Notes under the pieces: generated by a model
Databases searched by the model: none
Seen by the model: only the letters and a program-made list of their open reading frames with translations
What the model was told of the DNA's origin: nothing
Position numbers and translations under genes: made by a program
Source of the DNA: Trichoderma breve
Lineage: Eukaryota > Ascomycota > Sordariomycetes > Hypocreales > Hypocreaceae
Direction of reading: 5' to 3'
Length of the DNA: 64,000 nucleotides
Assembly (NCBI RefSeq): GCF_028502605.1
Contig: NC_079233.1
Span: 496,001 to 560,000 of the forward strand
In this document: piece after piece, positions 1 through 64,000 of the stretch
How the letters are laid out: each line of letters begins with the position of its first letter
How positions within the stretch are numbered: the first letter of the stretch is position 1

Positions 1-65
1 CCCAGCAGGAATTCCATCTTGCGATTATAACGGCCCACTAGGACTGGAAAGTCGACCGCGGGGAG

Positions 66-390
66 GCGGGCAAGCGGAGGTCAGAAAAAGCGAGACCGCA
101 AAATGAATAAGTGCATACATTCAGCGGTATGAGCACCTAATCGACTCATCAAGTGGTGCTTTTGTGAGAGAACCATATTCAGACAGTACCTAAATTTTAT
201 TATAAATATAATAGCAGTTACTATAAGCATCTAGATAAAGTAGCAGTTACTACAGCAATATAGATATAATAGCAGATACTATAGAAATCTAGATATAATA
301 GTAGATACTTAAAAAAAACAGGCGTATAATTTAACGCGCGGGTGTTCGAAATCTTTTAGGTCTCGGTTTTTCTGTCCTCCGCTTGGCGGG
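66..390 (-). mobile_element. MITE-like terminal-inverted-repeat element, copy 1
   Basis: A 315-bp non-coding element occupies 71-385. Its ends are inverted repeats of about 27 bp: the left end starts CAAGCGGAGGTCAGAAAAAG, and the right end read in reverse starts CAAGCGGAGGACAGAAAAAC. The pentamer GCGGG lies directly outside both ends (66-70 and 386-390), consistent with a 5-bp target-site duplication. The interior is AT-rich, with repeated TAGCAGTTACTATA-like units and no ORF. A second copy in opposite orientation lies at 4014-4342 with a different pentamer. I cannot assign a transposase superfamily; 5-bp duplications are unusual for classical MITE families. Confidence 0.75.
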
Positions 391-565
391 GTCTGCCTCG
401 CCTCAGGCCGTATTCAACTTCCTGCAGGGAAACATCTAATCATTTTAGGCAGACTATCTTTCGAGGATCCCTCTACGGTTTCACTGCATTGTATATGTAA
501 ACATTCGAGGCTTGGCACGATTTCAGCCTTAAAGTCACTATTGATATGCATATGCCAATCTGTCC

Positions 566-2803
566 TTACACTAGGGTCAGTTGCTGCCTCTCAGATTGAC
601 TCATAAACACTTTCAGTTCGAAACACGTTGCGTTTACTCCAATCCTTTCGTATCGGAGAGGTGTCCCATCAACACAGCGCAAGAGGAGAAGGTGCGTCGT
701 AATAGTCTCAGTGCTCTCCTCCGACTCGTCCCATTCGGAAGAGGTTGTTCGACCAAAGAGTAAACAAAGAATTTGCGAGCCAGAGGGAACAAATCCTTTC
801 CCGGGTATGTCCAATTTATAGTCCGGGTTAAAAGTGGCAAATTGTCCCCCAATCTGCAGCCCATACTCTTCAGTGGCTCTACTGTCGGTCAAAATGCTGG
901 ACATACCTGAAGCATCTTTCTGTGATTCCAAGATACTTGTCCATTCTTGACCGTGGTATACAACGCCAGAAGCGACGTGTCCGGAGAGCGACACCATCCC
1001 GCTCACCACATCACCTAAAAGAGGATCACCAGAATACTGCACATCGCTTCCCAAGAACTCAATGCCTTCTAGAGAGACTTGCCAGCACTCAACATCTCCA
1101 GACACGGATGCCCATGACCATGTTGGCATACGCATATCAGGCCGTGGGTGGCAGGGAGGCTCGCTGAGATACCAGAAGAACGTCTCTTCAAGTTCCTTCT
1201 CCCAGAACCCACAGAGATACTCTGCTGCATCGTAATCTTTTGCTGATGCAATCGCTTTACCAATCCCTGCCAAAGCGGGAAGTCTATCGGTGGTGACCGT
1301 AAGAGGACGCTTAGCATAGCCTTTAATTACCTGGGACCATGATTTGGTTGCGGGAGATCGCTTATACCAGTCTCGAGCGCCGAAAATGCGTGTATTGTTA
1401 TCGTACCAACCGCATTCGCACCGAGTTTCTTCAAAGCATTCCCAGATGAGCTCGTTTTGCGTAAAGTGAAGCATCCGGCGCGACAACAACTGCTCCTGAT
1501 ACACCCAGCCTCGGTTCAAGAGTGGCCACTCAATGTCAGGATTCTCAGCGGCCATGGTATCGGCGCTGGATTCGATGCCGAGCCAAGTAAAGTGGTGCTT
1601 CCTACGACGTATAAAGATGGACTGGCCGTCTATTTGGGCGACATCTACGGATATTTCTTGAGGCGTGCTGTGATCTCGAAAGAGACTTTGATCGGGCTGG
1701 TCGCACCACGAAGCCGCCACAGTAAGTTCGGCGTTCGTATAGATGGAGGCCATCAGCGCTGCCTCTCGTTTCCAGTCGTCTTTGTCATCTTGAATGATGC
1801 ATAAGCAATCGATCCATATGTACTCAATGCCTAATCGGCGTAGTACACGTACGACATCCTGCATCATCCGAGGCAGATATGCTATAGGCATGCCATTCTG
1901 CTTCCGATCCAGAAAATTCGACGTTAAGAGGGATTTGGCCGGCGTTTCTTTTGTCCACCTATGGCTCAGGGCGGCGTAGGATACAGCAGCCGCCTTCTCG
2001 ACGAGCTCGAGGATATTACTGTCTGTCCGGCTGTCTCCTAGATAGAGTAACCGATTAGGCACAAACTCCGCATCACTGACTCGACATTCGCCATGAGAAG
2101 TCCGACACTCCGTTAGCCACTTTGCTGCCTGATCGAGAGCCTCGTTGTCTCCAGTTGTGCGTGAGAGCTTGTAGCCTCTGCATAGAACGACGTGCGGTAA
2201 GGGATCATCAGCAAAAAACACCGGCCTGTCCAACGGCGTCTCGCTACTACAAATCTCAAAGACTTGGCTGGTACCATCGGCACTTGTAATCTCCAGAAGT
2301 GGGCTCCCCGGTGAGTTTAGGTGCGGCTCCCACCTTGCCACTTCGAAGCCAGCGACTCCAAAGCTTTCAAATGCCGAGGCGAGAGCCTTGCACCGATCAC
2401 AGCCGCGCTTGGAAGACTTGATTAAGTCTGCAAAGCTAAACTCGTGGTCGTCGCTCTCTTCAAACGCGTACTCGTACCGGCCGCCTATGTCGGATGAGAG
2501 TGCATGTGATTTAGCCGTCGGATTGAGCTCGAAGAGACAGACACCGCACCACTGCCGTTCTTTCTTCGGCAACAGAGACTTGAACAAATCGAGCATGGTT
2601 TCTGATGTCTGTATCCGGACTTTCGCACCCAATGAGAGACAATCGTCCCGGTGACAGGGGAGGGGGGACTGCAGTGGAAAAGTCTTCGAAAAGGGGAAAT
2701 GGAGGGGCAAAGGCGTTTTCTTTTTCTTTTCCGAGTTGCCTTTTACTGTAGGGCGTCGAAGGAAGGCGTCTGATAACACGCCGAGCACTATTCCGGATTC
2801 CAC
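566..2803 (-). CDS. HET-domain (heterokaryon incompatibility) protein
   Basis: An intronless ORF of 745 codons. Residues about 276-370 carry the HET core: YAALSHRW, then IEYIWIDCLCIIQDD, then MASIYTNAELTVAAS. A conserved GWVYQEQLLSRRMLHF follows further on. HET proteins trigger cell death after fusion of genetically different hyphae, or act as NLR-like effectors. The N-terminal part has two CxxC pairs (CGVC, CDRC), a possible metal-binding region. The first 69 codons are basic and low-complexity; a second ATG at 2596 (MLDLFKSL) may be the true start, giving about 676 aa. No NACHT or repeat domain is seen, so this is a stand-alone HET protein. It sits between two inverted copies of a MITE-like element. 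Confidence 0.85.
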   Translation of the reverse strand: MESGIVLGVLSDAFLRRPTVKGNSEKKKKTPLPLHFPFSKTFPLQSPLPCHRDDCLSLGAKVRIQTSETMLDLFKSLLPKKERQWCGVCLFELNPTAKSHALSSDIGGRYEYAFEESDDHEFSFADLIKSSKRGCDRCKALASAFESFGVAGFEVARWEPHLNSPGSPLLEITSADGTSQVFEICSSETPLDRPVFFADDPLPHVVLCRGYKLSRTTGDNEALDQAAKWLTECRTSHGECRVSDAEFVPNRLLYLGDSRTDSNILELVEKAAAVSYAALSHRWTKETPAKSLLTSNFLDRKQNGMPIAYLPRMMQDVVRVLRRLGIEYIWIDCLCIIQDDKDDWKREAALMASIYTNAELTVAASWCDQPDQSLFRDHSTPQEISVDVAQIDGQSIFIRRRKHHFTWLGIESSADTMAAENPDIEWPLLNRGWVYQEQLLSRRMLHFTQNELIWECFEETRCECGWYDNNTRIFGARDWYKRSPATKSWSQVIKGYAKRPLTVTTDRLPALAGIGKAIASAKDYDAAEYLCGFWEKELEETFFWYLSEPPCHPRPDMRMPTWSWASVSGDVECWQVSLEGIEFLGSDVQYSGDPLLGDVVSGMVSLSGHVASGVVYHGQEWTSILESQKDASGMSSILTDSRATEEYGLQIGGQFATFNPDYKLDIPGKGFVPSGSQILCLLFGRTTSSEWDESEESTETITTHLLLLRCVDGTPLRYERIGVNATCFELKVFMSQSERQQLTLV

Positions 2804-4008
2804 ATGGAGGGAGATGTTGACAATTGATCGGGTTTATGCGAGCGCTCTACAGGCGATATTGACTCGCGAGGAGTCTTAAACGCCGAGGTGCAAAATTCTG
2901 GACGAATAGTAATCGCTTCCCTAGTGCAAAAAAGGCTTCCTCTGCTGACGCCCACGATATGAGCGCGCTTGCGATGTTGCAGGGGGGCTGAGCGAACGAT
3001 TATCCCATATTAAGGGGGCTAAACTAGGCACGGAGAAAGGATCTCCATAGGCCATTCCGGAGCTTGAGCGAAAAGGCACTCGTGGACGTATCCGATTTGC
3101 ACTGATTGGCCAATCCTGCTTATGCGTCTCATGGCATGACCTGGAAGAGGTGCAAACCGTGACGAGTTTTGGATTGCCGAACGAATACACGGCTTATTTT
3201 GCTGATGGCAGCCATGGATGCGAATTAAGGTCCTTCTGTCTTTGGAAATCCGCACGTATGACCGTGGCAGGATCTGAAAAATAATATGTAAACGCACTTT
3301 TGTAGGCGCGTCGTTCTCCATCGCGCGCGCGTAAGTCTCTGCTCTGTCGGGAAGAGCAGTGTCTAACATGTATCCGGAGAGAACCAAGTCCAGCAAAGGC
3401 TCTGCGGTTACAGAAGCTATGACTTTTCACGAATATTCATGGTCAAGGATTTCTACTTAAGCATAATGAGTATGTTGTATTTTGGCCAGCATCGAACTGC
3501 CGAATCTTGCCGTTGCGGGAATCCCTAGGGCGGGCGTTGTAAGCATGGATGAAGTAGCCTCTAGCGGCTGACGATGGGATTTGCATCGCAAGATTTCCCG
3601 TTTGCAAGAACACCCTACCCTATGACAGGTACGATTACGTCGTTTGCAAAGGAAAGTAAAAAGTAAACAAAGATTTCGCCCGTTAATGCGATCATGCCCT
3701 TGTTCGGGCTCTAGCTTTGCTGGGCAGTATTTTCCGACTTTCTGCATCAAGGTAAGGCTCGTTAAAGTCTAACTAATCGAATACGATAGTATTAGCTGAA
3801 GAGTGAATGATTCTTGATTTGAATTCTCTCCTGAACGGCCGATGGATTAGGCAGAAACATTCTGAGTGCCGACGCTCCGCATGTATAAGACGCATGTCTG
3901 ATATTTTCCTATGCTTAGCTGCTAGCCACCTGAGCTTATTATGCAGGCCTGCATGTTCTAATACAACGTGGCAGCGCCATCCTGCTGGAATGGGGATTAT
4001 CACCAAAG
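2804..4008. other. Gap without supportable gene
   Basis: Only short overlapping ORFs on both strands with no recognisable domain or codon pattern. A poly-purine stretch upstream of the HET start may be its promoter or leader. I see nothing else. Confidence 0.5.
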
Positions 4009-4347
4009 CCAGCCAAGCGGGGGACAGAAAAACCGAGACTGAGAAGATTACGAACACACGCGCCTTAAATAATACGCCTATAAAACCTAACTCTTAAGCA
4101 TCTACTTTGGAGTACTATATCTATATTTCTCTAGTAACTGCTATTATATCTATATATCTCTAGTAACTGCTATTATATTTATATTCTCTATTAAATACTA
4201 CTATATCTATATTTCTCTAGTAACTACTACTACTTAGTATTATTTATATATTACGCCCGTTTAATAGTTTAATTGGGTGCTTATATTGCTAAATGTATGC
4301 ACTTATTCATTCTGCGGTCTCGCTTTTTCTGACCTCTGCTTGCCAGC
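4009..4347 (+). mobile_element. MITE-like terminal-inverted-repeat element, copy 2
   Basis: A 329-bp element at 4014-4342 is bounded by CAAGCGGGGGACAG on the left and the inverse of CAAGCAGAGGTCAG on the right. The pentamer CCAGC flanks both ends (4009-4013 and 4343-4347). It matches the reverse complement of copy 1 over its whole length, including the AT-rich TCTAGTAACTGCTATTATA interior and a shared ATGCACTTATTCATT segment near one end. It has no coding capacity. The different target pentamers show that the two copies inserted independently. Confidence 0.75.
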
Positions 4348-6120
4348 ATCTTAGCTGGCACCGAATAGTCTGAGGATTGCTTCGTATACTAGACAAGATA
4401 CAGCAAGTGATATGCGAAACGCCCGGCAAGCGGCATTGGCTGTGCATAGTCAGCCTCTCGCGCTTCAAGGGCTAATTTTCCGGTAGGATGAACGCGTCTG
4501 ACGCTTCACACCATCAAGGTAGCTCACCTGAGGCCGAAGTGGTCGTGGCCGTCAGAGCTGCAATGGTTGCTTGCGGGTTATGGATCGTCGCTTCAAAGCT
4601 GCTCTTACAGCTCGCTCATACACGCCGCATACCCGTATTGGGTGTGAGGCAAAATGTATCAATCTCACGATTCGGGACTGTTACCCCAAGATGTTGGAGT
4701 TGCGGAGACACAAGCGGCGCACAAGGACGCTCTTCGTATTCATACCAGTAATCACAATTTATAGCATGAGACAGTCACTCGAGAGAACCATCGACGGAGA
4801 GACAAATCACACTCGTGGGTCCATGGGTTGCTTTCGTGAGCATGGCCGCATGTTCACGCCGCTGGGGCTTCAGTGCTTTGAGCGCGACCGAGGATCTAGA
4901 GCATGTGGGGGATCAGCTGTGCTGATTTTCCGTGTTCGAATAGCCTTTGAGCTCACGGACTCGTAGCTCGTCGATCCGGGCCACGACCGATGACTGGGAT
5001 AGGAGCGACGATTTTGCCGGCATCCCGTGCCATTTCTTCGGAACGTGCTCAATTCCTGAACTCCGGACTCCGTTGCCTGCCTCTCTGCCTCTTCTTTTCC
5101 TCGAATCAACTTGGCACTTGGTTCCTAGATTGGCGTATGATCCCGTTGGTGGCAAAATCAACCAGGCCTAACTTGAAAGGTCGAACAAATTATGGGGATT
5201 TGGCCCCCCTCGCTAATTTAAGGTCCCTGGATGGTGACTTTTGTCTGTTCCTGACATTTTACCGTAGCATTAATGACCACCGCTGAGTCCGGCAGGAATG
5301 CATCGTATGGATGGCTCAACTCTCTATTGGAAGAAGAAGCGAACTGTATCTATTCTTGAGTAACAGGGCTCGTACGGCTGACAACTACAACTCCAGTCTG
5401 ACTCGGGATGCTCGGTTTTATTTTGACCGACTTAGTCGCGATCCTCTGGCAGCCAAATCTCTGATCGTTCTCGGCTTAATAGGGAGTAGTAGCGAGATGT
5501 TGAAACCGGCAACCAACCAGGCTTTGATCCACAACGGCCCCGTGAGCTGGTGATGTCAAAGATGGACATGGAAAAGGAAAAAGGACTACGGATGCGTGTA
5601 GGGAGCACCCCAGTTGGCGATGAGTTTCGTAGTAACTGCATGTATACTCAGCACATTGAGTGGTGCAAGGATCCCATCTCGAGTGTAACCCGTTCGACGA
5701 TGAGATGAGCGTTCCATTCTTGTTTACTCAAAGTCAGCGGGTTCGCCCTGACCGATAGATGAAGCCTAAGGCGCCGGAATCTAGAAAACGACCTGAACTT
5801 GTACGTTTCCAGTAGCCATGCGAGGCGCCGAGTTGACGAGTATATGGTTTCCGGTTAGGCTGGTCGGTTGTGTGGGTTTCATGGTTACCACGCTAGAGCT
5901 GTCGAGGGACCTCCATAGGGGATGGCTGTCCGTACCCTGGCAATTCCTACTCAACTTCGCATCGGACCGATCTCAATGGCATGTTTCAACCTCGCAAGTT
6001 CCGGGGGGTGGACTATAGTCTATTGCTCTGACTATCGCTGAGAAGCTTCATCCATGAGAGCCGAGCAGGCGGCATACTGTAGAGCTGACAGTCCCGCTCC
6101 CCACCGGATCCTCGTCCGCA
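4348..6120. other. Gap without supportable gene
   Basis: Several ORFs of 66-131 codons overlap on both strands but show no domain, splice-consistent extension or conserved motif. The right part is the promoter region of the glucanase gene. Confidence 0.5.
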
Positions 6121-6161
6121 GTCGTCATGGATCTTTACTGTAGAAGGGGGCCCGAGACAGA

Positions 6162-6169
6162 TATATAAA
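6162..6169 (+). promoter_or_regulatory. TATA box of GH71 gene
   Basis: TATATAAA lies about 90 bp upstream of the glucanase ATG, a normal spacing for a strongly expressed fungal secreted enzyme. Confidence 0.55.
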
Positions 6170-6258
6170 GGCCGTGGTTGAAGCCCTTGATTTCACGAGA
6201 GCTCCTCACGCCAACCGGGTCAATCACATCTTAAGCCAACCTCTTCGACACATTCACA

Positions 6259-8224
6259 ATGTTGTCGATTGCTGGCACCCTCCGTCAACTCGGCCTCAGC
6301 GCCCTTGCTGCCGCCGCAGCTCTGTCTTCTCTCAGCAGTGCCGCCGCTGTTTCCACCTCCAACATCCAGGTCCGATCTCTGGAGGAGCGTGCTGCCGCCG
6401 GTAACCGCCTGGTCTTTTGCCACTTCATGGTTAGTAAAAACATATGCTTGACGAGGCAATACAAGGCTAATTGAATGTCCAGATTGGCATTGTTGGTGAC
6501 CGTGGAAGCGCTTCCGACTACGATGGCGACATGCAGCGAGCCAAGGCTGCCGGTATCGATGCCTTTGCCCTCAACATCGGCACTGACGACTACACCGTCA
6601 CCCAGCTCAACTACGCTTACCAGTCTGCCGCCAACAACGGCATGAAGGTCTTCATCTCCTTCGACTTCAACTGGTACCACCCCGGCAGCGATGCTACCCG
6701 TGTTGGTCAGTTGATTGCCCAGTACGCCAACCAGCCCGCCCAGCTCCAAGTCAACGGTCGTGTTTTCGCTTCTTCCTTCGCCGGTGATGGCCTCGATGTC
6801 AACGCCATGCGCTCTGCTGCTGGCACCAACGTCTACTTCGTCCCCAACTTCCACCCCGGCCAGTCTTCCAACGCCAACATTGACGGTGCCCTGAACTGGA
6901 TGGGCTGGGACAGCAACGGTAACAACAAGGCTCCCACCCCCGGCGCCAACGTCACTGTCGCTCAGGGTGATGCTTCCTACCAGAGCTGGCTCGGCGGCAA
7001 GACCTATCTCGCTCCCGTCTCTCCCTGGTTCTCTACTCACTACGGCCCCGAGGTCAGCTACAGCAAGAACTTTGTCTTTCCTGGTGGCGCTCTCCTGTTC
7101 AACCGATGGCAGCAGGTCCTCCAGCAGGGCTTCCCCATGGTCGAGATCATCACCTGGAACGACTATGGTGAGTCTCACTATGTTGGACCTCTGAGCTCCA
7201 AGCACGGAGACGACGGTAACTCCAAGTGGACCAACGACATGCCCCACGACGGTTTCCTTGACCTGTCCACTCCCTTCATTGCCGCCTACAAGAACGGAGA
7301 CACCAACGTCGCCAACTACATCCAGACCGAAAAGGTTGTCTACTGGTACCGTCGTAACCTGAAGACCCTCAACTGCGATGCTACCGACACCACCGCTGGC
7401 CGACCCGCCAACAACGACAGCGGCAACTACTTTGAGGGTATCCCCAACGGCTACCAGACCATGGACGACAATGTCTACGTTGTCACTCTCCTCAAGTCTC
7501 CCGCCACCTTGAGCGTCACCTCCGGTGGTAACTCCCAGACCTTCAACGCCCCTGCTGGTGCCAACATCTTCACTGTCCCTGCCGGCCTCGGCAAGCAGAG
7601 CTTTGTTGTCAACCGCAACGGCCAGAACATTCTGTCCGGCACCTCTCTGATGGACATCACCAACGTCTGCGCCTGCGGTATCTACAACTTCAACCCCTAC
7701 GTCGGAACTCTCCCTGCTGGACCCTCCGACCCTCTCAGCGGTGATGGCCTCACCTCCCTGGTTTCCGGTCTCCGTGTCACCACCTGCCAGCCTCATCCTT
7801 CTCTGGGCACCAACCCTTCTTCTCCGGTTACTCCCCCTGCCAACCCCACCAGCAACTCTCCTCCTCCCAACTCTCCTCCTCCCGCTTCTCGCACCAGCAG
7901 CGCCCCCCCTGCTGATCCCACCAACTGCAACGGTGGTACCAACGCCGCCGGCCAGTCCGGCAACTTTGCTGGTCTCTGCAGCTTCTCTTGCAGCTTCGGA
8001 TACTGCCCGGTCGGACCTTGCACTTGCACAAGCTTCGGACCTGCCGGAACTCCTCCATCAGGCGACGGCCGTAATGGTTGCCCTCTCGCAGGAGAACCCG
8101 ACTCGTATAAGGGGCTCTGCTCCTATACATGTTCGCATGGGCCAGTATATCTTTGTCTATTTCGAAGTATTATTGCTAACTATTTTATAGATACTGTCCC
8201 GAGGGAGCTTGCCAGTACTGCTAG
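6259..8224 (+). CDS. Secreted GH71 alpha-1,3-glucanase (mutanase) with CBM24-like C-terminus
   Basis: Three exons, 6259-6429, 6483-8140 and 8191-8224, give 620 aa. Residues 1-29 form a signal peptide. The GH71 domain begins RLVFCHFMIGIVGDRGSAS and includes AFALNIGTDDYT and the acid-rich VEIITWNDYGESHYVG region. A Pro/Ser-rich linker (about 510-560) joins two Cys-rich repeats typical of CBM24 (CSFSCSFGYCPVGPC; CSYTCSHG joined to YCPEGACQYC). The enzyme cleaves alpha-1,3-glucan in fungal walls or dental-type mutan and is common in mycoparasites. Intron 1 is standard (GTTAGT to CAG). Intron 2 (50 bp) has a good branch site (GCTAAC) and TAG acceptor, but the only donor keeping the conserved CBM24 ending in frame starts GC (GCCAGT). 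Codon use is strongly biased, suggesting high expression. Confidence 0.9.
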
Positions 8225-8509
8225 ATGTCCGGAAGTGAAGCTATTCGCGGAAAGGTACGTACCTCGGCGAATCACCGGATGGTGTGAGCTGGAACCGTTT
8301 GCCATTAAGGTAGACATAATATCTGTATATAAAATGAATGCAAATGTATATTTTGATGATGCATCTGGTGTCCTTTTGAGTGTAGCATGTGAAGTCGTTG
8401 TGGTGTGGAACTTCTGGCCTGTGCCGGTAACAGGAGGGGTGACGATTATTTTCATACCTACATTCAATTCTTCATGCTACAGTCTTTACAGCAAATGTGT
8501 GAGTCATCA

Positions 8510-8510
<1 letters not shown>

Positions 8511-8543
<33 letters not shown>
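8511..8543 (+). repeat. Poly(A) run of 33
   Basis: An uninterrupted 33-A homopolymer about 290 bp after the glucanase stop. No retroposon body or target duplication is visible around it. Confidence 0.9.
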
Positions 8544-8545
<2 letters not shown>

Positions 8546-9951
8546 GAGCCCTGATCTTCTGTAGTCGTTGAGTGTACATCTATCTGCCTGAAACTGCATG
8601 TATGTGCACACAAATTTTGATCCTCCTTACAATGGAACTCTTCTTTAGTCATTGCTCCGAGAAAGTCTCTAATTTCGCGTATTTTGACATTTGATTATTT
8701 TCAAGAGGTAGTAATGCATCCATCAAGAAGAGATGTGGGCTTTGAGTGGATTGTATCAGAGTCATACGACCTGTCAGTTGTAGATAGGTGAAAGTGAACC
8801 AGTATAAAATATGGATACAGCTCTGCATTCATCTTGCTGGTTCTGGATGTCCACAGGGTGGCAATGGATTTTCTAGTCTGGATCTGATAGCAAAAAACCT
8901 ACAAGGGCGGTGATGCCATAGACGCCCGGAACCTGAGCGAGGCTGAGCGATGCAAATATTGTCGCCAACTGGTGGAGGGCGCTTTTCAACTTTTGCGTCT
9001 CAGATCTTAGGATTATCTAGAATGTTTCGAAGCGTGGGTCTGTAGGTGCTGAGACTCGCACGCTCTTGGGGCACCGCTTTGGAACCGATGGATGGATAGA
9101 AAGAAGTCACGTTGAAGTCAAGGAACATTGCGCATTTTTCTAAGCTACACAGAGTGGTTACAAAGAGTTTATGTTGACGTTAAGTAATATTGCGTACTTT
9201 TCCGAGCTACACGGTAAATACCACATCCTACCTAGGGATAGTAGGGACAATATGCGTGATAGAGACACAGGTACCTATACCATCACAGACAACCTAATAG
9301 GCCATTATTATTCGCAAGTACGATCTCCATCATGAGTAGTAGCTATCTGCTGATGATACAATAACAATAACAACACACAAAAAAAAATGTAAAGAAAAAG
9401 AGCGAGCCAACAGCTTATAACAGTCACAGCCAAGTGCCAGAAGTGACTGGCGTAGCAGGAGCAGGCTATGCAGGTATTGAGCTCGCTTCATAATCCACTA
9501 TTAACATTATTCTCTTCAATTACAAATTGAACTTGGGGTTGATTACGCGTCAGAAAGCTCACCATCTCCTTACTATCATAAAATACTCAAGAGAAGTCAT
9601 CATAGCTTACTTGTACCTTGGGAATAGATCTTGTAAAATGCCAACGTAATATCTTTCCTGGTTTTACGCTAACCTACACAAATATAAATTATAAGATAGG
9701 CAAGCAAGCATCATTGACCCTCGGGGAACAGCTGTTACTTTGAGGAGATACTTTACCAGTTCTCTAATTCCTGTATTGGCTTATAGTTAATAATTTCATC
9801 CCAGCATAGTAACTGTATTGTTTGTTTCATGACTTAGCCGTTGGTTTGAGTATATTACAATCTGATATATAACGTTACTAGAATAGACTTGTAGGATAGA
9901 TTAAGTTTGTATTGATTAATACCTCAATATGTGAAATTACAGCCTTGTGAT
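8544..9951. other. Gap without supportable gene; imperfect 42-bp direct repeat
   Basis: AT-rich, no ORF of note. Two imperfect copies of a roughly 42-bp unit lie at about 9111-9152 and 9172-9213, both ending GAGCTACACGG or AAGCTACACAG. Confidence 0.45.
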
Positions 9952-11001
9952 TTATTCAAGCTGTTCTAACGTAGTGTATAAATCTGGTCCTTGAGGTGCC
10001 CAGCCGAGTGATTTAGCGTTGTTGCATTGTATGAGCATGTTACCAGCAATATATCTGGCGGTAAATCCTGCGTCCTTGTACGCAACAGATTTAGTCTCGG
10101 AGGATGCGATTTTGCCACGTCGGGCTTGGAGCTTAGCAAGTGCAGCAGCAACTTTTTTGCTTGGCTCTTCACTGTAGATGCCATTATACCAGTAACGATA
10201 AACGTCTTCTGGTTCATAATTGTTGACAGTGTTGAGAATCTTTTGATATACGAGCATCATGAGCGAGACGATGTCGTCGACATGAACGACCCCGAATACC
10301 GAAGTGCCACTGCCAACGTAAACACCAAAGCCGAGAGATTCTATATTTTGCGTCATGTAGTCAATCCACCTTCCTGGGGCAAATGCTGAAGCCAATCCTA
10401 TAGATCTGCCAATGTGGCGTTCGCTGTGACCATAAGTGCCACCGGGGCAAACGAAATACACCTTTGCCTCCCCTTTATTAGCAGCTGCAAATAGTAACTC
10501 GTCACAAGGCCCATTTGGAAGATTCGCTGCAGTGATGGTTCGGACATCATCTGGATTCGCGTCATCAAACGGATGGTCCGTTGGTATATAATCCCCGGAT
10601 TCGCTGTTGTCGACAAAGTTTCCAGCGCCACTGAGATGATACACAACTGACATCGTGCCCGTCTGAGACTTGCGTGTACGTACGCCTCGAAGAATTGCAT
10701 CCGTTATTGAAGGATCCATTGAGCTCGCAAAGTTGAATATCAGTGAATGAGACGATGCTAGCTTCTCAATTTCATGAAGCTGGTCGAAGGTTCCATGGAC
10801 GACAGTGGTGTTTCCGAGATTGAGCAGGGCTCTATCCAACTCAACACTCCGAAGATAAAAGGTTATTGGAATCTCACGATATTTTTCACGGAAAGATGTA
10901 ATAAATGCTCCTGCATTCTAAGTTAGAACAATTCTCTATAGCTGGTGTTCAAACTCACCTCCAATCTGCCCAGACACTCCGAGATATAGTATAGTAGCCA
11001 T
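9952..11001 (-). CDS. NAD(P)-binding SDR / epimerase-like protein
   Basis: Two exons (11001-10959 and 10910-9952) join in frame to 333 aa. The N-terminus LYLGVSGQIGGAF is a Rossmann GxxGxxG motif split by the 48-bp intron (donor GTGAGT, branch CTAAC, acceptor CAG). Later segments (NFASSMD, VYHLSGAGN, VYFVCPGGTYGHS, FGVVHVDDIVSLMM) fit the extended or atypical short-chain dehydrogenase / NmrA-epimerase group. The classical YxxxK pair is not clear, so catalysis is uncertain. The substrate cannot be told from sequence. The gene and its flanks are noticeably AT-richer than the neighbouring glucanase. Confidence 0.75.
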
Positions 11002-12384
11002 TGTAATGAGAGTCCAGTTGGAAAGCAATGTATCAGTAGAGACTCGGGTAGTCTTTAGTCTTTAGCAGTTTTTTCCAGTTGGTAGTCGGAAAATCGTTAA
11101 ATAAAAATGAAATTTGTAGTGTCGGTTCTGATATCTTTTATAGTTAATCACAGATGTATTAACCTGTTAGACTTAATGGACAAGGTGTGTATAGCGTGCT
11201 GTATTGCTTATCCTAACTGGCCCCACGCTCAGTAAAGTTCTTGGCGACCATTCTCTTCCTAATACACGCCATGTACCAAAGGTTGCTAGTGCTTTGCTGA
11301 CGAAGCTATAGTAGAAGTTTCATATGAGATGACAAATTGACTGAAGATAACTCTTTTCTCTTCCTGGGAAAAGATCAAGGTTCTCGAGCAGCAAAGAACA
11401 GTAAAGAAGCGCCGCGATATCCTATCGAAGTAAGTTGCATTATGATGGTGGAGGTCTATATTAACGCCTCGCTTACCGAACAGGATTGGTACTATCTAGT
11501 ACATGTATTTATGACATCCCGAACCTCTACTAGAGGTGTCGCGCACTCTGCTAACATGCAGCTAGCAAACGCCTACTACCTCTTTAAGGTTCGCCTTGGA
11601 GGGCTGAGATCTCAGATACCTGCTCCTACCTATTTAAGATCGGTCTATGTAGAGCAATAGCTAAATTAGGAAATGTTAATTAGAAACGCTAATGTAGAAG
11701 CCGCCCTACCTGTTATATAACACTGTGCTAAGCACTAACAAGTTTTATAAGTAGTTGATGTAAATGACTCGAAGAGGCACAATTGTTTTGCGTACTTGCC
11801 GTCGTTTTGATATTACAAATTTTGCTTCCTTGATCGTACTATTCATTTGTTTACAAAAAAATCGCGCATTTACAAGAAGAAAGCGACCAATTTAGTTGTG
11901 AGCTTTACTCTAGGGTCAAGAATAAATGGTTAACGAGCGACCTATGTCGACTTGTTCCTTATGACAGATCGGTCCGTAGCTGATCCAGGTACGTCCCTAC
12001 CGATCAGGCGACCATAAAGCGTTCGGAACGTAACAGCTGAGCGCTCACAAGGGTGTTAAAAGGCTACCTAGGTACTCTGAAATGCTGTTTCAGGGCTGCT
12101 TGGAATGCTGTTATTCTTCAAGGGGCCAATACTCGACACGACTGCAAGGATGGTTTTTGGCGTCCTCTAATAGCCTCGATTAATGTTATACGATATGGCT
12201 GACGAGTTTACGGATAATATTAATAAATTGAGCGCTGATTCCTGATCCCTGCACTGATGAAATCACTAGGTATTGCATTACACCAGTCGAACAATGCTGT
12301 ATGCAATTGATGGTGACTGAAGGACGCAGAGTTGCTCGAGTCGGGTACATGTCCTGGGTAGACTGTATCTGCGCCGCAATGTAC
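11002..12384. other. Gap; one 107-codon ORF without recognisable features
   Basis: An ORF at 11337-11660 (+) has no domain I recognise. The rest is AT-rich non-coding sequence. Confidence 0.4.
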
Positions 12385-12453
12385 ACTCCACAGCTGTTCT
12401 CAGTGTAGCTATAATTGTATGAGTAATCACTTCAGATGATGAATTCTTCTTGT
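12385..12453 (+). repeat. 69-bp direct repeat, left copy
   Basis: Matches 14454-14522 with two mismatches in 69 positions. The two copies bracket about 2 kb containing the acetolactate decarboxylase gene. The left copy runs directly into an RGQ-family exon fragment. Confidence 0.85.
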
Positions 12454-12541
12454 GGCCCCAGAAGAGTTGTCGATGCAGAACCAGCGGCACCAAGCTCAGC
12501 AACAGCAGCAGCAACAGCAGGCTCAAACACAAGCCCAAGCC

Positions 12542-12589
<48 letters not shown>

Positions 12590-12628
12590 AATTACAATGG
12601 CGAAAGATGTCTATTTTTAACCAAATAA
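12452..12628 (+). pseudogene. RGQ-family last-exon fragment (copy 1)
   Basis: The open frame starting PEELSMQNQRHQAQQQQ is nearly identical in DNA to exon 4 of the gene at 15025-15695. It then runs into a pure (GCACAG)n tract encoding Ala-Gln repeats and stops at TAA 12626-12628. There is no start codon, RG segment or upstream exon: the fragment abuts the 69-bp repeat, so it is a truncated copy. Confidence 0.6.
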
Positions 12629-13342
12629 TCCCATGAATGTTCCCATTTATTGTTTGACTTAGTTCAATGGTGACGCATGAAATCGATAAGTGATTACTGA
12701 TACTGGAGAACACGCGATAAGCACCGGCGAAACAGAGTGCCCGGAGCTATGCGCAGACCATCAAGGTTCTCAACACCAGAATATAGAGTGTCTTTTCCCA
12801 TGGAAATCTGCAATCCGCGAAGCTGACGATCAGAATCACAATCGTTCAATCTCTCAAGTCTCTGCCAGAGATTGAAACTGGATGAACTGCCCAAGACAGG
12901 TGAGATGCAATGAATCCAATTGACGATCTGATCTATTGTGTCGTTTCGCTAATGATTCTGACCAAGATCCTCACATTGCAATGCACAAAATTCGAAGCAT
13001 CAGCGCCAACTTTGCAGCATCAACAGCTGCACCCTTCAAGAACCGCGCCCCGAGACAAGAGACGGCCGCCTTCGCATTGTTCCGCTAGCGTCGTAGCCAA
13101 GACGGGAGGATCGCACATGCCTCGCATTAGTTCAGAGCTCGTGATTGGGCTGCTTAATTGTGCACGCATTTGATGGCGAATGACGACGAATGATGCACCG
13201 GCACTTACGAGAAACCTTAATCTAGTGGCGCCGTTAACGGACGGCCAGTGGAAGCCCGACAAACCTAACGGAGGGGAAACGTCATCTCGCCCATTTCACC
13301 ATCACCGCTACTTGAAGCATCGAAGAGAAGAGATATCCAACC
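12629..13342. other. Gap upstream of decarboxylase gene
   Basis: No gene supportable. The right-hand part is the presumed promoter and leader of the acetolactate decarboxylase gene; a pyrimidine-rich leader precedes its ATG. Confidence 0.5.
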
Positions 13343-14059
13343 ATGGCGTACAACGAGCTATACCAATACTCCGTCGTCTCGTCGCTCATGGAGGGCATCG
13401 GGGAAACGGGGATCCCGTATAGCGAGCTTGTCACGCACGGCAACCATGGGCTAGGCACATTTCGCCGGATGGCCGGGGAGATGATCTGCCTGGACAACGA
13501 AGTCTACCAGATGAAGTCTGATGGCTCCATTGTGACGATTGACCCTTCAACCGGTAACGATGTAGCCCCTTTCGCCATGGTTACACGCTTTCAGCCTTCC
13601 TTCACCACAAGCATTGCGTTCGATAGCAAGCAAGGCCTCTCTGACATCATGACCACACTGTTCCCAAAGACCAAGAATCGCTATTTGTCATTTCGGTTGG
13701 ACGGCCTTTTCAAGTCAGTCGCTGTACGAACCGCAGATGGGCAGAAATACAAGCACGAGAAGCTCAGAGAGCTGCACCAGCGCCAAACGACCTACGAATT
13801 TACCGATGTCCGAGGAAGCCTCATTGGGTTCCGATCACCAGAGTTTTTGCAAGGAGTTAGTGTGGCGGGAGATCATCTACACTTCATTTCCGACGAGAGA
13901 GACCGCGGCGGCCATGTACTGGATTGCAAGTCTGCGGGAGAAGTCCAATTTTCTGGGTCGATAATGAGCACTGTACATATGCAGCTCCCAGACGATGATG
14001 AATATAATGAAGCGGACCTCGAGCTTGATGATGATGGGATACGCAAGGTTGAGGGCTGA
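13343..14059 (+). CDS. Alpha-acetolactate decarboxylase
   Basis: A single-exon ORF of 238 aa spans the whole bacterial-type AlsD/BudA family. Visible motifs: LYQYSVVSSLMEG, HGNHGLGTF, GEMICLDNEVYQM, PFAMVTRFQP and the metal-binding block GDHLHFISDERDRGGHVLD. His178, His180 and His191 are the expected zinc ligands, so the enzyme should be active. It converts acetolactate to acetoin with loss of CO2. The family is mainly bacterial and occurs sporadically in fungi, so ancient horizontal acquisition is likely (inference). No signal peptide is present, so it should be cytosolic. It lies inside the repeat-rich block between 69-bp direct repeats and shares no obvious pathway with its neighbours. Confidence 0.92.
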   Translation: MAYNELYQYSVVSSLMEGIGETGIPYSELVTHGNHGLGTFRRMAGEMICLDNEVYQMKSDGSIVTIDPSTGNDVAPFAMVTRFQPSFTTSIAFDSKQGLSDIMTTLFPKTKNRYLSFRLDGLFKSVAVRTADGQKYKHEKLRELHQRQTTYEFTDVRGSLIGFRSPEFLQGVSVAGDHLHFISDERDRGGHVLDCKSAGEVQFSGSIMSTVHMQLPDDDEYNEADLELDDDGIRKVEG

Positions 14060-14453
14060 GCGCGCCATTGTTGATACAATTACTACACAATTGGTTGCGT
14101 GTGCAATGGATTTATGATGAAACAAAATTAGATGTATCTTCTATTGATCGTTTCTATCTCAAGGGCCTGCCAATTCGTTATGGACCATGTTGAGACGGCC
14201 TTTCGGTCCATCCTCAAGAGCTCACGCCTTTTTGGCTGGTAGGGGGCCTAATTGACAATAGATGTCATGAGTTCTCTCCGTCGTCGCCTCTCGACAGCGC
14301 CTTCATCAAATCTGTCAGTAATAAATCTTTGATGAATCGCATTGCCAAACATCAAGATACCGCCGCGTTGACCTATGCTTACTCTACGGCAAACTCAGAA
14401 CTTACATGTAGACTCTCAACAGCCCATCGAGATGTACAAGGTTCCATTCGCCT

Positions 14454-14522
14454 ACTCCACAGCTGTTATCAGTGTAGCTATAATTGTATGAGTAATCACT
14501 TCAGATGATAAATTCTTCTTGT
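14454..14522 (+). repeat. 69-bp direct repeat, right copy
   Basis: Second copy of the repeat at 12385-12453 (67 of 69 identical). Here it is followed by unrelated sequence rather than by an RGQ exon. Confidence 0.85.
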
Positions 14523-15024
14523 AGTTCATACATTCATATATCATCATGCCATTGGATGGGGAGTGGGGCACCTCCAGTTGTGGTCGTCCCAAAAGTGAGT
14601 TTGTTCTGAAGAAGTGAATGATGCATGGCTATGGCTCAGCCCAAAGTGATAAATGCTGGTTCTTATGCACAAACGTATGTAAATTTTCTATCCAGATCAT
14701 ACTTACGAGGGCGTTCTTCTCCCAACATCGCTATCACCATCACCATCATCAACATCATCATCACAGACTGTAAGCAATCTCCCCGTCTCAACCCCTTACT
14801 ACTATCAGTATCATTGCGCCTTGCACCTTTTCTTCTATTTCATACTCGTCTCCGTTCCCGTCTTGGTTATGTCTCCTCATTCTCACAATTTTGTCTCCAT
14901 GTCGTGCTAACAATTTGTAATCTAGTCTATCATCTCCATTTGGGATTCTTTTGTAAGCCAAACCCAATTATCCACAACACATCGCCGATCACCCAACTAA
15001 CTTAATTGAACAGAAATCTTCATC

Positions 15025-15695
15025 ATGTCGACCGTACGTTTTCCCTTTGCAATTACAACTTTGTCTCATGGTTACGCATATTTGTCCACTATTGTTAATA
15101 CGTCAAACCTAGACGATTTCCATCAACGGAGAAGCAGCCGGTGATCTTGCCACCACCAACAGCAGCAGCAACAGTATGCCAATCACTTTCGATACTTTGT
15201 ATTGTGGCTAACATCTTTATAGCAGACAACCATGTACCAGCAGCTGGCTCTGGCGCTGGGAGTTTGGGCCGTGGTGGTAGCAGAGGAGGAAGACGACGGC
15301 GACAAGGGCGAAGACAAGGGCGGCCGGCACCCTGGAAAGATGGTATGTTATCAATCGACCCTGCATTACAATATGTAACATTCTAGACTCACACTTTCAC
15401 AGCATGTCGAAGAGTTCGCGGCGGCGTGGTCACCGTCCCAACCATCATTGGGCGTGGCCAAGGCGGGGCACTGTCCCGTAAACAACTAATAGAAGCTCTG
15501 AGGATGGGCACCGTGACCCCAGAAGAGTTGTTGATGCAAAACCAGCGGCACCAAGCCCAGCAACAGCAACAGCATCAACAAGGAGCAGCGGAAGAAGAAG
15601 AGGAGCAGCAAGAGCCAGAGATGGTAGAGCCGCAGGAGCAACTCGAAGAGCTCCAACTAGAGCAGGAAGAAGAACAAGTAGGGGGTGATCTTTAG
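15025..15695 (+). CDS. RGQ-family protein, intact copy 2 (four coding exons)
   Basis: Exons 15025-15033, 15113-15173, 15223-15342 and 15403-15695 join in frame to 160 aa. Exon 1 is only three codons (MST). Exon 3 is basic and RG-rich (LGRGGSRGGRRRRQGRRQGR). Exon 4 holds the family core RGGVVTVPTIIGRGQGGALS, then RKQLIEALRMG, a Gln tract and a Glu-rich tail. Introns of 49-79 bp have GTATG/GTACG donors and AG acceptors; phases are 0, 1, 1, the same as at 17575-18252 and 21290-21756. Upstream, a CAT-rich leader, a putative 5'UTR intron (GTAAGC to CTAG at about 14772-14924) and a second one (about 14966-15011) match the leaders of other copies. The family is unknown to me. RG-rich plus poly-Gln composition suggests a nucleic-acid-binding or condensate-forming protein (inference). 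Confidence 0.7.
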
Positions 15696-16022
15696 TGTAT
15701 GGGCTATTGTATACATACACATGTGATATGATATCATTAATAGTTATGTTTATTGGTGATGCCTTCTCATTCGCCCACACCACAATCCTTATGCATGGTG
15801 GCAATATTTCTTGACGCAAACGTATACGCTACGTATGGCAGCGCCCGATTGTGTTTTGACGCTCTTGAATCTAATATTTTAGTTCATGTGACATCATTGA
15901 GCTGATTCAAAGAATAAATGGAAGCATTCATGGATTACAGAGTATTCGCCTCAAAAATGGGCATCTTTCGCCATTGTACTTTGATTCATAGCTCATCTCA
16001 ACAAATATAAAACAAAAAAAAA

Positions 16023-16494
16023 TCACCACCAACTGGTGACTCTCTGTTCTCCTTCTCCAGCTTCTTGTCCTTGTCCTTGTCCTTGTCCTTGTTCTTCTTC
16101 TTCTTCTTCTTGTTTTTGCGCCTGAGCTTGAGCTTGAGCCTGAGCTTGGGCTTGTGCCTGGGCTTGGGCTTGTGCCTGAGCCTGCTGTTGCTGATGCTGA
16201 TGCTGCTGCTGCTGGCCCTGGGTGGACACAACGGCGCCCCCTCTGCTACCGTCACGAACACCTGGGATCCTCACGATCCCACCGCGAAAACGAACAGGGC
16301 CTATTACAAGGTCGTTAGTTTGTTGAGATATAGTTAGAAGAAATGTGAAGCAAAATACCTGCTCCTTGGCCACGGCTACGACCTCGGCCACGCCCTCGGC
16401 GAGCGGCCGCCTGCTCACGTGTCGTTGGCGCCATCAAAGCTGCCATCAGCTCCTGGTTTCTCAACAGCTCTAGGAGCTGATCAATTACGGGCAT
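16023..16494 (-). CDS. RGQ-family protein, copy 3 (two coding exons)
   Basis: Exons 16494-16359 and 16300-16023 give 137 aa. The N-terminus MPVIDQLLELLRNQELMAAL is an amphipathic-helix-like stretch, then APTTREQAAARRGRGRGRSR. After a 58-bp phase-1 intron comes the core RFRGGIVRIPGVRDGSRGGA, followed by Gln and (Ala-Gln)n repeats, a Glu run, Gly-Gln repeats and a short end. The LSRxQ part of the core is replaced by VVSTQG, perhaps an old local frame change. The ATG follows one base after a putative 5'UTR intron acceptor (CCAG then A-ATG), exactly as at 26742 and 30012. The leader exon is a (CAT/CAC)n tract at 16550-16637. Confidence 0.65.
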
Positions 16495-16660
16495 TCTGGC
16501 ACCATTTTATTAGCCAATGGCCCTGAGTCTCAAAATTGGACATACTTACGTTGATGATGATGATGGTGGTGGTGGTGATGATAGTGATGGTGATGGTGAT
16601 GTGATGATGGTGATGGTGATGGTGATGGTGGTGCTGACACAACTTGAAGAAAAAACTTGA

Positions 16661-16700
16661 AAACAACAACGTGACTATACTCTTTCTTGTCAGTCAATTG
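16661..16700 (-). promoter_or_regulatory. Conserved 33-nt leader motif, copy 3
   Basis: Reads (minus strand) TTGACTGACAAGAAAGAGTA then TAGTCACGTTGTT. It aligns without gaps to motifs at 22062-22100, 26575-26614 and 30396-30432. Its 5' half resembles a branch site plus acceptor (CTGAC...AG), so it may mark the 3' end of an untranslated-leader intron rather than a factor site. Confidence 0.5.
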
Positions 16701-17340
16701 CCAAATGATGCCAATGTTTATCATGACGCTGGATGTCCGAATGCAAATGGAAATCGAAGCAGGGGGGAAGGAGATGGGGGAGCTCACACTTTGGGGGCAT
16801 GCCGTGCATTTGAAGTCCGACTATAGAGAGCGTTGCACTCCAAAGTAGCAACACAGATGGCACGTTCATATATATATGCCCATCCACCGATTTTGAAGTC
16901 CACTTTCCACGATTTGGAATGACTGGTACACCTATTGAAGTCCAGAGGATACCCATGGACCTTAGTAGGAACCTACCTGGATTGATGCGTCCGTGACGCT
17001 CACGTCATCCGACCAGCCTCGCCAACGTGTAGAGTCTATTCAGGCTGTGTGTTTCGAACGCGGCGATAGTGATATATCAACAAAGTTCTCCACAGGTTTT
17101 ACTTTTCTGAGTATGGATGTAATCGTGACAGTGGTTCTCGGAGAAGTAGCAAACGTAAGCAATGGAGGATGATGCTGGTGCTCGAAAGTTGTCCATACTT
17201 GTATACTCATGCAGTTTCTTTACCGTCTGCGTTTTCACCGCAACAACGTTATGTCGACCGTTTCTTAAGGGAATTCCTATTCAGCACCAACTTTGCTATT
17301 CAGTATCCCGTGTCGCAAACAATATCGAATGCTAGCCGAA

Positions 17341-17460
17341 ATCTATTATAGTAGTAAATACTAGAAAAGAATAGTTATAGTAGAAGATAGTAGAGATATG
17401 TAGCTATAGTAGTAACTACTAGAGGAATATAGCCATAGTAGAAGATAGTAGCAACCTGCT
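17341..17460 (-). repeat. TAGTAG-rich 3' flank tract of RGQ copy 4
   Basis: AT-rich tract of TCTACTAT-like units. A 40-bp part (17392-17431) matches the 3' flank of RGQ copy 11 (27124-27163) at 38 of 40 positions, showing that flanks travelled with the genes. Confidence 0.6.
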
Positions 17461-17574
17461 GCTGAGGCTGAGGCTGAGGCTGAGGCTGAGGTTGAGGTTG
17501 AGGTTGAAGCTGAAGCTGAGCTTGGAGCTGATGCTCCAATTCCTGGTGTTGTTGTTGTTGCTGCTGCAGCTGAT

Positions 17575-18252
17575 TCACGTAGAAATGCTGCATTTGTCCC
17601 ATCTGCTGCTCGGAGCTTGGTCTTGGTCTTGGTCTTGGGCTTGGGCCCTTGCCGCTTGTCGTTGCTGCCTCTGCTGGAGCTGGAGCTGGTGCTGGTGCTG
17701 GTCAGCCTCTAGGGCTTGTATACCTCCACCAAGGAACAGATCATATTGATGGCGCGATAAAGCGCCGCCATCAGAACGCCCAACAATGCCCTGGATAAAC
17801 GTTCGACGGCGGTCCTGGGCGTCCTGGGCGTAGCCACCTCGGTGGCTTTGTACTATATAAGTAATGTATTGTTAGTTTATTATTGTGAACGGCAAAGACA
17901 ACGGGAATAAGTTTCATACCTCCTCCTCGGGCTCCTCCTCGGCCTCTAGTAGTTCCTCTGCCCCGGGGGGCCAAACTCCCACGACCAGACTCTGATCCAA
18001 TAATACTAGTATTAGCTGCCTCTTTATTGAAACTGTAGGGCATTATAAAGACTTACGGTTGTTGGTTGTGGTGGTGGCCGGAGAGCCACCACCACCCACA
18101 TTCTCGGAGGCCCCAAGCGTCTCCGGGAGCTCGGCAAAAGCATTCGTGCGGCGATTCTATTTGTATGTTAGTGTCAATGGTCGTGAACTGGCACTAGCCA
18201 GTAACCAGAGGGCAAAGGTGTGTTGGCGAAGGTGGGAACGTACGTTAGGCAT
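17575..18252 (-). CDS. RGQ-family protein, copy 4 (four coding exons)
   Basis: Exons 18252-18244, 18156-18057, 17991-17920 and 17852-17575 join to 152 aa. The three-codon first exon (MPN) and intron phases 0, 1, 1 equal those at 15025-15695. Exon 2 encodes NRRTNAFAELPETLGASEN and a Gly/Thr-rich part; exon 3 is RG-rich (RGRGTTRGRGGARGG). Exon 4 gives VGRSDGGALSRHQYDLFLGG, then Gln-rich repeats. The frame stops at 17577-17575, but another frame continues as EQQMGQMQHF and a long Gln, then Pro-Gln repeat down to about 17460. The original tail was probably longer and was cut by an indel. A leader intron (GTGAGT to GTAATAG, about 18317-18263) matches that of the 21.7 kb copy. Confidence 0.65.
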
Positions 18253-18288
18253 GATGGTTTTCTATTACCTTATGTTAGCAAGAGTCTT

Positions 18289-18890
18289 TCACGCGGGAGA
18301 CTTGGGCAAACTCACAAAAAAAGAAAAACAATCGTAAAATAAATCAAGTCTACGTAGCATAATATTAGTAAGGTAGTAGGGTTCCCTCTTTTTAACAGAC
18401 ATGGGACTCAAAAGTGTCCCGTCAGTGAATGTCTCAAAAGACATCTCTTCATCATCCAGCTCGTCTTGAGAGCTGAGAATGACTCTGGAAGACTCCAGGG
18501 TTGTCATCGCCTTTGTAGACGGGAATGCCATTGCCTCAGTGGGCAGGATTGCATTTGTCTTCGTCTCATCGGACGGAACTGCCATCGCCTCATTCGGCGG
18601 AATTGCATTTGCCTTGGCCCCATTGGACGGAATAGTCTTCGTCTCTTTGGACGGAAAGGAAAGGGATGGAAGAAGGGGAGAGGGGAGGAGACTCTTACTG
18701 ACAGAAGCCGAGCCTTCACCAGTCACAGAGCAGGACACCATCATCTGCTTCTTGTTGGGTTCGGCCGGCTCGTTGACGATGGCCCTTTTCACTCCTGATG
18801 GTCTGCTGGCTTATCGTCGGCCTTCCTGAAGAAGTCGGAAATCCGCTTCTGGCGGGGGAGTTGGGTCTGTCGTTTGTTCTGACGAGGCAT
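18289..18890 (-). pseudogene. Small PIP-box protein ORF with apparent frameshift
   Basis: ATG 18890 opens a 33-codon frame ending at TGA 18789. It is basic and contains QKRISDFFRK, a good match to the PCNA-interacting PIP box (QxxIxxFF) at residues 15-22. A second frame running from the same place to 18289 encodes a 160-residue Ser/Pro/acid-rich sequence (VKRAIVNEPAEPNKKQ, then three PSxETKT-like repeats and SSQDELDDEEMSFETF). One missing or extra base near 18795 would join them; no intron fits. Part of the second frame overlaps the conserved leader of RGQ copy 4, so it may also be leader sequence. Function unknown; coding status uncertain. Confidence 0.35.
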
Positions 18891-20350
18891 CTCGGAATAG
18901 TGGGAGAGTGAGGGGGAAAAAAGGGTAAGCTGGGCATAAAGATCATATGAGGGCTCCAGATTACTGGAGCAAAAACAGAAAGTGGTGATGTGAACGGGGT
19001 TGTCGAATGCGAGACGCAAGAATTTTCTGTGATGTCGAAAAAGAGAACAGGAAGAGACGCGCACGCGACGCTTGGATTTCAAGAGTTACGCCTGCCTACC
19101 AGGTAGTACCTACTGACGGGTCAAGCAATTCCCAAATGGTTCCTAAATGGGACTAACGTACTTCTTCACCGTCCTGTTTCTAGACGATATGAATGCATTG
19201 ACTGATACAATTACAATGTTCTGTCCAGGATGGTTTTACAAACTTCGACGCCGTCCGATCTACCGGCATCCAAACGGGTCGAACGCTACACGAAATTTTG
19301 CCCAGTTTCACCAAGAAGAAGCTTCTGACTTGCATAGTCCCTAAATCATATTTGGTGCTGTGAAAATGAGGAAAACCCTCCACGAGAAAACTACGATCCA
19401 AGTAAAGAAGAAGGTATCTACATTTTACCGGAGGCTCGTCCATCTAGTCCTAAACGGGATTTCATGTCCAGGTACGTACTGGCGGACTAACCTAGAAGAC
19501 GCCCCAGCGAAGAGTGCGTCGCGTCTTTCAGAGGTTTCTGAGTGCCCGTAGATTGCCTCCCAGAATTGCCAATGTGCTTTGAGCATCGGGGCTGCAATCG
19601 GGAGGCCAAAAACGGGCCTTTTCTGGCAGATATATGTGTAATTTCCGTGCAATTGCACATATTGGCTGTGCTACAAATTGTTCCACCCAGAATGGGCAGC
19701 TTACCGTTTGTCCCTTGCGTTGCACGGCACCCGTTTGGTGTCATCCCCGGATCTGCATCATCTCCCCTGCCAAAATTTTGACAAGCAGCCACTAAGTCGC
19801 CATGGCGCGTAGACCGCCGTCTAGGGGCCGGCACCAAAAAGTTGGTTCATGCAGGTAACGCGCTTTTACGGTGGGCACTCTGTTTTCCATTTGCTGCAGC
19901 GCACCAACACTCTAGAACAGCTACGGAAGAGCAAACTCAGAGCACTACGGATAAGATGGAAAGCCTCGCACTGGTGGAAAAGTCTCACAAAGGCAAAACG
20001 TGTTTCAAACGTTTCAAGATGAATCACATTGCCAAAGTTTGTCGCAACCCACGAGTTCAGCGCTCCAGTATGTTTGGCTTGCCGACATTGACGTGTCCCT
20101 CTTCTGTCAATCTTCTGTAGTAGAACTTCGCGACTTCGGCTCGACGCTTGAGACCTGTGAGGGACATGGTAGTTCTGCAGGCGGCAATGAGCTTCGAGTG
20201 ACTTTGGTATTTGTTTTGCTTTCAAAAAGGGAATACGTCGCTCAATTGAGCGCCCTACAACTGCTGTTTTTCTTTGTAAAAAAAGGATTCACGTAACACT
20301 ACCGAAACTCACAGACTTTCATGCCAAGAAGGATGGGCAAAACAGCAAAA
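18891..20350. other. Gap; possible retroelement trace
   Basis: No gene supportable. A frame at 19842-20120 contains CFKRFKMNHIAKVC, resembling a retroelement zinc knuckle (CCHC) with its second Cys replaced. The similarity is short and may be chance. Confidence 0.3.
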
Positions 20351-20354
20351 AAAG

Positions 20355-20467
20355 GGCAGAACAGCCGGCATTCGAACCGCACGCTGCGCAGACATGTCGA
20401 GCCCGCCAAGACCGGTTTCCCGGGGTTAAACCACTCGGGTATCTAGCCATTGACCGACTGTTCCGCC
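20355..20467 (-). ncRNA. tRNA-like / Pol III-type hairpin candidate
   Basis: On the minus strand GGCGGAACAG (20467-20458) pairs with CTGTTCTGCC (20364-20355), 10 pairs with one G-U. A run of seven T follows directly (20353-20347), as in Pol III terminators. Inside are an A-box-like CCGAGTGGTTTAA and a B-box-like GGTTCGAATGCC about 50 nt apart, the spacing of Ser/Leu tRNAs. The D, anticodon and T stems do not fold cleanly, so this is either a decayed tRNA, a tRNA-derived SINE head or chance. Confidence 0.3.
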
Positions 20468-20692
20468 AAATGTTGAGAAAAGAATGGGAATTCTTTACTT
20501 ATCAAGGGCATTGTCTACATAGGCTGGCGTTGTGTACAGTAGAATGAAAGAAGCTTGAGGCTTTGGCCAGGGGACGGCGTTGTTTTTATACCTCAGCAGG
20601 ATGTACGGGGGATGTTACAGGGATGCGACCCCACCAACCCACTGACGGAGATCCGCTGGTTAAGCGTCAGCGACCCACGTACCTAAAGCTGT

Positions 20693-20946
20693 GGAGGCTT
20701 TCGCATCTGGGGTTTTACTGGATGTGGTGAGAACGGCGCGCTTTCGCGGCGCCAATATGCCGTCTTTCGGGGAGAGGGTCGACCAGCCCTGATGGCTGAT
20801 GAACAACGGTAGCAGCGGGCACAAGCTGAGCAGCAGTATCAGCAGGAACAGGAGCAGGAGCAGCCCCAGCCCCAGCTCCAAGTCCAGCAGGAAGAAGAGT
20901 TGGAAATGCAAATAGACGGTGTGAATGTGTCCACCAGGGACTTTGT
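20693..20946 (+). pseudogene. RGQ-family pseudogene (copy 5), TAG in Gln tract
   Basis: One frame reads GENGALSRRQYAVFRGEGRP, then ADEQR, a TAG codon, and then QRAQAEQQYQQEQEQEQ, a Pro-Gln part and the tail EEELEMQIDG. The stop lies where a CAG is expected, and the frame is open on both sides. No RG exon or start codon is visible upstream. The tail matches LDMQIDGA in the 27.5 kb copy. A TCTACT-rich tract begins shortly after (about 20970). Confidence 0.6.
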
Positions 20947-20969
20947 TAATTGGTTGGCTAGATATAAAC

Positions 20970-21140
20970 TTACTTCTATCTACTGCTATGTAGCCTTATC
21001 TACTACTTCTACTTGCAGGTACTATATCCATTTCCATCTAGTTCCATCTACTACTTCTACTTATATCTACTACGTCGATTTCCATCTACTGTCTCTACTT
21101 TCATCTACTATATCTACTGTCTCTACTTCCATTCCTTCTC
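20970..21140 (+). repeat. TCTACT-rich tract between convergent RGQ copies
   Basis: Degenerate repeats of CTACTTCTACTT and CCATCTACTA units lie between the 3' ends of copies 5 (+) and 6 (-). Confidence 0.6.
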
Positions 21141-21289
21141 GGGATCTCGGACAGTTCACGCTGACACCGGATTTTAAATCACAGTCACCAGTTTTAGGGC
21201 GCCATTCTCGCCGCGTTCGGCGAACCTTGAGAAAGATTATTGCAACAGTGCCAGTTTGTTGAATGCCAAAGAGACATAAAGAAACATAC

Positions 21290-21756
21290 CACGACCGCCT
21301 CGGACTCTTCCTTGACCTCTTCCTCGACCTCCTCCTTGTCCTTGTCCTTGTCCTTGTCCTTGTCCTTGGCCTCTTCCTCGGCCAGTCTGTACTCCTTCTC
21401 CCCGGCCTCGACCTTGGCCTCGTCCTTGGCCTCCTCGGCCCATTCCACCCGAACCAGATTCTAATTCAACAACATTAGCTTTGGTTCCAGTAATGAAAAC
21501 TACAGTGGACATACGATGGTTGTTGGGGGTGGTGGCAGAGGCACCACCACGCCCCGCGCCGGCGTTAGCCGAAACAGCAGCCACCATCTCTCGGAAGAGA
21601 TTGACAAGATTTTGGTTCTATTTATATGTTAGTGACACATCAAAAACACTGGCACCAAACTGGAACCAGAAGACGAGTGCTGGTAGACGAGTGTTGGTGG
21701 ATGAGTGTTGATGGATGAGGGTCGGTTGAAAAGAATGGAAAATGTACAGAAGACAT
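21290..21756 (-). pseudogene. RGQ-family gene (copy 6), first three exons good, last exon degenerate
   Basis: Exons 21756-21748 (MSS), 21617-21515 and 21460-21290 have phases 0, 1, 1 like the intact copies. Exon 2 encodes NQNLVNLFREMVAAVSANAG; exon 3 is a long RG/GQ block with repeated GRGRGQGQGQ. Downstream, FAERGENGALKL (about 21207-21172) recalls the core, but its frame does not join to exon 3 with any visible acceptor, and the Gln tract is missing. If intron 3 is retained, the frame ends at 21237. Upstream, a leader intron (about 21807-21767) and the 33-nt motif are conserved, so the gene may still be transcribed. Confidence 0.5.
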
Positions 21757-22061
21757 GATTGCGGTTCTGTTGCGTCGAGTTAGTGAAGGTACATATTTTG
21801 AGGGATAATTGGTAAGCTTACGAAGAAAAGAATTGTAAAATTCGTAAAATCTATGTGGCAGAATGTTAGTAAAATGGATACACAAAGATGCAAGAATGAC
21901 ACGACACAAAGAGGTGAATCGCAACAGAGAAGAAGACGAATGAGAAAGAGAAGAGGAAGACAAAGGAAGAGTTTGGGAATGCCAGGCTGTTGATTCAGAC
22001 AAGGTGGGAATGTTGAACTTACTGGTGGGAGTGCGAGAGAGAGAAGAGAGAGAAATTTTGT

Positions 22062-22100
22062 AAAACAACACGACTGGGTAGACTATGGTTAGTAAATTGC
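22062..22100 (-). promoter_or_regulatory. Conserved 33-nt leader motif, copy 6
   Basis: Minus strand TTTACTAACCATAGTCTACC then CAGTCGTGTTGTT, aligned without gaps to the motifs upstream of copies 3, 11 and 13. It lies about 310 bp before the ATG of copy 6. Confidence 0.5.
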
Positions 22101-22320
22101 CACGTGATGACGACAAGGATGATAATGTTGATGCTGATGATCATGATGGTTTTGGCCTTGATGTTGGCCAAGATCGTGAAGAAATGGGGGGGGGGGGTTC
22201 TTACTGTGGATGATGATGTTGTTGAGGAGAAGATTCCCCCAAGAAGTGTGCAGCTTGGGGGATTTCTTCAAATCGTGCGCATCTTGAGCACCAAGCGATA
22301 CCAAGGCATTCTACGGAGAC

Positions 22321-22657
22321 ATGCTCCAGTGTGGTCGAGACGGAACGCTGTCCCGAAAGCAACTGAAAGAGGCCGTCAAACTGAGCATCGCAGCCCTAGG
22401 AGAGTTGGTGATGCGGAACCAACAGTATCAGGCTCGGCAGCATAAACAAGATGCAGAAGAGGAAGAGAAACAGGAGCTCGGAGATGGTGGAGCTGCAGCC
22501 AGAGCAGGAAGTTCTTTCCACCCAGAAGCAGCTAAAAGAAGCGATGAGAATGGGAAGAATGGGCCTAGAACAGCTTACCTGTGTAGCAGAAACAACGGCG
22601 CCGGGCTCGGCAATAGCAACAGGAGTAGCAAATGCACAGAGAGAGGAGAGAGGGTGA
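22321..22657 (+). pseudogene. RGQ-family pseudogene (copy 7) with duplicated KQLKEA segment
   Basis: Frame 1 from 22321 reads CGRDGTLSRKQLKEAVKLS, then a short Gln/Arg stretch and EEEEKQELG. A second match, TQKQLKEAMRMGRMGLEQL, lies downstream in another frame (within 22451-22657), so the core helix is duplicated and frame-shifted. No RG exon is seen. A TCTACT-like tract follows (22680-22800). Probably dead. Confidence 0.5.
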
Positions 22658-22679
22658 AGCGGTGGGGGGAAAGAGGGAG

Positions 22680-22805
22680 GTACTACCGAGAAATATTTCT
22701 ACTACCACGAGATATTTTCTACTACCACAGTACCACTAGATATCTTCTACTACCGCTAGATATCTTTACTATCGCTAGATATCTTTACCATCTCTACTTG
22801 TATCT
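22680..22805 (+). repeat. CTAGATATCTTCTACTACC-type tandem tract
   Basis: Five or six degenerate units of about 20 bp built on TAGATATCTTTACTAC follow RGQ copy 7. Confidence 0.6.
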
Positions 22806-22942
22806 AGTGTATGATAACCCTTGGCGGCTTCTCATTTCCATTTACTCGATGGCAGGAAACAGGTGTCAACGCCGAGTGTCTGCATTCCATATATGATACT
22901 CTATGCATTAATATGTCCAGATGTCTACCTTTCTTTTATTTA

Positions 22943-23350
22943 TTATAGCTGATGTTGACAACACTCGGCATCTCCACAGATTCGCCAATGGTGTCCGAGA
23001 AAAAAAGACAAAGCTCCCCGCCAAACTACCAAAATTTTCTCTCTCAGAGGCTCCTGACACTTCTTCTTCTTCCTCCTCCTCCCCCCCCCTTCCCACCCAC
23101 CCGCCACATCCTGCTGCTGCCTCTCCTGGAGTAGCTGCCTCTGCACCTTCAGGAGCCGACTCTGCTCTTGTATCTGCTGCTAGTGCTGCTGGATCATCTG
23201 GGCCTGCAGTTGGTGGATCTCCTGCTGCTGCCACTGCACTTGCTGTCGCTGCTCTGCTCGGGACTCAGCGGCGGCCACAAAGCCCCAAAGGCCAGCTCGA
23301 GTAATGGCCCGAAAAAAAAAGTTCCTCTGTCTCCGCGAGAGAGACGGCAT
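22943..23350 (-). pseudogene. RGQ-family pseudogene (copy 8), TAG in Gln tract
   Basis: From ATG 23350 the frame reads MPSLSRRQRNFFFRAITRAG, then AEQRQQVQWQQQEIHQLQAQ and MIQQH, a TAG at 23182-23180, and continues open as QQIQEQSRLLKVQRQLLQER until 22943. The LSRRQ core and Gln tract identify the family. Gly-rich sequence around 23540 (GGLLGGAGDGEDGG) may be an older RG exon. One CAG-to-TAG change is the only obvious lesion in this exon. Confidence 0.45.
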
Positions 23351-24096
23351 CGCGGTGGTCTGGTCTATTGCTGGAGTTGGCTTCGACATTGTTCTGTAAC
23401 CAAAAAGAACATTAAACCTACTGCCATCTCCTCCGCATCCACCAATGCGGCTTGTAAATTGTGTCAGTAAGCCAAACCCATGCTGAAAAGAGTGTCGACG
23501 TGTGAACGTACCACCATCTTCTCCATCCCCAGCACCACCCAAGAGTCCACCATTCACGGTCTCCTAGGCCGTTTCAATCAGTCGGACCATCTGCTCCACA
23601 CGGACATTGTTGTTCGACGTCTAACGAAGGAATATAGTCAAGAACAAACAACTATCATGAAACAGATTAGCGAAATGACTGTCATAGAAAAATGGTGGGC
23701 AAACTTGCATCGAGTATAATGGTGTTGAAGGAAGAAAAGGACTGTTAATCCTTCTCCCCCTTTCTTTCGCCGCCTGTCAAGAATCAGCCGTTTGTCGTTC
23801 CCGGAGACACGGAAGCGGGTTGAAGTTTATCCTCGGACATTGTTTGAGAGGTACCTTAGTAACTCATAGCACTTCGTTGGGCTCAACAGGCACTTAGGCA
23901 CTTTCCATCCGTTTGCTTCCAGTGAGAGCCATCCAATGCTACCTCTTTGACTTGCATTGCACCAAACAACCTTCAATCTCGTACATAGGTCGGAATGACA
24001 GTCTGTGCCGTTTGCATGTCGTTTCCCTGCATCCTACCGGCTTCCCGAGAACAATTTGGCAGTCCCTCAGCAACAACCACGACACCTGATGGTTAG

Positions 24097-24499
24097 ACGA
24101 CGCCGAAAGAGCTGGCTCTGGCGCTGGAAACGGGGGCCATCGTGCCCGTAGAAGACCAAGAAGACCAAAACGTATGTCTATTTCAATCTTTGTCTGCATG
24201 CAGTATTCGATATTAATCCTGTTCGAGCAGTGCGAGAATTTCGCGGGGGGGTTGTTACTCTCCCAGAGTATGACGGACGCGGCAACGGCGATGATGGGAC
24301 ATCGTCCCGGAGCCAACTCCGAAAAGCTTTGAACCTGGGGCTCATCGATCGACGAGAGGTCAGACGGCAGCAGAAGCAGCGTCACCAGCAGCAGCAACAA
24401 CAACGGCAGATGGACGAGCTGGACCAGCAGCTGAACGAGCTGCAGTTGGACCAACAGGGTGAGGAGGAGGAAGAGGAAGGAGAACCGATGGAGATGTAG
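24097..24499 (+). pseudogene. RGQ-family gene (copy 9), last two exons intact, 5' part missing
   Basis: Exon 24097-24171 (ERAGSGAGNGGHRARRRPRR) and exon 24231-24499 join in phase 1 through a 59-bp intron. The core is FRGGVVTLPEYDGRGNGDDG then TSSRSQLRKALNLG, followed by Gln-rich and Glu-rich parts ending EPMEM. The exon 3 acceptor has the same phase as in the intact 15.0 kb copy, but no exon 1, exon 2 or ATG could be found upstream, so the gene is 5'-truncated or has an unusual start. Confidence 0.5.
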
Positions 24500-24929
24500 G
24501 TACTTTGTTCTCTACCTAGTATGCAACTCGGATTCAAGAGGAGTGTGCGCAGCAATTGAAACGTGCAATTGCTACCAATTGTAGCATGTGTGTATGTGGA
24601 AGAGCTTAGGTTGTATTGTTCTCTATCTAGCTAGTTGTCTGTGGATATGCTCCCTTCTGGAGCAGCTGGGGGCCGGGACTGAGGCAGCAGCAGCAGCGGA
24701 CAAGTGAGTCGATACGCATCAACGTGGTCATCGGCGCATTTGCATCTACTCGATCATCACTTGCAACAGCTCGCGCGTGTCAGCTGTGTGTGTCCATACG
24801 CGTGGGGATATGATGCAGCTGTGTATTAATATTCAGCATGTTCGTGAGCGGCTGATAATCACCTTGGTGGTCGCACTCGTGACGGTGGGCTGGGAAGAGC
24901 TGGGCAATACAGGAGGACGTACAAGTCTG

Positions 24930-25020
24930 TGAAGAAATATATCTACATTTACCAACTACCTAGTAGACATATCTCCATCTACTAGACATATCTACATCTA
25001 CTACAGAAATATACATGTAC
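24930..25020 (+). repeat. CATCTACTAGACATAT tract
   Basis: Degenerate ATCTACTACAGAAATATAC units, similar to other TCTACT tracts of the block. Confidence 0.5.
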
Positions 25021-25317
25021 TATCATGGCCTAACATCGCTAGTTTTGCGTCTTCCTCTTCCGCTTCTTCTTGCTTCAAACTTATTTCGGGACATGTTCGA
25101 AAACGTTCGTAAGTTCGACGTCCAACTCTTTCAACATCATCCAGAGGGCCTACTAGTCAAATTGGCATATGAGACAAGAGTCGGTTATAAAGGATTAATG
25201 TACGTAGTGATGAAGTTTCCGAAATAAACCACTGTCAATTCCATTTTAAAAAAAAAAACAACAACGAAAAAAAGCAAATCCGCCTACACCACCAGAAGGT
25301 TGCCTGAGGCCGAAGCC

Positions 25318-25978
25318 TCACTCCGCGTCGTCCATATCCATTTGTTGGGCCGGGGGAGAGGGTGGGAGGGCCAAAGCAGCCGCTTGTGCCTGTGCTTGTG
25401 CCTGTGCTTGTACCTGTGCCTGGGCCACGGCCAGGACTTGTTGTTGTTGTTGTTGTTGCTGCTGCAATTGCTGCTGCTGCTGGGGCGGGGCCTGGGCCGG
25501 AGCTAGGACTTGCTGTTGCTGTTGCAGTTGCTGATGCTGCTGCTGCTGGGCCTGAACCTGAGCTTGGGCCTGAGCCTCACTCCTCCTCGTCCACATCCAT
25601 CTGCTGGCCCGGGAGGGAGGGGGGGAGTTCCACCGCGGCGGCCTGTGCCTGGGTCTGAGCCAGGGCTTGTTGTTGCAGTTGCTGATGCTGCTGCTGCTAG
25701 GCCTGCGCCTGAGTCTGGGCTTGGGCTTGGGCTTGTGCTTGTGCTTGGGCCTGAGTCTGGGCCTGCGCTTGGTCTTGGTCTTGGGCCGGGGCCGGAGCCC
25801 GGGCCTGCTGGCGTCCGGCCAGCCGCTGGTCGTAGGCCTGGAGGCCCGCAAGCCCACGCCGACCCAGAAGCCGAACTTGCTTCCTGGAAAGGGCGCCGTC
25901 GGCGCCGAGCGAGGATGTGCTCTTGGTGGTGGTGGCGTCGGTGCTGCTGCCTTTGTTGACAGTATCTGTAGTAGACAT
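25318..25978 (-). pseudogene. RGQ-family copy 10, TAG in Gln tract and duplicated C-terminus
   Basis: ATG 25978 opens MSTTDTVNKGSSTDATTTKS, then LGADGALSRKQVRLLGRRGL and (Ala-Gln)n. A TAG at 25699-25697 ends a 93-aa product. In the same frame the sequence continues QQQHQQLQQQALAQTQAQ to QQMDVDEEE and TGA at 25577. A second, out-of-frame copy of the Gln tract and tail (ending QQMDMDDAE) follows down to 25318. The RG exon is absent. The 93-aa form could be expressed; the rest is a decayed or duplicated tail. Confidence 0.55.
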
Positions 25979-26574
25979 GTTAGTATCGTGAATAAAAGTA
26001 GAATGAACGGGTTGAAAACATACCTAGTACTTCTCTCGTCCATCCCTCCCCGTCACATCCATCTAAACGTCCTCATCACCATCTTCATCGCCGCGTTCAT
26101 CGAAGCTCTCGACTGCTCCCACCATCTTGACGAATTCGTTGATCTTTGGTCTGAAATGGTTGGTCATAGCTGCATTGAGGCCGGTAATCAGAAAAAGAGA
26201 GTTTGGCGACAAAAGATGGACGAGTTGACAGAAGAGAAAGAACATCCGAGTCGGACATTTTTGGTGCACGTTTGGCAGGCACCTGGCGCGTCACTCCAGC
26301 TGCCTGCGCGTGGTAACGTGACTTGGCAATTTCACCTTCCCCTGGCTATGTGTTTTTATCATTTGGCCGTCAACTGGCAGAAATCTGTTTGGAGAATGCA
26401 GGTAGCTATCAATAGCTGTGAGTTTCGTTCGCCTCCTGAAGGAAAACTTGTCTTCTTCAACAACATTATCATTCTGCGTGAGTCTCCCGTTCTCCTTTCT
26501 CCCTGTTTTGACTTTTACTTATGCCGGATATTCATCATCATTATCGACATATACATCTTTTATAGCACTAGTAA

Positions 26575-26614
26575 GCAGTTAACTGACAAGAAATCGTATA
26601 GCGACGCTGTTGTC
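26575..26614 (+). promoter_or_regulatory. Conserved 33-nt leader motif, copy 11
   Basis: TTAACTGACAAGAAATCGTA then TAGCGACGCTGTT, aligned without gaps to the three other motifs; it lies about 150 bp before the ATG of copy 11 and is followed by a CAT/CAC repeat. Confidence 0.5.
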
Positions 26615-26741
26615 AAGTTTTTTTTTTTTAACTTGTGTCATCATCACCACCACTACATCATCACCATCATCACCATCACCATCAAGGTAACCATATCTAG
26701 TTTTGATATGTAGAGCCTCCAGCTAATAGAATAAAACCAGA

Positions 26742-27093
26742 ATGTCGGACAACAACCAGTCCCAGCAGCTGATCGGAAATTTGTTGGCGCCAACGGCGCG
26801 TCATAGGCCCCGCCGAGGTCGTGGTCGTGGCCGTAGACAAGGTATTTCTCCTCATATTCTTCCCATACCAACAAGCTAACAATATAGTATTAGGCATTAC
26901 TCACTTTCGTCGTTGGAGGATCAGAATCCTAGGTCACAAGGGTCTTGGAAGAAACGGCGCACTTTCTCTCGTGGAGGCACAACGCTTCTTTTCGGCTGGC
27001 CTCAGGAACATAGAGCGGCATCAGCAGCAGCAACGCGAAGGAAATACTTTGGAGCTAGCCCAAGCTCAAATTGAAGCTCAAGCGCAAGCGTGA
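26742..27093 (+). CDS. RGQ-family protein, intact short copy 11 (two coding exons)
   Basis: Exons 26742-26841 and 26894-27093 give 99 aa. The first exon reads MSDNNQSQQLIGNLLAPTAR then RPRRGRGRGRRQ; the second has RIRILGHKGLGRNGALSLVE, FFSAGLRNIERHQQQQ and an Ala-Gln end. The 52-bp intron has GTATTT, branch GCTAAC and two possible acceptors (26888 or 26893), both in frame and differing by two residues. The ATG directly follows a putative 5'UTR intron (donor about 26686, acceptor CCAG), preceded by a CAT/CAC-rich leader. This is the shortest complete family member, with little poly-Gln expansion. Confidence 0.65.
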
Positions 27094-27109
27094 AAGGGTC
27101 GGACGCCTG

Positions 27110-27460
27110 CCACTGTAGCTATGTATATTCCTCTAGTAGTTACTACTATAACTACACATCTCTGCTGGAGAAGAAGAAGAAAGAAGAAGAAGATGATGAT
27201 GATGTACCCATTTGTGGCAACTTTTTTGAAGGTGACGAATACGTTTTTCTTCTTTTGCCTTGCCTTTCATCATTACTTTTACTTCCATCTTATCCCATCT
27301 ACTATCTCTACTTCCGTCTACTATTTCTACTTGCATCTACTCTCTCTCCTTCTGTCTACTACTTCTACGTACATCTACTCTCTCTACTTCCATCGATCTT
27401 CATCTATTTCCTCTACTTCCATTTACCTCCATCTACTGCCTCTACTGTCATTCATTCTTT
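27110..27460 (+). repeat. TCTACT-rich tract 3' of RGQ copy 11
   Basis: Begins with the 40-bp segment shared with the 3' flank of copy 4, passes through a GAAGAAGAA run, then becomes a long degenerate CATCTACTATCTCTACTTC repeat. Confidence 0.6.
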
Positions 27461-27471
27461 GGGACAATCCG

Positions 27472-27732
27472 AGATGCCCAAAGCCGTGGCCGTGGAAGCT
27501 TCCGCCTCTGAGGTTTTGCCGGCCGTGGTGCCGAGGGCACCCTTTCGCGGAGGCAGTTCGCCCTTTTTTCTGCGGGTGGCCGTCCTGCCCTTGAGGCAGA
27601 TGAGCAGCGGCTGGCCAAGGCATAGGCAAAGGCACAGGCACAGGCACAGGCACAGGTCTAGCAGGAGGAAGAGCTGGATATGCAAATAGACGGCGCTGAT
27701 GCATCAACCGAGTTTTGCAATAGTCCAAGGTG
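27472..27732 (+). pseudogene. RGQ-family pseudogene (copy 12) with three nonsense codons
   Basis: One continuous frame reads DAQSRGRGSFRL, TGA, GFAGRGAEGTLSRRQFALFS, then ADEQRLAKA, TAG, AKAQAQAQAQV, TAG, QEEELDMQIDGADAS. All three stops are explained by C-to-T changes (CGA to TGA; CAG to TAG twice), and the frame is otherwise undisturbed. RG segment, core, Ala-Gln tract and acidic tail are all here without introns between them, so intron 3 is missing in this copy. Confidence 0.6.
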
Positions 27733-27919
27733 CTTGGAAGTGTTCGTGGAAGGTTCGTGGGGGTCAAACAAAATGTGCTGCTCGGGCTGCAAGTACTCGG
27801 CGTCACCTTGTTTGGTCGTGCTCGCTGTGGTGGAAAGAGGCTATCTAAAATAGCCATATAGCAGTCAGCTTTGTTGTTCAAGATGGGGTGGTGTCTTCAT
27901 CATCTTGCCCGCGGTTTGA

Positions 27920-28778
27920 TGGCGTAGTCTTTGCGGAGAGTGCGTCGACTGCAAGGGCCCAGTCGAGAAGCGCTTGAAGGGATATGTTGGAACCACCCTG
28001 CCTGGAGCATTTTCAGACTTCACCGTCGTCGATGCTCGCTATGCCGTCGTTCTTCCAGATACGATGAGCTTTGTTACCGCTGCTCCGTTGACTTGTGCAG
28101 GAGCTACAGCGTGGAGAGCAGTTCAGTCGACAAAGGCGCAGCCAGGAGAATGGATCGGTATCGTTGGTAGCGGAGGTGGTTTGGGTAACTATTCTCTTGT
28201 ATCAGCGTAGCTTGAGATCACATCCTGACAACTCTCGAACAGGTCATCTCGCCATCCAATTTGCCGTCAAGGCAGGCGTCAACGTAATCGCTGTAGATGC
28301 CCGCGAAGAAGGCCTTGAGTTGTCGAGAGAATGTGGAGCTCAACTCGTGCTTGATGCCCGCAAAGGAGATGAACAACTGACAACCGCTATAACAGAAGCT
28401 ATTGGGGATGATAAGATTAAAGCGACTATCGTACTGTCAGACCACGAGACAGCGTGTGATACCGCTTGTGCAATCACTCGACCTCATGGGACCATCATTC
28501 AGGTGGCTCAGCCTCTACGAGTGTCGTTTCCCTTTCGCGCCATCATCTTCAAGGACCTGCATTTCGAGGGATCGTTGGTGTCAGGTCAGAAAGAACTCGA
28601 GGACATGATCCATTTCGTGTTGAAGCACAAGATTCGTGTCAAAACCAACATTTACGAAGATCTCGACTCTGTCAATCTCGTAGCTGATGCTGCGCGTTCG
28701 GGGAAAGTGAGCGGGAAGCTGGTGGTGGTCTTGGATCGCGCGGCTGTCGAAGCTGACAAGGCCAAAGATTGCTGGTAG
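27920..28778 (+). pseudogene. 5'-truncated zinc-type alcohol dehydrogenase
   Basis: Two exons, 27920-28184 and 28243-28778, join in frame (phase 1, 58-bp intron). They encode a structural-zinc remnant (LCGECVDC), GTTLPGAFSDF, APLTCAGATAWRA, the NAD-binding IVGSGGGLGHLAIQFA and the C-terminal half of a yeast-ADH1-type medium-chain dehydrogenase, ending at TAG 28778. About the first 100 residues, with the catalytic-zinc Cys and GHE motif, are missing, and the structural-zinc loop is shortened. No upstream exon was found; a TGA lies just before. Probably a gene fragment carried into the repeat block. Confidence 0.6.
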
Positions 28779-29176
28779 GATTTGATGCTTAAGATCAACG
28801 CTAATCGTTCGTGGTCTCATTGAAGAAGAGAGGTGGAAAAGGCATGGAAAATTACTCGCAAAGACGGAGCAGCTGTGCTGGTCATCTTGCGAAACCAGTA
28901 TGTGTACCATCTATACTGTGTGAATTATTGGAGAGCACTGTTTCACCGTAGCCATTGTCTACAGGTTGTGGAGGAATGATTACCTCTGCCGTCTGGCTCG
29001 TTGCTGAAACTGGTATTGTGCAATCTCTATATTTACGCATAGTTGAACAAGGACTGAGAATAGAAGCAAAGGATACATGCAGGTAGAAAACTCAGTGAAT
29101 GGCACTATACATCAAGCATGTCGCCAAAATGCATGTATTTTGGCATCCTACTCTTTCGCCTTCTTCACTGCTCGGA
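28779..29176. other. Gap without supportable gene
   Basis: Short non-coding stretch between the dehydrogenase fragment and a decayed RGQ copy. Confidence 0.4.
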
Positions 29177-29392
29177 TCATGACTGAGGCTGAGGTTGTTG
29201 AGCCTGCTACTGAAACTGATGCTTCAAGTACTTGTAGTGCTGCACTTGGGCTAGCGATTGTTTTGCATGTGCTAGATTGTGAATACTCCTGATACTTCTG
29301 GAGTCGGTATTAGGTCCTTTAGAGAGTAGTTGGTACTGTCGCGCGACGCAACCTTCACCTCCTTTTTCTTGTTCCTCGCCCGCTTCGACCAC
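29177..29392 (-). pseudogene. Strongly decayed RGQ-family copy 14
   Basis: The frame contains EGCVARQYQLLSKG, which aligns loosely with the GALSRHQYDLFLGG core, then HYKYLKHQFQ, TAG, QAQQPQPQS and TGA. The TAG sits in the Gln-rich part, as in copies 5, 8, 10 and 12. Assignment is tentative. Confidence 0.3.
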
Positions 29393-29423
29393 CTCGAATT
29401 ATGGTGCCGACAATAGACCTCGA

Positions 29424-29492
29424 TAGGGTAGATGTAGTAGATGTGGTAGATGTAGTAGATGTGGTAGATGTAGTAGATGTAGTAGATGTGGT
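29424..29492 (+). repeat. GTAGATGTG 9-bp tandem repeat
   Basis: About seven and a half units alternating GTAGATGTA and GTAGATGTG. Confidence 0.85.
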
Positions 29493-29558
29493 AATAAACA
29501 CTTGTTAAGCTAGGTTTACGAAAGCTGGTAAATGTGGGTTTTAAAGACAACAGCAACA

Positions 29559-30012
29559 TCATCTGAGAGTAGAATCAGCTTCCAAATCCTCGCCCCCCGC
29601 AACGGACATTGCAGGTCCTTCTTCTCCTTCTTCTTCTCCTTCTTGCCCTTGGGCCACAGGCCCAACCAGCGCGGGGTCTGGTGCAGCGGCAGCAGCAGCA
29701 TCAGCATCAGCAGCGGTGGTGGTGGCCAGGAGGGAGTCGATGCCCTCCTCCACCAGTCTTTGCATCTGCACGCGGGACAGCGTGCCACGGGCCCCAGCCC
29801 CAACAAACCCAGGCAAACGCACAATTCCACCTCGGTCTCTTCCCCCATCACCTCCCCCCCCCCCCCCCCCCCCCCCCTCTTCATCCTCTTTCTGTCCATC
29901 CCCGTCCTCCTCCACGGCCACTCCAGCCACTATTCTGCCCTTGCTGGGTCCCTTCCTGCGCCGTTGGCGCCGACAACACTCTCACAAGCTCCTGCAGCTC
30001 GAGTACGGGCAT
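29559..30012 (-). pseudogene. RGQ-family gene (copy 13) interrupted at a 24-base G run
   Basis: ATG 30012 begins MPVLELQELVRVLSAPTAQE, the same N-terminus as copy 3, then an RG-rich part that stops at TGA just before the homopolymer. One base off, the frame gives GGDGGRDRGGIVRLPGFVGA, GTLSRVQMQRLVEEGIDSLL, an Ala/Asp-rich stretch and EEGEEGPAMSVAGG, ending at 29559. The poly-G run (minus strand of 29854-29877) separates the two frames and no intron is visible there. Either a slippage mutation broke the gene, the run length varies between cells or strains, or the assembly is wrong. The leader has the conserved intron (GTAAGT to TATTAG) ending one base before the ATG. Confidence 0.5.
29854..29877 (-). 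repeat. 24-base G homopolymer (C on + strand) inside RGQ copy 13
   Basis: Uninterrupted C run on the + strand lying in the Gly-coding part of copy 13. Confidence 0.9.
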
Positions 30013-30112
30013 TCTAATACGTAGATGTTAGTACCAGACTCTGTATGCTAAGCATGGACAGTGGGAAGATGGTGATGTGCCACTTACGCGATACTGTAAT
30101 TGTTTTTTCTAA

Positions 30113-30362
30113 AAAAAAAAAAAAAAAATCCTTCTGGCAAGTTAGTAGGGCTCGCTATCGGTCGAGTGCGTGTCAAATTTACTCAAAGAGAGAGAGAGCA
30201 AGAGGTTGAGAGCAAGAGAGATAGAAAGTGATATAAATAGATAGAAAGCGATAGAGAGAGATAGAGGGAGAGGGGGGGGGACAGAAAGAGAGGGGGGGGG
30301 ACAGAAAGAGAGCGGGAGAGAGACAGACAGAGAGAGTGCGTGTGTGTGTGTGTGTGTGTGTG
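30113..30362 (-). repeat. Simple repeats in leader of RGQ copy 13
   Basis: A 16-A run, GAGA/GATA-rich tracts with two 8-G runs and a (GT)n run lie between the 33-nt motif and the ATG, presumably in an untranslated leader. Confidence 0.8.
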
Positions 30363-30395
30363 CCTGCGTCTGCGTCTGCGTATGTGAAAACAAGT

Positions 30396-30432
30396 ATAAC
30401 AACACGACTATATATTCTATGGTTAGTCAATA
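30396..30432 (-). promoter_or_regulatory. Conserved 33-nt leader motif, copy 13
   Basis: Minus strand TTGACTAACCATAGAATATA then TAGTCGTGTTGTT, the closest match to the 22.08 kb motif. Confidence 0.5.
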
Positions 30433-31101
30433 ATCTGCAACGATGTTCTTGGTGATGATCAAGATTGAATGGGGGGTTGTTGGGGCAGAAGACGGGGGGC
30501 ACACTCCGAATGATGAGGTCGCTCATACAAGATGCAACTGGTGGAGGGGAGAGAGAGGAGAGGAGAGAAAGAGTGCAGTAGAAATAGCAATTCAAAGTGG
30601 AAAAGAACAGAAGTGCGTAGAAAAGAGTAGATGAAAAGAAAACGAGAGCCAAACTTTGGCTCGTTTGCACCTGTCCTGGACATTCAGGCCCCAAGGCGGT
30701 CAAACAGCCGGCTGCTACTTGCCGTCTGGGAAGACACGGAGGTGCAATTTGTCCTTCGGGCTGTAATTGTTCATGCACCTGTACCTGTACTTGTACCTGT
30801 AGACCAAGGCTCTCCCAAACAACTAAAGTTATCTCATGGATGGACTACCTGAATACTCACAGGTATCACCGACATATTGGAACAGTTCAACGGATCTTCA
30901 CTGTCTAATTGCATCAACAAACGGTCCAAATATCTCGAATCTCATATTCATTCACAGTCAGAGTCAGGCACTAGGTCGCAGGTTAAGAGTACCAAGTCTT
31001 GATCTTCTGCATTTAGCTGCATGGAACTATTCAAGGTGCAGGGTTCCATGGCAGAATCTTTCTACAGAGTCCAAATGCGCATATTATTGGCTTCTTTATC
31101 C
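30433..31101. other. Gap without supportable gene
   Basis: Upstream region of RGQ copy 13 and 3' flank of the first HsbA-like gene. Only short ORFs. Confidence 0.45.
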
Positions 31102-31781
31102 CTAACCGCCGAAATGGAACGATCCAATCGTCTGGTTAGCTGCTCCAATAAAATCTCCCAGTTCCTTCGTAGCTTCATCCGCGCAGCTAGGCGCCAGCGT
31201 GATGATTTTAGATCCAAGCCCAAAGACGCCAATCGTCAAGACACGCAAGATGTTGGAGAAGTTTCCAGCATCAGTCACGTTCACCTTGGACAAGATGGGT
31301 TCTTTTTCCATGAAGACACCGAACAGCTCTTGAGTTACGTTGACAAACTGCGACGATACGTTTCGAATTAGAGATGTTCATAAAGCGACAGATGTTGGAG
31401 GATACATGTACTTACACCACTGAAGGAATCGCAGAGGCCTTGCTGGTCAGTAATGGCGGAGGGGACGCTGAGTGCTGCGACTTCCTTGCCAATATCCGCG
31501 ATGATGTCTTTCAAATCATCAACGATGATGGTGAAATCAGCCGTTTGCTAAACCGCAAGTCAGTCTATCAATTTACATGTTGAGGCGATCCGAAAAGGTA
31601 GGCGTACTGATTCGTTCAGACCTCCTACCAAGCCCAGCAGGTCCGACGACAGCTCGGTGATGTTCTTGATACCACTTATGCCGTCTGTTGGTAAGTCTGT
31701 TGGTACGTCTGGTACCATTGTGGTTTGTGCCTGGCTTATAGACAGCAGGGCGGTCATGAGGGTGAGAGACTTGAACTGCAT
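31102..31781 (-). CDS. HsbA-like secreted hydrophobic-surface-binding protein, gene 1
   Basis: Exons 31781-31608, 31547-31416 and 31347-31102 join to 183 aa, all phase-0 introns of 60 and 68 bp. A signal peptide (MQFKSLTLMTALLSISQAQ) is followed by an all-helical secreted domain with LSSDLLGLVGGLNES, DSFSGFVNVTQELF and APSCADEATKELGD, the layout of the HsbA / cell-wall galactomannoprotein family (PF12296). Two Cys are visible (LCDSF and PSCADE). HsbA proteins bind hydrophobic surfaces and may recruit cutinases or act as antigens. The neighbour at 32506-33214 has the same intron positions, so the pair arose by tandem duplication. Confidence 0.8.
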
Positions 31782-31883
31782 ATTGGCGGCTTCTAGGCGA
31801 TTGCTTGTATAGGTAGGTGTTTGTGGGATGATGATTTCTATCGGTTGATGGTTTTTCTGGATAAAAGGCCATGTCATGTCCAG

Positions 31884-31891
31884 TTTATATA
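31884..31891 (-). promoter_or_regulatory. TATA box of HsbA-like gene 1
   Basis: TATATAAA on the minus strand about 105 bp before the ATG. Confidence 0.5.
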
Positions 31892-32505
31892 GACCCGAGG
31901 GCCTGGCAATGGGGAATTGTGAATGCTGCTGGATTAGCCCATCGCAGACAGGATCAACCTACGGCTCCCTTTGATGGATACTGCATCGTCATGGTGTCAA
32001 GTTTTGCATTCTCAGTGGAATTGATCTCCCAATTTTGATGGAGTAATTGGACTGATTCAAGCATACTTAGGTAATTCATTGACCATCTTGATCGGCAGGG
32101 TGTTCTTTATAGATTCCAAACTGAACGGTAGACACAATGAATAGTCTCAAATTACTTGGTAACCAGATAAGTTGAAACGAATCCATATTTATTTTCTCCA
32201 TCTAAATTGTGTGCATACTAGATTGACATTCCCTCTATGGAATATCCCCTTCACTAGTTCATCTCATCCATACCAATATGCGGGGATCTGCGCAGCGGAG
32301 TAATGTCAGGGTCCATCACAGCTACGAGGTTGATCAGGGAGGAAACGTGAGACAAATATTATCACATCGAAAGACTGCATAATCCGTGACGACATCAAGT
32401 TATTTTTCGGTATACAGGCTAATTAAAGATACTATCGACCCAAAGTCGGATTATGAGATCACATTGTCTGACCCAAATACCCCTTATATGGCGCTTTACT
32501 GGCCT
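31892..32505. other. Intergenic region between tandem HsbA-like genes
   Basis: AT-rich; nothing recognisable apart from promoter sequence for gene 1. Confidence 0.5.
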
Positions 32506-33214
32506 TCAGGGTAAGTAAGCTTCAAAAAAAGCTTCAAGCGAGGTGCCATTCACCTCAGGAAGATGCAACTTAATCGGGTATGTATCCAAAGTCTCATTAA
32601 AGTTCTTATCAAGCCCCTCCAATTCCTTCTTAGACTCATCTGCGCAGGTCGGCACTAGCCCGATGACTGAATTAGAGAGCCTGTCGACATACGTCTCCAA
32701 GAAGCGCAAGATGGCACCAATGGGCATGCTAAGAGGTATGGGCCCTAAGAGGCCTTTTTGACTGACGAGCGCCTGGAGGAGATCTTGCTGGGTCTTGACA
32801 AACTGTAACGCTTTTAGTTTCGACGCTCGTAACGCGATGGAAATGGAAACTCACGCCAGTAAAGGTTTCGCAAAGGTCCTTTTGGTCATCCTCGGCAAAG
32901 GTAGTGTTGCCTGAAGCTGCTATCATTGTTGTAGTCTCATTGGCATCGTGGACAATCTGGCGGAAGTTCTTGAACGCTTGCTAATGCACAAGTCAGCACA
33001 TAGAGGGTCATGTACATGGTTGTGCTGAGTATATGGGCAGGTATACTAATCCATCTGCCTCCACATTCTCAGTATTAAGACCTTTGACCAGGTCCAACGT
33101 GTCGGCCGAAAGGGTAGTAATGTTGGAGATGCTGTTGGTTACGTCTTTTGCTGTCAAGGCTTGCACGTGGCTCAACGATAGGACGGTAGCTAGAAGGAGG
33201 GATTTGAACTGCAT
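32506..33214 (-). CDS. HsbA-like secreted hydrophobic-surface-binding protein, gene 2
   Basis: Exons 33214-33047, 32980-32855 and 32802-32506 give 196 aa, with phase-0 introns of 66 and 52 bp at the same places as in gene 1. Signal peptide MQFKSLLLATVLSLSHVQAL is nearly the same as its neighbour. The body includes LSADTLDLVKGLN, AFKNFRQIVHDANETTT, DLCETFTGFVKTQQDLLQAL and VPTCADESKKELEGL. Two conserved Cys match gene 1. The C-terminus is about 15 residues longer. Likely wall-associated or surface-binding. Confidence 0.82.
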
Positions 33215-34242
33215 GATGGCAGTGTTATAAATTGACTGCTGGAATATTACGGTATGGCGTTGTGGTTGTTCACCCTTTTGATCGATGGTGTTTGTAGTAG
33301 TAATGAAGCCTCCAGCAGAGGTGCTGAGGATATATACGTGTAGGCAGGTAAGGCTGTCACCGTCGCTACGGCTTCAGTCGACATGGCTCCCTTTGGGTGA
33401 TACACCGCCGAGATGACGAATTCCCCATTCCAGTGAACACAATTTTCTTGTTTCACCAAATAGATCAGCTGCTTCAAAAACAGATAAGGCGACCTATCGT
33501 CCGCCACAGGCAACCTGATCTGCAGGAAGCTGTCTTGGTTTCACGTGGACAAGTTGAGTGATCTCATTCCACAGGGTACACCCATCTTCAGACACTCTGT
33601 AACGCTTGATTAATGTCCAATCATGTTCTCTTACAAGTGGTACAGTGTGCTGAGATGCTGTCGATACAACCAATTGAGGCAAGGCTAGCTGCTCTCAAGA
33701 CACGCATATGAATATGTAAACCTACGATGAGGCAAAGATAATCAGGAAGAGTAGGACGTAGAGAAATAGGACTTTGTTACTATAAAGAAGAGACTATTGG
33801 TTTCAGTGCATAGGCGAGAAAGATGTCTCATCACATAATTTCCCCCAATGTATCTCAATACGTGTATGCACATGGAACAAGAGATAAATACCCCTGGATA
33901 AGACCCATATAGCATCAAGTTGCTACAACTTGGAGATTTAACCACGTCTCCAACATCATGGGAAGATGTTTCCATTTGAAACGATAATATTCGGTACCCG
34001 ATAACTCAAGCCACCTGATTGATCAGGGAGACAACATGAGACAATCCTTTGCACGCAACGTCGTCCATGGAATGTAAAAGCCTGCATAACCTCGGCTATG
34101 ACTGGCTGAATAGACAAACAATGATGGTCGAGTTGATAGCTAGGCAGCCCCAACTTTGCAAAATTTACAGTGGTCAGAAACAGTATGGTTGTTCAGTTCT
34201 GTTCAGTTCATTGTCGTCATACTATGTACTATCTAATCGCAA
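33215..34242. other. Gap without supportable gene
   Basis: Several ORFs under 90 codons on the minus strand, none with a recognisable domain. The left end has a TATATA promoter element (about 33331) for HsbA-like gene 2. Confidence 0.5.
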
Positions 34243-36050
34243 TTAGTTCACCACGTCAATGCTAAAAACGTCCACGCCGTTCTGCAGCTGACTCTTTGTC
34301 GGCGCCTTTCCAAGCCTCAACAACTCAGACACTTGCATCACGGTCGGGTCGCGGCCTTGAGACGCAACCGCCACGACGGTCTCGCCCTTTGTGTAGTAGG
34401 CGACAAACTTTCCTGCGGCAGCATCTCCATCCAAGATGACGTCGTCCCATCCAGACGCAATTGTGTTGCCGCTGTATCGCAGCTGGGCGCCAAGGGCGGA
34501 CCAAAAGACTGGGATAAAAGGGTCGCTGGGTGTAGCTGGGTTCACAATGTGTGAGGCAACGGCACGGCCAGCGTTCTGGGCGACGTTCCAGTGCTCAATT
34601 CGAACGAGAGCCCCGTTGCCTCCAGGGCCCTGGTAAGGGTACGAGGCAATGTCTCCGATGGCGTAGACGTCCGAGAGTCCAGCAACCGCAAAGTGAGCAT
34701 CGGTCTGAAGGGATCCATCCTTTTGCAGTTGGACTGCGCTGTTGTTTTTGAGGTAGCTCGTCTCGGGGGCCACGCCGACTCCCAGGATGACGAGATCCGC
34801 ATCAAGCTTGGTACCGTCCTTGAGATAGACGGCACCTACCTTGGAGGAATCCGAGCTGGACGGCTCGGCCTTGTCGACGCCAGCGCTCAAGTAAAACTTG
34901 ATGCCCTTGCCCTCCAGGGCCTTTTGGATGCCGGCGCCGACCTGCTCGCCAAGAACACGCTCCAGGGGAACCTTTTCCATGCCCACAACGGTCACTGAGT
35001 TGTCACCGCCAGTGGCGTTGGCAATTTCCATGCCAATAAAGGAGGAGCCGATGATGACAATCTTCTTGCCCTTTTCTCCAATGGCATCGACAATCTTCTT
35101 GGCATCGTGAACAGTGCGCAGTGTAAAAATGTTGCCGAGTTCCTTGAAGCCTTGAAGGGGTAGGAGCCTGGGAGTTGCTCCAGTCGCGAGAACCAGCTTG
35201 CTGTAGGCAATCTTGCTCCCGCTTGCAGTTGTAACTTGTTTGCCAGAAAAGTCGACATCGCTGACCTCACCGTCAACCCACTCAACGGCGCCGCTATCGA
35301 ACCAGCTCTTGTCTCGCCATGCCAGCTTGGAGGCGTCTGTAATTAAAGCCTTGCTCAGCTTGGGTCTGTCAATGGGGAGGTAGCCTTCTTTTGAGATGAC
35401 GGTGAGATGGCCTCTGTAGCCCTTTTCACGCAATCCCTCAACAACGCCGAGAGCGCCAGAGCCGCCACCGACAACGACGACCCTCTCTTGAGCGTCACTC
35501 GCGACGCTGCACTGGAAGTTGGGTTTTCTCCTGGAGCCTTTGATGGCGGCTTCCTCGGCGGTAATGTAGAATGCTCCATCATGCTGGGTGAGAGGAAAGA
35601 CGGGAAGAGCATCCAAAGCAGGCGAGTCTTCTACGTCACCAGTTTTTGCGTTGAAACAAGCTGTTCCTTGTTAGCATGCCATCTCTAGACAGGTCCATGG
35701 TCAGAATTACCTCCATGCCAGGGGCAAGTGATGCGTCCTGTGGTGGACAAAACGCCCTTGGACAGCGGAGCGCCGTAATGGGTACATTTGGCACCAATGG
35801 CCTGTACTTCTGCCTTTCCACCAGACTGGAGGCCGACGAGAAGGACTTTGGCGTCTTGGATGCCCTCAACTTCCACCTCCTGCTTCTGACCGGGCTTGAG
35901 TGACAGCGAGGTCACGCCCTTGAGCTTGTACTCTTGAGCCATGGTGCGATTGGTGAATGAAAACTGGCGAGACGGAATTGCAAATGACAGACGACAAAGG
36001 CTTGGTTGGAGTAGATGACGGAGGTGGGGGTTGCGGGGTAACGAGAGCAT
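34243..36050 (-). CDS. AIF-like flavoprotein oxidoreductase with N-terminal Rieske domain
   Basis: Exons 36050-35711 and 35660-34243 (50-bp intron, phase 1) give 585 aa. A basic, Ser/Arg-rich leader (about 1-36) suggests mitochondrial import; an inner ATG at residue 37 could give a cytosolic form. The Rieske ligands are C89-T-H91 and C109-P-W-H112. The flavin/NAD part has VVVVGGGSGALGVVEGL, LATGATPRLLPL, IVIIGSSFIGMEIA and VYAIGDIASYP. This architecture is that of AIFM3/AIFL proteins and NirD-ferredoxin-reductase types, which transfer electrons from NAD(P)H to a Rieske centre. The intron falls right after the second Rieske His and is confirmed by both frames. Codon usage is ordinary. Confidence 0.92.
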
Positions 36051-38007
36051 GCCTGGAGGTTTAATACTCTTAGAAGCTCAAGTCAACGGAGAGATGGATG
36101 ACGCGAGCAGGTGAGATCCGGAGATACCACGGAGAATGAGAAACTGGAGGAGACATCATGTGAGGACAGTCGGCAGGTGTAAAAGATGGTGGCTAGCTCT
36201 TGCATTTGAGCTCCGGAGCTCGAAGCTTGGTAAGCCGATTTGGGAGTGAAGCCGCATGTGAAGCTGGTGAGAGTCGAGCTTTGCTTTGCAACATGTGGGA
36301 ATTGATTGGCTGGATGACGCAATGGATTAACGCGGAGAGATTGTGGTGCCGTCATTGCTGTGGGCGGGCCTACGTTTGGCCGGTAGTGGGCTGCCTTGGC
36401 TACCCTGGAGGTGGACGGTCTGATTTCAGGAGATGGTGATCAAGATGATGTTGGAATTGATGTTGAATGCACATGTGATGTTATTCCTATTTAAAGCTGT
36501 CATGACTTGTACATGCACAAGATGTGAGGTATTATAATGAAATGGCCTTGTTCGAGTCATGAGCTCCACTTGCGGTGTAAGTGAAGAAGAATACAAATGA
36601 CATTTGACATGACACATGGGCCCTTCAAATATTCCCATAACAGCAACTTCTTTGTTCAACGATAAACACTTTATTTGTATCTTTCCGATGAACTGAACAC
36701 AACTATGGAGGCTTACGGACCGTTCCCGCCTCCCGTCTCGCAGCATCACTCGCTTGCTCCCACAGCCACGGGATGCCGTATGAACGCTCACACGAGACGA
36801 CACCGAGCACACGTCAGATCAAGTGCATAATCCCGGCCCGCTCACCTTGGCATGACAAAGACTTGCCAGCAAACCGGCGGGCCTGCTGTGCTGGCAATGG
36901 ATACAACGCTGCCCCATACATTACGCGCTCCCGACGACAGGACAGGACAGGACAGGCACACCGCAGTTCGATCGCTTTGACAGCCCTGCCCTGTCCCGAC
37001 ACTAGCCACGCGAGAACGGGGGTTTCCCGTGATGACGCCGCATAAAGTTGTGAAACGAGCCAAGCAGAATGTTAACACCAACCATAACTCAACCGCTCTA
37101 TAAATATGGGATCGGTTAATATAAACCTTTGTGCGGCTGATGAGGCTAAACCGCTACAAGAGGCAGATGCAGCTGTGAAAAATTCTGCTGCTTCCGGATG
37201 CACTGGACTGGGTCCAATGTCGCAGGCGAGCTGCACTGTAGGGGACTCAGGCGCTACAGCAAAGCTACAGCAGAGCTACAGCGGAGCTACAGCGAGCTAC
37301 TGCAGGTGCAGCGCCCGGGCCAGCCACTAATTTCAGGAACAGGGAGGCGACGCGCCTCTGCTCCTTACTCGGTACGACCACAGACAACCGTACGCCATAT
37401 CCACCGACGGGTAGCCAGTACTCGAGGCTCGCGGTGTCTGGAAGCGGTGTCTACTAATTGCAGCCGGCCTGGAGCTTCACACCACCAGCCATCGTTCTGC
37501 AGGCACGCGCCGCAAACTCTCGTCCTGGAACCATCAACCACTCATTCTCATTGATCCATTCCGATCGCCTCGAGCCTTGTTTTGCTCCTCCATCCGATTC
37601 CACTCCCTGCTCGAAGCCCCTCAAAGTCGCAGTACTCGCTGCATTCCCGCTCTGCGCCTACGATCCCGCTCCTATCGAGTACCGCTACTCCCTCCGTCAC
37701 CTGAGTCAAATCTCCTTTCGACAAGGCTGCCTCTCTAATAATCGCCTCTGTCTTGCCTGCGGGGTTTCATTTCATTTTATTCCTACTATTCGTATACCTG
37801 TGCCCGTGCCTGATCGATGTCGGACCCTATTCTTCGCCATCGTTAATCCTCACCTCTCACCAACCGTCTTCCGGGCCAACCGCCAAAGACCATGAATGAC
37901 GCTGAAGCATCGCCATCGTTTCGACGCCTCGACCGAGCGGCGCTTCTTGCGTGCACTGCGGCCACCGACATCTACGTCACCTACTATTAATTTAATCATC
38001 GTTGCTC
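36051..38007. other. Intergenic region and probable leader of coiled-coil gene
   Basis: No convincing gene. Two small tandem arrays are visible: four GACAG units near 36936-36955 and about five AGCTACAGC-type units at 37255-37305. From about 37480 the + strand is CT-rich, as in long fungal 5' leaders. Confidence 0.5.
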
Positions 38008-40491
38008 ATGCGCCTCTCGCTCGGCGACATGGAGGTGCTCGACCACGCGCAGCCAGAGTCCGGCTCGCCGCCTCTGCAGTGCTGCTGCGGCAGCGCAGAC
38101 TGCGTTCACCTCAAGAAGAACTGCTCCATTCTCGAAGCTGTTGAGAAGGATGTGCATACAGCTGCCCAGTTAGGCAAGGTATGTGTGTGTGTGGACGTGC
38201 ATATGTCTGCGGGTGCCGCGCTTGGCATTGGCTTTGCAGCGCTGAGTTTTGCAGAGCTTTTGCTTGGTTGGGCTTTCTTTCATTCCCTTCATTCCTCTCT
38301 TCATCCCATTGTCTGCACGCGCCGCCAAATGATTGTGGCCATCCCTTTCACCTCGCGTTCAAACTGCATTCCGGTGCGAACACGGCAATCAAGACCCGAT
38401 TGAACCTCCCAGTCGTGTACGCATCCTGTGCCTCCAAAATGCTCTCCCAGACCAACAACCATGCTGTGCTCTCGGCAGACCGAATCTCCACTGACATTTG
38501 CCCTACAGGCCCTACTTGCTAGGCACGAAGCCTACATGGCCGACGCAGAACTGGATAGGCAGCGACTCAACGGCCGCATAGATCGCCTGCAGCTGGACAA
38601 GCAGGAGCTAGAAGCCAACAATGCCGCCAAGGTCGAGGAGAACAATGAGCTCATCGAGCAGCTCGAGATACTCAACACCACAATCTTTGACTCCGACGCC
38701 AAGATCAAAAGCCTCGAAGCAAGCCTTCTCTCGTCGCAACAAGCCATCCGCCGCCTCGAGAGCGCCGCCGCCCGTGCCGCCGAGGCTGACCAGCACCTCA
38801 AGATTCTGGAAGAAGAGCAGGACAAACTCACGGGGGAGTTGAAAGCTACCAAGGAGGAAGCTCGCACTCATGCGCAGCGATTTAAAGAGGCACAGCGGGA
38901 GATCCTCGACATGCAAGATCAGCTCGTGCGCATGGAGAAGGAGGCCATTCTGGAGCGACAACGCCACGATGAAATGATGGAAAAGGTTGAGCGCCAGCGT
39001 GAGGTGGAGAAGCATCTGGATGGTGCCGCCGTGCGGCTCAAGGGCGCCGCGGCTTCAAAATCAATCACCGAACACCGACAGGGGAACAAAATCGTCGGTC
39101 ACTTTGTGCGGGACCTGCTACAGGACAATGCAAACCTGCAGCTGGGCATAGCCGAGCTAAGGGAAATGCTCATCAGCTCCAACGATGAGATACAAGTGTT
39201 GCGAGAGCAGCTCATGTTTCACCAACCCCTTACCGACGGCTTCAGCCCTGCCTCGACTCTCAAGGCGGAACTGGAACCTTCCCTGTTTGAAAACTCGAGG
39301 CCGCCGCAAGAGTTTCACATTCACCACCACTACCACGTTGCCAAGCAAGAGACCAGGAAGCCCAAGAAGAAGCGCCAAGGCTTGCTGCCCGGCATTTTTA
39401 CACCTCCAGCGGCAATCTCCAGCAGGTCGTCGTCTCCGGGCCCCGAGTTCCAGCGACGCCTGGTGTCCTCTCCCACTCGCCCGGTTCTCTCCCACGCCGG
39501 CGAAACAACACCCATCAAGGCCAGCTCCTCAACATGGCACGAATTTTCCACCCCATCGGAAATGTCCTCCTCCCTTCCGACTTCTCCCCGCTTTTTCGAT
39601 CATAGTGAAGCTGAGACAGGCTCTCTCATGTCGCCCACTACAAGCTATGACCCCATGTCTCCTACATGGCGCGCTTCACATAGAAAGCGTGCTTCTGCAG
39701 CCTCGTCCTGCAGCTTCCAGTCCCTCTCAATCATTGACATTGAGCCCGGTACCGCTGGAATCCAAACACCAAATCCTTTCAGATTTAGCAGCGGCGTTAT
39801 CCACGAAGAGGACGAAGATGCGCATACTAGTCCGCCTGCCACTGCGGCCGAACAAGACGCTCCCAAAGACGAGTCGGCGGAAGAAGATGATGCCAACGAA
39901 ACTACCAATGCCGCCGCCATACCGATACTACCGCCTAGATCTGGGCTGCGCCGTGTAGCGTCTCATGAATCAATCATGTCGCTATCGGGCGGTCTCGATA
40001 TCCACACGCTCCAGATCCGACCAAGCCAATTGACCCTCCGCCCGCTCGGCGGAGCTGATGCCGTCGTCACCGGCGTCATTGCCCAGCCGACACTGTCGAC
40101 CAAATACTCGAAGCGTAGCGATGCCGCCTTGCGCGATAACTTTGCCGGCTTTCAAATACCCCAGAGAAGCTCCACACCGACGTCGGACATGTCGGCTTCG
40201 TCCTCGCAAACATCTCGTAACGGCGCCGGAGGCCTTGGCAAATGGGTTGGGTGGCGACCATGGGGAGGAGCAGGTGCCGTCAGTCAAAGCCTGCCCAGGG
40301 CGGCGGAGAAAGCACCACCCAAACCACCTCCCAGGGCCCCTGGTATTAACCAGCCCGGTGCGATTCCCGGCTTCCAAGAGTTCTGGGCATCACAACAACG
40401 GAAAGGCGCCCTATCTAGAGCAGCGGCAACGGCTGAAACCATCGACAATGGCTCTTTGCCCCAAAGCTTGCGAGAAGGCGGAGGCCTTTGA
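38008..40491 (+). CDS. Conserved-type fungal coiled-coil protein, function unknown
   Basis: Exons 38008-38178 and 38509-40491 (330-bp intron, phase 0) give 717 aa. The N-terminus has a Cys-rich motif (LQCCCGSADCVHLKKNC) just before the junction to ALLARHEAYMADAELD. Residues about 65-330 are an almost unbroken heptad-repeat coiled coil rich in Glu, Lys and Gln. The C-terminal half is Ser/Pro-rich and disordered with many SP/TP sites (TPSEMSSSLPTSPRF, SLMSPTTSYDPMSPT). It resembles large coiled-coil proteins of filamentous ascomycetes linked to spindle-pole or nuclear-envelope roles, but I cannot name it. An inner in-frame ATG at 38029 is an equally plausible start. The intron is long for this window. 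Confidence 0.8.
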
Positions 40492-40951
40492 GTTTAGCGA
40501 ATCACTTGTATAATCTTTTTTTCATTGTTTCATATGTTTGCGAATCGTGGGGTTGTTCATGGGTTGGATTTGGCAGCATCATTTACGCCAAGGACTGGGT
40601 TGCATCAGTTGGTTCCTTTGTTTTTCTTTGCATAACTGGACGTTTTGATGGCGTTTTTCTTGAGCGAGCCGGCAGATTGGACATTTGGTATAAAATGGGG
40701 TCAGGAGATACCCGAGCCGCACGAGGCCATTTCCTTTGTTGATATAGATTGGACAGCACATATCCTGTTACTAGACGCAGTATAATGACTATATACGTAT
40801 AATCGGTAGAAGTAGTAAATTATAATGGAAAAATAGTATTAATTAACGAGATGGTCGCTTTAATCCCCGGAGGCTGTTATCGCCACAGTAACCCTTGAGA
40901 TGTTCTAAAACAACACCTTTTGGCGTTAATAAAGGGCTTGTGAAGCTTCTC
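40492..40951. other. Intergenic region between convergent genes
   Basis: AT-rich 3' flanks; no gene seen. Confidence 0.6.
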
Positions 40952-42248
40952 CTATAAATATATAGTAGAAAAACGGCATGGAGTATAATCATCGACTTCT
41001 CCCTCTACCAGCCAATAGCCGTCACTTACTACATCCGCCCCAACAGTACGATAACCCACACGAGGCGGCTTCGGCCACGAAGTCTCAACTTGCTTGTAAA
41101 AGGGTTCGGTGTTGGGGCCCCATATTGGTAGGATATAGCTGCCATCAGCGTTGCGCCATATCTCTGGGATTGTCTTGTATTGGTGACGGTGTTGAGCGGC
41201 AATTTCATTCCGAACAGCATTGTAAAGGGGCGTGAATACTGTATGTGAATGCGACACAGTAAACTCTTTAAGGCTTGTCTTGAGGACAAATTCGTCGAGA
41301 ACCTCAAACACGCTCTGCATGCCCACTGGACGAGCGTTGGATCCTTTTGCTTTGAGTGCTAGGTATAGCCGAGTGAGGCTTGGTAAATTAGAGGCCAATA
41401 CAGAGAGATAATCCTTTAGGAGGCCAACTTCTGGGATTGGTCCAACTTCGGCTCCGTGTAGCGTGAGGGGACAGACAATCTCAAGGGATGTAATCGCAGA
41501 GAGTCGCTGCGGCGGCAGCAACTGAGGGAGATTTAGAATAAGGGCTTGGCCTGACATGTGAATGGTGTTTGTTCTATAAAGCACGTCTATGCCTTCCACG
41601 TATCTGCGTGTTGGTCAGAGAAGGACATGACAAGAACCGGCGCTCAACTTACGCCTGTCGACAGGACAAAAGCCATCCCATGATGCCAATCTTGCATTTG
41701 GATGGATATGTCCCAGGCCAACTTTGACAGAAATGCGCGTCCCCATAACGGCAACGGTCATCCCCGGGCCTTGGGATTTCGGGGTGAGACATGCGTATAA
41801 AGCTCCATGTCTTTGCATAGTTGGGCATGACGCGATGGCATACAGAGCTCCACCATTGCCACGATTTGGGCACTGTAACATCCCAGTTTATTTTAAGTCG
41901 GTCATTAGTATTAATGCCGGCATGGGAAAAGAGGATGCGTCCGGGTTCTATAGGAGCAACAGGGTGCACGAATGACAAGTCCATGTGCAACAATTGGCCT
42001 CCAAATGCTCTGAGAAGGATATCATATCGCAGCTCTCTGGGAAGCTTCAAAAAGAGAGGAGAGCTGGTCAAGGCTAAAGCTTCAGTGGATGGCGATGGAG
42101 TCAAGACGTTTGGTCGAGTAGAGGGGAGGCGAGGCAGATTGGTCACATCGTCCTCAACTTGGTTGCCCTCTGGTTCGTCTTCCCCGCGTTGAAGCCTGCG
42201 TCGTTTGCGGAGCTTTTCTCGAAGCCAATTTATAAGTGTAAACTTCAT
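40952..42248 (-). CDS. DUF7730-like fungal protein
   Basis: Exons 42248-41653 and 41603-40952 (49-bp intron, phase 2) give 415 aa. Residues about 60-80 read SSPLFLKLPRELRYDILLRA, an F-box-like LPxELRxxI opening typical of a large family of fungal proteins (DUF7730 or F-box-like). Later MGWLLSCRQAYVEGIDVLYR joins across the intron and matches the family's conserved second block. Biochemical role unknown. The longer upstream ORF has an ATG at 42386, but MKFTLINW at 42248 fits the family N-terminus better. No signal peptide. Confidence 0.7.
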
Positions 42249-43348
42249 CACGCAGCGACGTGATGTTGATGATGAGGGCTGGTGAAGATGGAATAGATGA
42301 TTGGGTACATGCAAGTCCAATGCCAACAGCCTCAGCTGAAGTTGATCCTGATGAAACCAACAGTGACAAGAGGTACCAATACGCACTGTACCAACCTGCA
42401 GGGGTGATTCTGCCCAGCACTCCAGGGTGTTTGTTCCCTGGTTTATAGTATTTCATTGTCATCTTCATTACACATATGCAGAGTAGTGAACATTGTTAAT
42501 TTGTTTGGATATGTATTGTTGATTCCATTCGACTCGAGGGTGTTTATGCGGTGCAGACACCAGACAGTCCAATGTTGTCAACCGGACGGTGCGCCATGAA
42601 CCAACTCTTGAATGGTTCACTGACTTGTCAGCATCCCGTCTGGAATTTAAATCCAGGTATAATGCCAGTTGTGAGAAGAATATACCCACAGTAGCAGATA
42701 CTAGAATAACACGGCGATAGGAGCAGAAACTACAGAGGTGACTCTGACAGCGGACAGCAGAGGACAGTGGCGATAGTGGCAGATGCTAGGAGAAAGTGGC
42801 GGATAATGGCGGAGAGAGCAGAACACTCAAGGAACCGGGTATCCCAACGCCAAGAAACGAGTTGCATACGTGGATACTGGAGAATCTCGCACCGGTCAGA
42901 GCATGGGGTATTTCAATTAGCCACAGTGGATTCAATGCCCCGGCAGACGTCCATTCCCGTTGTGATGAGAATCCTCTAAGTTTTCGCCGAGAAGCCAAGA
43001 ACATCTTGGCGATAATTAAGTCTGAAAAGCGCAGCCGCGACTTGAAGGCTATTACAAATACGGCGACTGGGCATTACAACAACCTATCACAATGGACAAA
43101 AAAGTTGATAACAGTTGGATAATATGTGGAAACTGGGAATATAGCCCCCATGTTGAAGAAATCTCACTTGTGGCCAAGAAACATGCGTGGTGTTTAAGAT
43201 AAGACATGCGTAACCCGTCTCAGGTGTCAATTGACTCTAGTCATTCTTCTTTCAGCCTCCTGGCTTGTGTACTCTCGACCAGGTTCATTTTACTGATTCT
43301 CGAGATTCCATTGCTCAGCTACCATCATTCAAGGTTGTCTAGCTGAGG
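42249..43348. other. Intergenic region upstream of ENA ATPase
   Basis: No gene supportable; the right part is a pyrimidine-rich leader for the ATPase. Confidence 0.5.
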
Positions 43349-46300
43349 ATGGGCGTGTCTGCTAATGATAGACAGGCTGTGGCCAACGCCTCGGGCCAGA
43401 GCAATGAGCCCATGAGCAAGCCTGCACATGCGCTATCCATCCAACAAGTCGTTGACGAGCTCGGCGCAAATACCCTGGATGGCCTATCCGAGGCAGAAGC
43501 CAACATACGGCTTCAAAAATACGGCAAAAATGACCTCGGTGAAGCTGAGGGTGCGCAGCCCATCAAGATTATCATTGCACAGATCGCCAACGCCATGACT
43601 TTGGTTCTGATTCTCGCCATGGCCGTCTCTTTCGGAATCAAGTCCTACATCGAGGGCGGCGTCATCACGTTCGTCATCCTTCTCAACGTCGTCGTCGGCT
43701 TCTTCCAGGAATACTCGGCCGAGAAAACAATGGATTCTCTGCGCTCTCTCTCGTCTCCAACCGCAACCGTGGTTCGGGATGGCGATTCCAAAGTTATACC
43801 CTCTGACCAGATTGTCCCTGGCGACCTCGTCGAAATCAAGACAGGCGATACAATTCCCGCTGACCTCCGGTGAGTGTCATGACTATAGCTGACTAGGGTT
43901 TAAACACTGACACCTCCAGGCTGATCGAGGCAGTCAACTTTGAGACTGACGAAGCTCTCCTCACGGGCGAGTCCCTACCGGTTCGTAAAAATGAAGACGC
44001 CGTCTTTGATGATGCGACTGGCCCTGGTGACCGCCTCAACGTCGCCTATAGCTCCTCCACCGTCACCAAAGGTCGTGCCAAGGGAGTCGTCTTCGCAACC
44101 GGTACCTTTACAGAGATTGGCGCCATCGCCTCTGCCCTTCAGAAGAAGGATAGCAGAGTCCGTCCCGTGAAGCGCAAGCCTGATGGTTCTGCCAAGCCTC
44201 ATCGATACCTCGAGGCCTATACACTGACCTTGACCGACGCCATTGGCCGTTTCCTCGGCGTCAATGTCGGCACGCCGCTTCAGAAGAAGCTCTCCAAGCT
44301 GGCAATCCTTCTCTTCGGTGTTGCCGTCGTCTGTGCCATCATCGTTCTCGCCGCCAACGAGTTTGACTCTAGGCAAGAAGTCATCATTTATGCCGTTGCC
44401 ACGGGCTTATCCATGATTCCGGCGAGCTTGGTTGTTGTTTTGACCATCACCATGGCCGCAGGTACCAAGCGAATGGTCCAGCGGAACGTCATTGTGCGAA
44501 ATCTGAGGTCTCTCGAGGCCTTGGGCGCAGTCACCGATATCTGCTCTGACAAGACCGGCACCCTAACCCAAGGCAAGATGGTTGCTCGGGGTGCATGGAT
44601 GCCTGGTAAAGGGACTTACACCGTTGAGAACTCGTCATCGCCAATGGATCCGACCGCTGGCGATATCCGTTTCGATCCACGCCAGCCTCGCGAGATCAAC
44701 TTTGGCCAAGATGGCGATGCCTGTGGCACCATTCCCTCTGTCAAGGAGCTCCTCTCCCAGAGCACCAGTGCCCTTACCGACTTTTTGCACGTTGCATCCC
44801 TTGCCAACCTCGCGACTGTCGTTCAAAAAGATGGTGAATGGCGTGCTCGAGGTGATCCCACTGAGATTGCCATTCAGGTTTTTGCTTCTCGGTTTGACTG
44901 GAATCGTCTTCGCCTGGTAGGCCATGATGAAAACCAATACAGTGAAGTTGCTGAGCTACCCTTTGACTCCGATGTCAAGCGCATGTCTGTCATCATGAAG
45001 AATAATAGCTCGGGCAAACTATTCGCATTCACCAAGGGCGCGGTGGAGCGTGTTATTGGATCGTGCAGCACCTACTGCCCCAATGATTCGAACGACGCTG
45101 TTCCTCTCACTGAAGAGTTTCAGCAGGAGATTCTCCAAAACATGGAGGCTTTCGCGGGCATGGGGCTTCGCGTCCTTGCTCTAGCGTCCAAGCCGTATCA
45201 TATCGAGCTGAAGAAGGGAGACGAGGTTAACCGTGCTTCTGTTGAGCGTAACCTTGTGTTCAGGGGCCTCATCGGCCTCTACGATCCTCCCCGTCCCGAG
45301 TCCGCCCCTGCTGTGCAAGAATGTCACAAGGCGGGCATCACAGTTCACATGCTGACTGGTGATCACCCCGAGACCGCCAAGGCCATTGCGCGTGAGGTTG
45401 GCATCCTGCCCTCACGTATGGACATGGTCTCCGTGGATATTGCAAGAGCCATGATCATGACGGCTGCCCAATTTGATGCCCTCTCGGATGAGCAAGTCGA
45501 CCAACTACCCGTCCTGCCGCTCGTTGTAGCTCGATGCGCCCCAAGCACAAAGGTCCGGATGGTTGAAGCCCTTCACCGCCGCAAGAAGTTTTGCGCCATG
45601 GTAAGTTTCCCAAACGTTTTGTTGACCTGTGCCTTGCAACGTGACTGACACTAGATAGACTGGAGATGGTGTCAATGACTCTCCCTCGCTTCGCCGTTCA
45701 GACGTTGGTATTGCAATGGGCCAGTCTGGCTCCGACGTTGCCAAAGATGCTTCTGACATTGTCCTCACCGATGACAACTTTGCCTCCATTGTTGCCGCGA
45801 TTGAAGAAGGCCGCCGCATCTTTGACAACATCCAAAAGTTTGTTCTTCATGTTTTGGCGGAGAATATTGCCCAAGCTGTCACCCTTCTTGTCGGCCTTGC
45901 GTTCAAGGACAGCTCGGGTCTCTCGGTATTTCCTCTGACCCCCGTGGAAATCGTCTGGATCATCATGGCTACTTCGGGTCTGCCCGATATGGGTTTGGGT
46001 TTTGAGCGTGCGGTGCCGGGCATTCTCGACCGTCCTCCCCAGTCCCTAAAGAGTGGCATTTTTACGCTTGAGTTTTACGTCGACATGGTTGTTTATGGTC
46101 TTTGGATTGCAGCGCTCTGCCTCAGTGCTTTCGTACTCCGCGTGTATGCTTGGGGCGACGGAGAGCTTGGTCTTGGCTGCAACGACGGCTACAATGATAG
46201 CTGCGAGACGGTATTCCGCGCTCGTGCAACCACGTTTGCTTGCCTCACGTGGTTTGCCCTCTTTCTGGCATGGGAGATGGTTGACAAACGACGATCCTTT

Positions 46301-46684
46301 TTCCGTATGCAGCCTGGTTCTGACAAGTACCTCACCCAGTGGATTCACGATGTCTGGCGCAACCAGTTCCTTTTCTGGGCGGTCATGCTCGGCTTTGTGA
46401 CCCTCTTTCCTGTTCTCTATATCCCTGTTATCAACACCAAGGTCTTTAAACACAAGGGCATTAGTTGGGAATGGGGCATTGTGTTTATCGCTGCCGGGCT
46501 CTTCTTTGCTGGGGTTGAGGCGTGGAAGTGGTGCAAGCGTCTCTTCTATCGTCGACAGTTGCGCAAGCAGCACGACGTGGGCCGGAAAGATGCAGACATT
46601 GAGAAACGCATTTTTGGCGCGTATTTGGACTTGTCTGCTAGCAGCAGCAGCGCACGCGATGATGAGGAAATGCCCCGTCAATGA
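43349..46684 (+). CDS. ENA1: ENA-type sodium/potassium efflux P-type ATPase (type IID)
   Basis: Exons 43349-43869, 43920-45600 and 45659-46684 give 1075 aa. The cation-transporter N-domain (ALSIQQVVDELGANTLDGLS) precedes the first two membrane segments. TGES actuator motif (ALLTGESLPV), the phosphorylation site CSDKTGTLTQGKM (Asp about 384), MLTGDHPETAKAIAREVGI and TGDGVNDSPSL hinge are intact. Membrane segments (AILLFGVAVVCAIIVLAA; FLFWAVMLGFVTLFPVLYIP and others) are present. ENA pumps export Na+ or K+ from the cytosol at the plasma membrane, giving salt and alkaline tolerance. Introns split CGG (Arg) and sit just before TGDGVND. Expression is usually induced by salt and alkaline pH; I did not identify a specific promoter site. 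Confidence 0.95.
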
Positions 46685-47317
46685 CTATTCCGGGGCGGGA
46701 AGCCCCGGAGGATCGACGGAGAACTTGAGTTTAAGGTTGTGGATGATGGTGAGATTATTCTTGCTGTGATGCTGGAAGTTGAGTGTTGGGTGAAGTTGGG
46801 TGGGCAGCTGGTAGGCGTAGGAGGAGATGGATGCGATATCCCCGGGCTAGATTGCGACCGACCAGGTTGGTTTGCTGCTGCGGCTCTTAGCTGTAGATAT
46901 GTACATAGGTACTCTTACTCCATATTTAATATTAACTATAACTACGCCTTTCCATCATTTCACAAACGGGATAAGCATGTAAAGGAGGAAGTCGAGGAAG
47001 AAAACATGTATATGCCCCTTCTTCTCTCGGCTTCGTGCCACCTTCAGGACCAACACTCTTTACAGCGTGGTTATGATGTTCTGTAGTACGTTTATCCGTC
47101 TCTAGTATCTAGGTACGTATATCTGTTGCTTTTTGAACATTTTACAGAAGTCGTTGATCTGGAGACAATCGCGTTGTATCAATATTAGTCCGATTCTGTA
47201 CATCAGCAATGCCTTCACTGTCACAAGAAGAACTGGTCGGTATTTCTTCTAGATGATCTACTGTTGGCTGATTTGAGAAAACTACATCAGCCTTTTTGCT
47301 TCTTTATTATAATATAG
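46685..47317. other. Intergenic region 3' of ENA ATPase
   Basis: Nothing recognisable; short ORFs only. Confidence 0.5.
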
Positions 47318-47472
47318 AATTTTTGGTGTCTAAGAAGAATTTGGTTGCGAAGATACATATCCCTGCTCCTCTGCGTGTCTCGGCATTCGGTATCCTCAAG
47401 CCAGGATCTAAAATCGTCGCGCAGGCGATGAGTTGCGCGGATGAGATGCGGTTGGCATGCCGCTTGATGTAA
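47318..47472 (+). pseudogene. HsbA-family last-exon relic
   Basis: After an acceptor-like TATAG, the frame reads FLVSKKNLVAKIHIPAPLRV, then SAFGILKPGSKIVAQAMSCA and DEMRLACRLM before TAA. This aligns with the last exons of the two HsbA genes (LVSQKGLLGPIPLSMPI...; LTIGVFGLGSKIITLAPSCA), including the SCADE block. DNA similarity to 31180-31270 is also visible. No upstream exons or signal peptide were found, so it is a fragment. Confidence 0.5.
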
Positions 47473-48338
47473 AATTCTATTAGGAGATGCACTTCCAAGG
47501 CCCAATCCTGGATCCTGTTGGCTACATGCAGCCGGGCACGGAAGAGAAAGACATATTATGGTCAACTTGCAACCCTGTGACTATTTGCAATTCTGATCCT
47601 GCCATCAGTTGATCCTTGCACGCATTGTCAACCGTTGGCCCGCCTTATTCATGGGTTCTAAATTTAGTCGCCCAACCAAAAATAACGTTCTTAGCCGGCT
47701 TCAACTACATCCGGCGCCAAAGGAACTGTTTTGGCTCAATGACAAAGCCTACTTGTAATCTCCGCTAGCTCTGGCCACTCGCATCCTAAAGCTCTTCTGT
47801 AGCGCATCCAGTATGTCGACCTTTATCCAAAGCGAGCCATGAAGCAAAGGATGCTTGAGCGCTGATTTACAAGTCGGATCACATCCTTTGTCGGCTCTGA
47901 CGGACTAGGGAATCAAGAGCAGACACATCAAGTACATGTTGTTGGTTCGGATCGGAGCGGTTTGGTAATTGAGGCACTGCTCGGAAGCGTTATACCCGTT
48001 CAAGACTCGGGATGCGCAGAGGCCATTGTGGCTGGGCAGCTGTACCTGCATTGTTACCATCGTGAAGCTAGGACAGGATGACTGTTTTTAGCCTCCAGGA
48101 GACCAGCATGACAAACACCGCCCAATTACAGACACGCACTTGACCTGTTCCCCATACAATGTCCGTAGGAAAGACGATTGTTTCGGCTAAGGCGGCCAGC
48201 TGAAGGCCCAAGCCGTTGGCGACGATGTGCCTAGTGCTGATCTCAGCAGACTCAAGCAGAGATTAGGTCTCGACAACCCAATGCCCTGCATTTGTTCGTT
48301 TTTGCATTGCTCGTTGAAAGACTCCACCGAGTATCTGT
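47473..48338. other. Gap without supportable gene
   Basis: No gene seen; the right end is the promoter of the KP4-like gene. Confidence 0.5.
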
Positions 48339-48345
48339 ATATAAC
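48339..48345 (+). promoter_or_regulatory. TATA box of KP4-like gene
   Basis: TATATAA about 180 bp upstream of the chosen ATG and followed by a pyrimidine-rich leader. Confidence 0.4.
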
Positions 48346-48521
48346 CCGATCAGATCTCTCATTACATCAGCGCCCAGCTTCTTCCGCCAAGCATACCCTC
48401 CGTCGACGCCCAACTTCCACATCCCTCTGTGTTTTGTGCCAAGACAACGTTCATGTATGTGATGCCGCACCTTTCCAATGGCATTCAAAGAGCAGGATTA
48501 ACTCGATACAGTCTAGTTACG

Positions 48522-48974
48522 ATGCGTTCCAACAGCTTCATCGCCGCGGCCGCTGTGGTTGCCCAGGGCGTCGCTGGCCTTGGAATCAACTGCCACGGAG
48601 ACGTCCTCTGCGGCATTGCCTACATTAGCGGTGGCCGTCTGTCACATCTCGCAGACGTCTTCAACAAGCTCGACGACAACCGGAAATACGACAACGGCGA
48701 CGACGTGGCATGTATCGAGCTCGATTCCCTCAACTATAACGGCAAGTTCACGAGCACGCTCTGTGCCTATATCCAAAACTCAGAGGGCGACGTCACCGGC
48801 GCTACGCTGAAGAGCGTCTTCAAGGAGCTCCAGGAGTTCGGATGCGCCATCTGCGGAAGCGTACCGCTGCACTATGCCAAGGGCGACGACGACGTCAACC
48901 ACGGAGAGCTCACCATCAACCTCGTCGAGGAGCTCCCCGAGAACTGCAAGGTCAACGAGCCCTGCTCGACCTAA
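48522..48974 (+). CDS. Secreted KP4-like (killer-toxin-family) protein
   Basis: A single-exon ORF of 150 aa. Residues 1-19 are a signal peptide (MRSNSFIAAAAVVAQGVAG). The mature part starts LGINCHGDVLCG and shows KLDDNRKYDNGDDVACI, TLCAYIQNS, CAICGSVPLHYAKGDDDVNH and GELTINLVEE, the Cys and GxxxVNHGELT pattern of the KP4 fold first described in a Ustilago virus killer protein and later found as chromosomal fungal families. KP4 blocks calcium channels of competing fungi; cellular homologues are thought to act in antagonism or wall biology. All core Cys appear present. I chose the ATG at 48522 because it begins the signal peptide; an upstream in-frame extension to 48429 is less likely. Confidence 0.88.
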   Translation: MRSNSFIAAAAVVAQGVAGLGINCHGDVLCGIAYISGGRLSHLADVFNKLDDNRKYDNGDDVACIELDSLNYNGKFTSTLCAYIQNSEGDVTGATLKSVFKELQEFGCAICGSVPLHYAKGDDDVNHGELTINLVEELPENCKVNEPCST

Positions 48975-49744
48975 AGCCAGACCGGATTGGCAGGATTCAT
49001 CGATGGGCCGGCCCGGGAATTGATCAGATCAACATTTCCTCGTACATGTATTTAGTTGGTGCTGTGCACATTGGAGATATACCCATTGCGGGCATTAGTT
49101 TGGTTGTAGAGGGACAGGCGTTTGGGCGCAGCAAAGCGAGAATGTGAATTTATAATCCAGCGATACCATCCTCTGCCTTTTATCCGTTTCATGTGCCGTT
49201 TGATGGCTTAGAAGAGAATTAGCAAGCCGTCGTGAGAAGCCACCGGGCGTATCGGGCCAGTCTCGATCTTCGCCGACGACGACACGATCGGACTTATTTC
49301 GACCCACTCCTGCAGAGGATACTGTTGACCCCTCATTCTAGGAATCATCACTTATTGTCTGTTTCTAAGCAATAGGCAGCTTCATAGTCGATCAAACGAC
49401 TATGTCCGCCCTAATTCCGACTTGGATGGTGGTTTGTTGAAAAATCCCGGAGATAAAGATAGACTTGGTTGGTGTGCTAATCAACGCCATGAGATATATA
49501 ATGGCGTCACAAAGACCCAAGAGGGGTAGCTGAAGCAAGCTGAAGGATTGAGAATACTCGCAACTTGTTCAATTCGAAACATTGTTAAAACGCTCCCCTC
49601 CGTACAGACAATTTTCGAACAGGCAGAAGCAGAACCTACTGCTAAATTGAATCTACTACCGTCTATTCTACTATAGTCCAATTTGCTATTTGCAATCCAA
49701 TCTACTGCCGTCTACTATAATCTAGTCTATTATAGTTCAACACC
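48975..49744. other. Intergenic region upstream of aldo-keto reductase
   Basis: No gene supportable. The last 110 bp contain repeated CTACTGCCGTCTACTATA units just before the reductase ATG. Confidence 0.5.
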
Positions 49745-50896
49745 ATGGCCGCCTCACTCTTTGCCCTCTCGGAAGAGCCCGCGAGCGAGCTGGGCCGGTA
49801 TAGGGTACTCGCCCCTTCAGCGGGTATTCGAGTATCTCCTCTGGCTTTGGGCGCCATGTCCATTGGCGACAGCTGGTCCGACTGGATGGGATCTATGGAC
49901 AAGGAGAGCTCATTTAAGCTGCTGGACGCCTTTTATGATGCCGGCGGCAACTTTATCGACACCGCCAACAACTATCAGAATGAACAGTCCGAAGCTTGGA
50001 TCGGAGAGTGGGCGGCAAAGAGGGGCATCCGGGACCAGCTTGTGATTGCCACCAAATTCACCTCAGACTTTCGAAGCCATGAGCTAGGAAAGGGAAAGGC
50101 CCCCAATTTCCAGGGCAATCACCGCAAGAGTCTTCACTTGAGTGTTCGAGAGTCTCTCAAGAAACTGCAGACAGATTACATTGACATTCTGTACATTCAC
50201 TGGTGGGACCACACTACTTCTATCAAGGAGCTCATGGATTCTCTCCACCAGCAAGTCGAGTCCGGCAAGGTCCTCTATCTCGGTGCCTCGGATATGCCAG
50301 CATGGGTTGTAAGCGCCTGCAATGTTTACGCACAAGCCTATGGCAAGACTCCCTTCAGCATCTACCAGGGACGCTGGAACATCATGGTCCGGGACTTCGA
50401 GCGGGAGATTATCCCAATGGCTCGGCAATTCAACATGGCTTTGGCCCCTTGGGACGTCCTCGGCGGCGGCAAGTTCCAGACGAAAAAGGCTCTGGAGGAA
50501 CGCAAGAAGAACGGCGAGACTCTGCGTGGTCTCACAGGGGCCCCTACACAGACTGCCGACGAGGAAAAGATTAGTGAGGCTCTCGCAAAGGTTGCCTCAG
50601 AACACGGAATCGAGTCCGTCACCACTATTGCGCTTGCATATGTGCTACACAAGGCCGGCAATGTCTTCCCCATCGTTGGTGGACGCAAGATTGAGCACCT
50701 CAACGACAACATCAAAGCGCTGAGCATCAAGCTCACGGATGAGCAGATCAAGTACCTCGAGAGCGTCAAGCCGTTTGACCTGGGCTTCCCATTGGCCTTT
50801 TTGGGCGAGGATCCCAACGTTACGGGATACTCTGTGCGTCTCGATCGCACGGCCAAGTTTGCTTTCCCCAACGCAGGGACTCCCAAGAGCGTGTAA
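49745..50896 (+). CDS. Aldo-keto reductase, aryl-alcohol dehydrogenase / norsolorinic acid reductase type
   Basis: Single-exon, 383 aa. The NADP-dependent (alpha/beta)8 barrel shows [14 protein letters not shown] with catalytic Asp and Tyr, LVIATKF with Lys, and [13 protein letters not shown] with His. The C-terminus [19 protein letters not shown] is the cofactor-loop motif. This subgroup includes aryl-alcohol dehydrogenases and the aflatoxin-pathway norsolorinic acid reductase; the substrate cannot be predicted. The ATG has a good context (CACCATGG). No neighbouring biosynthetic core enzyme is visible, so a general detoxification role is as likely as secondary metabolism. Confidence 0.93.
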
Positions 50897-51515
50897 GCCG
50901 GCAACGAACCTGCTAGGCGTATTCGGAATTCGGGCCGCGGAGGAATGATCAACGACTCATATCAGATTGATACCATAAAAGCTGGACGTTAGTTATGAAT
51001 GACTTTTTTACACGAGACGCGCTTGTCCTGTTGCAATCAGAGCTGTATATAGACGCTACCTGTTAAATGCAAGCTAGGTCAGCTTTATACCTTTTCCTCC
51101 TACGTACGTAATCCAAACTCTACTGCAGGCCGTGATGTTGGTTCCAAAAATAGATACTCTAACTTCCCCTATGAGAAGGTCCCCGTATCCGTTTAGCCCC
51201 TGCCATGGTCCCCTCGGAGGATTTCTAGCGGGCGGATTACTACCCCAGATTGATATGTAAGAGATTTGGGCGTTCCAATGACCTGGTTACCATCAAGATG
51301 GCCTGCTTGTTACCCACACGAGCGGGAACGTCAAGTTAGACTGCCTTAGTTTGATGTCTCGGCTCCATAGAACGTGGATTTGTGCGTCAACCTGTATATT
51401 CGTGCATCATGTCAAGTGAATGAATACTGTGTAGAGACTTCTATGTGGTATAAAGCTGCTGGTGAATTAAAAATTACTTCTCAGGGTCTTCTCGTCCACT
51501 CTCCCCTTCGATACG
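50897..51515. other. Intergenic region between convergent genes
   Basis: No gene seen. Confidence 0.6.
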
Positions 51516-53573
51516 TTAGTTTCCTTTGTGATTTCCACTCTCGTCAGTCTGTCCTTTATTCCCAGTCGCTTCCTGGGTTTCTTGAGTGCTCGTTGCGGCA
51601 CCTTCATGAACTCCCTCCTGTGCTCCCTCTTGCGCTCTATAGTCTTCTCCGGTATTGTGCTGTCTGTCTTCTTCCGTCTGCTGAATCACTCCTATTACTC
51701 CCTGCTCAACTTCAAAGCTAAACTCGCTTGACTCGGAATCCGTAAGTACCAAGACTGGCGCCACTCGACTTCCTTGAAGCTCCGGAACTTCGCTTCCAGG
51801 CATCTCGAAAATCTCATTCGACAACAGTTCCGAAATTGGCACTGGAGAGGCCAGTTCTGCCATAGGAGTGCCTGATGACTCCAACTCGCTCATCGGGCTC
51901 CTCCTTGCTGCTGTGCTGCCTTCAATCTCCGGCGTTGGTTTCGTCGAATCGTCGCCTTCTAGCTCTCTCAAGGTTCCAGGGCTCAAAGTCGCAGACTTGG
52001 GCGGCTCAGGTGAGACAGTTGAAGTGGTTTCTGGCACTGTCCTGGCTAGGGCATCCATCTCCGTAGACTCCTCTGGTTTTGCCTTCTTCCGACGAGAAAC
52101 CACCATGTATCGTAGGATAGCAAGGGCAACAGCTGCAATGACGATGCAGACACCAATGACAATGCCCGCAATGGCACCACCGCTGAGACTGTGGCTGCTT
52201 TCAGTATTGGGCTTGCTCTCTTTGACTCCGGGAGGCAATATGGTTACAATATTCGACTCAGCACTGGCATTCCACACTCGAGGGTGGACTGAAAAGTTGC
52301 CTCGTTCATAGTCCACAATCAGGTACGCCTCTTGCAGAAACGTGCGTCCCAAGACATACTGGGTGTCGTTGGCTGCCTGCTTTAGAGGAAAGTATCGAGA
52401 TGCCGTCTTGACCAGTGGAGGTTTAGCCTGTAGGTCGAAGCTGGCGTAGGGAAAAGTAATGTTAAAGGTTGAGCCGCCGGTAATCGCAGTCGTTATCGTA
52501 AATGTGACTGAAGGGTTCTCGGCGGTGAGTTTGCTGTGTAGCGAATCGCTCACCAGGTACATTTCAAGCGTAGAGTTGTACTTGAGGCCAAAAGCCTTCT
52601 CAAAAGCGTGGCAGGCGTCCACCGGAAGGTAGATTTCGGCAACAGACGAGTCGATAAACATGGAAATCTGCTCAGACTGAAGCACCGTATTATCTGCGCT
52701 GGCATTCGTAGAGATGGACTGAACGCCAATCGTCAGATCGCGCGACTGGTCACTGAAAAAGTCATACGACGAATTTGTATCTTGATACGCAGACGTGTCG
52801 TACCCGCCCAGGATTAAACTGCCCAGAGCCTTGGTGAGTCGGTATGGAGCTCCGACATTATAGCTGTACGACAAAGATGGAATGGAGGACTGATTCTTGA
52901 GGAGCTGCAGAAAGCTCTGCTGCGGATCATTCTGGTCCGTAAAGTTAGTAGGGCGCGGATTCAGCGCAAGCACTCCCAGATAAAACTCAGTGCCGGCGAC
53001 ACCCGCAATGACCGAGTTGTTGACAACCGGGCCACCGCTGCCGAGATATCCAAGTCCAACTGTGAATAAGTTAGTATGGTAACACACAATGAGCATGAAA
53101 GAGTCATACCGCTATCGTGCCCGAATTCGCCATTGTCAGTAAAGCCAAGAGCATTCTCAAAGCCTAGACTAAACAGACCAATTTCTTTCCAGGTTTTGGA
53201 AGCAGTCGTATTAAACAAGTCGCCTCTGCTGTTGGCGCAATCGGTCACATTGATAATCTGGCATCCCTCTGGCAGCACCACAAGCGTCTGTGTTGACGAA
53301 GTGCCGGGCAATATGCGAATGTTCTGAGCTGGAGTTCCTACGCGCAACTCAAACGTTGACCATGGACCATCTACACCCTCGCTAAAACACGTGAGTCGTT
53401 TGAAGCTGTCGACAGCGCAAGAGGACTCACAAGAATTGACTTGGCGATACGGACACGGGGGACGGAATGGGGTCGTCGGCTCGTTTTCGTATCAGCCCAA
53501 GATCCAAAGCTGAGGCGAGAGCGTTTGGCATCAAGAGCGCCCAGAGCAGCAAATGCTGCAGCCGCGCAGGCAT
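51516..53573 (-). CDS. Membrane-anchored aspartic-protease-like protein lacking first catalytic Asp
   Basis: Exons 53573-53431, 53381-53110 and 53059-51516 (introns 49 and 50 bp) give 652 aa. A signal peptide (about 1-21) precedes a pepsin-like (A1) domain with FELRVGTPAQN, GYLGSGGPVVNN, GSLILGGYDTSAYQ and the second-site block ISMFIDSSVAEIYLP. The first active site, normally DTGSS or DTGST, reads LPGTSSTQTLVVLP, so its Asp is missing near residue 71; the second Asp (FIDSS) is kept. One membrane segment (GGAIAGIVIGVCIVIAAVAL, about 430-455) and a 200-residue Ser/Glu-rich cytosolic tail follow. Likely a non-proteolytic receptor- or sensor-like member of a known fungal A1 subgroup (inference). 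Confidence 0.88.
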
Positions 53574-55098
53574 CTTCCGGAGATGTGTGAATGCTTCAAA
53601 TCTGCCACATCCTAATGGTACTCGCCCTGGAGAATCCTGCACCGCAAGTGGAGCAATGTTGGTTGCAGTTACTAGTGGTATACGGAGGGCCGGTTAATGA
53701 GATTCCCCCCCTTAGACGCGGTCCCAGCCTGGTACGAGTTGACACGATACAGTGCTGCAGGTGAAAAGAAAGCCGTCATTTGCGAATCTCGCGGAAGAAA
53801 AGAGTCAACAGGCATGGGGTTGGTCTTCTCCCACAACCCGCGCGCTCAGAGATTCGCCTTGACGAGCCCACCGACACCGACGGTAAGATTTTAGGAACCA
53901 TATGAATCCACATCATGTGTTATGCAATGCACCTCGGCTAGCTGTCGAATGAACCATTGCTCACCCATGATGGTCTTGTTGATGTCCAATATTGAGCTAT
54001 TCCTAGTTGATCCGGCTTTTTGTCGAGCGTTGCACGGCGACCCACCGATAGCACCAAGGGAATAACGGCCCTTGGCGTCCCAATGAGCCGGAAAGCCCTT
54101 GAATTACGAATCTGTGCCGACGGGGAGCTGTTTTTAACCGGATTGTCCTCTCTCATCCCACGCTCAGCCGCAGCAGCTGTGGCTAACACGTCGCCAGCGT
54201 TGCAGAGCACACACAACTTGCCACCTCTTGTGAGGCACAAGTGCTGACGGCAGTCAAGCAAACGGCCCGTACCCGACGGTGTGGCGTTGCTTGTCTGGCT
54301 GTGTCTGTCGTATCCAGTTTTCTTATCATATGTGAATAGCTTCAATGGGGCAAGATTCCGCTCGCCAGACGAATAGCTCGCGACGGCGTGTGGCCCACCA
54401 AGGTGAGGCCAGGGTATTGGGATCATCCCTCTAACTGGAGTAAATTATGCCCACAAGCAGCGGTAGCGTTTCTCAAACTTGTCTCTCTTTAGCAACAACG
54501 CCGTCCTAGCCAACTGCGTCTGACTTGTCTTGTCAGTTACGCGATGCCCTTCAAAGAACTGACAACGTTGTAGGGCTGATCATTGTGGCTTGATGCTCGC
54601 CGCATGATTGGGTTCAACCCCCGGCTTTATAGCGTGAAGCTGTGTTAGAGCGTAAGCACTTGGGGAGGCTGGCACCACTTCTGAGCAAGTCTTGTATGTT
54701 TTTGTCAGTTGGGGGCCCATTCAGAGCTCCTCAGCTCCTCCAGACTGTTGTTGCAATCAAGGAAAATCTTTGATTAGTATTAGCAGCCACAAATGGGCGT
54801 CTTGACTAGACGCCTTACGCGCTTTCCAAGCCGGCAACAGCATGACAGCAGACTATTTTCAGGTACCCTTTACATGGAGGCCGTACTCGGTTGACTGCCG
54901 CGCCTCCAGGGGTTCAGGCAGGCGACGTGATGATCGTGGTTGGGCTACCGTTGTTGCGAGCCTTGCGGGTATGTGATGTAGCTAGTGGTGTAGAGCGAGC
55001 CCGCTTATATCCCCAGGCACGCACATGCCGTCGGACAAAACTTTTCCTTCTCGTTATCCTCACGCTGAGCTCAACTTGCTTGTGTTACGGGTCGAATA
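53574..55098. other. Divergent intergenic region
   Basis: About 1.5 kb between divergently transcribed genes. ORFs under 165 codons show no domain; nothing else is recognisable. Confidence 0.5.
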
Positions 55099-57543
55099 AT
55101 GGCTGGATTAAGAGGAGCTCTTGCTCTGCTCGCCTTGGGCGGCGCAGTGCGAGCGTCACCATGTAAGTCATGACACTCCTGACTTGCTCATCTTTTGGAC
55201 TGATGCTTATTTCTATTCCTGTCCTACAGTTGCTGTGTCCAATGGCACAAACACAATTACAGACCCCCCAACAGCCACCGGAGGACCGAGCACTCCAACT
55301 CAGCCTGCGGATGTCACCTGCGGCACCATCAGCAGCTTTCCTGCCATTGTTCTTCAAGAGTATGAAGGCCTCTCAACAGATCCGGCGTTGCAGTGCCAAT
55401 GTCTGATCTCGGTAAACAACTGGCTGTCCACAACCAACCCTCCGACGAGGACCCTCACCAGGACCATCGGAACTGGCGTCACCACTTTCACTGAAGTGAC
55501 TGGCACCACCACAGAGGTGGTGACAACCGTCGTAAACACCGTCGAGACAGCCACAGTCACCGAAAACTTCATCCTCCCTCAGAGCAATGTGTGGTATGGA
55601 TCCGCGGAGCCGCCATGTGTAAGTCTTTATTGTCGAACATGGATATGAGCGATGCTGATAGTCCTCCAGTGTTACAGCTGCACAATTGCTGCCTCCACGG
55701 TAGAGGTATTCTACTGGGCTGATCGTATGTTGCCTACTTCAAAGCATTGACCAATAACTAACATGATTCAGCTACTGGCACGACGCCCCTGGCCACCTCA
55801 TTCACGTCTGCTGGCATCGTCTTGTAAGTATCTGCCTTTTATCCTCATGTATTCAGCGGTTCTGACACCATCACAGCGAGTCCCCTTCCGTCTACATCGG
55901 ATTCTCAGCTTTGTCTGCCTATGACTACTGCGGTACTGTTGGAGAACCCCGGTTCAACACGACGGTTGGATTTGCTCCCGGCGAACTGTCTACTATGGTC
56001 TTTTCTCTTGTGACTGGAACACCCGTTACTGTTGGAACCATCACCGGCGGCACCACGATAAATAGCTTGAGCACACCATCTTTTTACTCTCCTGTTGGGT
56101 CTGCTGAACTCAACACGGCGGATCTGAAGAGGAACTGCTCCACCATTGCCGGCTACACTTATATCCCCGGCAACCCCTCCAATGCCATCAACGGTTCCCG
56201 TACGTTTGATGACTTCCATGTGCCAGTACTATCGAAGAGGATTGCTAACTTTGACTTTACTCATAGCTGATCCTTGCCACCCCACTATTGTGATTCCCGA
56301 TCGAATCCGAAGCTTGGATCCGGCCTGGAAGTCTTGCATCTCCGATGCCTTCCAAGGTTTCTACGACCCTCCCTCGGCTCTCAGCTCTGTCACGGCCTTG
56401 GTCCCTACAACTACTCCGCCGCCTCCTCCCCCTACGACCACGCCTCCCAGCTCTCGAAGCACCAGCGCTGCTGGGCCATCCTCAACACCGCCGCCGCCTC
56501 CCCCGAAGACGACGAGTTCAGCTCCTCCTCCTCCTCCACCGCCGCCGCCTTCCACATCTGATGCTGGCAACCCTCCTCCCTCGGGTCCTACATCTACCAG
56601 CGCCTCTCCTCCTCCTCCACCTCCACCACCTCCACCTCCGGCTTCGAGTTCATCCCAGCCTGGCGGAGGTGCTAGCAGCCCTCCTCCTTCGTCAAGCTCG
56701 CCTGCAGGTGGCAACAATCCCCCTCCCGCGAGCTCCTCGAATGGAGCGGGCAACGGTGGTGGTAACAGTGTCACTCCCTCCAGCCCTTCCACCCCCTCTG
56801 GTACTCCAGGTGGCGGCAACGGAGGCGGAAACAACGGAGGCGGTAACGGCGGTGGGAACAACGGCGGCAATGGAGGTGGTAACAACGGCGGCGGTAACGG
56901 AAGCGGCAACGGTGGTGGTAGCAATGGAGGCGGTAACAATGGAGGCGGTAGCGGAGGAAACGGAGGCTCTAACGGAGGCGGCAATGGAGGAGGCAGCGGA
57001 GGCAACGGAGGCAACAATGGCGGTAACGGAGGAGGCAATGGTTCACCTCCTGGCGGAAACAACGACAACAACAACGCCGGCGGTACTACTACTGAAGGCC
57101 CTGGAAGCACGCCTCCAGCTTCAAGCGAGATTCCTCCCTTTACCGAGAACTCTCAGTCTCAAATCGTCTTTGGCTCTTCGACCTTGAGCCCCGGAGGACC
57201 TGCAATTACTGTCGGTGGCAACACCTTGTCATTGCCCACCTCGGGATCTTCAATTGTTGTCAACGGCAACACCGTCCCCCTCTCCGAAACCTCTCCCGCC
57301 TCTCCTGGAGAGTCTGGCTCTCCTGGCTCTCAGGAGACTTCCACTCCCGGCTCTCAGGAGACTTCCGCTCCCGGTTCTGGGGGCTCGCCTGGAGGCTCTG
57401 AGTCCAGCACTACCGCCTCGGCAGGGCTGCCAACGAACTCAATCCCTACCGTTCCTGGGAACGCAGCGCCTGGACTGTTTTCGGGCGCAATGAGAAGCAT
57501 CAAGGCAGTTGCCGTCGTTATGCTTGTTGCATTTTACTTCTAA
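55099..57543 (+). CDS. GPI-type cell-wall protein with Pro-rich and Gly-Asn repeat regions
   Basis: Six exons (55099-55162, 55230-55618, 55670-55724, 55772-55823, 55877-56199, 56267-57543) give 719 aa. A signal peptide (MAGLRGALALLALGGAVRAS) leads to a Thr/Val-rich, Cys-containing ectodomain of about 390 residues (QCQCLISVNNWLS, PPCCYSCTIAA, YDYCGTVGEPRFN). Then come Pro-rich runs, about 40 GGN-type repeats (GGGNNGGGNGGGN) and a Ser/Thr-rich stem. The end SGAMRSIKAVAVVMLVAFYF is hydrophobic, as in GPI-anchor signals. All five introns are 48-67 bp with good consensus sites. I do not recognise the ectodomain. The repeat tract is prone to length change. Confidence 0.82.
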
Positions 57544-58241
57544 TAGGGAGCCAGCTTACGCCTGAACGAGATGCTCCTTGTGTGAGAATTTGATACGCTA
57601 GATAATTGAGTAATGATAATGAAGAATTTATGAGGAGTGTACAATCAATTATCCAAAGATGCTGTCCAAAATTGTCTTGATTTTCGATTCTTAACTGCGT
57701 GGTGTCCGTCATATTTGGTCTATGTCAATCGCAGTTCAAGGAGTCCGTCCAAATGCCGAAGCAAAGATGCTGTATGGATCGAGTCGGCCTTCGCTCCGAT
57801 GGCGGGGCCGATCCCCGACCCAACATTTGGGCTTTGTAATAATTGCGTAGTTGCAGTGAAGCTGCTTAGTACAGTATTGTCACCCTCAACAAGATCCTTC
57901 GAACAACCATGTTGGTTGTGCTATGTTGGGATTCCGTATGCGAAAGTACAACAACTGGATCAGGCAGAAAGTGTTGAGCCAACTCGAGAGATCCTCCCAC
58001 CAATGAATGTGTTGAGATTGGGCTCGCAGGCAGCAAAACACTCTTAGGTCTCGCGACGGAAATGGATCGCATTAATCTCTAGAAACAGAGTCGACGTTGG
58101 TATTTATTGCGGCTGCAGACCAACTGTGAGGAATTGCAATCATCTTGCATAAGCGACAGCGACAAAGATTCTTACATATTTTAGCCAGCGACACATATAC
58201 CCTCCAATTTACCAACAGCTCACCAATCCCCTTTTTCAATC
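57544..58241. other. Intergenic region upstream of hydrolase
   Basis: No gene supportable. Confidence 0.5.
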
Positions 58242-59087
58242 ATGGCAGATGTTGTATTCAAGACTACAACGGGCTCCACGCTACAGTACTTCAAGCGCGG
58301 CAATGGGCCTCTCATGATTATTTCGCCGCCTGCATGGGGGCTTTCTTCAAAATATCTTCAAGAGACTCTCACACCACTCGAGCAAACTTTTACCCTCATC
58401 TACCTCGAATTCAGGGCAAATGGAAAATCCACACGTCCAGATCCATCTGAAATGTCCTGTTGGCATCTCGCAGACGACATAGAATACCTTCGCCAGGAGC
58501 TGGGCCTGGAAAAGATTCCGCGCTTACTGGGGCATTCGGGAGGTGGTACAATTGCCCTGTGGTATGCCATTAGGTATCCTGAAAAGGTGGACCGCCTAAT
58601 TCTCTTAAATCACACTCTGGAAGGGTTCAATGATGGCAAATCGATGAAGGAGGCAATTGTTGAAAAGTCCAAGAACCCAAAAATGCACGCTGCACTCAAG
58701 GCCTGGACTGCTTCATGGGAGGACCTTTCCGACGAGGGGTTCGCCCAAGTCATTCGATCTTTTCTTCCTGTGTATTTCTACGACCCTGATGCTTCTACTC
58801 GGTCCACAGAGTTGAGCAATGTTCAATCGGTTTCTTTGTGGAATTATCAGTTGCTACATGGGTCAGATCGAAATGTCCATTATCAAGAACCGGAACTTAG
58901 CAAGGTGACAGCAAAAACGCTCATGATCTTTTGCCGAGCGGATCCGGTGTGTACGCCAACACAAGGAGAAGCAACTCACAAAGGAATACCGGAATCAAAG
59001 CTAGTTATATATCAAGAATGCGGTCATTTCCCTTGGATGGAGAAGAAGGAAGAGACGTTCAGAGACATTGTCGAGTTTTGTATGTAG
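58242..59087 (+). CDS. Alpha/beta-hydrolase (proline-iminopeptidase-like)
   Basis: Single-exon, 281 aa. Elements of the fold in order: oxyanion-region PPAWGLSSKYL, LIYLEFRANGKSTRP, nucleophile elbow LLGHSGGGTIALW (Ser99), acid FCRADPVC and the catalytic His in ECGHFPWMEKKEET. The 'RANGKST' signature matches proline iminopeptidase and haloalkane-dehalogenase-like families. No signal peptide, so cytosolic. It is the first of four genes at this end (hydrolase, C6 regulator, P450, dehydrogenase) that could form a small pathway, though no polyketide or terpene core enzyme is inside the window. Confidence 0.9.
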   Translation: MADVVFKTTTGSTLQYFKRGNGPLMIISPPAWGLSSKYLQETLTPLEQTFTLIYLEFRANGKSTRPDPSEMSCWHLADDIEYLRQELGLEKIPRLLGHSGGGTIALWYAIRYPEKVDRLILLNHTLEGFNDGKSMKEAIVEKSKNPKMHAALKAWTASWEDLSDEGFAQVIRSFLPVYFYDPDASTRSTELSNVQSVSLWNYQLLHGSDRNVHYQEPELSKVTAKTLMIFCRADPVCTPTQGEATHKGIPESKLVIYQECGHFPWMEKKEETFRDIVEFCM

Positions 59088-59794
59088 CGAGTTTGCCATT
59101 TTGATTACGGCCGCTATCTTCACTTGTAATTCACTAGGATTCTGTATAACTGTATTCTATCAGGACAATTAAACGTATTATATTGACTGCAATTATCTGT
59201 TAAAGCTCATGTACATCAGAAGTTTGTGCTTGACAAGTCATACTAAACCCAACTTCAAAGTCATTATTGTACATGGAAGGTTTAGCAACTCATCTGGCAG
59301 CATGCACCTGCGCATCTAGACTGAGCTAATAGCGACTTTAGTGACGGTTTATCAGCCGGCTAGGCTGGTTGTGGAATGTTTAGCGGTCATTGATTCAGTC
59401 AGAAACCCGAAGGGGCATATTAAGCGCAGGGAGATCTCCATTGCACACATTAGTCTGCCGCCGAAGCAACTATCTCAATAGAACTACTCCGATTCACGAA
59501 ATTTTATGTTGTTATAACCCTCTTGGTTAGCATGGTTTCACCGAATGACTTTTCTGCCCTATGAAATTGGACTGTCCACGGCTCATACATCCTCTGCGCA
59601 TGTGGCGTTTAGACACTACCCCAGCTTTGGTGATTTTAGAGCACCGTTGCAAGACAAACCTAGGCCTAAGCTTTCAATCTACAGTGGAGATAGAGTCTGA
59701 TGTTATGTATGAGAGTGTGGACTAGCATCATCCCCGCATTCCCCAGACCAAACTTGTCAGCAAAGGACAGGGTCTGGAGAGAAACTGTCAATTT
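59088..59794. other. Intergenic region
   Basis: No gene seen; lies between hydrolase and C6 regulator. Confidence 0.5.
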
Positions 59795-59874
59795 TCATCT
59801 CCATCTACTTTGATCAGAATATGTAATTGATTGATCATCTCCATCTACTTTGATCAGAATATGTAATTGATTGA
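59795..59874 (+). repeat. Perfect 40-bp tandem duplication in C6 regulator promoter
   Basis: Two exact head-to-tail copies (59795-59834 and 59835-59874), each containing TCTACTTTGATCAGAATATG. They end 68 bp before the regulator's ATG. Confidence 0.95.
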
Positions 59875-59942
59875 AGGAATCTATTGGCAGAAAAGTGATT
59901 GTTCCATCGTAACATTAACAGCACTGAAACCTTGCGGCACTC

Positions 59943-61593
59943 ATGGCCCCAAAACGGCGAAGAACAGGTGCGTATCGACTTGTGCTGCATTATTCATTAA
60001 CCTGACTAACTTGCACTCAGGATGGTAAGCTCTTTCCCATGGCAGATGAACACTTCAGATAAACATCTAGACTCACGAATTAGCACCAATTGCTGCAATC
60101 GCCGTATCAAGTGTGACGAGTCCAAGCCAGTGTGTGGCCGTTGCCGTAGTAGAAACCTAGAATGCAATCCTCCGGAATTCATTGTTCACGACAGGCGGTC
60201 AACAAGACCAAGAGGCACGAGACAGCGCCAAAGCAATGATTCAGACACACCATTGCCCATTTTGCCTTCAACCCCAGAGTCTACGTTTGATGTGTTTCGC
60301 CAAATACAGTATGCACAGTTGCCAGATCCAGAGGCAGCTCTACCGTCAGTCGAACCACAACCACCGATTATGACAGAGGAGGTCATGGATCTTGTTCTCA
60401 AATATCAATCTGGTATTGGTGCTTGGATGGATGTCCTTGATCACTCGTCCAATTATCGGCGGCAAGTCACTCGGCGTGCGGCGTCGTCTGCGCTTCTCAT
60501 GTATTCCATCTGTGCCTTGTCTGCGAAACAGATGAGCCTGGTTGGGGAGCACTCAGTTTGGGAGCCGGTAGCCGGCCGCTTTTATGGACAGAGTTTAAGA
60601 CTACTCATTCATGACTTGAACCAGCTTGATGCAAGGTACGATGAAGTTTTCGTCGCAACCATTCTTCTTTGCAGTTATGAGCTGCTGGCGATTCCAGGCC
60701 CAGATTACAGAAAGCATCTTGAGGGTGTAAGTTCTCTTCTTCGGTCTCATTGTTTGTCATCCATCACTACAGATCTCGACAAAGCGAGTTTCTGGATCTA
60801 TGCACGACATGACGTTGCAATGGCTCTCATCAACTACTGTCCTACACTGGTTGCAGCCAGCGAATGGCCAGATGCTATGACTAGCAGCAATTTAGAAGAA
60901 GATGCTGTTGGTAATAAGGTCCTTTGGTTACTTGCAAAAGTCATTGAACTCCGATTTGCGCCACCTAGTAGCACCATGCCAGACGGCCATGAACAAACTC
61001 TACGAGACATTGGCTCAGAGGTGGACAAGTGGTGGGATGACCTGCCATCAACATCACGCGGATTGTCATCTGGTGAGATATCTGAAGATGGCCTTTCCCA
61101 ACTATGGTTTTGCGTTCAGTCTGCAGGTTAGCTTTAACTCCTTTAAAACTGCATTCCATCTGCTGACACTGGCTTTGGAAGCCGCTGGTTTGCTTTATTT
61201 TCACATGGCAAAGATTTTGCTATTGGAAGAGCCTATCCGACCCTTAGATCCAAATTTATTGGAAGGTCGATATGAGCATGAAAGTTCTATAGAGCAGTTG
61301 CATCATCATTCTCGGGCCATAACGTCCATCTGCTTTTCGCCAGGTGTGCGAGACGGGGTATTAGTTGTTGCGGTCAATCCGCTGTACTACGGTAAGCGAA
61401 ACTCCTGGTGAGCGAAAGAACATGGCTAACCGATGGCAAAGCGGCGAAACATGCCCCATCGTTATCTTTAAAGGTAAAGATCTGGGCACTTCTAGACAAG
61501 ATTGAGAAAGAATTAGGGTTCCACACTCGGACTCGTGTCATGGAGTTGCAGAGGGAGCTTGAATCACAGATATCGCATAATGTATTATCTTAG
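59943..61593 (+). CDS. Zn2Cys6 transcription factor with 4-nt microexon
   Basis: Exons 59943-59967, 60021-60024, 60084-61126, 61182-61391 and 61442-61593 give 477 aa. The zinc cluster is C10-x2-C13-x6-C20-x6-C27-x2-C30-x6-C37, with RRIKCDESKPVCGRCRS. The first Cys is coded only if the 4-nt exon GATG (flanked by GTGCGT...CTCAG and GTAAGC...TTAG) is spliced in; a single intron across it gives a wrong frame with no zinc cluster. A fungal transcription-factor middle region follows (LLMYSICALSAKQMSLVGEH, LLCSYELLAIPGPDYRKHLE). The last two introns (55 and 50 bp) restore a helical C-terminus. Likely regulator of adjacent genes; its 3' end is only 61 bp from the convergent P450 stop. Confidence 0.85.
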
Positions 61594-61654
61594 TTACAAT
61601 TATTTTCATTAGGGAATTCAAGCCTATTCACCTTGTGTGTGGCGCCAAGGCAGC

Positions 61655-63229
61655 TTAACAATTCTCTCTACGTCTAATCTGTAATGACAGTGGCCCAGGC
61701 CAAAGATTAAAGGCCTCCTCATGGTCCAAATTTCCCTCGGGATCCACAAGACTGAGATCGTAGCGCTGAACAAGAGTCGCCAAGAGCACCGTTTGCTCAA
61801 TGTAGCTAATGTTTCGACCAATGCAACCTCTGGCCCCCGTACTAAAAGGGATAAATGTCCCTTGAGTCTCTTTGATGTCATCTTCCAACCATCTTTCCGG
61901 CTGATATTGCTCGCTGTTTGAGAATAGAGGACTTCTATGGGCCGTATACGCCGGTACACCTACAAGAGTGTTTCCGGGGATCCAGGTGCCGTCAATTGTG
62001 AGCCCTTCAGGTGGTGTCATGCGGTTTAAGCCAAACGCAACTGGTGGCAACAGCCTCAACGACTCATTGATACAAGCATGTAGATACGGTAGATTCTTCA
62101 CAGTAGCATATTTGGCGACTTCCTGGCTACCGTCCAATGCAACATGCAATTCTTCACGGAGTCGAGACAATGCTGCCGGAGTCTTCATTAAGAAATACAT
62201 GGCGTGGGTTAGAGAAATCGCGGTTGTATCGGACCCTGCATCCACTGGTAATGAATTAGCGAAACAGAATAAAGAATCGATGCTACCGTCATTAGGAGAT
62301 GACTTACACAATGTCGCCACCTCGGCTTCAATTTCGGCAATCTCTAGGTTTCGAGCGTCTCCATGCTTATCTTGAAAGAGACACCCCACAAAATCTTCCA
62401 ATTGCTCTCCGTTTTCGTGTCGTCGAAGGCGCTGTTGAACGAGATACCGTACCATCTCATCAAAGCCTTGGCCTTTGTGCCACTGGGTCTGGAAGAAACC
62501 CGGAAGTTTTTTCAACACAAATCGCCAAGACAAGAACCATTTCGTTGACCAAATCAACATTGACGTTGCCCGCCTTCCAGAGTGAAGACAGTCAATGTAA
62601 TTAACCGCTTTTTCATGACCATCTTTAGTGGTTATTGTAACAAGATCACTCCCCTGGCCAAGGCAACCAAGATGGTAACTGAGCGCAATATCCGCAATGG
62701 CCTCAATCGTAAAGAGGTTGCTCCACATTCGAAAGTCAACAATTGCTTCTTCTTTGTCGTGGCATAGAAGGTCAAATTGTGCGACGAGTTTTTGAACTTT
62801 GTCCGTGACTTTGAACTCCCACTGTTCGAGATTCCGGGTAGCAAAGGCATGCGATAAGATCCTGCGCTTACGAGCATGTTCTTGCTTATCCACGACGTCG
62901 AGCAAGCTTGGATGCGTACCAGCTGCTGTCACATAGGTACCGCCTTTGAGACATGGGGTGTTATGTCCGTATATAGCCCTGATGGCATCGGGCGTGGAGA
63001 ATGAAAGCGTATTGGGGCCAACACGGACAACTGGATGCTCCTGGTGGCTTTCGTGAATCTCTTTTGATCGAAACCCGCGGTATCTCTTAAGGATGTAGCC
63101 TATGTCGGATATTCCAGATAAGAAACTAGCATTGGGGAAACGGCGAAGCTTTTTAGAATCCCAATAATACGTAAATAGAGGTTCGAGAATGAGCAGCAGC
63201 AGAGCTACTGAGAGCAAGTAGACAATCAT
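61655..63229 (-). CDS. Cytochrome P450 monooxygenase
   Basis: Exons 63229-62308 and 62244-61655 (63-bp intron, phase 1, branch GCTAAT) give 503 aa. ATG 63229 opens a membrane anchor (MIVYLLSVALLLLILEPLF). Splicing restores the I-helix as VATLLDAGSDTTAI, which unspliced sequence interrupts. ExxR (INESLRLLPP), the PERF-like PERW, and heme loop FIPFSTGARGCIGRN are intact. Microsomal P450 with a CYP-reductase partner elsewhere; typical role is oxidation of a small metabolite or xenobiotic. Its neighbours (C6 regulator, hydrolase, dehydrogenase) suggest a metabolic cluster. An upstream ATG at 63340 is less likely because the anchor follows the second one. Confidence 0.92.
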   Translation of the reverse strand: MIVYLLSVALLLLILEPLFTYYWDSKKLRRFPNASFLSGISDIGYILKRYRGFRSKEIHESHQEHPVVRVGPNTLSFSTPDAIRAIYGHNTPCLKGGTYVTAAGTHPSLLDVVDKQEHARKRRILSHAFATRNLEQWEFKVTDKVQKLVAQFDLLCHDKEEAIVDFRMWSNLFTIEAIADIALSYHLGCLGQGSDLVTITTKDGHEKAVNYIDCLHSGRRATSMLIWSTKWFLSWRFVLKKLPGFFQTQWHKGQGFDEMVRYLVQQRLRRHENGEQLEDFVGCLFQDKHGDARNLEIAEIEAEVATLCKSSPNDGSIDSLFCFANSLPVDAGSDTTAISLTHAMYFLMKTPAALSRLREELHVALDGSQEVAKYATVKNLPYLHACINESLRLLPPVAFGLNRMTPPEGLTIDGTWIPGNTLVGVPAYTAHRSPLFSNSEQYQPERWLEDDIKETQGTFIPFSTGARGCIGRNISYIEQTVLLATLVQRYDLSLVDPEGNLDHEEAFNLWPGPLSLQIRRRENC

Positions 63230-63886
63230 GATGTCTTCTGCGAAACAGCTTCTTGATGAATAAAAGTTGTAGAGCCATCTGTTTTGATTGAGTATATTGC
63301 AAGTGTTTATATACTCAGTGATACCTAACTGTCTATACAATTAGAGGCTGGCCAGAGGAAGTCGAAGATGCTTCACATGCCTAATTCGGTATGTGATCCT
63401 GTTTTGGCGGAGGTGCGCTTAGCTTTCCTAAACTGGTTTAGTCTCATACAGCGAGATCATTCTCCCAGTTGATGGGCGAACCGAATTGCTTGAATATTTG
63501 AGCTCTAAAGCATTAGACGGTAAATAATGTTTCATCGGCTGTACGGATTATGATATGAACTTGCCTGGTCTTCCAATGGGCTCGCTAATATGAGCTATTG
63601 CAAGGTAAGGCGCCAATGACGGCCATCCAGGTCCATCACCGTAACCTACATAACCCGTAATGGGAAGAGATGTCAAAATATCTAAGTCGTTGAGCTCGAT
63701 GACTTGACGACGTAAACATCCTGGAATGAGATATATCGTTGCTGTTGTTGAAGTCTCATCTTATTGACTCTATCTTGTTCTAGCTGACTATCCAAGACTA
63801 ATGACAGTGGAGCTCATCCATTGGCATGACATTTCGTATCCATGAGATAATCGATCCGGAACAAAGACAATAGCAAAAACGTTCTA
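63230..63886. other. Intergenic region upstream of P450
   Basis: No gene supportable. Confidence 0.5.
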
Positions 63887-64000
63887 CTAGATTGGTACGA
63901 CAATCTTTGTGCCACTGACTCCACCCTTGAGTTTGTCCAGTGCTGCATGCACTCCGTCCAGACCACCACCCTCAATCTGGATATTGGGGCTGGGGACAAT
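63887..64000 (-). CDS. 3' end of a zinc-type medium-chain dehydrogenase (partial)
   Basis: The last 37 codons of a gene that continues beyond the window's right edge. The frame ends IQIEGGGLDGVHAALDKLKG then GVSGTKIVVPI and TAG. This is the usual C-terminal strand-helix-strand of quinone-oxidoreductase or alcohol-dehydrogenase-type MDR proteins (ALDxLKxGxxxGKxVV). The gene is on the same strand as the P450 and upstream of it. Confidence 0.75.
   Translation of the reverse strand: MVPSPNIQIEGGGLDGVHAALDKLKGGVSGTKIVVPI

Follow-up and report, generated by a model that had tools for sequence, protein, structure and literature searches.

A family of small genes with a common short protein core in two clusters on one chromosome of Trichoderma breve

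Large numbers of orphan genes are a striking feature of Trichoderma genomes; the study by Kubicek et al. (2019; PMC6560777) leaves their origin open and describes clusters of as many as eight orphans in T. reesei. The family reported here is like these orphans in that its named relatives are from this genus only and no known domain was recognized in it; it differs in its larger cluster, its one common core, its two clusters, and its common exon plan. Here, we report its copies in a 64,000-nt window (the whole stretch of DNA analyzed, part of chromosome C2 of T. breve) and in a second cluster elsewhere on C2. Judged by core profiles, this family of small genes with a common short protein core is real and occupies two clusters on one chromosome; many copies are broken, and open, broken, and chimeric copies lie side by side.

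Copies in the window

Exon structures in both clusters were modeled from splice signals. A sequence-only reading had placed about 14 copies, without listing them one by one, on both strands at 12.45 to 30.01 kb. Core profile, DNA similarity, and relatives uphold related copies there, and of the 13 lettered A to M, 12 are supported; copy H (23.06 to 23.70 kb) was dropped because it had no profile support (E = 82 in the left-out test). For this test, each of 11 cores was removed in turn, and the profile of the others was run on the six-frame window: 6 of the 11 were found at an E value of 7.7e-5 or better (E, L, M, B, D, and G), J (0.019) and K (0.024) were weak, and I, C, and H were not found. 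A and F fell outside the test; A rests on DNA similarity to B and C, and F on DNA similarity to D and on the related protein P0019.

Copy B (15025..15695, + strand) is open and encodes 160 amino acids in exons 15025-15033, 15113-15173, 15223-15342 (RG), and 15403-15695 (core, Q tract, acidic tail) with intron phases 0,1,1; it is supported by splice sites, phases, and the B-type proteins P0002 to P0006 and P0010. Copy D (17575..18252, - strand; open, 152 amino acids; exons 18252-18244, 18156-18057, 17991-17920 [RG], and 17852-17575) also has phases 0,1,1, and its exon 2-3-4 joins are the same in P0009 of T. cf. simile, the first half of whose model is a K-like part. Copy F (21290..21756, - strand) consists of exons 1 to 3 (start, N-terminal segment, RG), supported by its DNA match to D and by the same N-terminal and RG reading in P0019; no core exon was found downstream of them. 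A three-codon first exon, as claimed at 15.0, 17.6, and 21.3 kb, is present in all three copies concerned (B, D, and F). The accompanying claim of phases 0,1,1 is correct for B and D but not for F, where the phases are 0,1 and a third donor also leaves phase 1 with no core exon behind it.

Two further copies are open. Copy C (16023..16494, - strand; 137 amino acids; exons 16494-16359 and 16300-16023; intron phase 1) is without the LSRxQ part, where its T. afarasin relative P0017 has LSRRE, and is supported by that relative and by a DNA match to K (3e-22). Copy K (26742..27093, + strand; 99 amino acids; exons 26742-26841 and 26894-27093; intron phase 1) has the same join in its relatives P0007, P0008, and P0011. 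C and K have a leader in common (16591..16701, - strand, and 26575..26684, + strand), made up of a promoter-like stretch and a CAC/CAT-rich leader (80.7% over 114 columns; 3e-22).

Copy A (12452..12681, + strand) is a chimera (DNA matches, 89.7%, 77%, and 97% identical) of a stretch like B exon 4 (12452-12519), an Ala-Gln tract, and a stretch like the 3′ flank of C (12588-12681); beside it, 12385-12453 repeats DNA upstream of B, giving a 69-base duplicate at 12385 and 14454. Copies E (20688..20919, + strand; left-out profile, 4.2e-12; DNA, 65% to L) and L (27470..27693, + strand; left-out profile, 2.9e-11; relatives P0012, P0015, and P0016) each have core and tail with stops inside. F as the source of E was rejected; the two face each other and are therefore separate copies. 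Copy G (22321..22576, + strand; relative P0018) has a core piece at 22333-22446 and a second partial core at 22520-22576 (tblastn, 9e-8 and 0.19; left-out profile, 7.7e-5). In copy I (24097..24499, + strand), an R/G-rich piece, core exon, Q tract, and acidic tail (EPMEM) were recognized and no start was found; its left-out profile failed, and it is supported by tblastn with B as the query (3.6e-7) and by P0018. Copy J (25318..26043, - strand; core, 25936-25874) has a repeated Q tail and is interrupted by stops (left-out profile, 0.019; cluster 2 profile, 0.018; DNA to L, 9e-5; tail repeat, 77%). In copy M (29562..30014, - strand; left-out profile, 1.7e-10), the N-terminal/RG part and the core lie in different frames with a 24-G run between them, and part of its leader (30394..30431, - strand) is common to F at 22060-22097 (81.6% over 38 bases; 8e-5).

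Full copies had been said to end in sequences such as QMDMDD or LDMQIDG. These ends exist, in J and L, respectively, but each lies behind stop codons, and all of the claimed parts in a single intact frame are found in no window copy. Copy E ends in LEMQIDG, akin to the end of L and likewise behind stop codons. A CTAC-rich tract downstream of K (27201..27550, + strand; similar at 20901-21250, 22601-22850, and, reversed, 29301-29650) was rejected as a mark of the family, with a similar tract at C3:5.588 Mb and no family core in 9.9 kb there.

The core and the second cluster

The consensus of the family core is RGGVxxPxxxGRGxxGTLSRxQ. Profile matches identify four new copies, N1 to N4, at 5.20 to 5.27 Mb, with Lys/Glu/Asp tails and without a Gln tract. 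Three of the four have a bare-ATG first exon, and the cluster has open multi-exon models. Modeled intron phases are 0,1,1,1,1 in N1 and N2, 0,1,1,1 in N3, and 1 in N4, all introns after the bare-ATG exon being phase 1; an exon of 15 or 21 bases encodes a basic stretch. Run on 100 kb of this locus, a profile of 12 cores of the cluster 1 type (4 from other species) found N1 to N4 at 3e-11 to 5e-7, the next best match being 0.34. Conversely, a profile of only the four cluster 2 cores placed eight window copies on top (1.2e-9 to 0.018), namely, B (1.2e-9), M (2.6e-7), I (1.9e-6), L (5.7e-6), D (0.0016), E (0.0023), G (0.0033), and J (0.018); K (0.76) was level with the first nonmember (0.77). The family is marked by its core, not by a Gln tract, because the cluster 2 copies end in Lys/Glu/Asp tails; the expanding Gln tract once taken as a family feature holds for cluster 1 and not for N1 to N4. 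The Gln tract also illustrates how a conspicuous low-complexity segment can divert attention from what the copies really have in common.

Relatives beyond the T. breve genome were sought with cluster 1 queries (5-residue shared words needed; best 7,996 candidates scored in one search): all 13 named proteins were from Trichoderma, and 6 more had no name. Eight Trichoderma species or strains other than T. breve were found in this way. Deposited proteins of the family are labeled hypothetical or uncharacterized, and exon choice differs among them. Although their Q/E part varies in length, seven B-type proteins retain both EPEM and the EQLEELQ stretch.

That the core could not be recognized agrees with our searches, in which it fell below the cut-off of every Pfam or NCBIfam model. 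No Pfam match, and so no folded RNA-binding domain, exceeded the cut-off in B, D, C, or K or in the core-to-tail pieces of N1 to N4. Two Pfam matches over the B core, PF15647 (E, 0.013) and PF13136 (E, 0.016), were rejected, since each misses its cut-off and neither is among the matches listed for D and K. The DGTLSxxQ half of the core has what we take by eye to be a likeness to an EF-hand; this identity was also rejected, as the acidic loop residues are missing and no Pfam model reaches cut-off. A profile of B-type proteins had no PDB match below an E value of 0.57. AlphaFold models are poor (mean pLDDT, 46 for a B relative and 59); the model of a K relative has a long helix after the core, with 37 of 101 residues at pLDDT 70 to 90. 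The RG-rich and Q-rich composition of a clustered family was borne out, and RG/RGG motifs are repeated in the spliced models (GRGGSRGG in B, RGRGRG in K, GRGRG in F, and RRGGRGGRGGGG in N1).

Selection, reading frame, and rival explanations

The copies may descend from genes or near-genes that multiplied as repeat-rich DNA was duplicated locally, and may be inert today, a reading we consider possible but unlikely. Stops or frame breaks occur in E, J, L, and M, the core is absent in F and partly so in C, and A is chimeric. The K core exon is identical to P0013 at 58 of 65 positions versus 124 of 134 in the noncoding stretch behind it, through which the P0013 model reads, the stop of K not being kept there; with this one relative, no extra conservation of K over the flank was found. 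In T. reesei and T. virens, expression is reported for only about 40% of the orphan genes (PMC6560777). Against inertness, dN/dS is below 1 in three paralogue pairs (B-G, 0.27/1.29; B-I, 0.48/1.20, Q residues included; D-L, 0.41 with dS saturated), and differences at codon positions 1, 2, and 3 number 33, 36, and 60 over 107 codons (Q tract omitted; p = 0.006), counts from protein-guided pairs and hence biased towards fewer amino-acid changes. This excess at third positions suggests past purifying selection; moreover, joins of C, D, F, and K match those in proteins of other species, and cluster 2 holds open multi-exon models. Remains of a mobile element, which repeat-rich DNA and the 69-base duplicate beside A might bring to mind, are the least probable source: no transposase or reverse transcriptase family appeared among 16 proteins scanned against Pfam. 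Identity with a transposon ORF, which the sequence-only reading itself had named as a challenge, is not supported, because ten protein queries of the genome gave 49 match rows (best-scored candidates, so that further copies may be missed), every one of them in the two clusters. Hardly more probable is a selfish family of the spore-killer or driver type, in which fast local turnover and dead copies would record repeated rise and defeat. Multiple clustered copies, many of them broken, and named relatives from one genus would suit it, giving a putative likeness to driver families, as would the match of B residues 55 to 119 to PF15647, a restriction-endonuclease-fold toxin; that match, at 16.2 bits, falls short of its cut-off (25) and is not listed for D, C, K, or N1 to N3, nor among the best 25 of 50 weak matches of N4.

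Copy B is deposited as T069G_02423 (P0001) with exon 3 read in another frame. If exon 2 is left out and the last exon starts at an acceptor 16 bases farther upstream, the product has an acidic segment and still runs into the same core; exons 15025-15033, 15223-15342, and 15387-15695 reproduce P0001 exactly. We consider it improbable that this acidic frame is the true product or that both frames are made, with charge switched by splicing. The deposited P0004, P0005, and P0010 read the same frame, and codon usage of exon 3 is better in it than in the RG frame in B (CAI, 0.73 versus 0.56), D, and F; R/G codons, however, tend to keep the shifted frame open, and the models of the D and F relatives (P0009 and P0019) use the RG frame. 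Of the 14 changes inferred between species, 10 are silent when B is read in the RG frame, against an expected fraction of 0.38 to 0.45 (P, 0.012 to 0.044). Substitutions modestly favor the RG frame; codon usage, which we rank below the substitution test, nevertheless stands against it. The deposited product of the 15.0-kb gene uses the frame that the species comparison disfavors.

Proposed role and comparison with known systems

Our preferred reading, a tentative one with a little less than even confidence, is that the 12 related cluster 1 copies, intact and broken, belong to a Trichoderma family with four copies in a second cluster and no name in the libraries scanned, and that the products of its intact genes are likely nuclear proteins that bind RNA and self-associate, a role we infer from composition only. 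Under this reading, each exon would be a module of its own: first an N-terminal stretch, short and helix-like, with a Gly-rich linker, then an RG exon, which would contact RNA, and, in cluster 2, the 15- or 21-base exon, whose basic stretch would act as a nuclear signal. In the last exon, the LSRxQ core would start a helix running into the Gln/Ala-Gln or Lys/Glu tail, setting assembly. Because all modeled introns after the first are phase 1, loss, repetition, or exchange of internal exons would leave the frame intact, and low-complexity tracts would be joints for recombination between copies, as chimeric copy A suggests. The many broken window copies, the negative Pfam search for an RNA-binding domain, K without extra constraint, acidic-frame codon usage, and the mean pLDDT of 46 for the B relative count against this reading.

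A bolder version, which is possible though doubtful, would have a new domain of about 30 residues, born in Trichoderma, ending a chain of phase 1 exons (helix, RG, basic micro-exon, Lys/Glu, core) open to gain, loss, and swap in frame, so that both clusters keep yielding new RNA-binding scaffold proteins with tails differing in charge and stickiness. For a family of hypothetical or uncharacterized proteins, the core sequence and the exon plan are now concrete, and its open, broken, and chimeric copies with a distant sister cluster would allow stepwise tracing of duplication, exon exchange, and tail expansion.

A companion folded RNA-binding domain is common, not universal, in RGG/RG proteins. 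Compared with RGG/RG RNA-binding proteins of the Nop1/fibrillarin, Gar1, and Npl3 type, the T. breve family is alike in its RG-rich segment, with a basic stretch beside it in cluster 2, but its proteins are small, have their own core, and have no folded RNA-binding domain at the Pfam cut-off. Set against Whi3-type polyQ RNA-binding condensate proteins, no RRM was found in the T. breve family and its second cluster is without a Gln tract, while in cluster 1 a Gln-rich tract adjoins the likely RNA-contact region. For Trichoderma orphans, Kubicek et al. (PMC6560777) do not support duplication as the major source; in the T. breve family, duplication is plain.

Two loci on one contig

The T. breve genome (38.5 Mb, nine contigs, of which C2 is 7,138,618 bases and carries the window at 496001-560000) was searched with ten single family proteins, giving 49 match rows that fall in two places only, the window cluster and C2:5.20-5.27 Mb; one place may recur in several rows, and the search scores best candidates only. 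Of the six rows given by two DNA queries, five fell in the window cluster; the sixth, on C3 (5587908-5588021), is a CTAC-type tract resembling those behind family genes. The family core (RGGVxxPxxxGRGxxGTLSRxQ) is absent from 9.9 kb around this tract, and an open frame spanning 1,174 residues or more, with what we take to be a P-loop-like motif, lies about 1.4 kb away.

The second region was covered by ten contiguous 10-kb stretches. A forward profile of twelve cores of the window type (four from proteins of other species) matched four places there (3.1e-11, 9.5e-8, 1.7e-7, and 4.8e-7; next match, 0.34). In the reverse test, a profile of those four cores, built without any window sequence, placed eight window copies at the top (B, M, I, L, D, E, G, and J; 1.2e-9 to 0.018). 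Copy K came ninth (0.76), level with the first non-member (0.77), so the test gives K no support, and copies C, A, F, and H were missing from the best 14 rows.

The four second-cluster genes were modelled as N1 (5241201-5242227, +; six exons), N2 (5268218-5269027, −; six exons), N3 (5267291-5267961, +; five exons), and N4 (5200781-5201288, −; two exons visible), with splice sites picked by eye so as to maintain the frame and phases that are models, not transcripts. In these models, exon 1 of N1 to N3 is the ATG alone, followed by a phase 0 intron, and all later introns of N1 to N4 are in phase 1. The exons of this cluster encode a short segment of helix-like character plus a Gly-rich linker, and then a stretch rich in RG or Gly, which N3 has fused to the preceding part. 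A basic exon of 15 or 21 bases follows (in N1, PRRKRG), then a Lys/Glu stretch, and last the core and its acidic tail. Immediately upstream of the N2 ATG exon (C2, ~5269050-5269350), one ubiquitin repeat plus a portion of a second, with an altered end, was recognised by eye.

Copies in the window

For each of 11 window cores in turn, a profile built from the remaining ten was used to look for the omitted one. Six of the 11 (E, L, M, B, D, and G) were recovered at 7.7e-5 or better, J at 0.019, and K at 0.024; I, C, and H were unrecovered in this test. In six runs (I, D, L, K, M, and C), the best non-member row came from copy A (E value, 0.0023 to 0.014), which scored above K in K's own run; in the other five (B, G, E, J, and H), it was unrelated sequence (E value, 0.063 to 0.53). 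Copy I was recovered by plain tblastn with B (3.6e-7), and copy C is supported by DNA similarity to K (3e-22) and by the deposited relative P0017. The sequence-only reading had counted about fourteen copies; 12 of the 13 lettered copies are supported, and H (23.06-23.70 kb) is not.

All reading frames of copies A to M were examined. Copies B (15025-15695, +), D (17575-18252, −), and K (26742-27093, +) are open with a core; C (16023-16494, −) is open with the LSRxQ part missing; E, J, L, and M are interrupted; and F (21290-21756, −), G, I, and A are partial. The deposited protein of B, T069G_02423 (P0001), is identical to the translation of three joined window exons. The three-codon first exon proposed for B, D, and F is present in all three, but the phases 0,1,1 hold for B and D, and F shows only 0,1. 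The third donor of F likewise leaves phase 1; a core exon was sought behind it, and none was found. Copies C and K each have two coding exons with a phase 1 join, and from the sequence their start codons likely sit directly behind a 5' untranslated intron. A run of 24 C (29854-29877; G on the copy M strand) splits the two frames of M and may stem from an error in assembly or homopolymer length.

Other genes lie in and beside the cluster. An open gene for alpha-acetolactate decarboxylase, an enzyme better known from bacteria, lies between A and B (13343-14059, +; PF03306, 1.2e-75). By eye, a candidate zinc-type alcohol dehydrogenase gene lies between L and M (27890-28780, +), and a tandem pair of similar multi-exon genes encoding candidate hydrophobic surface-binding (HsbA-like) proteins lies at 31100-33250 (−).

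Reading frame, constraint, and exchange

The deposited B protein omits exon 2, and its reading of exon 3 is QTTMYQQLALALGVWAVVVAEEEDDG. For this exon we favour the RG frame over the acidic one on two grounds: B, D, and F have a similar exon 2 end in the same phase, and models of relatives also speak for it. Exon 3 was also compared by eye with relatives P0004, P0005, and P0010 (the last omitted within the acidic repeat, where it is unalignable), each change being counted once and treated as one substitution starting from the codon in T. breve. In the RG frame, 10 of 14 changes were silent whichever minimal path was taken (11 if one change is given the better of two paths), against an expected fraction of 0.38 to 0.45 (P, 0.012 to 0.044). 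Codon usage speaks against the RG frame: in B, D, and F it favours the acidic one.

Comparisons of paralogues inside the window gave dN 0.27 and dS 1.29 (B-G), dN 0.48 and dS 1.20 (B-I), dN 0.41 with dS saturated (D-L), and dN 0.022 and dS 0.452 over just 18 codons (B-A). Outside the Gln tract and without B-A, codon positions 1/2/3 held 33/36/60 differences in 107 codons (chi-square p = 0.006), in protein-guided alignments that tilt somewhat toward third-position excess. Against selection, K shows no extra constraint when judged against its relative P0013: its core exon is identical at 58/65 positions, the non-coding stretch behind it, which the P0013 model reads through, at 124/134 at the amino acid level, and its stop codon is not preserved. 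That stretch (27090-27490, +) is open in another frame and unexpectedly well preserved.

Copy A joins a B-like exon 4 to a C-like 3' flank across a Gln tract, the tail of J is repeated, two cores occur within a single deposited model in P0017, and parts resembling G and I are joined in P0018; we infer that repeats serve as exchange points between copies. Leaders are common to C and K (114 columns, 80.7%) and, over 38 bases, to F and M, and D and F have leader and intron stretches in common, so units were duplicated together with their leaders.

Relatives and possible function

Searches of protein collections gave 19 relatives, and all 13 with a named source organism are from Trichoderma: one each from T. 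breve (P0001, the same locus as B), T. harzianum, T. guizhouense, T. compactum, and T. camerunense, and two each from Trichoderma sp. SZMC 28012, T. lentiforme, T. cf. simile, and T. afarasin. P0016, listed at an E value of 0.15, was retained on by-eye core likeness to P0012 and P0015. In four other species, pairs of hits on contigs of equal length carry neighbouring locus tags (006293/006294, 010263/010266, 306764/306770, and 391121/391128), which suggests a shared cluster. Joins or frames modelled for D, F, and C recur in P0009, P0019, and P0017, respectively.

No description of the family was found in the accessible portions of the literature on Trichoderma orphan genes, T. breve T069, and fungal RGG, polyglutamine, or disordered proteins, and a search for the locus tag T069G_02423 found no literature mention. 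The structure model of P0008, a K relative, has a short N-terminal helix, a middle with pLDDT below 50, and a long C-terminal helix starting at the LS motif (37/101 residues at pLDDT 70 to 90); that of P0005, a B relative, has a mean pLDDT of 46 and a possible hairpin ahead of the helix. Composition suggests that the RG segments, next to a basic stretch, may contact RNA in the nucleus and that the Gln or Lys/Glu helices may self-associate. The scanned family proteins matched no Pfam or NCBIfam model at cut-off, and the nearest Pfam model over the B core was PF15647 (E value, 0.013; 16.2 bits against a cut-off of 25).
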